The notes under the pieces are model-generated. The model did no database searches. It saw only the letters and a program-made list of their open reading frames with translations, and was not told where the DNA came from. A DNA stretch of 64,000 nucleotides. Source: Calocera cornea HHB12733. Lineage: Eukaryota > Basidiomycota > Dacrymycetes > Dacrymycetales > Dacrymycetaceae. Below are positions 1 to 64,000 of this stretch, piece after piece. Position 1 is the stretch's first letter. The number at the start of each line of letters is the position of its first letter. The stretch spans positions 62,001-126,000 of the forward strand of contig KV423996.1 in NCBI GenBank assembly GCA_001632435.1, in the 5' to 3' direction. A program made the position numbers and the translations under genes.

Positions 1-463
1 GGAGGAGGGGCGTACCATGCGTAGTTTCCCGAGCTGGGGCGGGGGCGTGAGTAGGGCTTTGGCGGGGGAGGGGAGGGGGCAGGGACGCACTTTGGACATT
101 GCGGGTTTGTGGGAGTTGAGATGGTGTGCGGTGTGTGTGCTCGAGTGTTGAGCGGAGCCGGGGAGGGCAGGGAGAGCGAATGTGGGCAGGGAGTGCAAGG
201 GCGGGGCAGGTGTGTATATACTCTTACTCTCCTCGTCGTCCTCCCAGAACGTGCGCCGATAACCATGAGTGCCCCTCTCCCGGACTCCCCCTCCGCACTC
301 AATCAATCCCACCCACCACCCGGCCGACCCGGCGCCCTGAGCGACCGGCGGGGGACGCCATGTGCTAACTAGGGGCAGACGGAGGCTATTGCCGCGTGCG
401 GCGGGGAGGGGCCAGTGCGCGCTTAGACCACTCACTCACTCATCTGCTCCACTCCTGCACACC
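1..463. other. Upstream region of ARPC5, no gene seen
   Basis: Purine-rich G/A DNA (about 1-200) is followed by a C/T-rich stretch (about 225-345) just before the ARPC5 start, as is common in basidiomycete promoters. The short overlapping frames show no recognisable protein. I see no RNA gene. Confidence 0.5.
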
Positions 464-1075
464 ATGGACACCGCGTTCCGCAAGATAAACATAGACAAGT
501 ACGACGAGGACATCCTCCTCCCCGCAGAGCTATACGACCCCGACCCGCGCACACCCGCACAGGTCCTCGCAGACGCCAGGCAGAAGAGCGCCGCCGTCAG
601 GGCCTGCTTGACCAGGTACGCCCCGCCTGCCTCGCCCTCGCTGACCGCATGCCATGGGAACCAGCGCTCATCGACGGTCATGCAGGGGCGACATCGCCGG
701 CGCGCTCGCCGTCGCCCTGGACCAGTACCCGTACGGCGAGGGCGTGGACGAGGCCAAGGTGCGCCTTTCCCCCGCTGTATCCTCTCCCAGCCTAGCCTGA
801 CCAAGACTGACCCCCCCCAGGCCCTAACGCTCAGCACCGTCCTCCTCATCCTAAACAGCACCAAGACCGCCGACATCGGCCCCCTCGTCCGCACGCTCAC
901 CCAGGACCAGCAGGACACGCTCATGAAGTACCTGTACAAGGGCATGGCCCTCCAGGCCACGGGCGACCAGGCAGACGTCACCGGCAGCGTCATGCTCGGC
1001 TGGCATGGCGGCTTGACGGACGTTGCGGGCGTGGGGTGTATTGGAAGGGTTATGACTGATCGGAGGACGGTTTGA
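464..1075 (+). CDS. ARPC5: Arp2/3 complex subunit 5 (p16-Arc)
   Basis: Small helical subunit of the Arp2/3 actin-nucleating complex, which makes branched actin at endocytic patches. Exons 464-615, 686-758 and 821-1075 give 159 aa; both introns (70 and 62 nt) are GT-AG with matching phases. The N terminus (FRKINIDKYDED) and the C-terminal block with KYLYKGM and WHGGLTDVAGVGCIGRVMTD are hallmarks of the ARPC5 family. Length fits the usual 150-165 aa. The start ATG at 464 follows ACC and begins the family-typical N terminus, although the open frame extends further upstream. The single-exon reading reaches the true C terminus only by reading through introns. Identity is clear. Confidence 0.93.
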   Translation: MDTAFRKINIDKYDEDILLPAELYDPDPRTPAQVLADARQKSAAVRACLTRYAPPASPSLTACHGNQRSSTVMQGRHRRRARRRPGPVPVRRGRGRGQGAPFPRCILSQPSLTKTDPPQALTLSTVLLILNSTKTADIGPLVRTLTQDQQDTLMKYLYKGMALQATGDQADVTGSVMLGWHGGLTDVAGVGCIGRVMTDRRTV

Positions 1076-1377
1076 GCGCGCGGGCACGGGGGGGGGGGGG
1101 AGGGGGGGGAGGGGACAGCGCGCAGCCCGAGCACTTAAGCGGGGCGAGCGCGCAGTGTATCCCGCGCCCGCGCCGTGCGGGGCGCAGAGGGCAGACAGAA
1201 CCGAGTACTACGGAGTTGCGAACTCTGATAATCGAGTCCGATAATCGAGTCCAAGTTCGAGTTCGAGTTCGAGCCCACATCGTCTCCTGCGGGACAGAGG
1301 CATCGCGCGAGCGGCGAGCGGCGAGCGACGCGCCCCGTCTCCCCTCCGCAGTACCCGCTACTGGCGCGCGGCCGGGA

Positions 1378-1428
1378 TGGGATGGATAATGGTAATGGTA
1401 ATGGTAATGGTAATGGTAATGGATAATG
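1378..1428 (+). repeat. (GGTAAT)5 microsatellite
   Basis: Five perfect GGTAAT units occupy about 1391-1420, flanked on both sides by GGATAATGG variants. It lies in non-coding DNA. Confidence 0.9.
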
Positions 1429-2030
1429 GCCTCAACTGCCCGTGCTGTGCTGCGCGGCGCTGCTCTGCTCTGGGCTCCGCACGGCGAGCCACCGCGCCGC
1501 GCCGCGCCGTACAGCCGTCTCCCGCGCCCTCGCCCGTCAGCCGGGCCACCTTCCGCGCTCGCGCCGTCCAACTTCCCAAGTTCCAGCCCTCTGACCCAGC
1601 ACTGACTGCGACCGTGGACGCGGACGCCGAAGCCGGCCGCGCGCGCTCCCGCCGCCGACCCAGACTCCCAGTACAGTACCGTACGTCTCCTGCCCACTGC
1701 AGCAGGCCAGCACCGCGCACCCGCCCTGCAGCCCTCGGCGGGCGCGCGCACACCCATCCCCACCCCGGCGCCAGGCCCCGGCGCCGGCTCCCACGCTCCG
1801 CATGCACCGTACACTCCACTCCACCCAGTACGATGCGCTCCGTATGCAGCCACTATGTGGGATAGGACAGCCGGCCGCCTCCGGCTCCGGCCGCCTATTC
1901 CGGGACACCCGGGCGTTGGCCGAGCCTGAACTGCCCAGGGCGTTCGCCGTAATCGTACATGGTCGAGCTCGCCCGGTTATTTGGCTGCTGAGTTCTCCGG
2001 CTCAGACCAGCACGGTCCCAGTTCCTGTTT

Positions 2031-2106
2031 CAGTTCCAGTTCCAGTTCCAGTTCCAGTTCCAGTTCCAGTTCCAGTTCCAGTTCCAGTTCCAGTTCCAGT
2101 TCCAGT
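2031..2106 (+). repeat. (CAGTTC)12 microsatellite
   Basis: About twelve and a half uninterrupted CAGTTC units. Being a hexamer, it stays open in several frames and creates artificial Ser, Pro-Val or Asn-Trp runs that should not be taken for protein. Confidence 0.95.
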
Positions 2107-4764
2107 CAGGAATCAGGAACTGGCGCTCCCAATGCCCGTATCGACCGCCGGGGGCCGGCGCCCTTCCAGTCCGCAGTCCGCCGTCAGCAGTCCGGACCGG
2201 CTCGTCCCACTTTGGAGTGGAAGCGAAGTGCAGGCCGGTGCCGAGCTTGGGCAACGGAGCCCGGCCGGCCGGCCGGCCGATCGCCGCGATAGGGCGCGCC
2301 CGGAACGCGCGGTTCTATTCCAAGCCGTCCGCCACTGGCATCATCCGCAACAGCGAGCGCCAGAGCAGGCCTGCTATTGTCGACAGCGACAGCGTCCAAG
2401 CCCCGGGGATCATCCTTCCGGCGGCAGAGCGCCTTCTCTTTACCCGCCCAGGCCGCGCTTGCGCACGCGCCACCGGCTCGCCCCCCTTCTGCGGCTGAGC
2501 AGGTGCACGGGAAGCAGAAGCACACAGCAGGACGGAAGGCTCAGAGAGAGACCACGGTGCTTCGCGCCGAGACTCGCCGGAGACCCGCTCCGCGCGCCTG
2601 TGCGCTCGGGGTTACCGGTGTGCTGGTGCGGGGTGCGGGCCGGGCCCGGGCACGCGCAGGGTGGGTGCCGCCCGCCTGAACGGAGCCCGGGGCGTCATCC
2701 GCCGTCTGGGAGCTTGACCCCCCCCCCCCCCCCTGGCGGCATGTGAGAGGACGGGAGGTGGGAGAGGGAGCCAGAGCACAGGGTCCGACTAGTCCCCTCG
2801 TTCCTTGGGGCCCGAGGGTCAGGCCAGACCGTGCTGGGCCCCACAGGCTCGGCCCACCCAAACGTATCCCGGTCAGTGGCAGGGCTCAGTGTTTGGAAGG
2901 ATGGCCGTGCAGAAGGCGGGGACAGCAGCGACAGCACGAGACGAGACGAGACGAGCAGCGTCGTGCAAGTGCGCCGAATACGCTACCCGCGGACGGCGCG
3001 TATTCAGCCCACTAAAGCTTCCCGCGGCATACCGAACTGTTCGGGAAGGCAAAGCGTGTTCCTGGGAGGAGCGGCCGCTGCCTAGCTGGGCTATTCGCCG
3101 GGGAGAAGGTGCATCACTGCAGGCGCTTTCGAGACTTCTGCATACTAGTCGCGAAACTAAGTTGGAAGGATGTGGAGAACTGTGGGAGGCGCGCGATGCA
3201 CCTGTCGTGCGCCGCGGATAAGAAGGAACCCTATTGGGCATCAGACCACCAGGTCCTGCTGATACGACGGGCTGAGAGCATGTGACAAGCCGCGAGACAG
3301 GTGCCAGAACGACCGTTGACAAAGACGCGAATAGGTGGCACGGAAGAGGCAGAATGATTGGCGTCGTGCGGATACCCCGGGAGACGAGCGTATCACATAA
3401 CGGCACTCGTTCAGTTCGTCTGAATTCGTGATAGAACTGTTCCATAGGAAGGAGTGGAAGACGCTGATATAAAGGCGAAATAAATTCGGTCAACGGACTG
3501 TCGAGAAAGGGAGTTGAAGAGCACAACCCTGGAATGCCGATGACGCCCGCGCAATCATATTCTCGTCGAAGAAAGACGTCCTCCCTGTCGCACGACCTTG
3601 ACACGCAGTGGGAGATGAGTCGACCACAGCGCCCCAGAACGAGCCGCTCTGCATTAGGCAGCGGCGCAGAACATGGACGCATTGAGTCATGATGTTCGAG
3701 CCACAGGGTTCAAGAAGAGAGTCTTCTTCGGAGTTTTGCCAGCAACGGCAGGCTTTCTGATCATTCTGACGGAATGACCAGGGTCCAACGTCAGAGCAGC
3801 CAGAAGGGACGCCGAGATATTCGGCATCCGTTTTGAAAGTCATTGAACAGAAGCGAATACAGGCCTGAGGCGCTTGGTGTCCGCCAGTAACTGTGTGGGT
3901 CGACGAGGCTGACGGGCGATTGATAGAAATATTCCGACCTTCCGTTCGGGGACCGGCACTGCCGTCCGGCTTCCCTTATATAGACGGACTTTCTCCCTAG
4001 GACAGCGAGACATATTCTTTTCCGTGAACGGTGCACGGATGACGCGTCGCAGTGGTCAGACAACAGTAAAGGGCGGCCGCGCTGTCCATCGAGCCAGCAG
4101 CCTGCAAAATATAGATGCACCACATTTGGCGACAGCGAGTACACGTATGGTAATGTCACAGAGTGTATACAGATGTAACGCCTAGGAGATAACACAGCGC
4201 TGTCGTCCTACAGGCCGATTGGGTGCCGCGCAGCCGAACAAGGATTCATGCTCGTTGCGAGTGCCATAGACGTCACTGGCCCAGTCTGTAATATCGCCGA
4301 TAGAAGTCCTCGTTGTGGCACCAGATAGAACAAGTCGAACGAGTTGATAGCGTCAGGACGAAGCACCTTGTACTTTCCGCAGCAAAAGCCGGAAGACAAA
4401 AGCACGACCGGCGAGAAGAAGCGCATCCTTCAGAAGCACGGCGCGGTCAAACAGTGGGTTCGTGCTGCGCGAGCGCTGCTGACAGGGCCAATCGGATAAT
4501 CGTCGGCGGTGAGGCAGTCTTGGCCAGTACGCGCAACCTCCAGAAGAGCCCAACATCATCCCAAGTCTATGCGTTTAGGCTTGTTCGACGATGATCAGTC
4601 CAAGTCTACGTGTGGTCTGTTTGCGGCCCGCACGCGGCTTGTTTGCTTCCCCGACGCGTCCAAGTCTGCGGGGCGATAAAGACCGAATACCTCCGAAGGG
4701 TCCACAGCCTGATTCTAGTCCACCATGCAGCGCTCTTCGCTGTCCATCCGCTTGCTCACACGAC

Positions 4765-7187
4765 ATGAGCGTGGAGCCGCCTCTTCTCGACGGCCTCGCG
4801 CTTGAAGACCGTCCGACGACCAGCGCATACCATCAACACGACCCGGGCGATATGGAGCATCGGAGTTTGCTGGTGCTGTTCGGATCCGAAACGGGGAACG
4901 CCCAGGACGTGGCAGAGCGGGTGGGCAGAGACGCGAGAAGGCACCACTTCAGGACGAGGGTGGTCGCAATGGATGCGTACGACATCGTGAGCACACCTTC
5001 TTGGCACTACGTATGCCGTAGTTTGAGCCCTTCCAACCGCAAGTTCGCTTGTAGGCGTCGTTGATCGAAGAACCTCTCGTCATCTTCGTGTGCTCCACGA
5101 CCGGTCAAGGCGTGGAACCACGCAACATGACAAAACTTTGGAAGACGCTATTACGTGCCGATCTGCCTGCCGACCTGTTCGACGGCATGGACTTTTCCGT
5201 GTTTGGGCTCGGCGACTCGAGTTATGCACGATACAACTGGGCCGCCAAGAAGCTCCAGCGTCGACTGCAAAGCCTAGGTGCTCGTGAGATTTGGGAGAGG
5301 GGCGATGCGGACGATCAGCACTATCTAGGGTGAGTACTACTACTTGAGTGAATGCCTGTACGGGTGCTGACCAAGAGTAATAATAGACTTGACGGGGCTC
5401 TTGACCCTTGGATCGACGGGCTTTTCCGAGTGCTTCTGGAAATGTACCCACTGCCCCACGGACTGGAGATTGTACCGAAAGACTACCTTTATCCGGCACG
5501 TGTACGAGTGGAATACCTCGATGTTCCGCAACTTCCGCTCTCTGAAGCGCCGTTTTCCTTTCCGGGATCGAGCTCAGCGCAATTATTACGTATGAAGCGG
5601 CTCACACGCCCGGATTGGTATCAAGACGTGCGGCACATCGAGTTTGAATTTGACGAGGCCGTCAGGTGCGTGGTGGCCTCATGTGCTGGAGGTTCCTGGG
5701 CCTGAAGCTGTTTCTGCCATAGCTATTCTCCGGGCGACATCGCGGTGCTGCACCCCGAGAATGATCCCGAAGAGGTCCAGCGGTTCCTGCAGCGCATGGG
5801 ATGGTCGGAGACCGCCGACAAGCCGTTTCGCATTGTGCCGGAGGACCAAGGTGCGTGGTGCCGTGCCGCAGCTTCTAGTGGAGGCTGACATGCCGTTTAG
5901 AAAGACCGCTACCCGAGCATTGGCCTGAGGTGATGACACTTCGAATAGCATTCACACGCTATTTGGACATATTGGGCGTGCCGCGGCGTAGCTTCTTTGA
6001 GTCTCTTGCCAATTTCACGACCGAACAGATGGAGACGGAGAAGTTGCGCGAATTCTGTTCTCCTGAAGGGCAGGTGAGCCTGGCCGCTGGCAAGCTTATT
6101 TGTGGCTGATAGGACTGTTACCATTAGGACGACCTATATGCATATTGCCACCGTGTACGAAGAACCACTGCGGAAGTGATTACTGAATTTCGATCTGTCG
6201 TGATACCTCAAGAGTACGTATTCGACGTGTTCCCGGAACTAAGGCCTCGGGAGTTCTCGATTGCCAGTTCAGTAAAGGTGCGCAGCCGATCCATGCGGCG
6301 CTGATGGGTTCTGACCCTATATGGATAGCGGCATCCTAAACAGGTGCACCTATGCGTGGCAATCGTGCAGTACAAAACCAAATTGAAGGCGCCTCGGAAA
6401 GGCGTGTGTACATCATGGTTGACGAGGTTGCGAGAAGGTGGGTCGGTGTCCTAAATTGGTCGTGCCTCATCTAAGATCCGGCTAGGCGACCGCGTCCAAA
6501 TCGCGTTCGAGTCCGGAACAATGCATCTTCCTCCAGTTCCAAGTACACCGATAATTCTGGTCGGTCCGGGAACCGGAGTTGCACCTATGCGCTCATTCAT
6601 TGAGGACCGGATATATCACGAGAAGTCCAAGGGTAGGTGCTTGTTATTTTAGGAAGCCTGGTCAAATTTTAACATTTTGCCCAGAAAATATCCTCTATTT
6701 CGGGTGTCGCTCTCTCGATGCGGATTGCCATTACAAGGATGAATGGTCTGCTTATCAAGATAAGGGGCAACTTGTTTGTCGAATAGCAGCTTCGCGGGAT
6801 CAGGTACGTGTTAATCCGCTGATGGAAAGTGGCAAAACTGAACTAACAACGTGTGCGTCGCTGTCCAGCCGAGGAAAGTTTACGTGCAGAACCTGATCGT
6901 CGAGGATGCCGCGCGGATTTGGAAGACTGTGCACGAAAATAAAGGCTATGTTCTTGTATCGGGGTAAGCACCGGTCGGCGGTTCATACGCGTGATGCCGT
7001 GTGGTCGTGGCTGACGGGAACGCCCGCTGGGGCTTCTCTCAGGTCTTCGAACAAGATGCCGCTGGCAGTACGTCAGGCTGTGGAAGACGCGTTGACCGGA
7101 GAAGGCAAGTTGACGGCAGAAGATGCGAAGGAGTACGTCAAGCGAATGGAAATGACCGGGCGATGGCAGGAGGAGTGTTGGTCATAG
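4765..7187 (+). CDS. TAH18: NADPH-dependent diflavin oxidoreductase (Tah18/NDOR1)
   Basis: Electron donor of the cytosolic Fe-S assembly pathway: NADPH to FAD to FMN to Dre2/anamorsin. Eleven exons: 4765-4986, 5055-5329, 5387-5665, 5723-5850, 5901-6073, 6128-6277, 6329-6437, 6486-6632, 6685-6803, 6869-6963, 7043-7187; total 613 aa. In order: flavodoxin domain with FGSETGNAQD (phosphate loop), CSTTGQG and FGLGDSSY; FAD-binding domain with YSPGDIAVL and a RPREFSIASS motif (RxxS-type FAD site); NADPH domain with LVGPGTGVAPMRSF, FGCRS and a C terminus ending ECWS. The ATG at 4852 would give 584 aa starting just before the flavodoxin strand, so the first 29 residues are uncertain. A strong acceptor-like ATCTAAG at 6471-6477 was rejected because only the acceptor at 6485 keeps frame. 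Confidence 0.93.
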
Positions 7188-9881
7188 ACTTGCATGTGTA
7201 GCATTAGCATCATCACCACAGCTCATCACCTATACGCGATCCGCAGCTGGGGGAGCTGTATGGCATCAATCGATGCCGATACAGTCCGCGGCGCTCTTCC
7301 AATCGGGGTTACATCTGGATACTATCGATGCCGAAGAAGCGGGTGGAATACGCGGGAGGAGGATGATTTTGAACGAGAACGGCGATGCTTCTGAGCTTCC
7401 AGGTACAAGAGGGAAGGGCCGGCTGATGGGTACCTGAGGCCTGGCGCCGGAGGGAGATAAGCTCGGGCTTTTGTTAAGCTTCTGGCTTCCTTGATGAACG
7501 CATGTTTCATTTTCGGCTGGCACTTGTCATTTTAGGCAGCGGCCCGCGTGGAGCTCTTGGCCCGAAGTAACGGACACGCTCCCTCGCTGTGTGGCGTACG
7601 GCAGCATGCGTGCGAGTGCCGAAAACGGCCTCGTGAATTATTGAAATAATCGCTGGACGCGTATTAGAATCGCTGGACGGATGGCGGATGGAGGAACGGC
7701 CTCCACTCGCGTCCTACGGCAGCTCGGAGAGCGTAGGATGCGGATGTGGGCTGGGGGGATCCGCTGAGCTCCGGTGGTGGTGCCATCAATAAGGAAGAAG
7801 AGGAGTCGTACAACGGTAGTAACGGTTCACCCCCCTTGTCCGCAGCAGCGGGAGGACATCGCCACCAGGGCGGGATGTACGTGGGCCGCGGATGAGCTGT
7901 GGCGCCAGAAGGTATAGAAGGAGGAGGATATTCGCGCAGGTGGTTGATGGAAGTGCGTGAGGTGGCAGCAGGTGTTGCTGTCCACCAGGGAAGGTGCTGC
8001 TGCTGGCCTCTGGTGTTCGCTTCCCCTCCGCTCGGAGAAACAACGCGTCGAGAGTCGAGCCGAGTCCGAGTCGTGCCGCTGGGCCGGCGCCAAGCCGATG
8101 CGGCAGGGCGTTGGCGCGGGGGTGGGAATCGTAAATGTCGGACATTGCCCAAATAGGCTTCTGAGTGGCCGGAGGGCCAGGGCGGGGCGCGTGGCCGTCA
8201 GTCGGGGGGTCATAAGCTGTCTCAGCCCGGGTGCCCGTTAGGCTTTCTGGCCGCGAGCTCGTCCGCCCTCGCCGAATCGCGTCGCGGCCCGATGGGGTCC
8301 GAGGCGAGGCGATGGGATCAATTGTTGTTCCAGGTGCAAAAGGGCCCTCTTCCCCCCCCGGGGAGCCCGTGCGCTTGCTAATCCGGGGCAATTGAATACT
8401 CCATTCAGTGGCAGTGGGTCAGATGCAAGCAGCGGAAGGAGCGCGGCCAACGCTGCAATAATACATTGCGAGGCAGATGGAGGCATGCGCGAGACACATC
8501 CCACAGCATCGTTGCGCGGAGCACGGAGCGTGACGGGTCCAAGCGGCGGGTCTGCCTTGCCGGTGTGGAATAAGAATAGGTGTGGCAAGCGATAGCGAGG
8601 GTGGACTGAACGAGGCGTCGTCCGAAACGAGTCGAGGGCTGACCCGACTTGGGCATGGGCCCTGGTGGAGGCGGCGGGAAGGGGCGAGAGGACGTCGGTG
8701 CTGCTGGGTCGCGAGGAAAGGAAAACGCTAATTTCTGGGTGGATGTACGTATGAGGGGTGGGCACAGCAGCGCCGGGGCGTCGGACATAAGGCTGGCAGT
8801 GAACAGCGAGTTGGTGACAACGTGCAAGCACGAGAGCGTGAGGGTGCAGAGGGGAGAATGCCGCGGCGGCTGTTTGAGGCAGGCTCAGTCAAGGGCTTCT
8901 GAGAACAGAAGGCGATGTGATGGCACGGTCTTCCGTGGCAGATGGAAGGTCTGGGTAGGTCTCTGTCGCGCGAGAGTCATGTACGCTTAGAGTGCCACGG
9001 CCGTGTCCCACCCTGCCGCAGTATTGATAGAGCGAGGTGAGGTGAGTAACATCGTCGGGCGGGGCGCGTGTGGTACGGTCCCGCTCGGGCCTCCACCCGT
9101 TGAGTCCTTGTTGGATGGAAGCTGTTTTGGCACAAAACGGGGCATGGCATGCCCTCACATGACTGCCTTATTTGTGCGGAAGGGGGTCGCAGCTCCTGCC
9201 TGCGCAGGGGGGAGGCGATGATGTGTGTGCGCTGTGGAATACGAACGGCTGCGAGCGTCGGCCGGTTCGCCTGGCTTCGTGGCGTGTCCGACTGACCCGC
9301 TCGCCGTGTGTGGGTGCGCGTGCGAACGCGAGAATAAGCTCGACTGGGGGGCACCCTGTCCCAACGGGCGAGTTGTTGTATTAATGCAGATTGACATTTA
9401 GCCTGGATGGGGGCATTGCCTTCCAAGGCCTTGTCGCCTGAATAGCTGTGAGTATGATTTAGTGTATTGTACGACGGTGAGTGTGTTGCGCTGTGAAAAG
9501 GGTTGATGTGTGTGAAAGTCTCATCGGGGGGGGATGGGGGAGGAGGAGGAGGGGGGAGTGCTTCCGTGAGTGCATGATCCCTGTCTGTGTGTGCTCGAGG
9601 GCGTGTGCCGGTGCCTCGTCTCGGCGGCTCCCCAGCGAATCTCCGCACTCGACAGCCAATTACCCCGCCATCGCTTCCAATTCAAAACACCTTAAATACT
9701 CTCACATCAAATGGCGCTGCCCCCCCCCCTCCCCCCCTCCATCCTTACGGCAACCGTCGCTTGGCGTCCCCCTCCCCCCCTCGCTCGTCCCCCTCACCTC
9801 CTCCACCAGCGACACCCACCCCGCAGCACACGTCGCCGCTATCATCACCGCTTCCTCCTCGTCCCCTGAAGCTGCGGCGAC
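7188..9881. other. 2.7 kb interval, no supported gene
   Basis: Several minus-strand frames of 160-223 codons overlap between 7664 and 9648, but none shows a domain, consistent splice pattern or sensible composition. They look like GC-driven open frames. From about 9716 to 9880 the plus strand is C/T-rich and runs into the WOPR gene start, consistent with a long pyrimidine-rich promoter or 5' leader. Confidence 0.45.
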
Positions 9882-11191
9882 ATGCAGGCGCCAACACACC
9901 CACAACTATGTGCGTCCCCCTCCCGGGCAGCATATATGCGCGCCTCCTGACCCAGACACCCAGACATCCGCAACGAGCATGACGCCCACATCGTCATGGA
10001 GGCCGTCCGGCTCGGGTGAGCCCTCCACATCCTCCCTCCTAGCCGCCTCGCTGACCCTACCCTCATCCAGCCGACTGCCCATGGTTACCCACCGCCTGAG
10101 CACACACGAACGCCTCCGCTTCCTCCAGCCCGGATCCGTCTTCGTCTGGGAGGAGGCCGAGGCCGGCACGCGCGGCTCGGGCGGCAAGGGCATGGAGCGC
10201 TGGACAGACGGCCTCAAGTGGTCCCCCAGCAGGAGCAACGACCCGTTCCTGCTGTACGAGGAGAAGGCGGAGCAGCTCACTCCTGAGGAACTGCGAGACC
10301 GGTGAGTGGCGCCCTGCCGGGCTAAACCATCTTCCGCCCATAGCACGTACTCACGCCTGCTGCTCGCGCCTGCGTAGAGGACTCGACGACCCCGCAGCGA
10401 CGACGTTCCCGTACCGTCGCTCGAACCGACCAGACAAGCCTGACGGGCTGACCAAGAAGACGTACAGCGCGTACGTGCACGACGTGAACGCCCCGCCGGG
10501 CACCCGCCCACCAAAGTGGCACATTACATCGTACTTCCGCCGCCCGTTCCACAAGCAGCTCCCCACCGTCGACCACTTCCCGATGTTCCGCGGCATCGAG
10601 GTCCATCCGGGCACGTTCACGGCGGCCAAGACGCTCAGGAGGCGCCGCAGGAGCGTTGGCTCTATGGAGCCGGAGGACATGGACGACGACCACACGGATA
10701 TCGCCTCACCCACAGTGACGTCTCCGTCTACATACAGGAGCAGCTCTGTTGAGCCGCCTTGGGGACCCGCATCGCCTGTCTCTTCTCGCCAGTCTCCGTT
10801 CTCCCCACCGCCCTTCTCCTCACAGTACTACCAGGGCCCACCGCAAGTCAGCCCCACCTCCCAGCACGCGCCGTACCACCCCGCAGCGCCATCGGCGTAC
10901 TCCGCAGGCTATCCGGCATCCCCACGCCCGCCAGCGCCGTATCCGGCCCCGCCGCGCTCTCCTGCACCGCCGCACAACGGGATGCAGGACCGGTACCTCC
11001 CGCCGATTGACTCGGTCACGTACCGCCTGCCACCGCCCGGGCAAGCAAGTCGGTCGAACGCGACCGCGCTCCCGCCATTCCAGGAGCTCACGCGACACCT
11101 CCCGCCGCTCGCTGGCCCGCCGCCGCACCGGCTGCCTATCCCCACCTCGTCTATGCGGACCGTGGCGTGGGAGGCGGCTGGTGCGCGCTAG
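9882..11191 (+). CDS. Gti1/Pac2 (WOPR) family transcriptional regulator
   Basis: WOPR proteins (Wor1, Ryp1, Gti1, Pac2, Sge1) are fungal DNA-binding regulators of morphology and development. Exons 9882-9909, 9964-10015, 10071-10301 and 10378-11191 give 374 aa. The first WOPR half is split by two small introns: residues about 1-27 with HDAHIVMEAVRLG, then LPMVTHRL, GSVFVWEE and ERWTDGLKWSPSR. The second half has PYRRSNR, GLTKKTYSAYV, PKWHITSYF and LPTVDHFPMF. The rest is Pro/Ser/Tyr-rich disordered sequence, usual for this family. The first intron (54 nt) removes an in-frame TGA at 9948-9950; its donor is GTGCGT. The third intron ends at 10377, skipping a TAG. The N terminus MQAPTHP fits the family MQxPTxxG start. 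Confidence 0.88.
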
Positions 11192-13528
11192 ATCAAACCT
11201 CTCCCTGTACAAGTACAACGCGCGCATCGATGTCTCGATGGACGACTGTATCATAAAACCATCATTTACCGCCCTCTGCGGCCGGACACTCTCGGTTCTT
11301 CACTCTCTTGGACGCTCACGCACTCTCCTACGAACCTGCGCCTCGGCTGGCATACGTCTCCGAAATATGCCAACGCTCGCGCATCCCCCACTCCTGCCAA
11401 CCCACTCCCACTCCCACTCCCACCCCCATCTATCAGATCTCCCCTCCGCCCGAATCCCGCGCAGACTGTTCTCCAGCTATCTTGACTTTCCTGTTGTTTC
11501 GTTCTATTTCACAGATGTACTTTCATCAATCTTCAAACGGATGTGCTTCTCTCCTGCTCTATTCTGCGCCAGTCGGCAACAAACGTCTCGCGACAAAAAA
11601 GGCTAAGCGGATCACCCATCCCTGCATGGGAACCGTCCGATCATAGGCCGACGTTCCGATCCAGGGTCCCGCGCACCCTCACCCACCCTCCGCCGCTGAC
11701 GCATTCGATTACCAGTAACTTCGCGCCTCTTCCCTCCCTAGGCGTGTCCTTATTCTTCGCCCCGCTGGCCCGCTTCGCCCGATCCGGCCACGTGTGTGCC
11801 TGCAAGCCAAAATCCTTGTCCGCGAAGACGCAGGAAGACGCGCTTGCCCACGCTCGCCCATGCCCGGCTAAATCGTCTCGCACGTCGCGTCGCGTCTCGC
11901 TGCCGCATACCGCGGCCGACGGCAACTCTTCTCCAGCGACATGGCCGCGGTACACCTGCCCATTACCGCGGTGTACCGCTGGCTCGGACCAGCGCGTGAC
12001 AGCGCGTTGGCGGAACGCGCTCTTCGCACACACGCGGCCCGCGACGCGATCATTCGAGCGCGCGCGTGCTGGCGCCGACCTTATTTATTCATCTGCTTCA
12101 TCATTCATCCGACTGTTTTCCCTGCGGGAGAAGCGCCCGCAGACCGCCTCGACCGCCGGTTCGGCGGGACATATTACATCCCCGATAGGGCTTGCTCTCC
12201 CAGAGTCTCGCCTGGGCCGTGCAGTCTCTCGCCCTGGACATAAAGGATGACGCGACCTGGCTCAACCCGGCGGGATACCCTGCCCGCCTGCCTTGTACGG
12301 GTGATAGCCATCGATGCAGGTGATTGACGGGGCGCCTCGGTCGTGCCTATCTCTGCCGGGAGCTCGGTCGCCGATTTTCAGGCTCGAGCCTGTGAACGCC
12401 GGATCTAATGACGAGGAGTGGTGCTCTCAGGCCACTCTGCTGACCAACGGCCTGCAGCGAGCAGGAAGATTCGTCTGCCCGCGGCGGGAAACGTTCTCGC
12501 GACCCGGGCTCGTCTTATCAGCAGACGCGAGAATATCGGAGGTGAGCAGGCCTCCGTCGGTTGATGATATCAACTGACGTTTGTCGGATTTAGCATTACC
12601 TTTTCGGCTCGCGTCTATGCCCGTGATCGAAGTGATCGGTCCCCTACAAATGCGCGTGCGCCTGCAATGGTCTGACCGTCCATGGGAATGCCTTCCACAA
12701 TACGGAAGAAGTCGAATTCTGCCCACATATGTCACCCTTTCCGGATGCTCGGGTGGGTCCCTTTCTTCTGTCGCCTGTTTCCCTTTCTTGCTATGTCTTC
12801 AACTTTTCCGGTGGCTCCAAGTGGTACGTTGGTTACAAGTGGCACCACCCACGACGGTGACCGAGCATACTTGCTGGTCATCCCAATCAGACCTGTTGTA
12901 TCCTTACATATCTTTCCTATTTCCATCTTTATCATTATTAATAAGCTATACTGGTCTGCCGACCAGGTTTGTGCGAGGTTTCAGCGATTCAAGTTGTCTG
13001 ACGATGGTCTTCCATGAGACATTAGGGATAGAAGATGAACCGGGACCTTTTCGCGAGCCTGACCATTTCCTGCTCCACGGTTCCACCCCTCCACTTTCGA
13101 CGTTACTTCCTTGGGATACTTTGAGAGGATTGCATCGATCCAAGCAGTGTGTTTGCAATTGGCAAAGTCCCATTGTCGAATTCATCAATTGAGAATTGAT
13201 CTCACTTGAACGCAGGCCTGTATATCAGCGCTGTTCTTACGATCCATTAGCCATCTCCGCCTCTCCACCCAATTATGTATTCTCGAAAGGTTGAACACAT
13301 AAGACGTAATGGATGAGGCACCTCAGCCTGGATCGGCAGTTTCGTGCAAAGTTAAGCGCCGGAAAATGCCCGGCCCTAAGTCTCGGCGCGTCGAGGGGCA
13401 GTGCAGGCAAGCTTCTCGACATCTACGTCCCCTGATGCACTTCCGTCTCTCCTGACCTCGACTGAAGCTCTATATTCCTCTCGTCCCATCATACTCCACA
13501 GCAGGGTTACTTTCCAGAAACTGTTGGC
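11192..13528. other. 2.3 kb interval, no supported gene
   Basis: After the WOPR stop there is a TC-rich stretch with a short CCCACT repeat (about 11400-11425). A plus frame at 12581-13192 (203 codons) is open but matches nothing I know and its hydrophobic runs look incidental. The final few hundred bases are the likely promoter of the first kinase fusion gene. Confidence 0.45.
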
Positions 13529-16133
13529 ATGACGGAATCTGGAGCAACTAACTGTATCAATTGCACGATTCGGTGAGATCAGGTCTAGAGATTTGGCGTT
13601 TATCGCTCACTCCGCGACAGGCGCCTGCCATGCAACAGGAAGCGTCCCACATGCCGCCGGTGTGACGAGGAGCAAGCTGAAGTAGTCGGAAATGCTCCTC
13701 TGTTATTTAGGCTGAGATTGATCACATCGCTACAGTGCTCATATACATGGACTCTTGGACCGGCCGTTTTCCGTCTCTTCCGCCCGGAGCAGAACTTAAA
13801 CAAGAGTATACGGCTGAATATGAAGGAGCATCAATCCGGAAGGGGGGGCTTTGGAAGAATCTACAAGACCACTACCCATGACGGGCAACTGGTTGCTGTG
13901 AAAGTATTGTTCGAAAGTATGTACTTGCCCACGAGGGCGTTGGAAGTAAGGCAAGCCCTTGGGTGCGTCCAGCGGAATCTAATCGAGCACTGCAGCTCAC
14001 TCTGCGCGAGGCGTGGACCTGGTCTCATTTGAATCATCCAAACGTCGTTCCGTTTCTCGGAGTAGCGGATTACAAGGTGATCTGTCCCGGGGCTCTTCCT
14101 CAGCTCAGCTTGGTTTCGCGTTGGATGGCCCACGGCAACATTATGGAGTATACACGTGAGCATCCGTCCGCGGACCGGCTTCCATTGGTCGGTCTTTTAC
14201 CCACAGTAAGGGAACACATACTGACCCTCTTTAGCTGACTGATATTGCTAAGGGGGTGAATTATCTCCACACAGTACCATCCCCTCCCATCATTCATGGT
14301 GACCTGAAGGGGGTATGTTTCGACAAGATACTTCTGGGACCTCAGCAATCTAATGATTGGTCTAGGACAATATTCTGGTTGATCTGCGTGAAGGGAAACC
14401 AGTTGCGTGTCTTACTGACTTCGGACTGGCACGCGTGGTCGAGTCCGTAGACGAAGAGGGGATTTCTACAACGAGTACGGCCGCTATGGGGAACGTCCGG
14501 TGGATGGCTCCTGAACGTATTGACCATCAGAATCATGGAATAGCAAAGCTCATTGATGCGAAGACAACCCAAAGTGATGTATTCGAGATGATGCGAACTT
14601 TTTTCCAGGCGAGTCTCAAGTCTGGGGCACAGGGCGATCATCCTGACCAGCGCGCCGTGTAGATATTGACAGGTGAACCGCCATTTTCTGGGGAACACAA
14701 ATGGGCCGTGTTTGATGCAGTTCGACTGGGCCACAAACCGAAGCGACCGATTTGTGATGGCCTGGATGGGCTGATCGATGACCTTTCGGATCTCATGGAT
14801 GCTGGATGGGCCCAAGAGAGAGCACTTCGGCCGTCGGCGTTGGAAACTGTGGAGGACTTGGATATGCTGACCAAGCTCCGTTCAAAGGTAGGCCGCCCTA
14901 TTTGTGCTGACTAGGATCTCGATCGCTAACAGTAGACAGGGCGATATAGTTGATCTCCCCACCTTTATCAGTTTAAAAGGCTCTCCACGAATGCGAGCCA
15001 GATTCAGCCGGTACTTCGACCGCATTACCAGCATCCACATCGACGCAGCAACGGACGCGTACCAAGGAAGCGTGGCCATTGTTGAGGACGTAAAGCGTGA
15101 ATTCCCAATCCTTCGGTGGAGAGAACTCTACATTCGGACACGTAACCTGCATGAATTGGATGAAGCATTACTCTTGTGTCGTCGGCAAATTGGTCAGCCT
15201 GACATCGCGCTGCACTTGAGAACGTTGTCGCTGCAGTGTCGCCGTGCGTGGTCGTCTGACGAAAGCCTTACATCAATAAAACGAATACAAGACCTCGCTC
15301 CGCAGCTTCGAAAGCTCTCTTTATTCGACGTTCCGTTGCTATGGGAGGGACTATACGTTTGGGACATTGAAGAGCTGGAATTGAGCGCCGTTCGGCAGAA
15401 GGATATGTTCCCATTACCAACGTTGAAGACATGGCATGACATACTGATGGCCTCACCAAGCTTGCGCAAGCTCTCTCTCCAGCATTCGACGCAACGGAGT
15501 CAAGACATAGAGACGATGCACTTGCGGGACTTTAACATGACGCATGATGCCCCTTGGGGTAGCCGGAGAAGCTCCCATACGCAAGCGGTTGACCATCCGC
15601 GCCTTCGAATGCTGCGCTGCGTTAAGGTCGAACAAGATGTCATTTTGGGCATTATGAATTTGGTGGAGCGTGCCGACTTGGAGTGTCTCATCCTGGCACA
15701 TACTAGTGTTCAATCAAACTCGCTCCTCAACCCCGGTTGTGATCCTCTCTGGATTCTGGGTCCTTTCGTCTGGAGGCGATGGCCGAGCCTACGCATGCTC
15801 TCGTTGCGGGGTATCACCTTGACTTCTGAAACGATGCTGCAACTCTTCGCACATCTCCCGGACTTAGAAGCGCTCGACATTTGCGAATACAACAGACATC
15901 ATTCACTGAGAAGCGAGAAGGAAGCGCTACTTCCCAAACTTGCTATCCTTCGTGCTTTGCCTCGAACCATCGACGATATTCAGAGACTCACGGGAAGGTC
16001 ATTTCAAGCGACCGAGTTGACGCGGCTTCGAGAGCTTGATCTACCACAACATGCTCTTCTTATTGCCTACAGCGACCATCTCACGTGGGGAGGAGAGTCA
16101 AAGTGGTACTGGAGTGGGTCACAAGGAGCATGA
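13529..16133 (+). CDS. Zn2Cys6-TKL kinase-LRR fusion protein, copy 1
   Basis: Eight exons: 13529-13572, 13621-13681, 13736-13945, 13996-14187, 14235-14312, 14366-14608, 14663-14887, 14940-16133; 748 aa. Residues 9-36 form a complete binuclear cluster C-x2-C-x6-C-x6-C-x2-C-x6-C (C9, C12, C19, C26, C29, C36). Kinase domain about 60-350: GRGGFGRIY loop, K91 in VAVKV, HGDLKGDN (D192, K194), DFG (D213), TTSTA activation segment and a regular APE (MAPER). All catalytic residues are present. Residues 352-748 are leucine-rich with repeated LRxLxL patterns like agaricomycete F-box/LRR proteins. Intron 6 has a GC donor (14609). DNA binding and kinase activity are inferred from motifs; substrates are unknown. 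The only family member here with a normal APE. Confidence 0.82.
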
Positions 16134-16453
16134 TGAGTGTGGAGGAAGGAGCGGAAGAATCGCGTATGGATCGATATGTATGAGAAGGATGTCAGATACC
16201 GACGTCGCTAGGTGCTTGCGCTGATGGGCCAGGGGAATGTTCTTATCGGAAGTCGTAGGTTTGTGTTTTCGCGATCTGAGCCATGAGATAGCAAAGTGAA
16301 ATGCGACAGTGTCAAACCCCCTTGCGGGCGATGGGTCTCAGATGGGGAAGGCAGACAGACCATGACCTGAGATATTGACAGAATGGAAACACTCCCATGG
16401 AATCGGTACATACGAAGCACACAGCCGAATCGTGGAAATCCCTTCATGACCTT
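16134..16453. other. Spacer after kinase copy 1
   Basis: Intergenic sequence between convergent genes; nothing seen beyond the shared 3' ends of the kinase gene and the MRS2 relic. Confidence 0.4.
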
Positions 16454-16950
16454 CTACCTACAGTATTGCCATGGCATCGGCGATACCAGATGGAAGCTCA
16501 TGGAGCAGGGCTGGTCATGCAGTCCCCAGCAGCGAATCGCGCACTGGATAATAAGAGGGTTGTCTGAGAGGATGCAGCTTGTAGGCGAGATATGTTCTGT
16601 TGTACGGTTGGTGCAAGGCAAGATGTGTATCCGACGTACTGCACTGTTCTGCACCAAGAGTGAACATCGCAAGGGCGGTTGACCAGGCAGGCCAAGCACG
16701 TTTCGAATTGCAATTCTACGTCGTCATCACGGCATATGTCCTTTGCAATCCCATCCTCCGCATCACTCAGACATGTCATCCTCGTATCTGCCGGCTCGCT
16801 GAGCATGTCGTCCAGGGCAGCCTTCTGCTCTTGCGCCTGTCGGAGGTGTTCGGTTTGTGCCCGTTCATAAGTGTAGTACTGCCGGTTGATCTGGGTTGCC
16901 AACCCGGTTAGCGACCGAATTCAATGACACTTGCACCATTCTTCTTCAAG
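16454..16950 (-). pseudogene. Relic of MRS2-type magnesium transporter
   Basis: On the minus strand this stretch encodes a 40-residue block (AALDDMLSEPAD through DDDVELQFETCL) that parallels exon 3 of the intact transporter at 22.2-23.8 kb, followed by the former intron and a block (QQNISRLQAASS, TLLLSS) parallel to its exon 4. The GMN motif, both membrane helices and the N-terminal part are missing. It sits just downstream of, and convergent with, kinase copy 1. The intact gene has the same position relative to kinase copy 2, so this is the decayed partner in a segmental duplication. The limits are approximate. Confidence 0.75.
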
Positions 16951-17500
16951 TAGGTTATTATCAAAGTCAATCAGAATGCACTTTTGAGCATGATGAAGAT
17001 GGTCGCAATTTCTGCCTTGGAGGTCTGGTGGACGCTTAACCGCACACGCGATGCCCGCGCCACTGCGCCTCGCGCTCTGCATCGCTCACCTGCCTGCTCC
17101 CCGCTGCCGTACCCTCCAAGCAACCCTCTCTTTACCGCTCGCCTGCAATGGGAGCTGTGCTGACATGCCGTTGTACCCAGTGTGAAGCAGGAACTCGGGG
17201 ACGTTAGGACCATGTTTGCCGCGACCGATGAGTGTGGTGAAGCTGCTCGACACGCCTGCATCTGTAAATGGGCACCGCGCACGAAGAGCGACAAGAAAGT
17301 AGAGGCCAAGGAGGATCACGTTGCGCTTTAAAACAGCTCAGTACGTCTTTCTTGCTTGATTTCTCTCTTTCTCTTTTTATAACTTGTGTCCTATCTATCA
17401 TACTTTGCCTCTTCTCGCCCTTCCCGCGCGCTCTCCTGCCCGCGCTTTCTTCAACCCACTCCGCCGCCCTCTCAACCACTCCCCGCGCTCTGCCGGTACT
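16951..17500. other. Interval without a supported gene
   Basis: T/C-rich sequence around 17340-17500. No protein, RNA or repeat that I can support. Confidence 0.35.
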
Positions 17501-17509
17501 GCCACATCC

Positions 17510-18790
17510 CTCGCTCATCCTCTGGTGGAAACTCTCGTCTGCTGCTTGGGATGCTAACACCCCTGCAGCGAACCAATGCTCGAAGAAGTCCCGGAACGCG
17601 TGCTTCAGATCGAGGAGTAGGGAGCCGGGTCTCCTAACGCAGGCCGTTCACCTTGGCAAGGACGAGCTTGAGTGCATGCATATTACCAGGACGTCCTTCT
17701 AGGTGTTGAGGAGCTAGGAGCTTGGTGCGTTTTCCAACTGTTGGTTGAGGGTGCCGTACTGATGTGCATATGCGTGGAAACCGTAGGTATCAGGCAAATT
17801 ACCTTCCACCGTCCGTACCCCTCTCCCGCTCCCACACCAGCGAGAGCATCTCCTCCCTTCGACCAAGCGCGCACGGAGTCCCATCAGTTGGACAGGGAGG
17901 CGAGCAATTTGTTGGAGGGGCAGGCGAGCTCGATGAGCAGGGGCAGGCATCGGGGCGAGTGGTGGTAGAGGGACACTAGCGCTGACGGAGGATGGGGGGG
18001 AAGAGGAAGATTCGATGGTCTGCCCCGCGACTGCGAATGGAGCCGGAAGAGGGGGAGGGAACGCAATCGCGGGGAGGGGGCGACGAGGACGAAGACGAGG
18101 ATGACTGACTCCCCCCCCCCCGGCCGCCCCACCCCACTACCACCACCCCGGGGCTGACCGCCAGAACTGCCGAGTCACCACACCTCGCTCGGCAGGCAAG
18201 CTCCAAATCCCCGCGCTCCGGCCCCGGCCTCGCAGGGGCCCGCTTACCCCGGGAGAGGAGCAAGGTCCAGGACGTGTTGGTGCGCGGGGGGGGTGGGGGG
18301 GACGACGAGGAGGGGTCAGATGCTGGGCTCGTGTACTCCGACGACGTGGAGGGCAAGGGGGAGGGCAGTGATATCGATCTGAGACTAGGCATCTGGAATG
18401 GACCTCCAGGGGGCGGGGTGTAGAGGGGCATGCACCCCCACCGAAGCAGGGAGCGCCCCCCTCCTTTCGGCCACCACTGCGCGTGCCGCCCCCCTGGCCC
18501 AAAGGGGGTGAGCAGCTCTCGCGCCCCGCCACCGCCGTCGCCGCCTACGCCACCCCGCAGGAACGGGTGCTATGAGGGGACGCCCGTGCAAAGGAAGAAG
18601 GAGGAGCTGGAGGAGGTTCGGACCCCGTTTGATACTGCTGATGAGAGTGATGCAGAGGCGCTGCTCGGCGGGGCAGGGAAATGGGAGGCCGGATGGACGC
18701 TTTGCGGATCTTGTTTAGGTTCGCCTGGTTCTTTCTGTCAGCAGCCTCTCTCGGTCATTGTAAGATGGGCAACCGGGACTATCCAGCCAT
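17510..18790 (+). pseudogene. Possible degraded coding region, Ser/Pro/Gly-rich, unknown
   Basis: Stretches of protein-like sequence occur on the plus strand in changing frames: a hydrophobic piece with LLVEGAVLMCICVE (about 17735), a PTPARASPPFDQARTE segment (about 17840), a long Arg/Gly-rich part (18000-18400), and RKKEELEEVRTPFDTADESDAEALLGG followed by a hydrophobic FAWFFLSAASLG run near 18710-18760. I do not recognise the family. The frame changes and a 12-base C run near 18111-18122 suggest either unmodelled introns or decay. It could also be chance in GC-rich DNA, although the charged segment at 18590-18680 looks genuinely coding. Confidence 0.3.
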
Positions 18791-19077
18791 AATTATCAGG
18801 CAGGTTTGAGCCGAGATTGGAATAGCTGCAAGCGAGAGGAATAGTGAGGGACATCGGACCGGCACACTCTACGCACAGCTTCGGATCAGGGGGGATGACG
18901 ACTTTCCCGAGGCGCCTCGAAGGTAAGCTATGCACTGCCGCTCAGGTTCGTGCTTCACAGCCTCGGTCGGTCCGGGAATCCGACAACAGACCCTCAAGGG
19001 GGCCAAGACTTCAAAAGCCAAGCGATAGCGCGCAGCCGCATCGTCTCCTAGCTCACGCTTCAGGTTCAGGTTCGACA

Positions 19078-21965
19078 ATGGAGGCCGCTGACCACAATGC
19101 GTGCATCTCATGCGCGGCACGGTAAGCATTCATCAGAGCCCGAGCGCGGCCGTTTACTCTGGGTTCGGTACCCAGCAAGCTCAAATGCAATCGCACTCGC
19201 CCAGTCTGCAATTCGTGTGCTCAGGAGCACCATTCAGTATGTCGTTCAATTGCCGCGCTTATTCATGAACTCACGTAACTCACAGTGCTCCTATGAATGG
19301 ACCATTGGAGAAGGGATCTACAGTCTGTTCCCACCATCTGCCAATCTAAACGACAAAATATCGCTGGAGATGCGATCTTCACAAGATAGCCTGGGTGGCT
19401 TTGCGCGGATTTACCGGACTCCTATGTCGTCTGGTCGACTGGTTGCTGTCAAGGTTTTTTTTGAGAACAAATGGATCCATGAAAGAGACATTGTGGTATG
19501 CCATGCCGGGGCATTGAGCACAGGCCCCTTGTCTGATGACCAGTGTTCCAGCTCTCTCTTCGTGAGGCGTTGATCTGGCAGGATCTGAATCATCCAAATG
19601 TTGTCCCATTTCTGGGAATCGCCAATTATCAAGCAATCTGTGCTGGTGCATTACCCCAGCTCTGTCTTGTTTCACCGTGGATGTCGGCTGGCAACATAAT
19701 GGAGTACATAGCATCCAACCCCGAAGAGAGCCGCTTACCATTCGTACGCCATCCCTGAGGCCTGTCCTCGGCCATTGGACTAGCTAACGGCTCGCAGCTG
19801 TTGGATGTGGTAGATGCCGTATCCTATCTTCACAACCATCCTAAGGGACCTGTCATACACGGGGATTTGAAAGGCGTGAGTGGCACATACTGGGTGACAC
19901 TAACAACACCAAGCTAACCACTGTGCTCTTCAGAATAATATCCTCATCGACTTGGGTGAGAAACGGCTTATTGCTCGTGTCACCGACTTTGGTTTAGCTC
20001 ACATAATGGAATCAACACTGCAAGACGGTATGACTACCACCAGCACGGCCTTCCAAGGCAACTCCAGGTGGATGGCTTTCGAGCGAATGCTTCCCAGCGA
20101 GTATGGGCTGCGACAGGCGGCCGCCAAGTCCAAGGCTAGCGACGTGTTTGAGCTAATGCGCACGTTCTTCCAGGTGCTTAATGTTTCTGCTTACTGCCCA
20201 CACAGGCTGGAGCTACAGTCGCTGACATCTATATCAGATCCTCACAGGGAGATTGCCCTTCCACGGAAAGTCTGACATTGAGGCTATGGTGGCCGTAGTT
20301 CAGCGTCAAAACCCAGAGCGGCCAACAGACCACTGTCGTGATTTGGATGATCTGCGGTGGAACTTGATGTTGCAGGCCTGGTCTGACATTCGGGAAGAGC
20401 GTCCGTCACTTATGGAGGTGCAACACGATATTGCAGAAAGCTTACGCCTCGAGCGACTGCTATTGGTATGTGATATTTGAAGCTATACTGGCTCAGAGTG
20501 AAGCTGATGGTTTCTTGCTCCGTAGGATAACAAGAAGTACGTGGATCTGAAGCTCCTTGTGATGGGTGATATCCCTCGGGAACGACTGGTCTACAAGAAG
20601 GCACTGCTGTCTGCTCTCTCCCTCAAATATCTGCCTGTTCGGGATCATCTTGAAGTCTTGGAGCCATTGATTTCAGGCCTCCACTTGAGATCACTCCGAG
20701 TAGAGGAGCTCGTGCTGGTGTCAGACAACCGTCTCGGTGAAGAGTACAGCGCAAGAAAGCATGAATCAATCTTTAAGGATAAGTCGGGTCTGGAGCAGCT
20801 TGTGCTCGTCCTCTGGCATGCGTGTCAAGAGCTGCAACGTCTGGAAGTTAGCGGTAGACCTGGGCAGCTGCCGTTGCCTATCAATGAGCTGGTCAGCAAA
20901 TATGTTCCCAACATCACCACGCTGTGTATAAAATGGGTCGCATTCGAGTACGATCGACTCTCATTTGAACGGCTGCGAAACCTGGAGATCCGACGCGTCA
21001 CCTGGCGCAATATATCAACCCAGTGGGTTCGTGAATGGGGAGAAGTCTTGCGAAATGTGGTGGAATTGGAACAGCTGGTCATTGAGGACAGCACAACGGA
21101 GGAGGGCCCTTGGAAACAAGCCTATCTGGCTCTTACCGGGATTGAAAGAAATAACACGGCAGACGCCCCTCTCGTTGTACTCGAAGACTTGAAAGTACGA
21201 GCTCCGAAGCTGCGGGCATTGCAACTACACACGGCGACAACGTACATGGCACTGACCTTTATGGCGTTGCTGTCACGTACGAATCTCTCTACCCTGTCTT
21301 TGTGGGTCAAGGTAACCACGGGGGACATGATCCTTACTCAGATTGGCCGCTGCTGGCCTCGCCTGCAGGTTCTGGCATTGAACTTGGAGCTATTCCCAAC
21401 GGAGCAGCCTCGGAGACTCTTCCGCACACTCACACGGCTGAAGGTGCTAGAGTGGAACGAAAACGACATCATCAAACACCTGCTACTAGACCCAGAGCCA
21501 ATAATTCTGCCACGCCTGAAGACGCTCAGGGTACATACGGTTGTCCTGGTCAGGTCGGGCCGCGAACACAATATTCTTGATTTGCTCTCCGCCGACGTTT
21601 GGCAGGAGACTGCGGTAAAGAAGGTACTGTTTGACAAGGCGCACGTGCTGGGGCAATTGAGAAACTGCCGTGTCCAGACGGAAGACCTAGGACAGCTACG
21701 AGTCGGATGGTTCAAGCCCTGCAATGGCTTCCAGGAGCTGAGAGAAGATTTGGAACCGTCTTGGAGAGTTTATTCACAAAGCGAGCTCAAGGAGAAAGCT
21801 TTTGGTTTACGCGGGTGGCAGGACGCAACTTCCACGCTCGGAGAAGATACAGATGACGAGTCGGAAGAGACCCCAAACGATGCTACAGCCGGGCACGAGT
21901 GGGCAAGACGTTCCAGTCTTTGGTCGTCCAGCAGGTCTGTCAGAGACGCTGTTTATTATGGATGA
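19078..21965 (+). CDS. Zn2Cys6-TKL kinase-LRR fusion protein, copy 2
   Basis: Exons 19078-19121, 19176-19236, 19286-19495, 19552-19743, 19798-19875, 19934-20173, 20238-20465, 20526-21965; 830 aa, no lesion seen. The cluster (C9, C12, C19, C26, C29, C36) is the most canonical of the six: CISCAARKLKCNRTRPVC has the basic RKxKC stretch of Gal4-type fingers. Kinase: LGGFARIY loop, VAVKVFF lysine, HGDLKGNN, TDFGLAH, TTSTA, then WMAFERM where a phenylalanine replaces the proline of APE. The C-terminal 480 residues are leucine-rich with LRxLxL units and end in an acidic/serine region (EDTDDESEE). Exons 1-5 have exactly the same lengths as in copy 1. The MRS2-like gene follows it convergently at 274 bases distance. 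Confidence 0.83.
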
Positions 21966-22238
21966 TGAAACGAAACTTGGCACTGTGTCTGGTGTCTTGG
22001 GGGAGTGGATTCCTGGCCTTTCGCACCTTCCTACTTGCAGAAGGAATAGTTGTGGAGATATTGCCGCTGATTCCAAGCAGGTGCAAGGTTGAACAGACTC
22101 AGAGCTCAGAGGCTGGACATCAGATCTCCTACGGAACTACACTTCTTGTATGATCAAGGCCATAAATTACACCATCATATCCTTCTACAACATGAAAGCT
22201 GCCCATCCATGCGCCACCCTTCGAGATCAGACACTTCC

Positions 22239-23808
22239 CTAGTTCTGTCTGCCTACAGTGACCTTCTCCCGCATATCATGTATCCTTTCCAGTTTCGCTT
22301 TCCGCAACGCGACCGCCTGCCTCATCCTCGCTTCCCGCATCGCACCGCCAAGCATGCCCGCCTGGCTCATCTTCAGCCGGCGCGCATAGCTGAGCGCCCT
22401 GCGACCGATCCGCCAGTACGTGAACGAGACGAGCGCGATGAGCGGTACGACCCAGTAGAACGCACTGGGGTGCTCTTCGAAGCCGTTGAAAAGGTTCATA
22501 CCGAAGATGCCGGCGATGATACCGCCCGCGCTGAAGGCGAGGGTCGTGATCGCGACGCGAATCTCGAGGTGGAGCAGGCGATTACGAGCTGGGGAATATG
22601 AGGATATGCACATCAGAACGTGCGAGCCACGCACTAGATGATAGGAGAAGGTTGATGTGCGATGATGCGGCTTGTAGTCGAGATATGTTCTGCTGCGCGG
22701 TTGATGCCAGGGAAGACGCGTATTTGACATATCTGTACACTAGGTCAGCACTCGAAACTTGGTGGAATGGTAACCCACGCACGCTTCCAGCAGCAGTTCC
22801 AAATCATCATCATCGCCAATCTCCCTCGCGATGCCATCCCTCGCGTCGCCCAGATACATCATCCTCATGTCGGCCGGCTGGCTTAAAACGTCGTCCAGGG
22901 CCGCCTTCAGCTCCTTCGCCTGCCGCAGGAACACTTCCCCAGCGTCTTTCACCTCCACGAGCTCTTGCAGCTGGTTGGTGGATATAACTTCGGAGGTTGA
23001 CATGCCGTGTAAGAGGGTGGAGACGCGTTCGGTCACAGCAACGGAGGTCTCGGACAAGCTTGATAGGGCGTGGGATAGGAGTGCCTCAAGCGCTCTAACA
23101 TGGGATAAGCACACTCACACCCGATGGACCGAGGCATACTCACAGAAATTCGAATGGTGCCTGTGGTTCCCGCTCTTCGCCCTCTTCGTGTTGCTCCTTC
23201 GCCCCGAACACGCTGGCAGCCGCCCTCTCGCGCATCCTCAGCTCCCGAATATCCTGCGCGATGCCCTGCACGACCTCGCTCGGCGGTGGCTCCGGTGGCT
23301 CGTGCCCGCCTTGCGTCGTCTCAGTCTTGTCGTCCTTCCCTATTGTCGTGGTCATTGGGTTTTCGGGAGGAGATTCGGAGGATGGGAGTGCTTCAAGTAG
23401 GAGTACGCGATCGGATCGGATGACGGCTCGGATGGACGGGAGGCAGAAGAGGATGGCACCGGTTCTAACGAGTAGCGATGCCGGCTGATCTTGCTGCCCA
23501 CACGTTCAGCGATCAGATCAAAGACCGTCAGACCGCGCAGGACGTACAATGTCAGTGTCCAGTACCCTCAGATCTCGTGGTTGTATGCCATTCTCCTTGC
23601 ACAACCGCATCTTGCTGAGTTTCTCGACGTTGACCATCTTCATGTCGCTCGTCGCCTCGTCCATCTTGACAAGGGTACATCGGGCATGGAGGACATCACG
23701 TTCCTTACTGAGCTGAGTCGCCGAGGTGAACTCGCTCAGTGGTCGGCGTGCGATGGGGTAACTGAAACGAAATGGACGGAGTCGCGGGCGAGCTATGCGA
23801 AACATCAT
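22239..23808 (-). CDS. Mitochondrial Mg2+ channel, MRS2/LPE10 family
   Basis: CorA-superfamily magnesium channel of the mitochondrial inner membrane. Exons (minus): 23548-23808, 23144-23493, 22783-23094, 22635-22732, 22239-22588; 456 aa; all introns 46-54 nt GT-AG with matching phases. The Arg-rich N terminus (MMFRIARPRLRPF) is a likely presequence. Family landmarks in order: GIQPRDLRVLDTD, SIRAVIRSDRVLLLEAL, APFEFLALEALL, then MYLGDARDG with EAYVKYASSL, and ARN/TRNRLLHLEIRV leading into TM1 with the signature GIFGMNL (GMN loop), TM2 (FYWVVPLIALVSFTYW) and a basic C terminus. Intact, in contrast to the relic at 16.5 kb. Which of MRS2, LPE10 or MFM1 it corresponds to cannot be told. Confidence 0.87.
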
Positions 23809-24042
23809 GGTGGGGACGAGGCAAGGCGGCCGCTGAACCCTTGATGACGTAGTACGACGCGGTGCGAGGGCATTCGCAGCTCATCCCTTTTCTGGACGAC
23901 CGAATAAATTACTGTACATATGAACAATGCGACTACCGGTGCACGGGATTCGAGCTCAGAGAGCTGCCATACGTCCCTTGACGCCCCTTGACCCTTACCC
24001 CGTGAGTAGCAGCTGGGGCCTGCGGGGCACAGCTTCGATGCG

Positions 24043-24069
24043 CGGCAAAGCCAGCGGCAAAGCCAGCGG
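24043..24069 (+). repeat. Tandem 12-mer repeat
   Basis: CGGCAAAGCCAG occurs twice in direct tandem followed by a partial third unit. Confidence 0.8.
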
Positions 24070-24223
24070 CTCTACATACGGAGCGCTGGTACGGGTGGAT
24101 GTTGATGTATACGACTTCCCAGTCTCGGTTATCCCAACTGACGGTCCTCAGAGGCTACCGCATGGAGCTGATCGCGAGGAAGGTGTGCAGACCAGGCAGC
24201 ACCTCCGGAAAGCCAAGGTGTAA

Positions 24224-24259
24224 GGGATTTCCCTAATAGGGATTTCCCTAATAGGGATT
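24224..24259 (+). repeat. Tandem 15-mer GGGATTTCCCTAATA
   Basis: Two full units and the start of a third. Each junction contains CCCTAATAGGG, able to fold as a 4-bp stem with a 3-base loop. It lies in intergenic DNA. Confidence 0.85.
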
Positions 24260-24562
24260 ATACTTGCCAAGTATGGTAAGTTTACTGTCTTACAGTATTC
24301 GGATTTTCTGTCTCCGAGTCGCGGGACACGTAGCGCGGCACTAGGCCGCAATTTTCTCGTCACTCTCTTAGTGCACACAATATCATTGTATTAGAAACTA
24401 ATTTAATTACAGAGATTCAGTGTACTACTGAGGGCGAAAGAGATAATACTCTTTCACAAGGACCTTGGACTCGCATGATTGTTGTTGATCAGCGGGACCA
24501 GCGAGACATTCGCGAGTTGTCCCATATTGTCACAATAGGATGAGCGGCGTCTTCTCAGCACA

Positions 24563-26919
24563 TCATGTGGTCGTTTGAAGAAAGGGGCGTTTCGTGTTGT
24601 CTGGTCCGATCGTTGTGGACGACCTGCGCTTGCGCGGTACCATACCTTCTATGCTTCTGATGGTGCGAATTGATTCGAGATCTAACGCGTTCCCCATCAA
24701 CAGGGACGTCGAAAGGAAGAGCGTTTGTGGCGACAGTCGCGGAGTTCCGGGTGGACGGGGTGAAGGCGGAAGAGATGGCCGAGCAAGACTCTGTATTCCG
24801 AACCCTTGTATGCGGAACCCGTCATTCATGAAGTCGGCGGATTGCAAAACTGAAGCTGTCTGTTTCTGAAGAGAGTTGAAATATCTAAGCGATTTGCTGA
24901 AATCCGCCTGTGGGACGCTGCGTGGTGGTGGCCAGGTGACGGTGCGGTCGTTGTCGGCAGCAGGCTCAGGAGGCACGGGAAGCCCTTGAGCAATCGCTTC
25001 CTTGGCAGAGTTAGTGTGCCAGTGGTATGCCTTCAACGTCTTAGTATTTGCGATGGAAGGCGGTGCGCGGACTTTCAAGTTATTGATGTCTTTTCTGGGT
25101 CGGCAAGCTCTCGGGTCCATCCTCACGTAGAGGCGTCCAAACAAGAGATCTGGCTCCTCCGATCGATGGAGGCTCTCTCGAATCAGATTCACGTCTTTTG
25201 ATTGCAATCGCAGGGTGCTCCATCGTTGTTTGGGAATGAAAATTGACACATCCTTCAGAGACCAGGCTTTGAGATCATCTTCGTGTAGCTCGACATCGAC
25301 AAGTGGTGGTGTTGGCAAAGGAAGGCGAAGGATCCTGAGATCGTTCCATCTGCGAGCCAAATTAGAGAGGTCAATTTCCTGTCGCATGTAGGTCCGCAGG
25401 GCCCGATTATGGGGAGTCACTGCTCCCTAGGGAATGTAAGTGAACATCGTTCAAACTCACGTGCCCAACAACTAACCGTTAGGCCTTCCATTACGATCGT
25501 GTACTCCACGATTGTCATGACCGTCTTGCAGTCATACCGCTCCGTTCTTCGAGGGCTCCAACATCGAAGCATCATATGCCACATCAGTTCGTCCAGCGGA
25601 AGGGCGCCGTGACTGGGGCGCTCCGGATTCACTTCCTTGATAATCTTCTGTTGAACTTGCCATTCATTTGAGCCATGATACGGAACTTTTTCCGTCATGA
25701 TCTGATCTAATATCAGCTCTAGACTCTTCATTTAGTTGAACAGCTCACTTGCAGAAATGTCCTCATCATCTCAAACACATCGCTTGCCGCGCTCATGGCT
25801 GCGGCCCCACGTTCAATGTTGTACTGTTGTGGATTCATGCGCTCCCAAGCTAACCATCGAACATTTCCATTGAAGGTAGTGCTCGTAGTGGACATATTAC
25901 TGTCCATCTCGATTGCCATCTTCGACAGTCCAAAGTCACTGAGTTGCGCCTGGAGTGCCCACCCGTTGGTGTTGCCGCGGTTGACCACCACCAAAACATT
26001 ACTCTGTAGTACACCATAAGACCGGGCACGACATGGGTATAGCAGAGAAGGTACCCACCCCTTTCAAGTCCCCATGGAGGATCGGAGTTGGTTTCACACT
26101 GTGGAGATAATCCACCCCTCGGGCGATGTCCAACAGCTAGCCGACTGTTGGGTTGGCACAGGCGCACTCGACAGAAACGGACGGCGGACTCACAAATGGC
26201 AGCTTGACACCTTTATCTCCGCTTGTCTTGAGAAACTCCTCTACATTTCCGAATGGTGCCCAGGGCGAAAACATGCAAAGCTGAGAAGGAGAGCCGGGAC
26301 ATAGGTCCTTGTAGTCGGCAATCCCCCAGAAGGGCAAGATATTCTTGTGTCCCAACTGGGACCACACCCATGCCTCTCGTAGTCCCAGCTGGACATACGT
26401 CAACCGACATCAGTGGAAGACAGATATGACGCACCATTAAGCGTTGCTTAGGGTTCCATTTGTAGTCGTGTAGAACTTTGACCGCGACAGCACCATCGCC
26501 CCATACCTTCGCGCCCAGCTTAGTGAGGCCCACTTTATACACCCGGCCGAAACCGCCCTGTGACGTTTGCCAAGGAGTGCGTATTGACTGTACGCAATCG
26601 GCGATGTCCTCTGTCTGACCCAAGAAGAGTTGATGTATGTGGGGGCCGAGGGTCCATTCGTAGCTGCACTGAGGGCGCGTTCATTAGTCGGATCTCAATA
26701 CAATCACAGTAGGATGATCCAGCACGCACCTCTCGTCCATCTCGAGCACAGAGCGAACACGATGGACGAGAATGGTCACAGGTATACCGCCTAATATCCA
26801 AGTTAGAGGGATAATCTCTTGCGGTACGAGGTTCTAAAGTATGATGCGAACCTGATGCCACACGCTATGCACTGACTGCCATCATCCGGCACCATCAAAA
26901 CCACATCATCCGAGGCCAT
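24563..26919 (-). CDS. Zn2Cys6-TKL kinase fusion, copy 3, with basic tail instead of LRR
   Basis: Exons (minus): 26852-26919, 26730-26790, 26435-26668, 26194-26388, 26059-26136, 25749-26003, 25477-25701, 24563-25426; 659 aa, no lesion. Cluster at C17, C20, C27, C34, C37, C44. Kinase: QGGFGRVY loop, VAVKVLH lysine, HGDLKGSN, SDFGLSK, TTSTT, WLAWERM (tryptophan in place of APE proline). Exon 3 has an 8-codon insertion relative to copies 1 and 2. The final 288 codons are not leucine-rich: they are Pro/Arg/Lys-rich, with RPRKDINN and a terminal PRKRRSS that could be a nuclear import signal. A start at the inner ATG (residue 9) is possible. The last intron could also use the GTGAGT at 25460, but the chosen donor gives a 225-nt exon 7 identical in size to copy 1. 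Confidence 0.8.
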
Positions 26920-27512
26920 AGATATCGGCTGTCAGAGCGCGTTGGAGAACAAGACGGAGGGCGTTGGGCCTTGAGGAGTCTTGAGGCAATCGACGGTCTC
27001 TGTATGCGGTGAGTCGACATTGTGCTATGACGGGTTTAGGCGCGGGATACAGCTCGCAGCGACGGCTGTGCTCCTGCCTTTCCCGCGCAAGGTCTTCCTT
27101 GCACCGGATAGGCGTCTCCTCGGATCTGTGCTCTATGTGCCAGCGGCAGATGCTGGAGATCCGAAAAGCGTCGCATCGCGGCCCAGGAAGCGAAGGCGGT
27201 GCAGTCAGGAAACCCTTACGAGTGCAGTCAGGAAACCCTTACGAAGGGACGAGCATCCTCAGTGCACGTCCGGTTCGAAATGTGCGAGGGTACGCAAATA
27301 CAAGTTCTGATTCACTTTTGGTCCACAGATATCGGTTACCGAGTGGTGGTCTTCCGTCATATATAGATATATCGATTGGAGTCGCAGATAGAAAGGAAAC
27401 GAGACGATGAAAGAATGCAACATCTGGCCGGCGGGGGCTCGGTGGTTCGGTGTCGAGCTCTGGACAGCGCCGTACACACGTGTACGTATACGCTTCACTC
27501 GGAGACCATCGC
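26920..27512. other. Spacer between kinase copy 3 and LVIVD-type gene
   Basis: Contains a perfect 23-bp tandem duplication at 27199-27244. No gene seen. Confidence 0.5.
27199..27244 (+). repeat. Perfect 23-bp tandem duplication
   Basis: The unit starting GTGCAGTCAGG and ending CCTTACGA occurs twice without mismatch. Confidence 0.9.
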
Positions 27513-29395
27513 TCAGACGTTGAGCTTGAGCACGAAGAGACCGCGCTCCATCGAGTTGAGGAGGATGTACCCGCTCTCGAAGTACGGGTAGGCTGACCAC
27601 GTGCCGCCGAACTCTACGACACCTCCAACCGCGTCGTCCTCGGGGTGGGCTGCAGATCATTCAGTATGAATAATGCATCTGCTGGAGGAAGAGACGTACC
27701 ATCGAAGAAGGCAACCTCACGGAACGCCTCGCCGGAGGCGTCAGCCGAGACGCTGGAGACGTCGACGACCTATAGAGCATCATCAGAAACCACCTCACAA
27801 GTCATTACCAGGTAGAACGCACCCTGAGACCGCTCTTGTAGTTAGACTCGTACGCAAGACCCTTCTATACAATTGGTCAGCTATGACGCCGAAAGAGGGG
27901 AGAAATGCCGACGAACGTGAACGTAGAGGTTGTGGTCGATGCTCTTGACGGGGCTCTGGTAGTAGCCCGACAGGACAGGCTCCTCGAGGCTCCTGATGTC
28001 CCAAACGTAGGTGGTGGTGTGGTTGTTCGCCGCCCAGCCTTTTGACCATCAGCCCCTATAGCGCATACACCGTACCCAGGATGACATACCGCGCATGCTG
28101 ACCTCATCGAGCTCATCGTCGAGCAGCAGGAAGCTCTGGTCATCCTCGTCGACGACCCAGCCCTGGTGCGAGTAGCTGACACCGTAGTACGGCGTCGAGC
28201 TGATGACGGTGCTCGCGGACGGGTCCGTGATGTCCCAGATGGTGAGCGAGTCCTCGGCGTACGCGTAGCACACGTCGCGTCCCTCGTACTTGGCATCGGG
28301 GCCGTGGTAGACAAGGCACTGAGCACTGGGAGAGGATATCAGTAGTCTGCTTTGGGTGTGAGAAGGACGGGACGTACTCGTGAACGTAGCCGTCCTCGGA
28401 GGCACAGCCGACCTCGACGGCGTTGGCAGGGTCGGTAACGTCGAAGAAGATGAGGCCGGCGCGGCAGGTACTACTTTCAGTCAGAATACATGCAAGTATA
28501 CTGGGATGAGACAACGCACCCGTTGCGAGGCAACGAGCCGACGGCGGCGATGATGTTCTTCTCGGCGTGGGAGACGACGTTGTGCGACCTTCCCTCAGGG
28601 AGGGGTAAGACGGCGGTGATCTCAGAGGTGAGGAACGTCTTGGGACCGGTGCGGAGGTTGGTGTCGAGGAGCTATCAATCCCGCCCTAATCAGCAACCAG
28701 TGATAAGATAAGCACACACTCTGCGTACGCTCATCAGGTCGAACACCTGGATACCGTGCCCTTCCGCCTCGCTGCCGATGTACGCGTAGTTGCCGATGAC
28801 CTTGATGTCCCTCCAGATGCTCGTCTCGCTCTGGGTGGGCAGGCGACCGAGGTACACGACATCAACTTCGCCCGACTCGTGCGACGGGATAAGCTCGACA
28901 AACGCCGTGCCGTCCATCTGCCCAACGAGACCGAACTCGCGCCCGCAGTGCGACCAACCCCAGATGTCGTTGCCGATCTGTGATCGAATCAGGATTGTGC
29001 GAAGAAGGAACAGGAAGCGGGCCTACGCGCTCGGTGCTGCCCAGCAGGGCATGGGGCAGGAAGTACGCGAGGTCGACGTTGTTGCACGAGTAGGTGCTGC
29101 GCTCGTCGTCCAGCGCGCCCGAGAATCCGTTCACGCAAGGAGTGAACTTGCGGATCGGGGGGAGGGTCATCATGTCCCAAAGGTTGCCGGGGTAGGCCGT
29201 GGGGTCGCGCATGCCAGCGACGGCCGCTGACATGGCGTCCATGAGCTTCATGTGGACATGGCCCTCCTCGTACGCCTCCTTGGTCGCGAAGTAGTCCGTG
29301 TGGTGGTTGAACACCACCTCGGACGCGCGGCGGGGCGCAGTCGCGACGGCGTGTGCCGAGGCGAGGAAGAGCGGGGCGAGGGCGAGGGTGAGCAT
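27513..29395 (-). CDS. Secreted LVIVD-repeat / choice-of-anchor-B-like protein
   Basis: Nine exons (minus): 29027-29395, 28729-28977, 28520-28671, 28378-28470, 28090-28325, 27917-28038, 27823-27864, 27700-27769, 27513-27649; 489 aa. Residues 1-16 (LTLALAPLFLASAHA) form a signal peptide. The body carries beta-propeller-like repeats: NDIWGWSHCGREFGLVGQMDGTAF, WRDIKVIGNYAYIGSEAEGHGIQVFDL, GLIFFDVTDPANAVEVGC, SLTIWDITDPSAS, TTTYVWDIRSLEEP, GLRVVDVSS, ending in GYILLNSMERGLFVLKL. This is the pattern of the LVIVD/choice-of-anchor-B family of secreted proteins. Function in fungi is not established; binding or wall association is inference. Intron phases all agree, so the gene looks intact. Confidence 0.82.
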
Positions 29396-30995
29396 GGCTA
29401 GGAGGCTGAGCGGACGAGAGCAGCAACAGGCGTCGTCATCCGATCCTGCGGTGTATATATGCTCCTAAATGGCGCAGTCATTATTGTCGTGTGGGGCGTT
29501 TGAGGTCTTATCGCTGGTTGGTGTATGCTGAGTGCTTATCGCTGTGCTTTCCGCGTGCTGCCCGGTCAACCTAATTAGGGCGCTGTAACAGGAGACGGGT
29601 GGCGTCATTCCATAGACTTGTGGGTGGACCAGCCAACCCCTGGTCGGATTCTCAACCCGAGCGGTATACCCTCTCGGAATTTCCCCGCACGATATGCCCA
29701 CAAATGATGAACTCCACAATATGAGCAACCTCAACATTGTACTGGTCGTATCCCGAGCTCCGCACCGGAGCAACTCCTCCGAACAGTCCAGGCCGTCTGC
29801 GTCGTGCCGTTGCTTGCGTCCTGCACGCAAAACATGATGCGGACGCGTCGTCGGCAAGCGGGCCTCTTCTTCCCCACAGAGGAGCCGAGTGGCTGGAAAG
29901 ATTAGATGGATTGCACAGTGTACAGGCTCAGGTGCGCACATTCGGTACTTGTGCGAGCACATTACAGCAGCTGACTAGGAACAGATCCGGATGATGTCGA
30001 TTATTGGCACGTCACGGTCGAACGACATTCCTTCCAATCTCACTTGACGTACCAGAAGCCCAGCCGAGCATATACATTGCGAGGCATACTGGGTAGTGGA
30101 GCCAGCTTCTGGCCAGTCGGTTTGGTCGTTTGGTTTTGTCAAGGAACTGCGTGGTATAGGGTAGCAAAGCGAGGCATGGACAATGAGCGACCGCTTCCAA
30201 TGGTGCGCATGACAAGTCTCTTCCCTCTGGATACGATGTCTGATGTCAATGACAAGGGATTCATTGATGAATCGATGTCCAAAGACCATGCATGTAGGTG
30301 TCACATACCTTCCTGTTATGGGCAACACAAGCAGCCAAGGTCTCCCTCTCGGCGGCTACCTATCTACTGTCATCAGCCAGCCCTGACCCATCGTCTCTAC
30401 TGAGTCAGTCATATTCAGCTGCCACCCTTGGACGGGTAGCACAGTGACTCGTCTACGGATCTCGCACGGCTGGTTGTGCTGCAGATGTTGGGAGTGGAGC
30501 CCTAATGTGATCCTACGCGTCGTTCTCGTTGCGAGACAGCGTGGAGTGACGGACGGGAGGAGAGTCGGGGATGAGAGGAACATGTGTTGCAATCTTTCGG
30601 AGAGCAGGAGAACGGAGACGTCTTCCGAGCGCATACATGTAGACAGGTGCGCATTGTCTCATGATGATCTACCGCCGTGGCTTATAGTGCACACCAGTCA
30701 ACTACGTAGGTCTCGTGACTCAATACTCTAGCACCCGCGGAGACCTAATGCTGTCTTCCACGCACCTTACGGCTACCTGCCATGTCATGTGATCATCGCG
30801 CAAGTGAACCTTCTGCGCCTGGTTCGTTTATCGGCTGGCCGCCTCGCACACAGACGCGACCCTTCCTATAGCAACCTTCAGCGGTGTGCTTGCTGCCGTA
30901 AGAAGCCTCCGCCTCGCAGGAACAGAGCCGATAGGCACGGACTGGACATTTGCCATTCGACCACGGATGCCCTCCTTGTAGTCTTCATCCCCGGA
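29396..30995. other. 1.6 kb interval, no supported gene
   Basis: Only short frames (the longest 165 codons on minus, 29465-29962) without recognisable content. The first 60 bases hold a TATATAT element near 29454-29460 that may serve the divergent secreted-protein gene. Confidence 0.4.
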
Positions 30996-32100
30996 ATGGT
31001 TCGCCAGTTGGCTCTTACTCTGGCGCTCTTTGCTCTTTGCAGCGTCTATTTCGTCCATGCGCTGTCATTGGGCAACGTGAGACGAACGCTTGGCGCCTAG
31101 CACGCGGATTGGGTCCCCTCAAGCCCAAAAGATACTTCGTGCCAAACCCCAAACCGCACAGGTCAGTGGACAGAGAGTTGGCTTTGAATGGCGAGTCGAC
31201 TGAACCCCCCCGGAGGACCCAATTTCGCCAAGCGTTCCATTACTCCTTCTCCGTAAGAAGAACTGTTGCAAGGAAGAACACTTACTCATACCAGTTGGCC
31301 AGGGTCGACACCCTCGGAGACATTGCAGTCATCCGCGGCGATGGCATTGTCTCTTGCTTCCTAACGCTAGGGAGCGGTTGTACGCCAGGAGACAACAATC
31401 CAAACGATGGTCTTCTCGTCAGGGGAGACCCTACTTACATAGGACAACAGAATATTACCATTATCGATCCAGTGTGCAGCCACACTTGTTCATGTTGCTG
31501 CAGGCTCATATGACTTCCAGGCTGGTTTGAGCCTTGGTATTGGGGTTTCCTCACCCGTTATCCCCGGAGTTGGCTGGTGAGCGTAGGTTCCTTCCTCTAT
31601 GCCGGTGCTCTACTAATTCTCTGTCAGAACCTCCTACGGACTCATAGATAGCACAGCAGCAGAAGGTTAGTACACTCGTGTGCCAGCAGGTGATCTGTCC
31701 TCCTGACGTTACAAAGGGGCACCTGCAACGTAGAACCTATCGAGCATCAGCGAGTGGGGTATGGTACGTGGGGCACATCGACAGATGGCTGTCTGCTGAG
31801 ATTCTCACAGTGGATGATCGGAGCTAACGGTCAACTCAGTGCTACATGGAGCACGCAGGATGGCAGTGAGTCTGGGTGTCAGGGCAAGACGGAGCAGATA
31901 ACTAACCGTGCCTAGCCGTTGTCCCCCTTTACTTCTTTCAAGATCCGGGAACGGGCTGGGTCTATGGTGTTGTGGATCCGGTAGCATTCAGGGCGACAGA
32001 GCCTTCAGACTATCCTGTGGTAAGACATCTTCTACGTTGATTGTAGTAGGTTACTGACTACATGCTTCAATGTGGTGTAGTCATTGTTGTGGGTGCCAAC
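30996..32100 (+). pseudogene. Secreted-protein paralogue A (frameshifted)
   Basis: Begins with a signal peptide (MVRQLALTLALFALCSVYF...HALS), then needs a one-base frame change at about 31073 to enter QRETNAWRLARGLGPLKPKR. This resembles the (R)xxNAxRLARGLPPLxPxR motif seen after the signal peptide of many small agaricomycete secreted proteins. Later pieces include CFLTLGSGC with DNNPND and GDPTY, GLSLGIGVSSPVIPGVGW, QLSATWSTQDG and LYFFQDPGTGWVYGVVDP; the last two match the xLTATWTN...D...Y-V ending of that family. The frame also changes near 31465. Either a pseudogene, sequencing errors or unmodelled introns. Function unknown. Confidence 0.5.
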
Positions 32101-32302
32101 GTAGCATATCTCGATGACTTATGAACTGTCATTGCAACAACGGATATGAGATCAGCATTGAACTTTCTAGGTGCCAGTACCACCCAGTTATCGTCAAAAT
32201 GCAAGCAAGCATGGCTGTCATCGCTCGTTATTGGGCTGCTACACCTCCACACCAGCTTCACCTCGGGGTGACTGCTGCTGACACCTGCACCTCTTCTCAG
32301 AG

Positions 32303-33390
32303 ATGGTTAGTAAGATGCTGCTTGCCCTGGCAACCTTTGCTCTCTATGTCGTCTCTCCTGCAGATGGACTCTTGTTAGGCAGACGTGAGACAAATGCGTG
32401 GCGCTCTCTCGGGGGCATAACACCTCTCACACCCAAGCGTTTGTTTGACATGTCCCAGAAGGGACCGCAGCTAGACCGCCGGTCCCCGACACCGTAAGGA
32501 TCTCAGCGGGCAGACCAGCAGACCCCACGCTCCCGCTTCTTGTTTAGGGTACCGGTGCAGGTAGACCTAGCAGTCCCGACGGAGAATGGATGCTCAATGC
32601 TTCATCTTCGACATTGGATGCCCCGGAGCCGACAACACTAATCCAGCCGACGCAACGATCTTCACTGCGGATCCGACCTACACGGGACTGCAAACCCTGG
32701 TCTCTGATACCACTGTTCGGATATCCTGCTCCTGTCGTTGTTCTATGCTGACTCAAATGCCACAATGTAGCTGTCTGGATGGAGGTTGTCTATCGAGACC
32801 ACCGGCGAGACGGGAGTGATCTCCGGGGTGCCTGGCTCGTAAGGGAACATGCAACCCTTCTGCAGTCATGGGTGCTGAGAGTTTTGGTAGGATCGATTCC
32901 GGCGAAATGACCATCCACGGAACGTCAGGCAAGTGATCTTGCTGAAAAGACCGATGTGATGATACAGATGCGCCAGGAACATTTACGAGTTCGAGCGAAG
33001 GAGGCATTGTACGTCGGATATACTGGTGGTTCACCCTCCGATTGCTCATATACACTCTTATAGTGGACCATTGCGGCCGATGGACATTTGACAGCGACCT
33101 GGACGAATGAGGATCTGAGTGAGTACAGCAGTCCTGCGGAGCTCATCCACTCGCTGACAGCCCCACGTCGTCCTCAGGCAAAGTCAGCCTCAGTTTCCTC
33201 ATGGACCCGGACGATGGCCAGATCTGGGCTGCATCCGACCCGGCTGCCTACAACGCCTTCGTGGTATCGGACGGAGGGGAGAACGATGGGACTCCCTTGA
33301 CCCCTATAGTGAGCACATCGCTCTCTCCCGTTGATATCCATGGCTGACAAACGATGCCTCGGCAGTTTCTCTTCTTCGTACCGATGTGAA
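32303..33390 (+). pseudogene. Secreted-protein paralogue B (tandem, broken or unmodelled)
   Basis: Tandem paralogue of the preceding gene. Exon 1 (32303-32493) is intact: signal peptide, then LLGRRETNAWRSLGG, PLTPKRLF, RRSPTP. After a GT-AG intron (32494-32547) the continuing frame does not join the segment that parallels paralogue A (CFIFDIGCPGADN, NPAD, ADPTYTGLQ at 32592-32700). Further on, LTATWTNEDLSEY (about 33090) and DGQIWAASDPAAYNAFVVSDGG (about 33215-33290) match the family's last domain. At least one frame change is needed, so it is called broken, but a missed intron cannot be excluded. Confidence 0.45.
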
Positions 33391-33872
33391 AAGCAGAAAT
33401 GGGTCATTGCTGATTCCACACGTTCCTACATACGGACACTCTTAGCAATATCTTAGTGCATACACTCAAATTTCGAGATGCTGTCGATCTAGAGAGCGAG
33501 CTGTGTGCAGATCGATTCCTTTGCCTGAGTAATACGGTCGTCGCCTGCCGAAGAGCCGAGGGCCCGCAACTCCGGCGCGTCCCCAAACTGGCGCGTGCCT
33601 CGCTCTCGTCACCCACCGACCGCACCCCACACCGACCCACTGCCTTCCCCTCCCCTATCGCCGCCCTCCCCGCTCCGCACAACAACAGCCTCGCCCAGCA
33701 TACCATCCCTCCTCCTCCTCCCCCTAGTTCTCCTCCTCTCGCTTACGTTACTCCTATATCCCCGCTTGAGGAAGCTGAGTGCCATGAGCCGGCCTGTTGT
33801 GCGTCTGCCTTCGTTTCCGTGGCGTGCGGCTGCTCGTGCGTTGTATGCTAGACCGGGCTGGGCTGACACCGT

Positions 33873-35054
33873 ATGGGACAGAAACCAATCAAGCTGTCCA
33901 ATGCCCAGCGGGACCAGCTCACCGCTCAGTTCCAGGCTTTAACAGGGACGACGTGCGCGCGCCTTCCCCTGCATCCCATGTACATCATGTGCTTACACCG
34001 GCCCGCGAGCACAGGCAACAGGATGCGGTCAAGGTGCTCAAGAAGTACAACTACAACATCAACAATGCTGTCGATGCGTTCTTCTCCAATCCACCGGCGG
34101 TGTCGGATCGGGCCAGCGGGCAGAAGCTGGGACAGCTGTTCGATAAGTATAAGGGTGCGCCTTCTCTCCTTGCCGCTCCCATTTCCTCCCCTCACCCAAC
34201 TGCCCACCTCTCTCGTTTGCGCCTCAATCTCCAACAGTGCTGATGTACCATGGGATGCAGATCCAGACGGGGACATGATCGGCATAGACGGGACGATCAA
34301 GCTGTGCCAGGACCTAGACGTCTCCCCGGAGGACGTGGTGCTGCTCGCGATCGCGTACGAGTGCAAGTGCCCCGGCGTAGGCGAGTTCACGCGCGAGGGA
34401 TGGATTGCGGGGCTGCAGTCGCTCAAGTGCGCATTCCTCCATTGTTCCTATACCAGGATGATGGTGCTGATATGCGATGACGCGATGTAGTTGCGACTCG
34501 ACAGATGCGCTGAAGCGCGCCCTCCCCTCCCTACGCACGCGCCTGCTCACAGATCTCGACTACTTCCGTGCTGTGTACTTCTCCACCTTCAACTTTGCCA
34601 AAGCGCCCGACTCGCGCGTCCTCCCACTCGACACGGCGCTCGAGTTCCAGCGCTTGCTTATCCTGCCCGCGCTGGGGTCGAGGGGCGCGCTGGCGAGCCA
34701 GAGCCCGCCCGGGTTCAGTGCGGAGCACTTTGAGTGGTGGGCTGAGTTCTTGGCGGAGAAGAGCGGGACGAAGGCGATGACGAAGGATGTATGGAATAAC
34801 GTACGCCGATCCTTCCTTCTTACTTTCTCAGCGTAGCACTGATAGGAGACCAGTTCATCGACTTTGTCAAGCAGATAGATGCTGGGTTCCTGACGCACGA
34901 CTTGGATGGTGCGTGCTTTCTCTTTGCAACTATGGCTCAGATAGCTGATGTATGCACACATTCGGTTGCAGCTGCCTGGCCATCTGTCATCGACGACTTC
35001 GTAGAATTCGCCAAGGAGCGAGCCATGTCCGGGGCTACGGATATGGAGGAGTGA
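33873..35054 (+). CDS. DCN1: DCN1-like cullin neddylation factor
   Basis: Dcn1 promotes Nedd8 (Rub1) transfer from Ubc12 to cullins. Exons 33873-33952, 34015-34154, 34261-34426, 34491-34800, 34854-34908, 34972-35054; 277 aa. N-terminal UBA-like region (residues about 8-50: LSNAQRDQLTAQFQALTG, DAVKVLKKYNYNINNAVDAFF), then the PONY/potentiating-neddylation domain (about 58-265) with FDKYKDPDGDMIGIDGTIKLCQDL, ALEFQRLLILP and the classic C-terminal block WAEFLAEK, VWNNFIDFVKQI, AAWPSVIDDFVEFAKE. Length is usual for the family. All phases agree. A C/T-rich promoter precedes the ATG. Confidence 0.92.
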
Positions 35055-35464
35055 TTTCCCCCTTCTATGGCTGCTGGGATATTACGCCTTGGTCGACGAC
35101 CCTGGGAGATGACGAAGGTGTGTGGATGGGCCGTGTGAGGGAGGAGCGGGTGTTCTTGATACATTAGATGCGACAGACTTGCATCGCATACAATTGAAGA
35201 CTTTCGTTGTTGTTGTACAGCACGCTGTGATATTGGTGGCTGCTATTCTACCCGGTCCGAGGTAAACTGCACTTGTAGTGCAACTGCTCGTGCTGTTGTG
35301 ACAACACGTTTGAGGCGCTGAGAGGTAGTCACCTTCTGTCAACTGCTCCCGCTACGACACGTCCTTTCCAACTTTGTAAAAACTTGGTCCCTGACCTCGA
35401 CACGCGCTCCCATTCCTCCTTTACACCACGTCGGGGTACCGACCACCCGTCTCCCCTCCCCACG
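35055..35464. other. Intergenic, promoter of F-box-like gene
   Basis: Same-strand spacer; pyrimidine-rich in the last 100 bases. Nothing else seen. Confidence 0.5.
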
Positions 35465-37214
35465 ATGTCCGCCGCCACCGCCGCCCACTCCCCACACCCG
35501 CTCTACCTTCCCGAGATCCTCACCCTCATCTTCCTCCACCTCCGCACCTCCGACCTCGCACAGTGCCTCCCCGTCAGCAGGCTCTGGTTCGACTGTGCCG
35601 TCCAGGGCTTGTATAGGCACGTAAGGTTGGGGGACTTGCTACGGGTTACGGGGAGCGGGAGGGCTGAGGGGGGGCCGAGGCTCGTAAGCCTGCTTTGATG
35701 ATAGTGGAAAAAGAGGGGAGTGCTGATGTGGAGCAGGGCCAGTTCGAGCTGACCATACAAGACGCCGTACGGCTACGGAAGTACAGTGCGTATATGCGCT
35801 CCTAACCCCGAGTGCGCGCGGCTAACGCCCTCCCCCTTCCCGCGCAGCACCACATATCCTCACCCTCTCCTGCACATCACAGGAGTACCGCAACCGCGAG
35901 CTTCGGCACGCATGGAAAGCCGCCGGCCGCTCCTACGCGCTCGTCCCGCTCGACCCATTGGACCAGCTCTCAGCCCTCATCCGCCAGTGGCACGCCATCC
36001 TCCTGTCCGACCCGCTACTCTCTCCGCGCCCTGTCCGGCAGAGTACCATGCCCACGGTGCAGGATATGTTCCCCAAGCTGTGCGGCTTGCGCGGCGGGTT
36101 CGACCTGGACGACGACCTAGGCGCGCTGACGGCGCTCGAGTTCACCCTCCCCCTGCTTGGGCCCAGCGACTTCATCAACGGGCTCAGCTACCCTCTTCAA
36201 GCCGCATACACATACAGCATGGAGCGCGAGCTGCGTGGAACGGAGCTACTCCTGCGCACCAGCACTGCATACGCGAACATGACGGTCCTCCAGCCATACT
36301 TCTTCTTCTACCTCCGGCAGAGTGCGACCATGCGAGAGCTAGAGCTTGCCGCTCTCTGGGACGCGAAGAGCGAGGACGTAGTACACAACTGGCGCGCCGT
36401 GTGGCAGGAGGAGGAGACGGTGCCCTACCCGCCGCGCCGGTGCGCGCTGCGCACGCTGGTGCTCAGGTGCCCGAAGCCCGCGGAGATGTTCGGCCGCCTC
36501 GTGCACGAGGACATGCTCGGTGCGCAGCTGCCTGAGCTGGAAAGGCTGTACTTTGGAGTGGAAAACGCAGTGGAGATCGAGGAGTGGGATATGTCGGAGA
36601 GCGATGACGAGGCCGAGGGCGGTGGAGGAGATGGATTGCTGCACCCCTTCACCATCGACGACGACGAAGAGATGTCGGATGCCTCCGCCGGGCATGGGGA
36701 TGGCGCGCCGGGGGAGGAGATGAGCACCGAGGAGAGTGGGACGGACAGCGACGATACGGATGAGACGGATGTGACGAGCGAGGAATCGGACCAGTTTGCC
36801 GAGGCGTCCATGTCCGGCTCAGGTTCGGACTCAGGGCCGGGTTCAACCCATGGTGAAGGCGAGGACGCGGACTGGCAGACGGAGGACGAGATCCAAGTGG
36901 ACGGCAGTGACGTCGCTGCCGCCGAAGCGATGTTCGGCACCGAGCTTCTCCCGGGCCGCCTGCCAAGCTACTTCGAGGACGGCTACCGGCCCCTGACGAG
37001 CGGGCGGTTCAGCACGCAGATGCGCAACGGGCCGGCGCTGCATGCGCTGATGGGCGTGGTGGCGGAGGCTTGTCCGGCGCTCAAGCTGCTGGGGTGGGAC
37101 GGGCGAGCGGTGGTGAGGCTAGGGCGGGAGTATGCGGCTGCGAGTAGGGAGGGGAGGCAGGAGATGCTCGAGCGGGAGGTCAGGAGGGTGCTGGATGCGG
37201 CGCATGCAAGGTGA
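35465..37214 (+). CDS. F-box-like protein with acidic Ser/Asp/Glu-rich insert
   Basis: Exons 35465-35683, 35737-35785 and 35848-37214; 544 aa. Residues about 10-50 (LYLPEILTLIFLHLRTSDLAQCLPVSRLWFDCAVQGLYRHV) have the shape of the agaricomycete F-box-like motif: LPEIL, cluster of Leu, VSRLW. The middle has leucine-rich segments (ALTALEFTLPLL, MRELELAALWD, CALRTLVLRCP). About 100 residues around 36590-36900 are extremely acidic and Ser-rich (for example ESGTDSDDTDETD), probably disordered. The C terminus is again folded-looking (ACPALKLLGWDGRAVV). Such proteins are thought to recruit targets to SCF ubiquitin ligases; targets are unknown. Located next to DCN1, which acts on the same ligase class, although this proximity may be chance. 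Confidence 0.75.
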
Positions 37215-37562
37215 GGACTGGCTGCACGGGGTTATGGCTCATGGACATTCATACTGGTACATGATACGACCGAGACGAACATCACTATTCCTGGCAGATT
37301 CATTCATTCCGACTAGTCAATACAACACTGCAATTAATCAAACCCTTGCCTGCTCATATCCATGCCATTTACTTCCCCTCCTGGCCCACGGTTCCTCTCT
37401 GCCCTGGGTCCATCTCATGGCCGGATGTAGCTTCCCCAGCCTTGCTACCTCAACCTTCTTCTCGGAAAAATAGCCCGGGTACGCCGCAGTATTGCTCGCT
37501 TGAGTTTTTCTCAGTGCGCTTGGCCACCGCAATATGCCCATTCTCCCATCGATCCGGCGCGC
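37215..37562. other. Short convergent intergenic spacer
   Basis: Lies between the F-box-like gene and kinase copy 4, which converge. No feature seen. Confidence 0.4.
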
Positions 37563-40387
37563 CTAGGTGGCGTAACTCTCGACCCGCTTCCACGTGGGAC
37601 CGGAGGGCGTATGCCACAATGGCCCAGTCAACGGGTCAGAGATCAACTTTGCGTGTCTCTCTAGACCCTCATGAAGCTTTTTGTGAAGACATTTGTTTTT
37701 TGAGTGATCTGTGACCATCTGTAGCAGCTCCCAGTTCAACCGGACCCGTTGGTTCCAGAATTGTGCCAGGGAGTCACACGTGTGGCCAACAGTGTGCAAC
37801 ACCCGAAGGTTGGGTAGTACAGCACCAGATACCCTGGGCGGCGCGCGACTGGCATGGCTTCTAATCAGCGAAGACAGAGTACCATCGCCGGTGTAGAGAT
37901 ACAGGCTCTTCACTTGAGCCAGTGGGGAAAACAAGTCCAAGCCGCCTAGTGGGCTGGAGCGGTTTCCTCTGAGAAATAATCGTCTCAGATGAGGATAGCG
38001 AGAATCTCTGAGAAGCTGTAGAGGCAACAGATATGACGTTTTCGTTTGAAACGAGTGAAGAGACAATGTTCCAAGCGCGGGGACCTGAAGGGTTGACAAG
38101 AGATATCCGAGCATATGTATCCGCAGACACGGCGCCAATCTGTAGGACTCTGAGTTCCGGGAGCTCAACACAGTATTCGTCCGGCGCTTTGTAGGGAGAG
38201 CATTCTGGATCCAGTCTTGGGCCATAATTAATGATATTTAACGCGCGAAGGTATCGGGTACTGCGGAGAAGGGCTGTCCACTGGGCCATGGTGGGACGAA
38301 GAGCTTCCGGGTGGTATTGCAGGTCAAGACTTTGCAGTAGAGGAAGTGTAGTTGGTACTAATGACAGTGGTAGGTAGTGCAGACATAACCTCTCGAGCTG
38401 TGGCATAGTACCCGCAAAGCGCTGTGGCAAGTGGAGAAGACTCTCTCGCAACCAAGGTTGGACTGGAGGGAGCAACAGGTCGTGCGATGGAGAGGGCGTT
38501 TCACATACAAGCTCCAGAGCCAGCGTTGTCATGAGTGTGGCGCCCTCGTTGCACCTTTTCAAGACCGTGATTAGTGTGTCGAGCTCCTCAGATCGAAGAG
38601 AAAACGTTTTCCAGTGACCCAGGGGAAGGAGCAGGTACAAGTCTAGGAGATCCTCTGGCCACAAAACACGAGGCTCAGAGTTCACATGTTGACTTTTCTT
38701 GGAGACAAGGTCGGAGCAGATGGTGATATGCAGTTCCCCCAGTCGGACTTTGCTAAGGGTAGAAGCGTCCCTGGGAGGACAACTTTGGGCGTGCCCGTTT
38801 GTCCTGTGATGCATTTGTTGAAGACAGCCATTACTCGCTCTGAGAGAGTGATGAAGTTGATGTCTCGCCGTAGTTCCAATGTATTCTGCACAGTCTTTGT
38901 GTCACTTTGTTGTTGCTACAAGATATATCAATGATTACCGTTAAAGGGGCTCACAACTTTTCGCTCACTTGAAGACCCGTGCATAGTCGATAGTATTCCA
39001 ACATGTTCTTCACTTCAGTTGCAGATAGTTGTGCTGTTGGTTGTTCGCTCCAACATAGGCGCATGAGGTTCCAAAGGCCGTCAGGAAGCACAAGATCAGA
39101 GTCCACGAGGCTTCCAGTGGGACGTTCAGGATTTTGGGCAGTGAGTACTTTTCCAATCACTTCGAAGTCACTCAACCCTTGATACGGAGGTGCCTTTGTC
39201 AGTATCTTCAGAGGATTGTCAGCATCGACCACTCCTTCAGAAACCAAAATCATACTTGTAGAAATGTTCGCATCAGCTCAAACATGTCACTGTATATGGT
39301 GAAGGAAAGCGCGGTTTTCGATATTCCATAGTTCCCGGGGGAAACACGTTCCCATGCCATCCAGCGAGGATTCCCTGCAGTGGTTGTTGTTGTCGTGTCA
39401 ACCCTAGACTCTTCCTCAGCCATGCTACGAGATAGTCCAAAATCTACGAGGCATGGGATAGGTCGTGAGTCCGGGTATCTTCCTTTGTACATAAGCACGT
39501 TATTCTGTAAGGACGGTGCTGATTGAGCGTGTGGGAAAGGGCAGTATAACGACACTCTACTTACCGCTTTTAAATCACCATGTATAATGGGCATTGGCTT
39601 GTGCTTGTGAAGATACTCTAACCCTCCGGTTATGTCCCACATCTAACCCGTCCGACTTCCTTGAGGAATAGATCACCTTCTACGTGAAGGACTGAACGTA
39701 CGAGCGTGAGCAACTCTGGCCACTCTAAATGCGAGACTTGAATATAGTCCTCCACATTTCCAAACAACGCCCAAGGTGACACCATGCAGAGCTGAGAAGC
39801 ACCTTTAGCTACTAAATTGGCGTAGTCAGCCAATCCGAGGAAAGCCGCCACGTTTGGATGCTTTAGCTGGGACCACGTCCAGGCCTTGCGGAGACCAAGC
39901 TGAGGGAATTATACATCGAGGTCAGGCGTAGTATGCAACATGGCTGGAGTATTTCACTTACTTGCAGGGCCCGGGCTTGCAAGAAGCGATATTCATGCAT
40001 GACTTTTACTGCCACCTCGGCCTCAGGTTTGATGTACTTCCATCTGACCTTGTACACGCGGCCGTACACCCCTTGCATTGGGTTGTGTGGACTGGTGATG
40101 GCCTCGAGGCTTGAGGAGACGTCCGACCGGCCCCCAAAGAGGCAGAAGATATGAGGACCCATGGTCCAGTCAAAGCTGCACTATACCGAATCAGTAATGA
40201 TGCCTAGGAGCGGATATGGTAACTGCCCACCTCTCGCTGTTCGGCCGTGCAGCACTGGCACGGGTCCTCTCGATCACATATCAGTCGTCTGCACACCAGA
40301 TCATTGGTGTCAGCCCCGCCTATTGGGGAGCAGGATTGCATACCGGATACTGCAGTGGATGCAATCCTGCGGTACGGAAGTTGACAT
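37563..40387 (-). pseudogene. Zn2Cys6-TKL kinase-LRR fusion, copy 4, two compensating frameshifts
   Basis: Exons (minus): 40344-40387, 40231-40288, 39962-40180, 39702-39899, 39565-39642, 39256-39504, 38969-39205, then the last exon from about 38900 to 37563. Cluster C9, C12, C19, C25, C28, C35 (one residue shorter between Cys3 and Cys4). The kinase part is open: GVYGRVY, VAVKVMH, HGDLKANN, VDFGLSR, TTTTT, WMAWERV. The final leucine-rich exon begins in one frame, shifts near 38750-38810 to a second frame that runs about 680 bases of plausible LRR sequence, and near 38120 returns to the first frame, which is then open to the stop at 37563. Both shifts are single-base equivalents. It may be a dying gene or carry two sequence errors; the regions on both sides are clearly LRR-like. 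Confidence 0.7.
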
Positions 40388-40537
40388 CTTGACAAGTGAA
40401 GTAGACAATGTTATGGTTGTCACGGGCAATCGTGAGGAGCACGACAAGATAACGGAAAGCCGGACCCGAACCTGGAGCATCGCCTCTGCACGTGCAACCG
40501 ACAGGCTTCCGGAAGGTCGTTACTTGAGCGATACGAC

Positions 40538-41700
40538 CTACTCAGGCTGCACAGCTACACATGATTCATCGACTGGTTCCGTTTCCTGTCCACATTCATA
40601 CCATTCACTCCCTATTCGCGCCTCCAGCACATTGGGACGCACCCAGTCTACCAGCACCGCGATGTCAGGCATCACATTGTCTGCGCTAATGTTGCTGTCA
40701 AGCATTACGCAATCCACCACGCCCATGTCCATCTGGCAGCGCGGGCGGGCGCTGCTAGCGATGTACATGATCTGCAGCCTGGCCATCAGCGCAATCGCTA
40801 GCTGCATGTCCTGCACGTAGTCCGCCTCGTGCACAGACGCCTCAATGTTGCACTCGCAGAACTCTTGTATGTTGATCAGCTCGCATCTGTCGGAAAAGGT
40901 CAGGTAGAGAGGTAGTCAGGCTTGTTGGCGCAAATGTAGACGGAGACTAGAAGGAAGGAGGAGACAACTGCGTTCGAGCTATCTCCATTGTGTACAGTAA
41001 AGCAGAGTTGGAACAAAGAACGACTTGGGGTGTGGAATGGGGAAGACGACCGCAGCAACGAGGGGGGCCAAAATGGCATAGAAGTAATCATACTGCACAA
41101 TTCGATTAGCATGAGCTCGTCATACAATACGTCATCACAACCCACACTATGTAGTACCTTTCGGGGCAACACCACAGGAAATTGAGGAACAGGTAGAAAG
41201 GACGCACCAGCCAGCTTCGTCCAGATCGTACCATCCGTCTTGTAGCGTGATCAGATCCATGGCAACGCTGAGCGCCGGGTCGGGAGCACGCAGGAGGTGC
41301 CTTGTGTGGGAGCGTGGGAGTGCAGCTGACGTGTTGGCTTTGCTTTGCAACACGCAGCACCAAGTCGCCGCTGCTGCCACGAAGCGCCGCTCAGCGCCTA
41401 TCTGCCGGACTGATGGCAATGGCAGACGCCCAGCGGTCAAAACAGTCCCCGTCCCTCCTTGCCCTTGTCGTGCTGTGACAGCCCTGTCGTGCCATCCAAA
41501 CCAAGCTTGCTGATAGCGGAGGTGGATCCCCTGCCAGTATTCCTCTGCGAGGCAGAACGGTGCTCCAAGGGGGATATGGGTGACTTCGAGGGAGACGCTA
41601 GTTGATGTGGGCCTCTAAACGCAACGGTGCGGACGCACCTGCTCGATGACCTCCACCTTCTTCTCCCTCCCCATGGATGAGAGACAGGATCTGCGCATCG
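40538..41700 (-). pseudogene. Relic of otubain (OTU deubiquitinase)
   Basis: Degraded paralogue of the intact gene at 44.3-46.0 kb. Minus-strand pieces parallel it in order: LTDAQIL (about 41690), AEEYWQG (about 41550), the catalytic DGDCFDRW (about 41440-41465), RAPDPALSVAMDLITLQDG (about 41260), and HEADYVQDMQLAIAL to NVMPDIAVL (about 40640-40830). Pieces lie in different frames. The C-terminal RPGHFDVL of the intact enzyme, which carries the catalytic His, is here RPNVLEA, so the histidine is lost. The 5' limit is uncertain; a proline-rich frame at 41986-42363 might be its old N terminus. Confidence 0.7.
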
Positions 41701-42746
41701 GTGAGGTCACTAAGCCCTATCGGTCGAGCCACAGTGCTGCTGTTGCTGGGAGACGACAGGCGCCAAGGGGTGCAATAGAGGAGAATGCGGTTGGCAGGGA
41801 CGAGTGAGACATGTCGGAGAGCGAGGATGTTGAAGTATATGGTAAGGTCAACTTGCTACCAATCCGCGTAAGATCAACGAGGGGGAGGAGTTGTTTGTTG
41901 CATTGAGAGCTGGCATGGTGTGGCGGGATTAAGGGAGGAGGCAAGAACGACGAGCTGAGCAGGATGGTCAGGGTCGAGACCCTCTTCAGGTGCACGCCAC
42001 CATCAACTCTACATCTGCCTCGAGGTCTCCGCACGGGAAGGGGAAGATAAAGCCGGGAAAATGAAGGACAATACCCAAGTGAACAACAGAAGCGCCGCTG
42101 CCGTTGAAGCGTCGATTACACCCACCTGCCGATCTGCAGCGAGGCTTAGCACGCACTCCCCTTTGCGGCCGGACAGGCTCACTCACCTTGCACGCGTGGC
42201 ACCGCTTATTATGGTAGCGGGTACATGGGTCGTCGAGAGAATAGGAGAGGGTTGGTAGGGTCACGCGGTCGGGAGGCGTACACTGCGGGTTGCAGGCAGG
42301 GGAGGGCGGAGACGGTCGAGAGGCAGGCTGCGACGGAACGGGCATGGGAGACGATGAACGCAACGACCAGCCGGATCTGGATGGATCTCACGGGATATGT
42401 GCTGGTGGATGCCTGTGTATATAATGTGAGTGAATGCGGCGATTAGAGGCCCATCGGATCGTGCGGTCCTGGAACCTCACTGGTACATTCTACGACCCAG
42501 ATTAACATCATGTTTCTGGCACTGATTCATGCATTATACAAACTAATCAACCCAATGCCTCTGATCTCTCTTGAGGCATGACCCGATATCCATCACTCTC
42601 ACGTGCATGCTCAAAAGAGACTCTCCTTTAGCAAAAACTACGAGAGGGTCCAGAATACACGAGGCACGCTGGTTCGTGCTCCCATGTTGTTCGTTGGCTC
42701 CAAGCCCTGAGCTTCGTGCACCCTGCCAGCAAAGCACATCTTCATC
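41701..42746. other. Interval without a supported intact gene
   Basis: May hold the decayed N-terminal part of the otubain relic and the promoter of the F-box-like relic. No intact frame seen. Confidence 0.4.
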
Positions 42747-43852
42747 ATGTCCAGTCCCATGGCTAGTCTCCTGAACGAGGTTCTGCGCTACATATTTGAG
42801 CTTTCCCTCTATGACAATATACACGTCGGCTGGACACTCTTAGCAGTCTCATCTCATTGGCGATACATTGCTCTGGATACACCATCCTATGGAGCAAAAT
42901 CAGTCTTCATTACCCGTGGCCAACAGTGCATGACATCGACCAATGGTGTATGATGGTTGCTCTATCTAAAGTCCGTCCCTTGCAAGCGACATTGCGCGTC
43001 TCGTCCGTGGCTCTGGATACGGTGTCGTTGCTGCAAAATATCACCCCAGCCATGCTGCAAGCAGTCCTTGAGCGAGTCGGCACATTCCGCATGACCAGTG
43101 ATTCCGCTCGCCAGTCAGTCAGGTTTTACACCTTTCGTCTTGGTAACTCGGTTCGAGAGCTGGTTTTCAAACGACTCCAGCTTCCCAGCGCAGCCAACTG
43201 GTTTTTGCCCCTCTACGATTTGTTGTCGGCTTGCAAGTTCTTGACGACGCTTGTTCTTGTAGACATTTGGACGGAAACCGATGGAGCAATACAAAGCGAC
43301 GAACCTGCACTAGCATGCGAGCACTTGAAGGAATTTGTCGCGGTAGATCCCTTCTTTAACTCTGGTCACCGAGTCTTGACCTTTCTCAACGCGGCTCCGA
43401 TTTGAACAACTCTGCGGGAATCTATCCAACGGGAATCTGACCCATTGTCGGGATTCTATCCGGCTCTCAGACCGGCATTCTCCAAGATCATACACCTACG
43501 TTTAGGCGGTCGCCAATACACCACACAAATCATCTTCAGCCTCGTTTCTCATGCTACACAGATCGAGGAGCTCACTCTCCGTGACATTACCTTCATTGAC
43601 GCAACTGAACCGATACGCCTGCGTTATGCATCGCTTCTGCATACAATTGTCCTGGAGGACTGTCCCAGAATTCGCGGTGTACTGGGTCTGATAGAAGCGG
43701 TGGAAGCCTCTCAACGACATGGGTACTCAAATCATCGCAAGCTTGTACTCAAGGGCCTCTTCCCCTCAATGGCATATGCCCTGCCGGAGCTTCATGCATG
43801 TTTCAGAAGACATGGATGCGAAGTGGATATCATACCACTTGAATTTGCTTAA
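42747..43852 (+). pseudogene. F-box/LRR-like gene with frameshift and stop
   Basis: Starts with LLNEVLRYIFELSLYDN, VGWTLLAVSSHWRYIALDTP, the standard agaricomycete F-box-like N terminus. At about 42885-42890 a one-base loss shifts the frame; the expected LWSKISL continues in the next frame. An in-frame TGA at 43403-43405 then interrupts a leucine-rich C terminus that is otherwise open (IIHLRLGG, IEELTLRDI, LHTIVLEDCP) to a stop at 43852. A CGA to TGA change would explain the stop. Two independent lesions make a pseudogene the best call. Confidence 0.72.
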
Positions 43853-44251
43853 ATATGGTAACCTTGATCCTTGAGGTGAAAGGCGCGAGATAGGCTAATG
43901 CGTTGGTTGTAGATGTAGTTCGAGGGTCGACTGTAACGCAGCAGTTTTCCGAGTACAGTGTGCATGGCGTGACGTCCTTCACATTCTGAAGAGGGTCGAA
44001 AGGCAGTGCGTGTCTGCCGGGTGGGTGGGGAGAGCTGTACGCGCCAGTTTGGGAAGCAGAGGATTGACTGCCAGCTAACGGCCGACTGGGCGTTCCCACG
44101 CATTGCCGTGAATGCGCATGATGGGGGACAGTCGCGAAGCAGGCAGAGACTGTCATGCAACAGAACAAGGTAGCCAGTGGCCTCATGTGCTTTCGAACGC
44201 TGTTCTACAAAACTGGTTATCATCAAGTTCCCTTCTGGTGAGATTCACGAA
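43853..44251. other. Convergent spacer before otubain
   Basis: No gene. Open frames here are short and unlike any family I know. Confidence 0.45.
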
Positions 44252-45783
44252 TCATTCCCTATCCCGCGTCTCCAGGACATCAAAATGCCCCGGCCTGTAC
44301 AGCAACGCAATCTCATGTATCCCATTGTCCGCGCTCCCCTCGCTCTCAAACGTCACAAAGTCCACTTTGCCCTCCTCGGCCCCGCGCCCGCTCGGGTTGC
44401 TGTCGATGTATGCGATGCGCACCTTGATCCGGAGGGCTTTCGCCAGTGCCATTTCTTGGACATGATCGGCTTCTTTGCCCGAGGCTTCCACCTCGCGCTC
44501 GCAGAACTCGCGCACGTCGAGCAGATCGCCAGTGTCCGGTGAGAAGAGGTAGGGGAGGAAGTCTCCCTCGTTCGCGCGGATGTAGGCTGAGGTGAGAAGG
44601 CGCAGGTAGACGACGATGCTGTTCGACGTCTCCGCGTCTTGGAATGCGGTGAGGAGCTGTGGACCGGAGAGGAGCGGTGCCCCTGGGGCGGGAGGGGAGA
44701 CGACCGCGGAGATGAGGGAGACGAGCACGTCATAGAAGTCTTCGTACTACTCCAATGCGTCAGCACGAGAACCTCATGCACTGCCACAACCTGACCCATC
44801 CAGCGCACGCAGCGGCAGGGACGGTGAGAGGTTGGGAGAACCAGCAGAAAGGGACGCACCACAAGCTCCTGGAATCCCGCTTCATCTAGCAGATGTCGCC
44901 CGTCCTGCAGCGTACTGAGGCTCATGGCCACCGCGAGCGCCGGGTCGGGCGCGAGGAGTAGTCGCTCGACATAGGAGAACGCTAGCGCTGCGTTGGTTGT
45001 CAGCTGAGCTCCGCATATACTCAGCACCGTTCCACCCCTCCCGCCGCATCTGCTCGATCCATCGCAAAGCGGCGTAGGGGCGAGGGAACTGCAGCAGGAG
45101 GAGACGAAAAGACGCACAACGGTAGAAACAGTCCCCATCACCTCTCGTCCTCCTAATTCCGCGCCAGCCCTGCCTCTCCAGCCACTGCAGCTTATGGACG
45201 ACGGTGGTGGAACCGTGCAGGTATTCTTCTTCGAGGTGGGAGAGAGGTTCCACGGGAGATATTAGGGGCTGCAGTGATGAATTAGCTGATGTATGCGGGG
45301 TTAGAGAGTGGCGGAATAAGGTGGGGAAGGGGAAGATAGGACCGGGAGGTAAGGACGCACACGCTTCACGATCTCCTCCTCCCTCAACTCCTGCGTCAAT
45401 TGCAGGATTTGAGCGTCGGTCAAGTCGCTAAGCTCTATCCGCACCAGAATATATCAGCATATCTCCATATGTCCTGCGCATATACACGCACTGGTTTCTG
45501 CGGTGATCTCACGGGGCTCATCCGCAAAGTTCCTGCTCCCGTCGGGAAACAGCGCGGATTGCGGTACATCTTCGACTGTCCTTCCTCCCTGTGCGGAACC
45601 TGAAGCTGTGGAGCCAGAAGAGGAGGGAACGATCTCTCGACTCTCCTGGAGTGCCATTTGGAGAGTCCGGGACATTCCCTGCTGGCCTTCATACTGTTGC
45701 TGCTGGGAATCCTGAGGCAGAGGCGACGGGCGGTCGGGTACGAAGTAGTGCATCGTGGTGCTGCGCGATCCTGGGTTTCTCTG

Positions 45784-45816
<33 letters not shown>

Positions 45817-45975
45817 AGGGAGAACGGGCGCTGGTAGAGGAGGTGGGGCCGACGTCGTCTGACTCGGAGCAGGTGCTGGGACAGGTGCGGGCGCAGGCTG
45901 GGAGGCAAAGGTGAAAGGGGCGGGGTTAGACGAGCTAGAGGGGATGGAACGCCGCGGTTGGTTGGATTGCGGCAT
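44252..45975 (-). CDS. Otubain-like deubiquitinase (peptidase C65)
   Basis: Exons (minus): 45492-45975, 45361-45434, 45118-45268, 44860-44987, 44252-44746; 443 aa. The first about 165 residues are disordered: Pro/Ala-rich, a run of ten Gln from a CTG/CAG repeat (45784-45815), then Ser-rich. The OTU domain follows: RGDGDCFYRSLAFSYVERLL (catalytic Asp and Cys), APDPALAVAMSLSTLQDG, EDFYDVLVSLI, VVYLRLLTSAYIRAN, VREFCEREVEASGKEADHVQEMALAKAL, and IALLYRPGHFDVL with the catalytic His. These are the otubain landmarks. It should remove ubiquitin from conjugates in cytosol or nucleus. The start is the ATG before PQSNQPRR; an in-frame ATG further upstream at 46110 is possible but adds a random-looking stretch. 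Intron 3 (130 nt) is longer than average. Confidence 0.86.
45784..45815 (-). repeat. CTG/CAG triplet repeat (poly-Gln)
   Basis: Ten consecutive glutamine codons in exon 1 of the otubain gene, read on the minus strand as CAG units. Confidence 0.9.
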
Positions 45976-46487
45976 GGCCTTTAAGCTTGGAGGTCGGCGA
46001 GGAGCGGCGGGTGTCGTGTGCTTGGATGATGACCGAGGGTGATTGGACTGTGCGCTGACGCGGACTGCGAGGCTGAGGGAACAAGGGACCGCGCAATGCG
46101 CGCCGCGCATGGGGGGAACGTGATTGTCGGAGATAGGAAGAGACGTTCCGGCTCCGGTATTGGCTCCGCGTTTCCGTGATGAGAGTACGGTCTGCAGCTC
46201 CTGGCGCAGGTCTTACACAACGATAACCGCTCTTATAATACTGTACTGGCATTGTTCTCCGGACTGGGCGCCAATATGCTCCGAACGCACCTCGCACCTC
46301 TGGGTTTGATCGATCCGGAGAATGATTTTAAGCGCAGTCTGGCTGTAGTCTCGCCCTGAATCGATTGCATCCGATCTTCCAACTTCTTCTCTTCATCAGA
46401 AGACACATCTTCAGACGTGCGCGCGTCGTTCTACGCGTCAATCAGCTCTCCCTATCCTGCTATCATCCAGCTTCTTGTACTTGGACT
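45976..46487. other. Divergent promoter region
   Basis: About 510 bases between the otubain gene (-) and kinase copy 5 (+). No gene or clear motif seen. Confidence 0.45.
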
Positions 46488-49210
46488 ATGGATGATGATG
46501 TTATAGCATCAGAGGCGCCGCAGTGCCTTTCGTGCTCAGCGAGGTGGAATGCACGTACAGCTTCCCACACTGGACTAGTTGAGCTTACTCGCACTCTTCT
46601 ATACGAAACGGAACTGTGACAGGACTCGACCACGATGCACGGCTTGTCAACTGGACCATGAGCTAGTGAGGTTTCCGAGCTCATACACCTCCCTGCGGCT
46701 GACCTTGTGCTAGTGCTACTATGACTGGAGTATGCCCAATGTGCTCAGGCTCTTCCCAGTGTCTTTCGATAAGACCCATTGGGTGACTCTCAAGGACACG
46801 GATCAATATGTTCATCGAGGCGCATTCGCTCAAGTCTACCGCACGCGTACATGGGACGATACGTTGATCGCCGTCAAGGTGTTCTTTGAAGGAAGACGGC
46901 CATCCCCGAGAGCTCTTGCGCTACGTAGGCGGCAGGGGCAAGATATACGGAATGAGGGCTGACATGGTATTTCAGCTCTCGGCAAGGGGAGCCTTGACAT
47001 GGTACGGCCTGAATCATCCTAACATTGTGCCTCTCTTCGGAGTTGCAGACTATGCCAAGATCCGCGGTGGTGGCTCCCCTCAGCTCTGCACGATTTCGCC
47101 TTGGAGCTCACATGGGGAATATAATGGAATACATCAAAGATCATGCAACCGTCTGGCGCTTGCCATGGGTGAGCACACACCATCTCGTTGGCCAATCTCA
47201 CTAATGAGGCACAGCTGCTCGATATCATTCACGCGCTGGACTACCTTCACTCCCTCCCACATGTCCCAGTTGTACATGGGGATATTAAAGGCGTTAGTCC
47301 CTGCATGACACGCTCCTGGTAGAATAGCTTGTGACGCCTAGGTCTTCAGAACAATATCCTCATTCATGTTGAGAAGGACGGAAAACTAACGGCTCAACTT
47401 ACGGACTTCGGACTTTCACAAATCGATGTCCCGAATCGACATAACATCGCCACTACGAGTACGGCCGGTCTCGGCAATGCAAGGTGGCTGGCCTTCGAAC
47501 GAATGGATCCTATGCGATATGGACTACAACAGTCAAGTGCCAAATCCACACAGAGCGACATATTTGAGATGATGCGCACTGTCTTGGAGGTATTGCCCAT
47601 CTCTCGAGGTGTCAGCTGTGCTAGGATCTCATGACAAATAACCAGATCTTAACAGGCGCACCCCCATTCCACGGGAAGACGGATTTTCAAGTCATTGTTG
47701 AAGTGTCTCAGGCGAAGAATCCGGAGAGGCCTCCTGGTTACTGCGAAGTACTAAATGACTTCCAATGGTCACTCATGTTGGAGTGCTGGTCAGACATTCG
47801 CCAACGAAAGCGTCCATCGCTCCGGCAGGTGGAGTACGGTCTTTGGAACAGCATGGTAAACGAACTGGTATGTTTGGCACCTGCTACTTACGAGTCAAGC
47901 GCATTGAATCAAAGATTCTACAGATGTCCCAGTCACACGGAAATTCGTACCTGAACATGAAGCACCTATTACAGGCTAGCCCCTTCCCCTGGCAGTGGAT
48001 TCTGAATACGACCACGCCCATAACTGCCATAACTGTCCCTTTGTTCGATTCGTCGCGGCCGTGGTTTCAGCAGATGCTCACTTTGCCGCTCCGTCATCTT
48101 ACTGTAACGACCCTTCGGCTTACCGATATCGGACCCGATACGATGGCAGAGCATCTGGAAGATGTTCTGCTCGCAATACCATTGTTGCAATCTCTGGAAC
48201 TTCAAGGTCGCGGTGTTCCTCAGCATTATCCATCCTCCTTGAGACTTGTTCAAGAGCAGGTCCGGAATCTCAACAGCCTGCTTTTGCACGATATTCCGCC
48301 AAGCTTTGTGTCGATCTCATTCTCAATCTCGGACTTACGAGTTCTGGCACTCCAGACGGGTTTCGCAGAGCACTGCGAAGGAAACGTGTGGTCGATACCC
48401 AAGCTGTCCCAGCTCTTATCGCAGCTTCCAGGGCTGGAAGAGCTCTTCATCGACGCCCTTCCCTTAAAAGAACATCATCATCAAGCTGCACCAGCGAGTG
48501 TTACAGACGGCTCAATTGCACGACAACACCAGCTAATGTCTTCGCGGGTGTCGAACCTTAAAGCATATAATCTACGCACCCGGAGCAGTTTTGCAACAGA
48601 AATCGCACTGGTGCAGCTGCTTTGTGAGGCGCCACTCATACATTTCTTCCTCTTGCCGCAGAATTGGGAAGGGCCATCTCTTCTGCCAAGGAAGATTGTG
48701 AAATACTGGCCACAACTGAAGATTCTCGCCATAGAAACGGACTTCCATTACGCGCTTGAGGTATCCATGCTGGAACACTTGACGTCTTTGGAGGTTCTGA
48801 TTCTGGGCCGATATAACTTCTTACGTCAGGTGTTCTCTGCAAGGCACGCCAGTTGCCTGCTTCCAAGACTCAACACCCTGATCATTTGCGATGACTTTCG
48901 TATATATCTCGGCGAGGAGACGATCGCAGATTTTCTAGGAGCCCGTGCCTTGGCTGGTGCTCCATTACGGCGACTACTGGTCTACAACGAGATCTGGACC
49001 TCCTTCTTCAAAGTCGAGCCGGCATCAGCATTCTCACAACTGGACGTGGAGATCGCATGGTTCGACACGTGCCGTGGTTCTGGACGGTCTCTGGATGAAC
49101 ATTGGCCTTGTTTCAGGCCACAATGGGGAGTTGTTCCTCTATCGGAGGTAGAAAGCTTCGACACTCGGGCAAAGCGGCAAGGAAGATCATTCGAAGAGCT
49201 ATTGGAGTAG
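46488..49210 (+). pseudogene. Zn2Cys6-TKL kinase-LRR fusion, copy 5, with splice and frame lesions
   Basis: Exons by homology: 46488-46543, 46605-46665, 46714-46923, 46976-47168, 47215-47292, 47350-47589, 47646-47867, 47924-49210. Cluster C13, C16, C23, C30, C33, C40 is complete when exon 2 has the 61 nt seen in other copies, but the preceding intron then ends in AC (46603-46604) instead of AG. An extra C at 46924 separates the 210-nt exon 3 from its GT donor, and an extra G near 47112 shifts exon 4 before NIMEYIKDH. Kinase motifs are otherwise present (VAVKVFF as AVKVFF, HGDIKGNN, TDFGLSQ, ATTSTAG, WLAFERM), and the 429-codon leucine-rich exon is fully open. Closest relative is copy 6. Confidence 0.7.
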
Positions 49211-49480
49211 ATTGTACAGCCGCACGTGTCTACCCGAGGGCTCAGCCGAGCCCCAGGTGTCGAACCGTACGGAAAATCCGCACAGCCCAGACACTGTTTG
49301 ACCACCGGTTAATAAACATAGTCTTCATTCGAGCATGTCCAAGTCATGCACAGCAGCAACCTGACCGGTATCCAACGTGATCAGGTTTCCTGATTTGCAC
49401 CTGTACTTGCCACTATACTGTCCGTCCCCATGCGGGATCGCCACACACATCTTTTCGCTCCTCCTTCCCTCTACTCCCCC
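49211..49480. other. Convergent spacer
   Basis: Short spacer between kinase copy 5 and the first GNAT-like relic; C/T-rich in the second half. Confidence 0.4.
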
Positions 49481-50060
49481 TCACCCTGAACCACCCCACG
49501 GGTATATCCCATGCATCTCACTCAGCTCCTCACTCATCTCCTCACACACCTTCCTCCCCAGCTGATCGGGCGAACCGTTTCCTGTACCGGAGAATGCCCT
49601 CCTCCCAAGACGGTCGTCAACTGCGTCCTTCCCGCCCGACCCGTCCTTCTCGGCGATATCCTCCAAGTCTTCCACCTCCCTCTCCTCGAGCAGCTCCTTG
49701 AAGATCCCCAGCCCCCTCAGACGGATAAGTACCTGCCAGAACCGCAACGCAGCGGCGCGGATCTAGTAAGCGGGATGTCAAAGCCTGAGGGGTAGGTAAG
49801 TATATGCGAATGGGATCATACAACACAGGCCCACCCTCTCGCCGATGCAGCGCAGCGGAAACAGGCACGCACCAATCAGTGACATACAAGAACGGCACTG
49901 CACAGCTGGCGAGCGCGGCAAATGGGAGAAGCCCGTCCAACGCAGCCGCCGAGGACGGACCACCAGTTCATGATCGTAATCATCGTGCGGGAGAGGCCGA
50001 GCCAAGTGACGGACATATGTGCGAGTGTGTATACTGGTTGTGGATGTTAGCTTGGCTCGA
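49481..50060 (-). pseudogene. GNAT-like membrane protein relic 1
   Basis: Degraded homologue of the intact gene at 54.7-55.9 kb. Minus-strand pieces match its second exon: a block like LYTNPFVIVAWLALSSVMIGLMDWW appears as TWLGLSRTMITIMNWW (about 49960-50015), then after a frame change LASCAVPFLYVTDW (about 49870-49915). The far end, with EEMSEELSEMHG (about 49490-49530), parallels the intact C-terminal RYEEMREMHG. The middle GNAT part is largely gone. Confidence 0.65.
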
Positions 50061-50079
50061 CATCGGCGCGCGCCTCCTT

Positions 50080-50107
50080 CCCCCCCCCCCCCCCCCCCCC
50101 CCCCCCC
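50080..50107 (+). repeat. 28-base poly-C run
   Basis: Uninterrupted C homopolymer between two GNAT-like relics; its length in the assembly may be inaccurate. Confidence 0.9.
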
Positions 50108-50258
50108 GTGGTAGGCCGGGAGGGAGAGCGGCCGGATGAAACAGCACGTACGCGGAGTAACAGCAGACTCCCGCTGCCCGATAACACCAATATCCCACGA
50201 GCCCTTCACTCTCAAACCTGCGCGTCTTGGCTACGAGGTCGTTCTCAGATCTTGGACA

Positions 50259-51010
50259 TCAGCAGAATTGCACCGCTCGCGGAAGGGCTGCGCTAGGGGT
50301 CGGTCGTCTCGCTACGGCTGAGATGATGCTGGGTAGAAGGGCGGAGGGACCAGAGAGGACATTGAAACGGCGCGAGACTAGGAGGGAGCAGCCGTCATTG
50401 TAGTACTGGACCCGGGCGCGGGCGAGTAGTAGGTGGAGATGTCGACTGTGTCTTCTTGCGCGAGGATGCGCCGCGGGAAGTGTTCGAGGTACGTGGGGTA
50501 GAGCCCGCCGACGGTGAGCAAGTGAGCAGGAGAAGGCGCCGCGCCGCCCCCGCCCGCTTGCAGTGGCTCCGGTGCCGGTCAACCGGAGGTCAGGCGAGCC
50601 AGGCGGGCACAAGGCACCGAGGGAGGGAGGTAGACACAAGTGGATAGCGAACGGCAGCGGGACTGCGCAGATGGCGAGCGCCGGGAGGGGCATGAGCCTC
50701 GTCCAGACGGGGCACCAGTCCATGAGGGCTATAATGGCGCTGGACAGGGCGAGGCAGGTGACCATTACGAATGGGTTGATGCGCACTGCGTGCGGGCGTC
50801 AGTGAGTGCTCTACATCGGGCGAGGCACCTCATCCCGAACAGCCCAGCGTGTGCCGGGCCGGTGGGAAGAGGGAGGAGGAAGAGAGGAGGAATAAAGTTG
50901 CGCGTACGCACCGTTTTAGCCGCTACCGGCTGCTCCATGACGCCGCACCCCACTAGCAAGCGGACCTCCTTCAGGTCCTTATGCTCAACCTTGCACGCCT
51001 GCACTATGGA
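50259..51010 (-). pseudogene. GNAT-like membrane protein relic 2
   Basis: A second degraded copy on the same strand. It retains DLKEVRLLVGCGVMEQ (about 50935-50985), matching exon 1 of the intact gene, then INPFVMVTCLALSSAIIALMDWCPV and LMPLPALAICAVPLPFAI (about 50640-50785) matching the two membrane helices, and PRRILAQEDTVDISTYYSPAPGS (about 50400-50480) matching the start of exon 3, after which the frame is lost. The rest of the acetyltransferase region is missing. Confidence 0.7.
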
Positions 51011-51720
51011 GCCGTTCGCATGTCTTGGGCAGCCCTGGGGACTTCACCCTCCCCATGGGGCTGAGGTCGTGGTCGGCTATCTTGCTAGCAAGGCATGTTG
51101 AGTACAGGGCTAGCCAGAGACGAGAATGGAGGGGGATGTCGCATGGTGCGCCGTGGTGTGTTCGAGTGTGGACGACGGACATCGTGCCTGATGGGGAGAC
51201 GATGGTAACGGTGAAGTTTGCGGGAGCACTTCCTGAGGACGCGACGCGTTGGCTGACGCGTCTATGTTTACGCGGTCATCTCAGTCAGAACGGGGGATGA
51301 TCTTCGCTCATCAACCGTTCATTATCATCTACATGTCATCGAAAGGAGAGCCGGTGCACTTGGACACGAGGCGAACTGGCAGAGGAGTCCCGATCAGAGG
51401 GATGAATAACGGTGCTGCTGGGCAGAGATCCGGTATCAGTGTGAGCGCCATTTCCAGTTTTCCATCTCTGTTCGTTGCCGAGAACATAACCCGGCGCGCC
51501 GAACGTCATACATTTGTACCGGCAACTGACTTTTTCCTTTATCAGGACGGCAATCCGGACGAGGTTGTTTCCGGTCGCATGCGCAGCGCATACAGCTAAT
51601 CGAATTGAAATTCTGACGTCTTCTATCTCTGTCGACACGCGTTCCCGGACCCAATCTCCCGTCTTGTAGCACGCATCCACCGACCTCCTGTGGCTTGCAC
51701 TTCATCCACCTACCGCTCTA
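51011..51720. other. Interval upstream of kinase copy 6
   Basis: Contains short open frames only. The last part is the likely promoter of kinase copy 6. No gene supported. Confidence 0.4.
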
Positions 51721-54387
51721 ATGGCTATGGAGGTTACTACTCAGTCTACATCAAGGTGCCTGTCATGTTGGGCAAGGTCGGTTATTTGCATCACACGTCA
51801 CATGAGCACATCTGACCTACACGGCGGCACAGGAAACTGGCGTGCGACGGTATTCAGCCTGTCTGTGGAATTTGCCAGACAGGGGGCGTCCATGTATGCT
51901 CGTCCAGCTGAAGGCAATCCCTATCACTGATGCGCTGCAGTGCACGTATGAGTGGACCCTGCCGAACATATTCCAGAGCTTCCCGGCATCATTCAACTTG
52001 ACTGAGCAGCTCGCTCTCGACCTGACTGCACCGTCGGCGGATGAAGGCGGATTTGCCAGCGTCTTTCGTACCCGCTTAACCAGCGGTGAGCTCGTGGCTG
52101 TCAAGGTCTTTTTCGAGCGCAAGAGGCCTCCGGCGCGTGTGCATGAAGTAAGCTTGCCTGTATACTGAATCTCAGCAGCAACTGATGGCTGTCAGCTCTC
52201 TGCGCGTGAAGCGTTGACTTGGTCTGGCCTGAAACACCCCAATATTGTTCCACTGCTTGGCCTCGCGGACTGGGCTAAAATACGTAACGGTGTATATGCT
52301 CAACTCTGCATGATCTCGCCGTGGATGTCCGGCGGAAACATCATGTATTACATAGAGCAACATCCGGAAGTCCCACGCCTCCCCTGGGTGAGTCGTGCCT
52401 TCGCTCATCTGCTCATCTGCAATGATATAGACTTATTGTATCCAGCTACTTGACATTGTACATGCGGTAACTTATCTTCATTCCTTGCCATCTGGGCCAA
52501 TTGTACATGGAGATCTGAAAGGGGTGAGTAACTCCCCGTCATAAAGCCGCGACAATTCATGACAGCTACGGGGCAGAACAATGTTCTCATCCATGTCGAG
52601 AGGCATTCACGCCCAGTGGCGCGACTCACGGACTTCGGATTATCCCAGATAGTGGAGGTCTCAAGAAAAGAGAACATCGCTACGACTAGCACTGCCGGGA
52701 GCGGTAATGCAAGATGGTTGGCGTTTGAACGACTCAATCCTACCCGATATGGACTACGGCAGTCCAACTCCAAGTCCACACAGAGTGACGTTTTCGAAAT
52801 GGCACGTACGTTCTTCGAGGTACAGCATGCTTTGAAGAGCCGTTCCAGTAGCTCAACGGCGGGAACAGATCTTGACCGGCTGCCCGCCTTTCAAGGGCAA
52901 ATCGGATTATGAAGTCATCGCAGAAGTGTTTCATGGTGCAAGAAATCCGGAGAGACCGACGGGTAACCACAAGGACCTAGATGATGAGCGGTGGACCCTT
53001 TTGTTGGACGCATGGTCGGATGTCCAACAGGCGAGGCGACCCACTCTGGAGCAGCTGGAGCATGATGTTCAGCAGAGCATACATCTTCAAGAGGAACTCG
53101 TACGTTTGTAATGTCTTACAAGAAAGCGCCAACTAAGACAAAATACAGGAATTTCGATTTGTACGGCCACTCCTCGACATCAAGAGATTGTGCATGGCTA
53201 GAATGTCCACGGCGAGGCTATGGAGGGAGAGAGCGCGCATAGCTGGCGTCAGAATTTCCCCTCTCAGCACCCCACAGTCATGGGTTCAATACATGGAAAC
53301 ATTGCAGCTCAAAGAGTTTGGGATGAAGATCCTTTGTCTCACTGGCATCTCCCCACATACAACCAGGGAACAGTTCGAAGCACAACTCGAAGTCGGTCTG
53401 CTTGCAACACCCGCGCTTCAATGTTTGCAGCTGGAAGGCAACTATAAGGAGCCCCGTATCTGCAATCTCGTCTTCCTTGAGATCCTTCGGAAGCGGCTTC
53501 CCAACCTGGATGAACTTCACCTGGGATTTGTTCCTAGAGTGTTGGACGGCCTTTCACCCTGGGGTTTGCGCTGTCTGGTGCTCCGCGCGTGTATCCACGG
53601 CGACCCTCGTGATCCAGAAACCCTTACATTATCGAAGATCTGCGAGCTTCTAAACAAGCTACCTGTGCTGGAACATCTCTCCATCGATGATGTGCTGTCT
53701 TCTCCCCACGAGTCTGGGCTACTGGACTCCAGTGAAACTGAAGAAGGCACATGGCTGGATGATCAACCAGTTTCATCCAGTCCGCAACTCTCCAACCTCA
53801 AGGTGTTTCATCTGAAGACAGCCTGCTCCGCCACGGCACAATCTTTAATGGCGTTTCTCTCTGCTGCCCCTCTTACACAGTTCTCCTTCTCTACGGATTT
53901 CAGGAAAGGGGTGGTTCTCAACTCTGGAACATTGAGCCATTGGCCACGACTAAAGGTGTTGACACTGTACTGCTGGGGTTCTTGTCCTTTTGCAACCGAA
54001 GGCTTCATTCTGGGCGCGCTCGTGGACCTGGAGATTCTCAGCATCGACTGCATCACTTTTAAGGAGCAAGTGAACTTCGCAGGCGGGGCAAACAAGCTCC
54101 TCCCGAGTCTCAAGACCTTGATGCTCCATCGCGTGATGCGCAGTCCTGCAGTCGCTAGAACAATTGTTGCGTTCATACGAGAGCGCGCTGCTGCCGATGC
54201 TCCACTGCGCCGACTGCTGATTGTGAGGCATTCCTGGAGGGGCTTCTTCAAGGAAGAGCCAAGCTTCGAAGGCTTGTCTCTTGAAATCGGATGGTTTGAT
54301 CATGAATGGAGCCTCATGGTGGACTCTTTGCAAGCAAGATGGGGCGTTGTTCCCAACGAGGAAATACAAGACTTCGATCCTGACTTG
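51721..54387 (+). CDS. Zn2Cys6-TKL kinase-LRR fusion protein, copy 6 (3' end in gap)
   Basis: Exons 51721-51776, 51833-51893, 51941-52147, 52196-52387, 52446-52523, 52577-52819, 52869-53099, 53149 to the gap at 54388. Cluster C13, C16, C23, C30, C33, C40; CLSCWARKLACDGIQPVC matches the Gal4-type consensus very well, including the ARK and CDG-x-x-P-x-C elements. Kinase: EGGFASVF, VAVKVFF, HGDLKGNN, TDFGLSQ, TTSTAG, WLAFERL. The leucine-rich part is open for 413 codons and ends at IQDFDPDL; copy 5 at the same point has only about 15 residues left, so little is missing. No lesion seen in the available part. A start at residue 3 (second ATG) is possible. Confidence 0.82.
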
Positions 54388-54487
54388 NNNNNNNNNNNNN
54401 NNNNNNNNNNNNNNNNNNNNNNNNNNNNNNNNNNNNNNNNNNNNNNNNNNNNNNNNNNNNNNNNNNNNNNNNNNNNNNNNNNNNNNN
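54388..54487. other. Assembly gap (100 N)
   Basis: Exactly 100 N, the conventional size for a gap of unknown length. It removes the 3' end of kinase copy 6. Confidence 0.99.
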
Positions 54488-54740
54488 TTCCCCCTGCTGT
54501 ATGCGATGATACCTCCCTCTCTGTGAATGCCAATGTTGACCTGTGCGAATGTAGTCGACGCCGTCCTCCAAAAGGCTGGACCCGCCGCCGCCGTACGAGC
54601 TGCGTTGGAGTGCGGCAGTATACCCTGTGCACGGTAGTTTGACATTACACCCTCCCAGCCGGCTCTACAGTAAATACGCATACCATGTTCCCATTTTGTG
54701 CCTCCTTCCGCTCTGCGCACACATGACGCGCGCCCATCCT

Positions 54741-55928
54741 CTAGAGGCCGTGCATCTCCCTCATCTCCTCGTACCTCTCCTCCCACTTCTCCCGCCCGAC
54801 ACCGACGTACCACTCCCTCCAGCCCATCAGCCCCCTTCGTCCCACATCCTTAGCCAGCTCCTCCCCCGTCGGCCCCGCCCGCCGGCGCATGCCCATCGTC
54901 TTGCTGACCTCCTCGAGCCAGGGCGTGAGCTTGGACACGCGGAAGTAGGCCGTCTCGAGGGAGGGCGCGGCTGCGAACGCCTGGCTGAGCCCGTGCGCGA
55001 GCAGGTCGTTCTGGATGAACGTGGGCCGGTACGGCGCGTCGAGGTGGAAGTGCCGGACGAGGGCGACGGTGGGCGCGGTGGGCGCGGGCGGGTGGGCGAT
55101 CCGGCTGTGGTCGAGCTTCTTCCCGTCGTCCTTCTTCCCATCCTTGCCCTTCTTGCCCTTGGCGTCCTTCTTCCCCTTCTCCTTCTTCCCCCCCTCCTTC
55201 TCACCCGGAATATTAGCATCGTCCTCCACCTCCGCCTCCTTCACCAGCTGCTCGAGGCTCCTCAGCCCCCCCTCAGGTTGGTACGTGTCCACAGCGACGA
55301 GGCCGATCGGGTTGCCCTTGTATATCAGCACCCAGAACCCGGACCCTGGCGCGCGGCTGTAGTAGGCGGGGATGTCGACCGTGTCTTCCTGTGCGAGGAC
55401 GCGCCGGGTGAGGTCTTCGAAGTAGGCGCGGTTGAGCCTGGGCGGGGGGCGGGGGGGTAAGCAATCATGTTGCCGACGCGGAGCAGGGGGGGCAGAGACG
55501 CACCAGTCGATGGCGAACAGGAAGGGCACCGCGCAGCTGGCGAGCGCGGGGAGCGGCATGAGCCACGTCCACGCCGGCCCCGAGGGGTCGGGCCACCAGT
55601 CCATCAGCCCGATCATGACGCTGGACAGGGCGAGCCAGGCGACGATCACGAAGGGGTTGGTGTACACTGCGCATGCGGGTCAGTTTCGCTCGACGTCGCC
55701 GCGCGGATCCTTCTCCGGGGGGAGGTGAGAGGAAGGAGGGATGAAGGAGGACGCACGGAGAGTGTTCGCAGCCGCGAGCTGCTCCATGATGCTGTAACCC
55801 AGCAGGAGGCGGACCTCCTTGAGGTCCCTGGGCTCGAACTTGCGCATCTGGACGATGGGTCCGTCCCGCCCATCGACGGCGTTGCCGGGCACTTGGACGC
55901 CCGAGGGCACGGGTGCGGGGTCGGCCAT
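54741..55928 (-). CDS. Membrane-anchored GNAT-like (NAT8-type) protein
   Basis: Exons (minus): 55757-55928, 55504-55666, 54741-55437; 343 aa, all phases agree. N-terminal IVQMRKFEPRDLKEVRLLLGYSIMEQLA resembles the start of NAT8-type acetyltransferases (IRxYxxxDxxxVxxLF). Two hydrophobic helices follow (NPFVIVAWLALSSVMIGLMDWW and LMPLPALASCAVPFLFAIDW), then GFWVLIYKGNPIGLVAVD, a beta-hairpin typical of GNAT folds, a Lys/Gly-rich insert of about 30 residues, and VALVRHFHLDAPYRPTFIQNDLLAHGLSQAF in the place of the acetyl-CoA loop. That loop lacks a textbook Q/RxxGxG/A, so activity is uncertain. Probable ER or endomembrane location by analogy with NAT8. Three decayed relatives lie in this window. 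Confidence 0.6.
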
Positions 55929-56324
55929 TGGTAGTGGTGGTGGTGTAGCTGGCGGGATTGGGGATATGGGAAGAGTAGGAGGAAGAGAGGCTGATGATGC
56001 AAGAGTTGCCCAAGAGTCGCACGAGCGAAAACCTCGAGTGGAAAGGGCGCCACGACAGCGTTTCCGGCCTCAGGCTCGCTGGACCCTTACGGCACACGTG
56101 CGCCCCCGAACCGCGCGCGTTCTGAGCGGGTTCCCTTCTTCGGATTCTTGGCGTACGGTGGCGCAATATGTGTGGGGGCTGTGCGCATTTTCGGATCGTC
56201 AGGGACCGAGTTTTTCAAGAGGGAATTTCACCGCCTGGGACGGCACTGGAAGACGACTGAGCCAAGGCACACGAGCTCGTTCCATACCCGCCCTGCCTTG
56301 CTACCACCGACGACAGACAGCGTG
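55929..56324. other. Divergent promoter region
   Basis: Shared 5' region of the GNAT-like gene (-) and RPC40 (+). No further feature seen. Confidence 0.45.
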
Positions 56325-57786
56325 ATGGACGAGATCGACCCGCGCAGGTTGGTGCAGATCCACCCAGAGCGAATATCCCACGTGCGCCCTCACACCTTCC
56401 CTGCACAGAGCGGGGCAAGTCGATGCCAAGCTGACGCGGACGCGCTGGGCAGGTGTCGAGCACCGACTACCCGGGCCATTGGCCGGGCGAGGACCATACA
56501 TGGGACTTGGCCGCCTTCCGCAACGTGCGTTTCTGCCCCGCGCCCCGCCCAGCGACAGGACAATGCTGACGACACCCCCAGAACCTCCGGCTCGACATCC
56601 AGCGCCTCACGCCCTCCACACTCGACTTTGACCTCGTCGGCGTAGACGCGTCGATCGCTAACGCCCTGCGCCGCATCCTCATCGCCGAGGTGGAGACCAT
56701 CGCCGTGGAGAAGGTGTTCATCTGGCAGAACACGAGCGTCATGCAGGACGAGGTGCTTGCGGCTAGGCTGGGGCTCGTGCCGCTCAGGATCCACCCGGGG
56801 AGGCTCGAGAGCTGGGTTCGTGAGTGCCTCCATCTGCTCCCCTCTCCTTGGGGCAATGGTGTTGATACGGCGGGTAGCGGACGCCACCGCGACGGACGCG
56901 AACACGATCTCGTTCCAACTGCAGGTCTCCTGCACCCGCCGCCCGAACGTGTCCCGGGACGAGACGGACCCGTCAGTGCTCTACGAGAACAGCGCCGTCT
57001 ACTCGTCCTCGATGCTCTGGCAGCCCGTAGGGCAGCAGGCGGCCCTGCCCGACTGGCTCGCCGACCCCCCCGCCGTCGCCGCGCCCGACATCGTGCTGGT
57101 GAAGCTGCGGCCGGGGCAGGAGGTGCACGCGGAGCTCCACTGCGTCAAGGCGTGCGGGCGGGAGCACGCAAAGTGGAGCCCCGTCGCGACGGCGACGTAC
57201 AGGCTAATGCCGCACATCCGGATCGTCAAGCCCATCCCTGAAAGGCTGCACGCCACGTTCATGCAGGCCTTCTCCCCCGGCGTCATTGGCCGGCGGCGGA
57301 CGGAGGGTAAGAAGGCAGGTGAGGGCGAGTGGGAGGTGTACGTCAAGGACCCGCGCAAGGACACCGTCAGCAGGAACGTCTTCCTCCACCCGGAGCTCAA
57401 GGACTGTGTGAAGCTCGGCCGGGTGCGAGATCATTTCCTGTGTACGTCCCTTCCTTCACGTCTACCTATTTTCCCCCTGTTCCCGGCTCCGTCCTTTATT
57501 ACTGCATTGTCTCTTTCATCATACTCGCCAGCCCTGTCATTCTGCGCTCGCTGTCGGCCCTTTTCCTGAAGGTAGGCTGACCCGTGCGGCAGTCACGCTC
57601 GAGTCTGCAGGGCAGATGCCCCCCCAGGCGCTCCTCCCAGAGGCGATCGCCGTCCTCCGGCGGAAGATCCGGGTCGTGAGCGAGGCGCTGGAGGAGCTGA
57701 TGCACCCTACTGCCCTGGAGGAGGAGGAGGAGGCGGGCGGGAAGGCTGATGCTGCGGAGGAGGGGGCGATGGACGTTGATGCTTAG
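56325..57786 (+). CDS. RPC40: RNA polymerase I and III subunit AC40
   Basis: Alpha-like subunit shared by Pol I and Pol III, partner of AC19 in the assembly platform. Exons 56325-56381, 56453-56524, 56582-56819, 56878-57441, 57593-57786; 374 aa. Landmarks: VQIHPERISHV, STDYPGHWPGEDHTWDL, RLDIQRLTPSTLDFDLVGVDASIANALRRILIAEVETIAVEKVFIWQNTSVMQDEVLAARLGLVPL (alpha dimerisation motif), the insert domain with the phase-1 junction LESWVPDATATDANT, VKLRPGQEVHAELHCVKACGREHAKWSPVATATYR and ARDHFLFTLESAGQMPP. The last intron (151 nt) is unusually long for this window. The C terminus is an acidic Glu/Ala tail. Identity is clear. Confidence 0.93.
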
Positions 57787-58255
57787 ACTGGCGCGAGGAG
57801 GCGGACTGGATGGCCGGGCCGAGGCAGGAGGGGCAACGTAGGATCAGGCCAGGCGGGGAGGGGACGCGCGACCGCGACGGGTGCGTGCTGTTCCCGGGCC
57901 CGGCACGAGACCAATGTACTACCAACTATCATCGCACACTAATCGACCTTGCTTCTGTCAGCCTTCGGCCTTCCTAGGTCACGACCATCTGGTCGGCGAG
58001 TTTTGGTCGGTTTCGGTACGGCGGTTGTACGGATTATGGTTGAAGGGGGGAGAGGGGCGAGCGATGACTCGACGCCCTCTCGGGAACATGAACGCCGGTC
58101 AATCACCCCAGGCCGCGAGCCGCGCCGCACTCGCCTGTCGAGCGCATATAACGGCCTTTCTGCAACTCCTCTCCCTGCTCGGTTGACCTTGAGACCCTCT
58201 TGACCCGTCAAGTGCCTCGCAGTTCCGCAAGTTCAACCATAAGCTAACCCGGACG
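57787..58255. other. Intergenic, 3' of RPC40
   Basis: GC-rich then more balanced spacer. Nothing supported. Confidence 0.45.
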
Positions 58256-58959
58256 ATGTCTTCGCGCGCTGAAGAGGGCGCCCTTCGCGCGCTTCTTGAC
58301 CAAGCGTTTGGCGCCGCGAAGACCTGGGAGGACTTTATGCTGAGTGAGTACCTTCCTTCCGTGATCTTGCAGTGCCTCAGGCTCTTGCCGTCCGCTGATC
58401 GACGCCGGCCTTGTACATCCCCATCGCCCCCGGCGTAACAGGCGAGACAATGCGGCCGGACGTCGTCCAGATCGGCCTCCAAGCCGCGCTCTTCCCCGTC
58501 GAAGGCAGCAGTGCACTCCGACCCGAATGGCGCCTCCTGCTCTGCCTGCACACCAGGATCGGCCTGCCGGGGTACATACTGCTCCAGCCCCATGGTATGC
58601 AGTACGGCACCTTGCTCTCCTTCTCCGTCTCGGCCGTCCGCGACCCGAACAACGTCCCCGGCGCGGTAAGGGTCGAGCAGCTCAGCTTCCCCGTGCAGCG
58701 GAAGGACCGTGGAATACGCTGGCCCACGGCCGAGGAGCTCGTGAGCCTGCTCGTGAACCGTAGGATGCATCGCGCGCCTGCTGAGCGGCGTCCGGAGGAG
58801 GACTACTTCCATTGGGCGTTGTTTGCTCTGCACATGCTTTCGAAAGCGGAGTGGTTGATGCCGTATGCTGATATGGTCGCCGCAGTACAGCGGGAGTCGG
58901 TTGAAGCGCAGTTGTCGGCTATATCTTTGTCGGGGGAAACGGGTACAACTGAGAGCTAG
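58256..58959 (+). CDS. Unknown fungal protein, tandem paralogue 1
   Basis: Exons 58256-58343 and 58442-58959 (intron 98 nt, phase 1); 201 aa. I do not recognise the family with certainty; the ending HWALFALHMLSKAEWLMP and the LRPEWRLLLCLHT strand loosely recall the fungal DUF7770 type. The next gene is a paralogue sharing the junction position, LRPEWR, the strand with PGxVxVEQLSF-like spacing, the GMHR/RMHR element before a D-(Y/N)-F-x-W motif, and a closing (A/W)-L-x-E/K-x-(G/E)-W helix. Predicted soluble, no signal peptide. The apparent longer upstream frame at the 5' side of exon 2 contains a stop and was rejected. Confidence 0.62.
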
Positions 58960-59556
58960 TGATGCCGGTGGAGAGGGCAGCGTTGGTAAGATGTTAGCAC
59001 GTAAGCCTGCCGCAGTTCCGCGCATCATGGTTCCGTATCGCAATTTATCGGCATAAACTGTCTTCTAATATCGGGGATCCAGCCGCCATCGCCTTGTACC
59101 CACATCCCGTCGAATGCTCCAGAGAAGAAGGGAGAGAGGGGCGCATAGGGCAGGACCACTGCGCTCTTGACCGCGACTCGCGGTAACGCTGTGAAGCCCC
59201 CGGCTGGCATTCAAATCGTTCTTCGCGCCAGCTCCAGCCATTGGAAGGAAATGTTTACCTCATGCTACGAACGAGAGAGAGATCCGAGCTTCGCACCCCC
59301 CCTCTAGGGGTCTCAATCATCCGCAGGTGGGGCGGATTGAAGTCATGTTCGGGAACCCTTTCCTTTCTAACTCCATGAGCAGTTGCCTCGAGGCCTGCGC
59401 GTGTACCCTGTCCCATGACTTCGGCCGGTCACTGTAGATTGGCCTTGCTCCTGTGACTCACGCACCTGACCAGAGATATAAGGCGGCCCAACAACGGTCT
59501 CCCTCCTCTGTATTCCGCCTTCCCGCCTGCTCCTACCCGTGTTCACCTCGCATCAA
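58960..59556. other. Spacer between tandem paralogues
   Basis: No gene. A CT-rich promoter-like stretch precedes the second paralogue (about 59490-59555). Confidence 0.45.
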
Positions 59557-60244
59557 ATGGCAGCTGTGAACCCCACCTCCCTCGATGAGTACTTGGCACG
59601 TTTTCCTTCCCAAATGGCCGCGTGGGAGGTGATCAGACAGAGTAAGCATTGAAGAGGCTACACAAAGCAGCGCTCCTGCTAATATGAGATTGTCAGTACC
59701 CGAGATCTCGATTGGTCCAGACATCGACCATACTACAGCGCAACTCGCAGTGAGGAGCCTAACCATCATAGCTGACATCTTCCCAGTTGCCAACATGGAG
59801 AGGCCAACCTTGCGTCCTGAGTGGCGCATCTACCTCCATCCTTTGGAGGACGTGAAGTTCACGGTAGAGCTCGTTCCGATTATCAACCCTCAGTATCCGT
59901 GGGTGGTCTCGTTCAGAGCGACCAAGAAGAACCCCGATTTCCGTCCCAGACCTGACTCTGTGGAGCTGCGTACGCTGGACTTGGTATCCATCGAGCCCGC
60001 CAAATCGCCTCACGGGCGATATCCGACGCTAGGAGACATCATCAGGATGCTCCTGTCCAAGGGGATGCACCGATTCCCCAAGCAGTCCGAGCCGTACCAC
60101 GACAACTTCCCTTGGTGCGATCACTTTATTTCAGCTCTTGCGGAGGACGGATGGATGGATGAGCACGTGCCCTACTTCCCGGGGCTTCTCAAGGAGTCAA
60201 TAGCCTCTTATTTCAAGGTTGATATCTTCCAGGAAGATATTTGA
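59557..60244 (+). CDS. Unknown fungal protein, tandem paralogue 2
   Basis: Exons 59557-59641 and 59697-60244 (intron 55 nt, phase 1, same position as in the neighbouring paralogue); 210 aa. Shares the ordered elements of its neighbour: an N-terminal helix ending in AWEVIRQ, QLAVRSLTIIADIFPV, LRPEWRIYLHP, DLVSIEPAKSPHG, GDIIRMLLSKGMHRFP and NFPWCDHFISALAEDGWMD. Diverged enough (well below half identical by eye) to be an old duplication. Both genes are intact, which argues that they are functional. Function unknown. Confidence 0.65.
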
Positions 60245-60920
60245 CACCCGACGCGATTCTCGCTGATGTGGTACCGAATCTGTAGCATCTAGCACAGGCT
60301 GCTCCCTTCCATATGCTCATGAGCAATTGAATGCTACCTTACTATGCAATATGATTATGACAAGACTCGGCCTGTTTGAGGAAGAGCTTTGATTCAGTTC
60401 TGAACCGGTTTGAAACCGATTCAGGATCGGTTCTCAGTGGCCCCGGATTGGCATGACGGACCCGACTGATACTGCATGACGAGAATCATAGTCAAAGCGC
60501 TGGAAAGCTCCTCGAACCTCAACGTAACATTCGAGCCGCAAACGAAGGTGACTAAATGCATCACTCGCCACACTTTGTTGTTATCTGCAGAGAATTGTGG
60601 ACGTGAAGCCCTCCATTATCGAGCAGTTCTGTGGGGAGACCATCACTTATCTATGGAGCTGCTCGCCGGGCACAGGAGCTCAAGATGGTTGGACTGTTGA
60701 GTGACAAGAAAGCTTGGGCTGATTACGTACCCAACATGGTCGTTGGGGTCGGACGTTTTCGTGACAGCAACACGCGTCACGTACACAAATTGCTCCCGCA
60801 GCGTAACGGCCGTATCGCCGATTCACCGAGAACCGACAGTCCGAACCGCAATCTCCCTCGTAGTCGTTCCTCCGCCCTTTCCCCTCGACGCAGCATCATC
60901 AGCAACATGGCCGGCCTCAA
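60245..60920. other. Interval without a supported gene
   Basis: Contains a short set of repeated GAACCGGTTTGAAACCGATTC-like words at about 60400-60435 with imperfect inverted symmetry. No gene. Confidence 0.4.
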
Positions 60921-62135
60921 TCCCAGCCCTCCCACGGGCGGTGAAGTGACCCTTTCTGCCCGACGCATGCGAACGGCTCCATAGTGCAGATGCGCACCTT
61001 TGAGCGCCAGCGAAGGACATCCAAGACGTTGACCTGCTGCTCGAGTACAGCGTCATGGAGCAGCTAGCGGCTGCTGACACTTTACGTACATGCTGTACCA
61101 CCTATAGTATCTCCCTCTTTCTACCGGTCTAGCATAGTCTGCATCGACTGAGGACGGACGTGCGGGCCGACACGGAGCACTCACTGACCACCGCCCCAGT
61201 GTACACGACCTCTTCCCGGGTAGCCGCCTGGCTCGGCCCCTGCAGCATAATGATCACGTTCATGGACTGGCTCTCCATCCCGGACGGATCCCGTGTGGAC
61301 GTGCATCACGCTCCTCCGCGCGCTCGACAGGTGCGCAGTTCCGTTCTTGTTTGTTGTTGACTGGTGCGTCTCTCCTCCCACTGTCCAGTGTCCGCTGCAT
61401 GCCGCGGCGGACGGGGCCGGCATGAACTTGGGCACACAAGCTTCCCTACCCTTCCGCGCTTGCTTCGGAAACCTCACGCGGCGCGGCGCGTCCGCGCGCA
61501 AAAGTCTCGATCAACACTGCCTCCGACTACTCGCGGGCGCACAGGTTGGGCTTCTGGGTTCTGACCTACAAGGGGAATCCGATTGAACTCGTCGTGGTGG
61601 GCACGCACCCGCTTGAAGAGGTGCTGAGAAGCCCTGGGCAGCTTGTGAAGGAGGCCGAGGTGGATGAGGATGTGCGGGGTGAGAAGGGGGCGGGGACGAA
61701 GGGGATCAAGGATACCAAGTGCAAGAAGGCAAGGACGGGAAGAAGGACGACGGGAAGAAGCTCGACCACAGCCGGATCACCCGCCCTCCCGCGCCCACCG
61801 AGCCCACCATCGCCCTCGTCCGGCACTTCCACCTCGACGCCCCATACTGCCCCACATTCATACAGAACGACCTGCTCGCGCACGGGCTCAGCCAGGCGTT
61901 CGCAGGCGCGCCCTCGCTCGAGACGGCCTACTTCCGCGTGTCCAAGCTCACGCCCTGGCTCGAGGAGGTCAGCAAGACGATGGGCATGCGCCGGCGGGCC
62001 GGGCCGACGGGGGAGGAGCTGGCTAAGGATGTGGGACGAAGGGGCCTGATGGGGTGGAGGGAGTGGTACGTCGGTGTCGGGCGGGAGAAGTGGGAGGAGA
62101 GGTACGAGGAGATGAGGGAGATGCACGGCCTCTAG
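60921..62135 (+). pseudogene. GNAT-like membrane protein relic 3, inverted relative to intact copy
   Basis: Same gene order as the intact copy at 54.7-55.9 kb but on the other strand. Exon 1 is damaged (LLLEYSVMEQLAAADTL survives near 61038-61085). Exon 2 is frameshifted (VYTTSSRVAAWL, ITFMDWL, then DRCAVPFLFVVDW in another frame, 61200-61362). Exon 3 begins with FWVLTYKGNPIELVVVGT and loses the frame in the Lys-rich part, but from 61719 to the stop at 62133 the protein frame is open and nearly identical to the intact gene: about 6 differences in 132 residues by eye. The matching continues about 85 bases beyond the stop. Confidence 0.78.
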
Positions 62136-62509
62136 AGGATGGGCGCGCGTCATGTGTGCGTAGAGCGGAAGGAGGCACGAAATGGGAACATGGTATGCGT
62201 ATTTACTGTAGAGCCGGCTGGCAGCCGCCTCAGTCGACTAAGATCATCTGAGCCGATCCTAGACCACCGGCTGAGATAATCTCGCAGGAAATCAGAACGT
62301 GAGAGTAAGCGATAATCCTGCTAGCTCTGCTGGATAATCTAGAAGATTATCCGAGATATCCCAAACGTCCGCTAAGGAAGGCGGTGTCCCAGACATCAGG
62401 CGGACTAAGGACCGCAAATTGGCTAGAGAACAAGGTCTCGCGTTGACGTGCGTGTTAGTAGTACATGTGTCGCTCTTTGAATACATACAGTAAAACAGCA
62501 GCTTATCAC
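62136..62509. other. Convergent spacer
   Basis: The first about 85 bases are homologous to the 3' flank of the intact GNAT-like gene (54656-54740, inverted). The rest shows nothing. Confidence 0.55.
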
Positions 62510-64000
62510 CTAGTCGTCGTCATCGTTACCACTCTCCTCATCGTCGTCCTCACCCTCTTCATCGTCTTCTTGGCGAGGGGCTGATGCATCGCTGTCTTCT
62601 TCTTCGTCGCTATCAGCGTCGCTGTCAAAGCCTTCTAGGTCCTCAGGATTCTCCAGTCGAACAGCCCCGGTAGCATTGTATTGAATTTCGTCATGGGCCG
62701 TGCCCGTCGTCTTCGACTACTTACCATCAGCAAACGTTGATGTGCGCACTATTCCTTACTCACAAACCAGCGCCGTGTGCGCGCTTGGACGGTGAACCAC
62801 CAGGAAGTGCCGTAGAGAGGGTCAATCACGGCGTCTACGTCGCAGTCGATCTTCTGCTTAACACAGTCAGCAAGCCTGCGGAGAGGGCAATACTCCTGAA
62901 CGTACCCTGACTTTCCACAGCTCCTGGGCTTCTGTATTCAGCATAGAGTCGGCCAAGGGGGAGAAGACGGTGATCGGAAGACTACCGGAGCTCTGCCCGT
63001 TACCGACTGAGAGACGTAGAGTATAGCAATAACGTTTCGGCCCTCTGGCCTTTTGATGTGCTTCGATCTTGCAGGCGTTAGGCCCCACTGCAGTCTTGTT
63101 GCAGTCGGGGCTCCTGCAAGCCCGATAGACAACACCATTCTTGTCGACTCGGCGGATCCGGCCCATCACGTTGAAGGTCTCCACCCTGTTGCCGAACCCA
63201 AACGAAGAGTTCCGTACTTCCCTGACAGTTTTACAGAATGTTCGTGGACGAACGTTTGGCAGCTGCCCACTGACGGCGCTGTACCCCCCCAACGCATGAG
63301 TGTGAACGTGCCCTGGGGGTAGGCTGTCGTACCTATAGCTGCATTAGAGAAGAGGAAGTGTGGTTGAGCAGAAGAGCTCACCACTCCACGAGTGCGGCTA
63401 CAGCGTCCTTCGTGTTCGGATCATTCGGAGTCAGTTTGATGACAGTCTTCTTATACACGTTCAGCGTCACGCCTCCATAGGGCGCAACAACAACGTTGAG
63501 CAGCATAATCACTTGATGCTCTTGGCCCGTAAAGCTGTCTGCCGCATTGTTCCATAGAGACACTCGCGTGACGAAGTTTGAAGCATCGACCACCTGAAGT
63601 TCGCGCCGACGTCGTTCCCCAGTTGCTGGTACTTCTGCCTCATCAGGAGCGTCGTCGGCACCCCCCCCAGGATCGACCCGAGTCTCTGTAGAGAACGAGG
63701 CGATCTTGCCGATACCGACGAGAATGCCGAGAACATTGATAGTTGAACCGGGAGCCAAGAATCGAACGTCGTCTAAGCTCGTGAATTCGATCTTCAAGGG
63801 TGCCAGCTTGAATTCGTAAGCTCCTGTATGCACCCGCCATGGCGAGTCGGCCTCCAAGATAATCTCTCTCTCAAGTGTGCCGGGAGGCTGAAACCTCTTG
63901 GACTTGATCGGTTGGATCTTGCAATTGGCTATGTGCAGAATCTGTCCTGAGTGAGAATTATGCCAGGAAAGTCAGCGACGTAGGCGTACCGAACCTTCCT
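62510..64000 (-). CDS. RPA1-like single-stranded DNA-binding protein (5' end outside)
   Basis: Large-subunit replication protein A relative. Exons seen (minus): from the window edge to 63990, 63382-63941, 62906-63332, 62764-62853, 62510 to about 62710. Encoded in order: an OB fold starting ILHIANCKIQPI, a second OB fold with INVLGILVGIGKI, LQVVDASNFVTRVSLWN and VVVAPYGGVTLNVYKK, then a DBD-C-like part with ACRSPDCNK and a later CKIEAH (zinc-ribbon ligands) and RYCYTLRLSVGN. The C terminus carries a long acidic tail (EEDSD..., GEDDDEESGNDDDD) that ordinary Rfa1 lacks. It could be a lineage-specific RPA1 paralogue rather than the housekeeping gene. The acceptor of the last intron is either 62710 or 62716. 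Confidence 0.72.

Follow-up and report, generated by a model that had tools for sequence, protein, structure and literature searches.

Six genes in the window carry a zinc cluster ahead of a kinase

Within the window, a 64,000-nt stretch of contig KV423996.1 from Calocera cornea HHB12733, the first-pass annotation had described six genes in which a Gal4-type Zn2Cys6 cluster runs directly into a TKL-like kinase and a leucine-rich region (LRR). Zn2Cys6 is the zinc-bound domain by which fungal transcription factors normally grip DNA. At all six loci, laid out below, the coding sequence of the six-cysteine motif is spread across three short exons, with a TKL-type kinase after it.

Gene A, 13529..16133, plus strand: 8 exons, 748 aa; Zn2Cys6 at residues 9-36, kinase at about 67-342, LRR-type region
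Gene A exons, plus strand: 13529-13572, 13621-13681, 13736-13945, 13996-14187, 14235-14312, 14366-14608, 14663-14887, 14940-16133
Gene B, 19078..21965, plus strand: 8 exons, 830 aa; Zn2Cys6, kinase, LRR-type region
Gene B exons, plus strand: 19078-19121, 19176-19236, 19286-19495, 19552-19743, 19798-19875, 19934-20173, 20238-20465, 20526-21965
Gene C, 24563..26919, minus strand: 8 exons, 659 aa; Zn2Cys6, kinase, then a short C-terminal region that no Pfam LRR family matches
Gene C cluster, minus strand: exons 26852-26919 and 26730-26790 and the first codon of 26435-26668
Gene D, 37563..40387, minus strand: Zn2Cys6 exons 40344-40387 and 40231-40288; kinase exons to 38969
Gene D LRR-like reading frames, minus strand: 38901-37861 and 38237-37563; no in-frame join (frameshifts or unmodelled introns)
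Gene E, 46488..49210, plus strand: damaged; exon 1 at 46488-46543; LRR-type reading frame 47759-49210
Gene F, 51721..54387, plus strand: 8 exons; Zn2Cys6, kinase, LRR-type region
Gene F exons, plus strand: 51721-51776, 51833-51893, 51941-52147, 52196-52387, 52446-52523, 52577-52819, 52869-53099, 53149 to the N gap
N run, 54388-54487: 100 nt

Three-frame translations at all six loci, together with spliced models for five, bear out the proposed spacing C-x2-C-x6-C-x5/6-C-x2-C-x6-C as well as the aromatic-x-W tetrapeptide straight after it. The clusters read CINCTIRRLPCNRKRPTCRRCDEEQAEC-SYTW in A, CISCAARKLKCNRTRPVCNSCAQEHHSC-SYEW in B, CIACGIRRYTCDHSRPSCSLCARDGREC-SYEW in C, CIHCSIRRLICDREDPCQCCTAEQREC-SFDW in D and CLSCWARKLACDGIQPVCGICQTGGVHC-TYEW in F; in gene E, YYDW follows the six Cys codons. 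One exon/intron layout is common to the five modelled genes; their introns, 46-64 nt long, are GT-AG throughout save for one GC-AG in A. A spliced-profile aligner whose profile includes A found exons 1-7 of that gene again. The kinase match begins about 30 residues past Cys6, and we saw no obvious linker behind the cluster.

The six genes differ in their integrity. No interruption shows in the visible part of A, B, C or F; the N run directly follows position 54387, where F breaks off, so the end of that gene is hidden. The last exon of D lies in a frame different from that of its LRR-like frames. Gene E keeps all six Cys codons, yet its intron 1 has AC where the AG acceptor should be, and two apparent frameshifts were placed in its kinase exons by the spliced-profile aligner. 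The description of a clean six-member family thus stood in part: cluster and kinase are present at six loci, but E is broken, the LRR of D is out of frame, and the family comprises at least 24 loci. The kinase motifs VAVKV, HGDLKxxN and DFG are as claimed; E has IAVKV and HGDIKxxN. The catalytic Lys, alpha-C Glu, HxD Asp, Asn and DFG are all in place in A, B, C and F, while the alpha-C Glu position holds Lys in D and Gly in E.

Pfam scans, from which gene E was left out, place PF00172 (Zn_clus; curated cut-off 21 bits) beside a kinase domain. PF00172 scores over the cut-off in A (26.0 bits), B (25.2) and F (24.5), and also in two public proteins treated below, P0002 (27.2 bits) and P0005; C (20.8), the public protein P0001 (16.7) and D (14.5) fall under it. 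A kinase match over cut-off, with E-values from 4e-20 to 5e-30, is found in A (PF07714, 105 bits), B (PF00069, 92.5), C (PF07714, 87.5), D (PF07714, 97.9) and F (PF00069, 94.3). A, B, C, the visible stretch of F and the zinc-kinase part of D are all without a Fungal_trans (PF04082) match. The FunK1-type family Pkinase_fungal (PF17667) reaches 14.5 bits in D and 17.2 in P0002, under its 24.1-bit cut-off, and matches no other scanned protein. Pfam LRR families give sub-cut-off hits in A, P0001 and P0003, with no match in the others scanned, and neither NACHT nor NB-ARC matches any protein in the Pfam scan.

The six cysteines are conserved across a wider family

The zinc-kinase family numbers at least 24 loci on three contigs of the C. 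cornea HHB12733 genome, plus a divergent relative, C41, which we count apart. Loss of register among the six cysteines had been set beforehand as a point of refutation. With a profile drawn from five window loci, 21 of the 23 loci tested, these five included, show all six cysteines in register (C83:10649, the 24th locus, lies outside this set); one of the remaining two has five cysteines and the other four. The independent part of this count is the 16 of 17 loci outside the window with all six, and locus 12209, read by hand, has all six too, beyond the profile count. The wider pattern C-x2-C-x6-C-x5..12-C-x2-C-x6..9-C was likewise found at 6/6 window loci by reading and at 21/23 genome loci by profile.

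When 800 nt of upstream DNA was shuffled and run against the same window-only profile, none of 276 runs gave five or more cysteines and eight gave four, which rules out a chance motif. Both TGC and TGT are used at all six Cys columns (17 loci matched of 18 taken as free of frameshift events), as expected if selection keeps the cysteines. The same kind of scan found no cluster upstream of nine out of nine other TKL kinases tested in this genome; four of these initially had 103-515 nt of upstream sequence and again gave no cluster when rescanned with at least 767 nt. A second locus on C53 matches the Cys6-Ser-Tyr-Glu-Trp codons but has no kinase adjoining and was set aside.

In a kinase tree computed with the zinc columns excluded, all zinc kinases fall into one clade (SH-aLRT 96), which takes in proteins from C. 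viscosa and metagenomes and has C41 as its sister (91). Gene C pairs with C164_29871 (89), P0005 from a metagenome joins these two next (95), and the kinase of E is nearest to C164_18661. The zinc kinases apparently had a single origin followed by tandem expansion in Dacrymycete (Calocera) genomes; their setting is Dacrymycetes and not the Agaricomycetes that had been presumed. Several copies look broken, namely D, E, C83:10649, C83:14255, C83:17805, C83:42655 and C164:29871. In five of six paralogue pairs the first 40 codons have a higher dN than the kinase, and in one a lower, and for five of the six pairs dS has reached saturation in at least one of the two regions; between F and C164_12925, for example, dN is 0.47 in the first 40 codons and 0.12 in the kinase.

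Public gene models join the cluster and the kinase

Two public models already join cluster and kinase under the annotation kinase-like protein: P0001 from C. cornea, corresponding to C164_18661, and P0002 from C. viscosa. Both have the order seen in the window genes, zinc cluster, kinase, C-terminal region. P0002 and the metagenome protein P0005 moreover carry precomputed PF00172 and PF07714 in the database. In P0005, cluster, kinase and SH3 run through a single frame of 491 aa on a contig of 1,773 nt, from which we infer that it is probably a transcript. Together with the window models, these proteins make the joined gene structure well supported at the level of sequence. The C. viscosa family models P0121, P0123 and P0003 have their first exons missing. 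In database searches scoring about 8,000 candidates each, P0002 and P0005 alone among the matches listed (120 of 292, 26 and 7) combine PF00172 with a kinase domain. Precomputed domains overlook some cases, P0001 among them, and some domain lists are partial, so zinc-TKL kinases may also exist outside Dacrymycetes. A six-frame PF00172 search of the C. cornea genome itself listed 24 matches, none of them on the three family contigs, which indicates that six-frame domain searches overlook zinc kinases.

The fusion had been put forward as undescribed. We found no paper describing it in the literature searched, but it is already present in public gene models and database domains. Large lineage-specific kinase sets are described in basidiomycetes, among them the Laccaria TKL set (PMC2838846) and FslK (PMC3937382), the latter reported from Agaricomycetes and chytrids. 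The present family resembles these expansions in its PF07714-type kinase with HGDLKxxN and DFG; it differs in its cluster, the word zinc being absent from the main text of both papers. A kinase with a Fungal_trans domain was counted once across 30 fungal kinomes (PMC2838846). That case shares with ours a kinase and a transcription-factor domain in one predicted protein; it is unnamed, and the section on it does not mention Zn_clus.

The region behind the kinase is less conserved than the zinc-kinase core. Relatives carry an LRR, an LRR-type region plus EH, two SH3 domains or a region without assignment. Since SH3, EH or another region may stand instead of or in addition to the LRR, the family does not depend on having one: the proposed Zn2Cys6-TKL-LRR architecture is borne out by sequence, by public models of two species and by 24 loci, but with a variable third element. 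AlphaFold models the C-terminal region of P0002 as an alpha/beta repeat, and that of P0003, a model of modest confidence (mean pLDDT 61.5), finds its matches in TIR1, ribonuclease inhibitor, D3, COI1 and NLR LRRs, at best with 1.2e-6. VIA-align gave kinases only among the matches listed, one domain filling the list. At a relative outside the window, C83:33179, a transcription-factor middle domain (Fungal_trans) lies directly downstream of the kinase. Its frame looks constrained (dN 0.38; dS 2.7, near saturation), so far as the sequence goes, and the polypeptide may also have taken up this regulatory domain; the same locus has an in-frame stop just ahead of the conserved splice donor and has lost the alpha-C Glu.

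The clusters resemble those of transcription factors but are less basic

A profile of 17 clusters (15 of the 24 C. cornea loci plus two database proteins) matched 17 PDB sequences, every one a Zn2Cys6 protein. Among them are HAP1/CYP1, the best at 4.2e-6, Cep3, GAL4, PPR1, RSC3, RSC30, LAC9 and PUT3, which we take to be DNA-binding or chromatin-seated. The family shares with Gal4/HAP1-type factors the cysteine spacing, a Pro ahead of Cys4 (16/17), C-x-Y after Cys6 (16/17), and Arg and mostly Arg/Lys ahead of Cys3. Lys17 and Lys18 of Gal4 are contact residues; at the position of the former 18 of 19 family clusters have Arg, and at that of the latter 16 of these 19 have either Arg or Lys, with Arg in most of the family vs Lys in all eight transcription-factor clusters of the same genome.

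Unlike Zn2Cys6 transcription factors, the family clusters lead into a kinase and have fewer basic residues, and the window proteins are without a Fungal_trans match. The mean net charge is +2.5 in the family (n = 19, the four of 23 loci without a plain cluster match being uncounted) vs +4.4 in the transcription-factor clusters (n = 8, those with an unbroken motif among the 21 PF00172 loci of the genome scanned). Between Cys2 and Cys3 there are mostly two to three basic residues in the family and three to five in these eight. A simple basic-motif scan picked out a single site in C and another in the unreliable tail of F past the N gap, and nothing in A, B and D. AlphaFold prediction of the N terminus, a check proposed at the outset, gave low confidence (pLDDT 38-57) at residues 1-40 of P0002 and did not confirm the cluster.

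Discussion

Our analysis establishes, as a matter of sequence, that cluster and kinase are fused, that A, B, C and F retain intact catalytic residues, that the six cysteines are conserved and that the zinc kinases form one clade. Kinases usually reach genes via cascades or cofactors. The N-terminal cluster of the zinc kinases is of the DNA-gripping type, so they may act directly on genes. We give a probability of about 0.5 to the reading that the family consists of DNA- or chromatin-tethered signalling kinases. The putative Zn2Cys6 cluster, if it binds zinc and DNA, would tether the kinase to DNA or chromatin proteins at a presumed nuclear location; the C-terminal module, most often of LRR type, would sense a signal or recruit a partner; and the kinase, if active, would phosphorylate as yet putative substrates at that site, linking signal to gene in one polypeptide. 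More tentatively, the family could represent a new kind of kinase tethered to specific DNA sequences, in which the cluster would read promoter sites, the LRR or SH3 would sense, and the transcription machinery would be phosphorylated in place, with no cascade or separate transcription factor.

The lower charge and basic content of the clusters relative to same-genome transcription factors could instead mean that the cluster is real but its DNA binding lost, and that, stabilised by zinc, it now serves protein-protein contacts or autoregulation in a signalling kinase of the cytoplasm. The distance of about 30 residues to the kinase match with little linker, the faster first 40 codons in five of six paralogue pairs, and the SH3, EH and LRR partners of relatives, all frequent in cytoplasmic adaptors, point the same way. 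We nevertheless regard this account as somewhat less likely than tethering: the Arg and Arg/Lys at the Gal4 Lys17/Lys18 positions are mostly kept, and the PDB profile matches are DNA- or chromatin-bound proteins.

The 24 loci in three clusters, several of them broken, with C-terminal modules that differ among relatives and are less conserved than the core, would also suit a repertoire for nonself recognition or stress reception akin to fungal NLR families, with tandem birth-and-death, interchangeable C-terminal recognition modules and the zinc-kinase as shared signalling output. The LRR matches of the P0003 model, NLR LRRs included, fit such a repertoire, but it seems improbable to us given that no scanned protein matches NACHT or NB-ARC, and it is compatible with DNA tethering, not exclusive of it. 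Finally, with exon 1 of only 44-68 nt, exon 2 of 58-61 nt and window models spliced by hand, exons 1-2 might be part of a different transcript or of no gene at all. A splicing artefact of this kind is very improbable, since six cysteines in register at 21/23 loci against 0/276 shuffled runs, exons joined in public models of two species and the single frame of P0005 all speak against it.

Because six-frame domain searches overlook the family, similar fusions may hide in other intron-rich fungal genomes. If DNA or chromatin tethering of the zinc kinases is correct, they would carry signals straight to genes, through a fusion that apparently arose a single time and later multiplied within one class of fungi.

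Zinc-kinase genes in the window

Six genes in the window encode TKL-type kinases with an N-terminal Zn2Cys6 cluster:

13529..16133, + strand, gene A
19078..21965, + strand, gene B
24563..26919, - strand, gene C
37563..40387, - strand, gene D
46488..49210, + strand, gene E
51721..54387, + strand, gene F

Three-frame translation bears out the six-cysteine motif that the first-pass annotation proposed for all six loci, including the damaged gene E. Exon 1 reads M...C-x2-C-x-x-R, exon 2 reads C-x5/6-C-x2-C-x6, and the sixth Cys codon opens exon 3, where [STY]-[YF]-x-W and then the kinase follow directly, again as proposed. All six Cys, an Arg ahead of Cys3 and the Pro preceding Cys4 are the same in each of the five spliced models that we made (A, B, C, D and F). 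Pfam matches a kinase in 5/5 window proteins scanned, and Zn_clus lies above its cut-off (21 bits) in A, B and F, just under it in C (20.8) and weak in D (14.5). Not all six genes are intact. Eight exons are open throughout in A, B and C, and F is open up to a 100-nt N run at 54388, but the last exon of D ends early after open zinc and kinase exons, with downstream LRR-like frames in other phases than that exon, and E, with all six Cys codons present, has an intron 1 ending in AC and two frameshifts required in its kinase exons by the spliced-profile aligner.

A, B, C and F retain the kinase residues Lys, Glu, Asp, Asn and DFG; the alpha-C Glu is lost in D and E. An AlphaFold model of the Calocera viscosa family protein P0002 (mean pLDDT 79.9) matches TK and TKL kinases.

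Three other frames with domain matches occur in the window:

4579-5064, + strand, flavodoxin domain, start only
56646-57569, + strand, Rpb3/RpoA-like insert domain (31.6 bits, below the cut-off of 33.9)
63378-63971, - strand, replication protein A OB domain

A 497-nt inverted repeat (54652-55148 and 61728-62224, 96% complementary, 6.6 kb apart) overlaps a portion of each of two similar open reading frames, which lie just past the N gap.

Family size and kinase phylogeny

The family extends well beyond the six members originally described. Our spliced-profile aligner, written for this analysis around a profile drawn solely from the five window models, was run on 30 regions, most of them picked via a whole-genome protein search. 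It found 23 family loci: 15 on C83, the contig holding the window (six in the window), four on C158 and four on C164. A degraded 24th lies at C83:10649-11795. With this profile the six Cys were in register at 21/23 loci (16/17 outside the window), with five at one and four at E; shuffling 800 nt upstream yielded five Cys in 0/276 runs and four in 8/276. The five-Cys locus, C83:12209, has all six by hand reading, at wider spacings. The same kind of scan detected no cluster in any of the nine other TKL kinases of this genome, four of which, with little upstream sequence at first, were rescanned over no less than 767 nt. On contig C41 a more divergent kinase also carries six Cys, in an alignment that needs one frameshift.

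In a kinase tree (45 rows, quick method, zinc columns left out), the 23 loci formed one clade (SH-aLRT 96) with P0002, the metagenome protein P0005 and the C. viscosa proteins P0121 and P0123. The C41 kinase was sister to this clade (91), and the nine zinc-less kinases of this genome, seven kinases from other fungi and one metagenomic kinase fell outside. Three window genes paired with C164 loci (F with C164_12925, 99; E with C164_18661, 99; C with C164_29871, 89), which may reflect a duplicated cluster segment.

Public models and novelty

Cluster, kinase and C-terminal region stand within one public model in P0001, a protein of C. cornea HHB12733 (class Dacrymycetes) matching a C164 locus, and in P0002 (735 aa). 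The Zn_clus score is 27.2 bits for P0002; that of P0001, 16.7, is under the cut-off. P0005 (491 aa, from a 1,773-nt contig) reads through the cluster, the kinase and a pair of SH3 domains without a break in frame, which suggests a transcript-derived sequence. First exons are missing from the C. viscosa family models P0121, P0123 and P0003, as expected if short exons were overlooked.

Zn2Cys6 clusters and TKL kinases each belong to known families. The fusion had been put forward as an undescribed family, and we found no description of it in the open-licence literature searched; public databases nevertheless already contain the combination, though under no specific name. A kinome survey of 30 fungi, covering 2,976 kinases, lists a single Fungal_trans domain (PMC2838846).

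A variable C terminus

At 12/23 loci a single long open frame of 411-545 codons lies after the kinase where the usual last exon would be, and those of A, B and F can be aligned to the P0001 and P0002 C-terminal regions. The leucine-rich nature proposed for it is a possibility: a P0003 model, though of modest confidence, has matches to TIR1, ribonuclease inhibitor, D3 and NLR LRRs, but Pfam LRR scores stayed under cut-offs in the proteins scanned, and relatives carry other regions. P0005 ends in SH3-SH3, and the last frame at C83:29937 to about 32870 (+) ends with an EH domain (PF12763, 50.1 bits). The members at C158:34747, 41894 and 56120 are without the usual long last frame; the first and its C. 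viscosa orthologue P0123 have a different, unassigned C-terminal region, without a Pfam LRR match.

Outside the window at C83:33179-35934 (+), a family kinase directly precedes a frame of 450 codons in which Fungal_trans matches at 35.6 bits (cut-off 23). This frame shares 58-60% identity with the transcription factors P0143 (C. cornea HHB12733; 946/946 codons map to contig C127) and P0142, and is apparently under constraint (dN 0.38, dS 2.7). Because an in-frame stop lies just ahead of the conserved splice donor, the kinase-Fungal_trans fusion stays a candidate only.

Possible roles of the zinc cluster

TGC and TGT both occur in each of the six Cys columns (17 loci). Searched against PDB, a 17-cluster profile hits 17 sequences, every one from a Zn2Cys6 protein: HAP1/CYP1, Cep3 (also listed as CBF3 subunit B), GAL4, PPR1, RSC3, RSC30, LAC9 and PUT3. 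Separately, C187:12329-20119 (-) holds five Zn2Cys6 matches within 8 kb, each apparently intron-split at or near the second Cys as read by eye; PF07714 is not among the matches listed for that contig.

The main rival to a DNA- or chromatin-tethered role is that the cluster has been turned into a structural or protein-binding module. Two comparisons with transcription-factor clusters of the same genome count against DNA binding: mean net charge is +2.5 (19 family clusters) versus +4.4 (8 clusters), and basic residues between Cys2 and Cys3 are fewer. At the Gal4 Lys18 position, Arg or Lys stands in 16/19 family clusters and Lys in 8/8 transcription-factor clusters. The first 40 codons evolve faster than the kinase in 5/6 paralogue pairs. 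Three divergent loci, C83:12209, 14255 (with an apparent frameshift too) and 19625, keep the cysteines while the catalytic Asp is replaced by Gly or Ala (HGG or HGA), and are possible zinc-cluster pseudokinases.

The cluster-kinase fusion and its conservation are seen at the sequence level; zinc binding, DNA binding, location, activity and targets are properties that we infer. We give about even odds that the zinc kinases would act as DNA- or chromatin-tethered signalling kinases.
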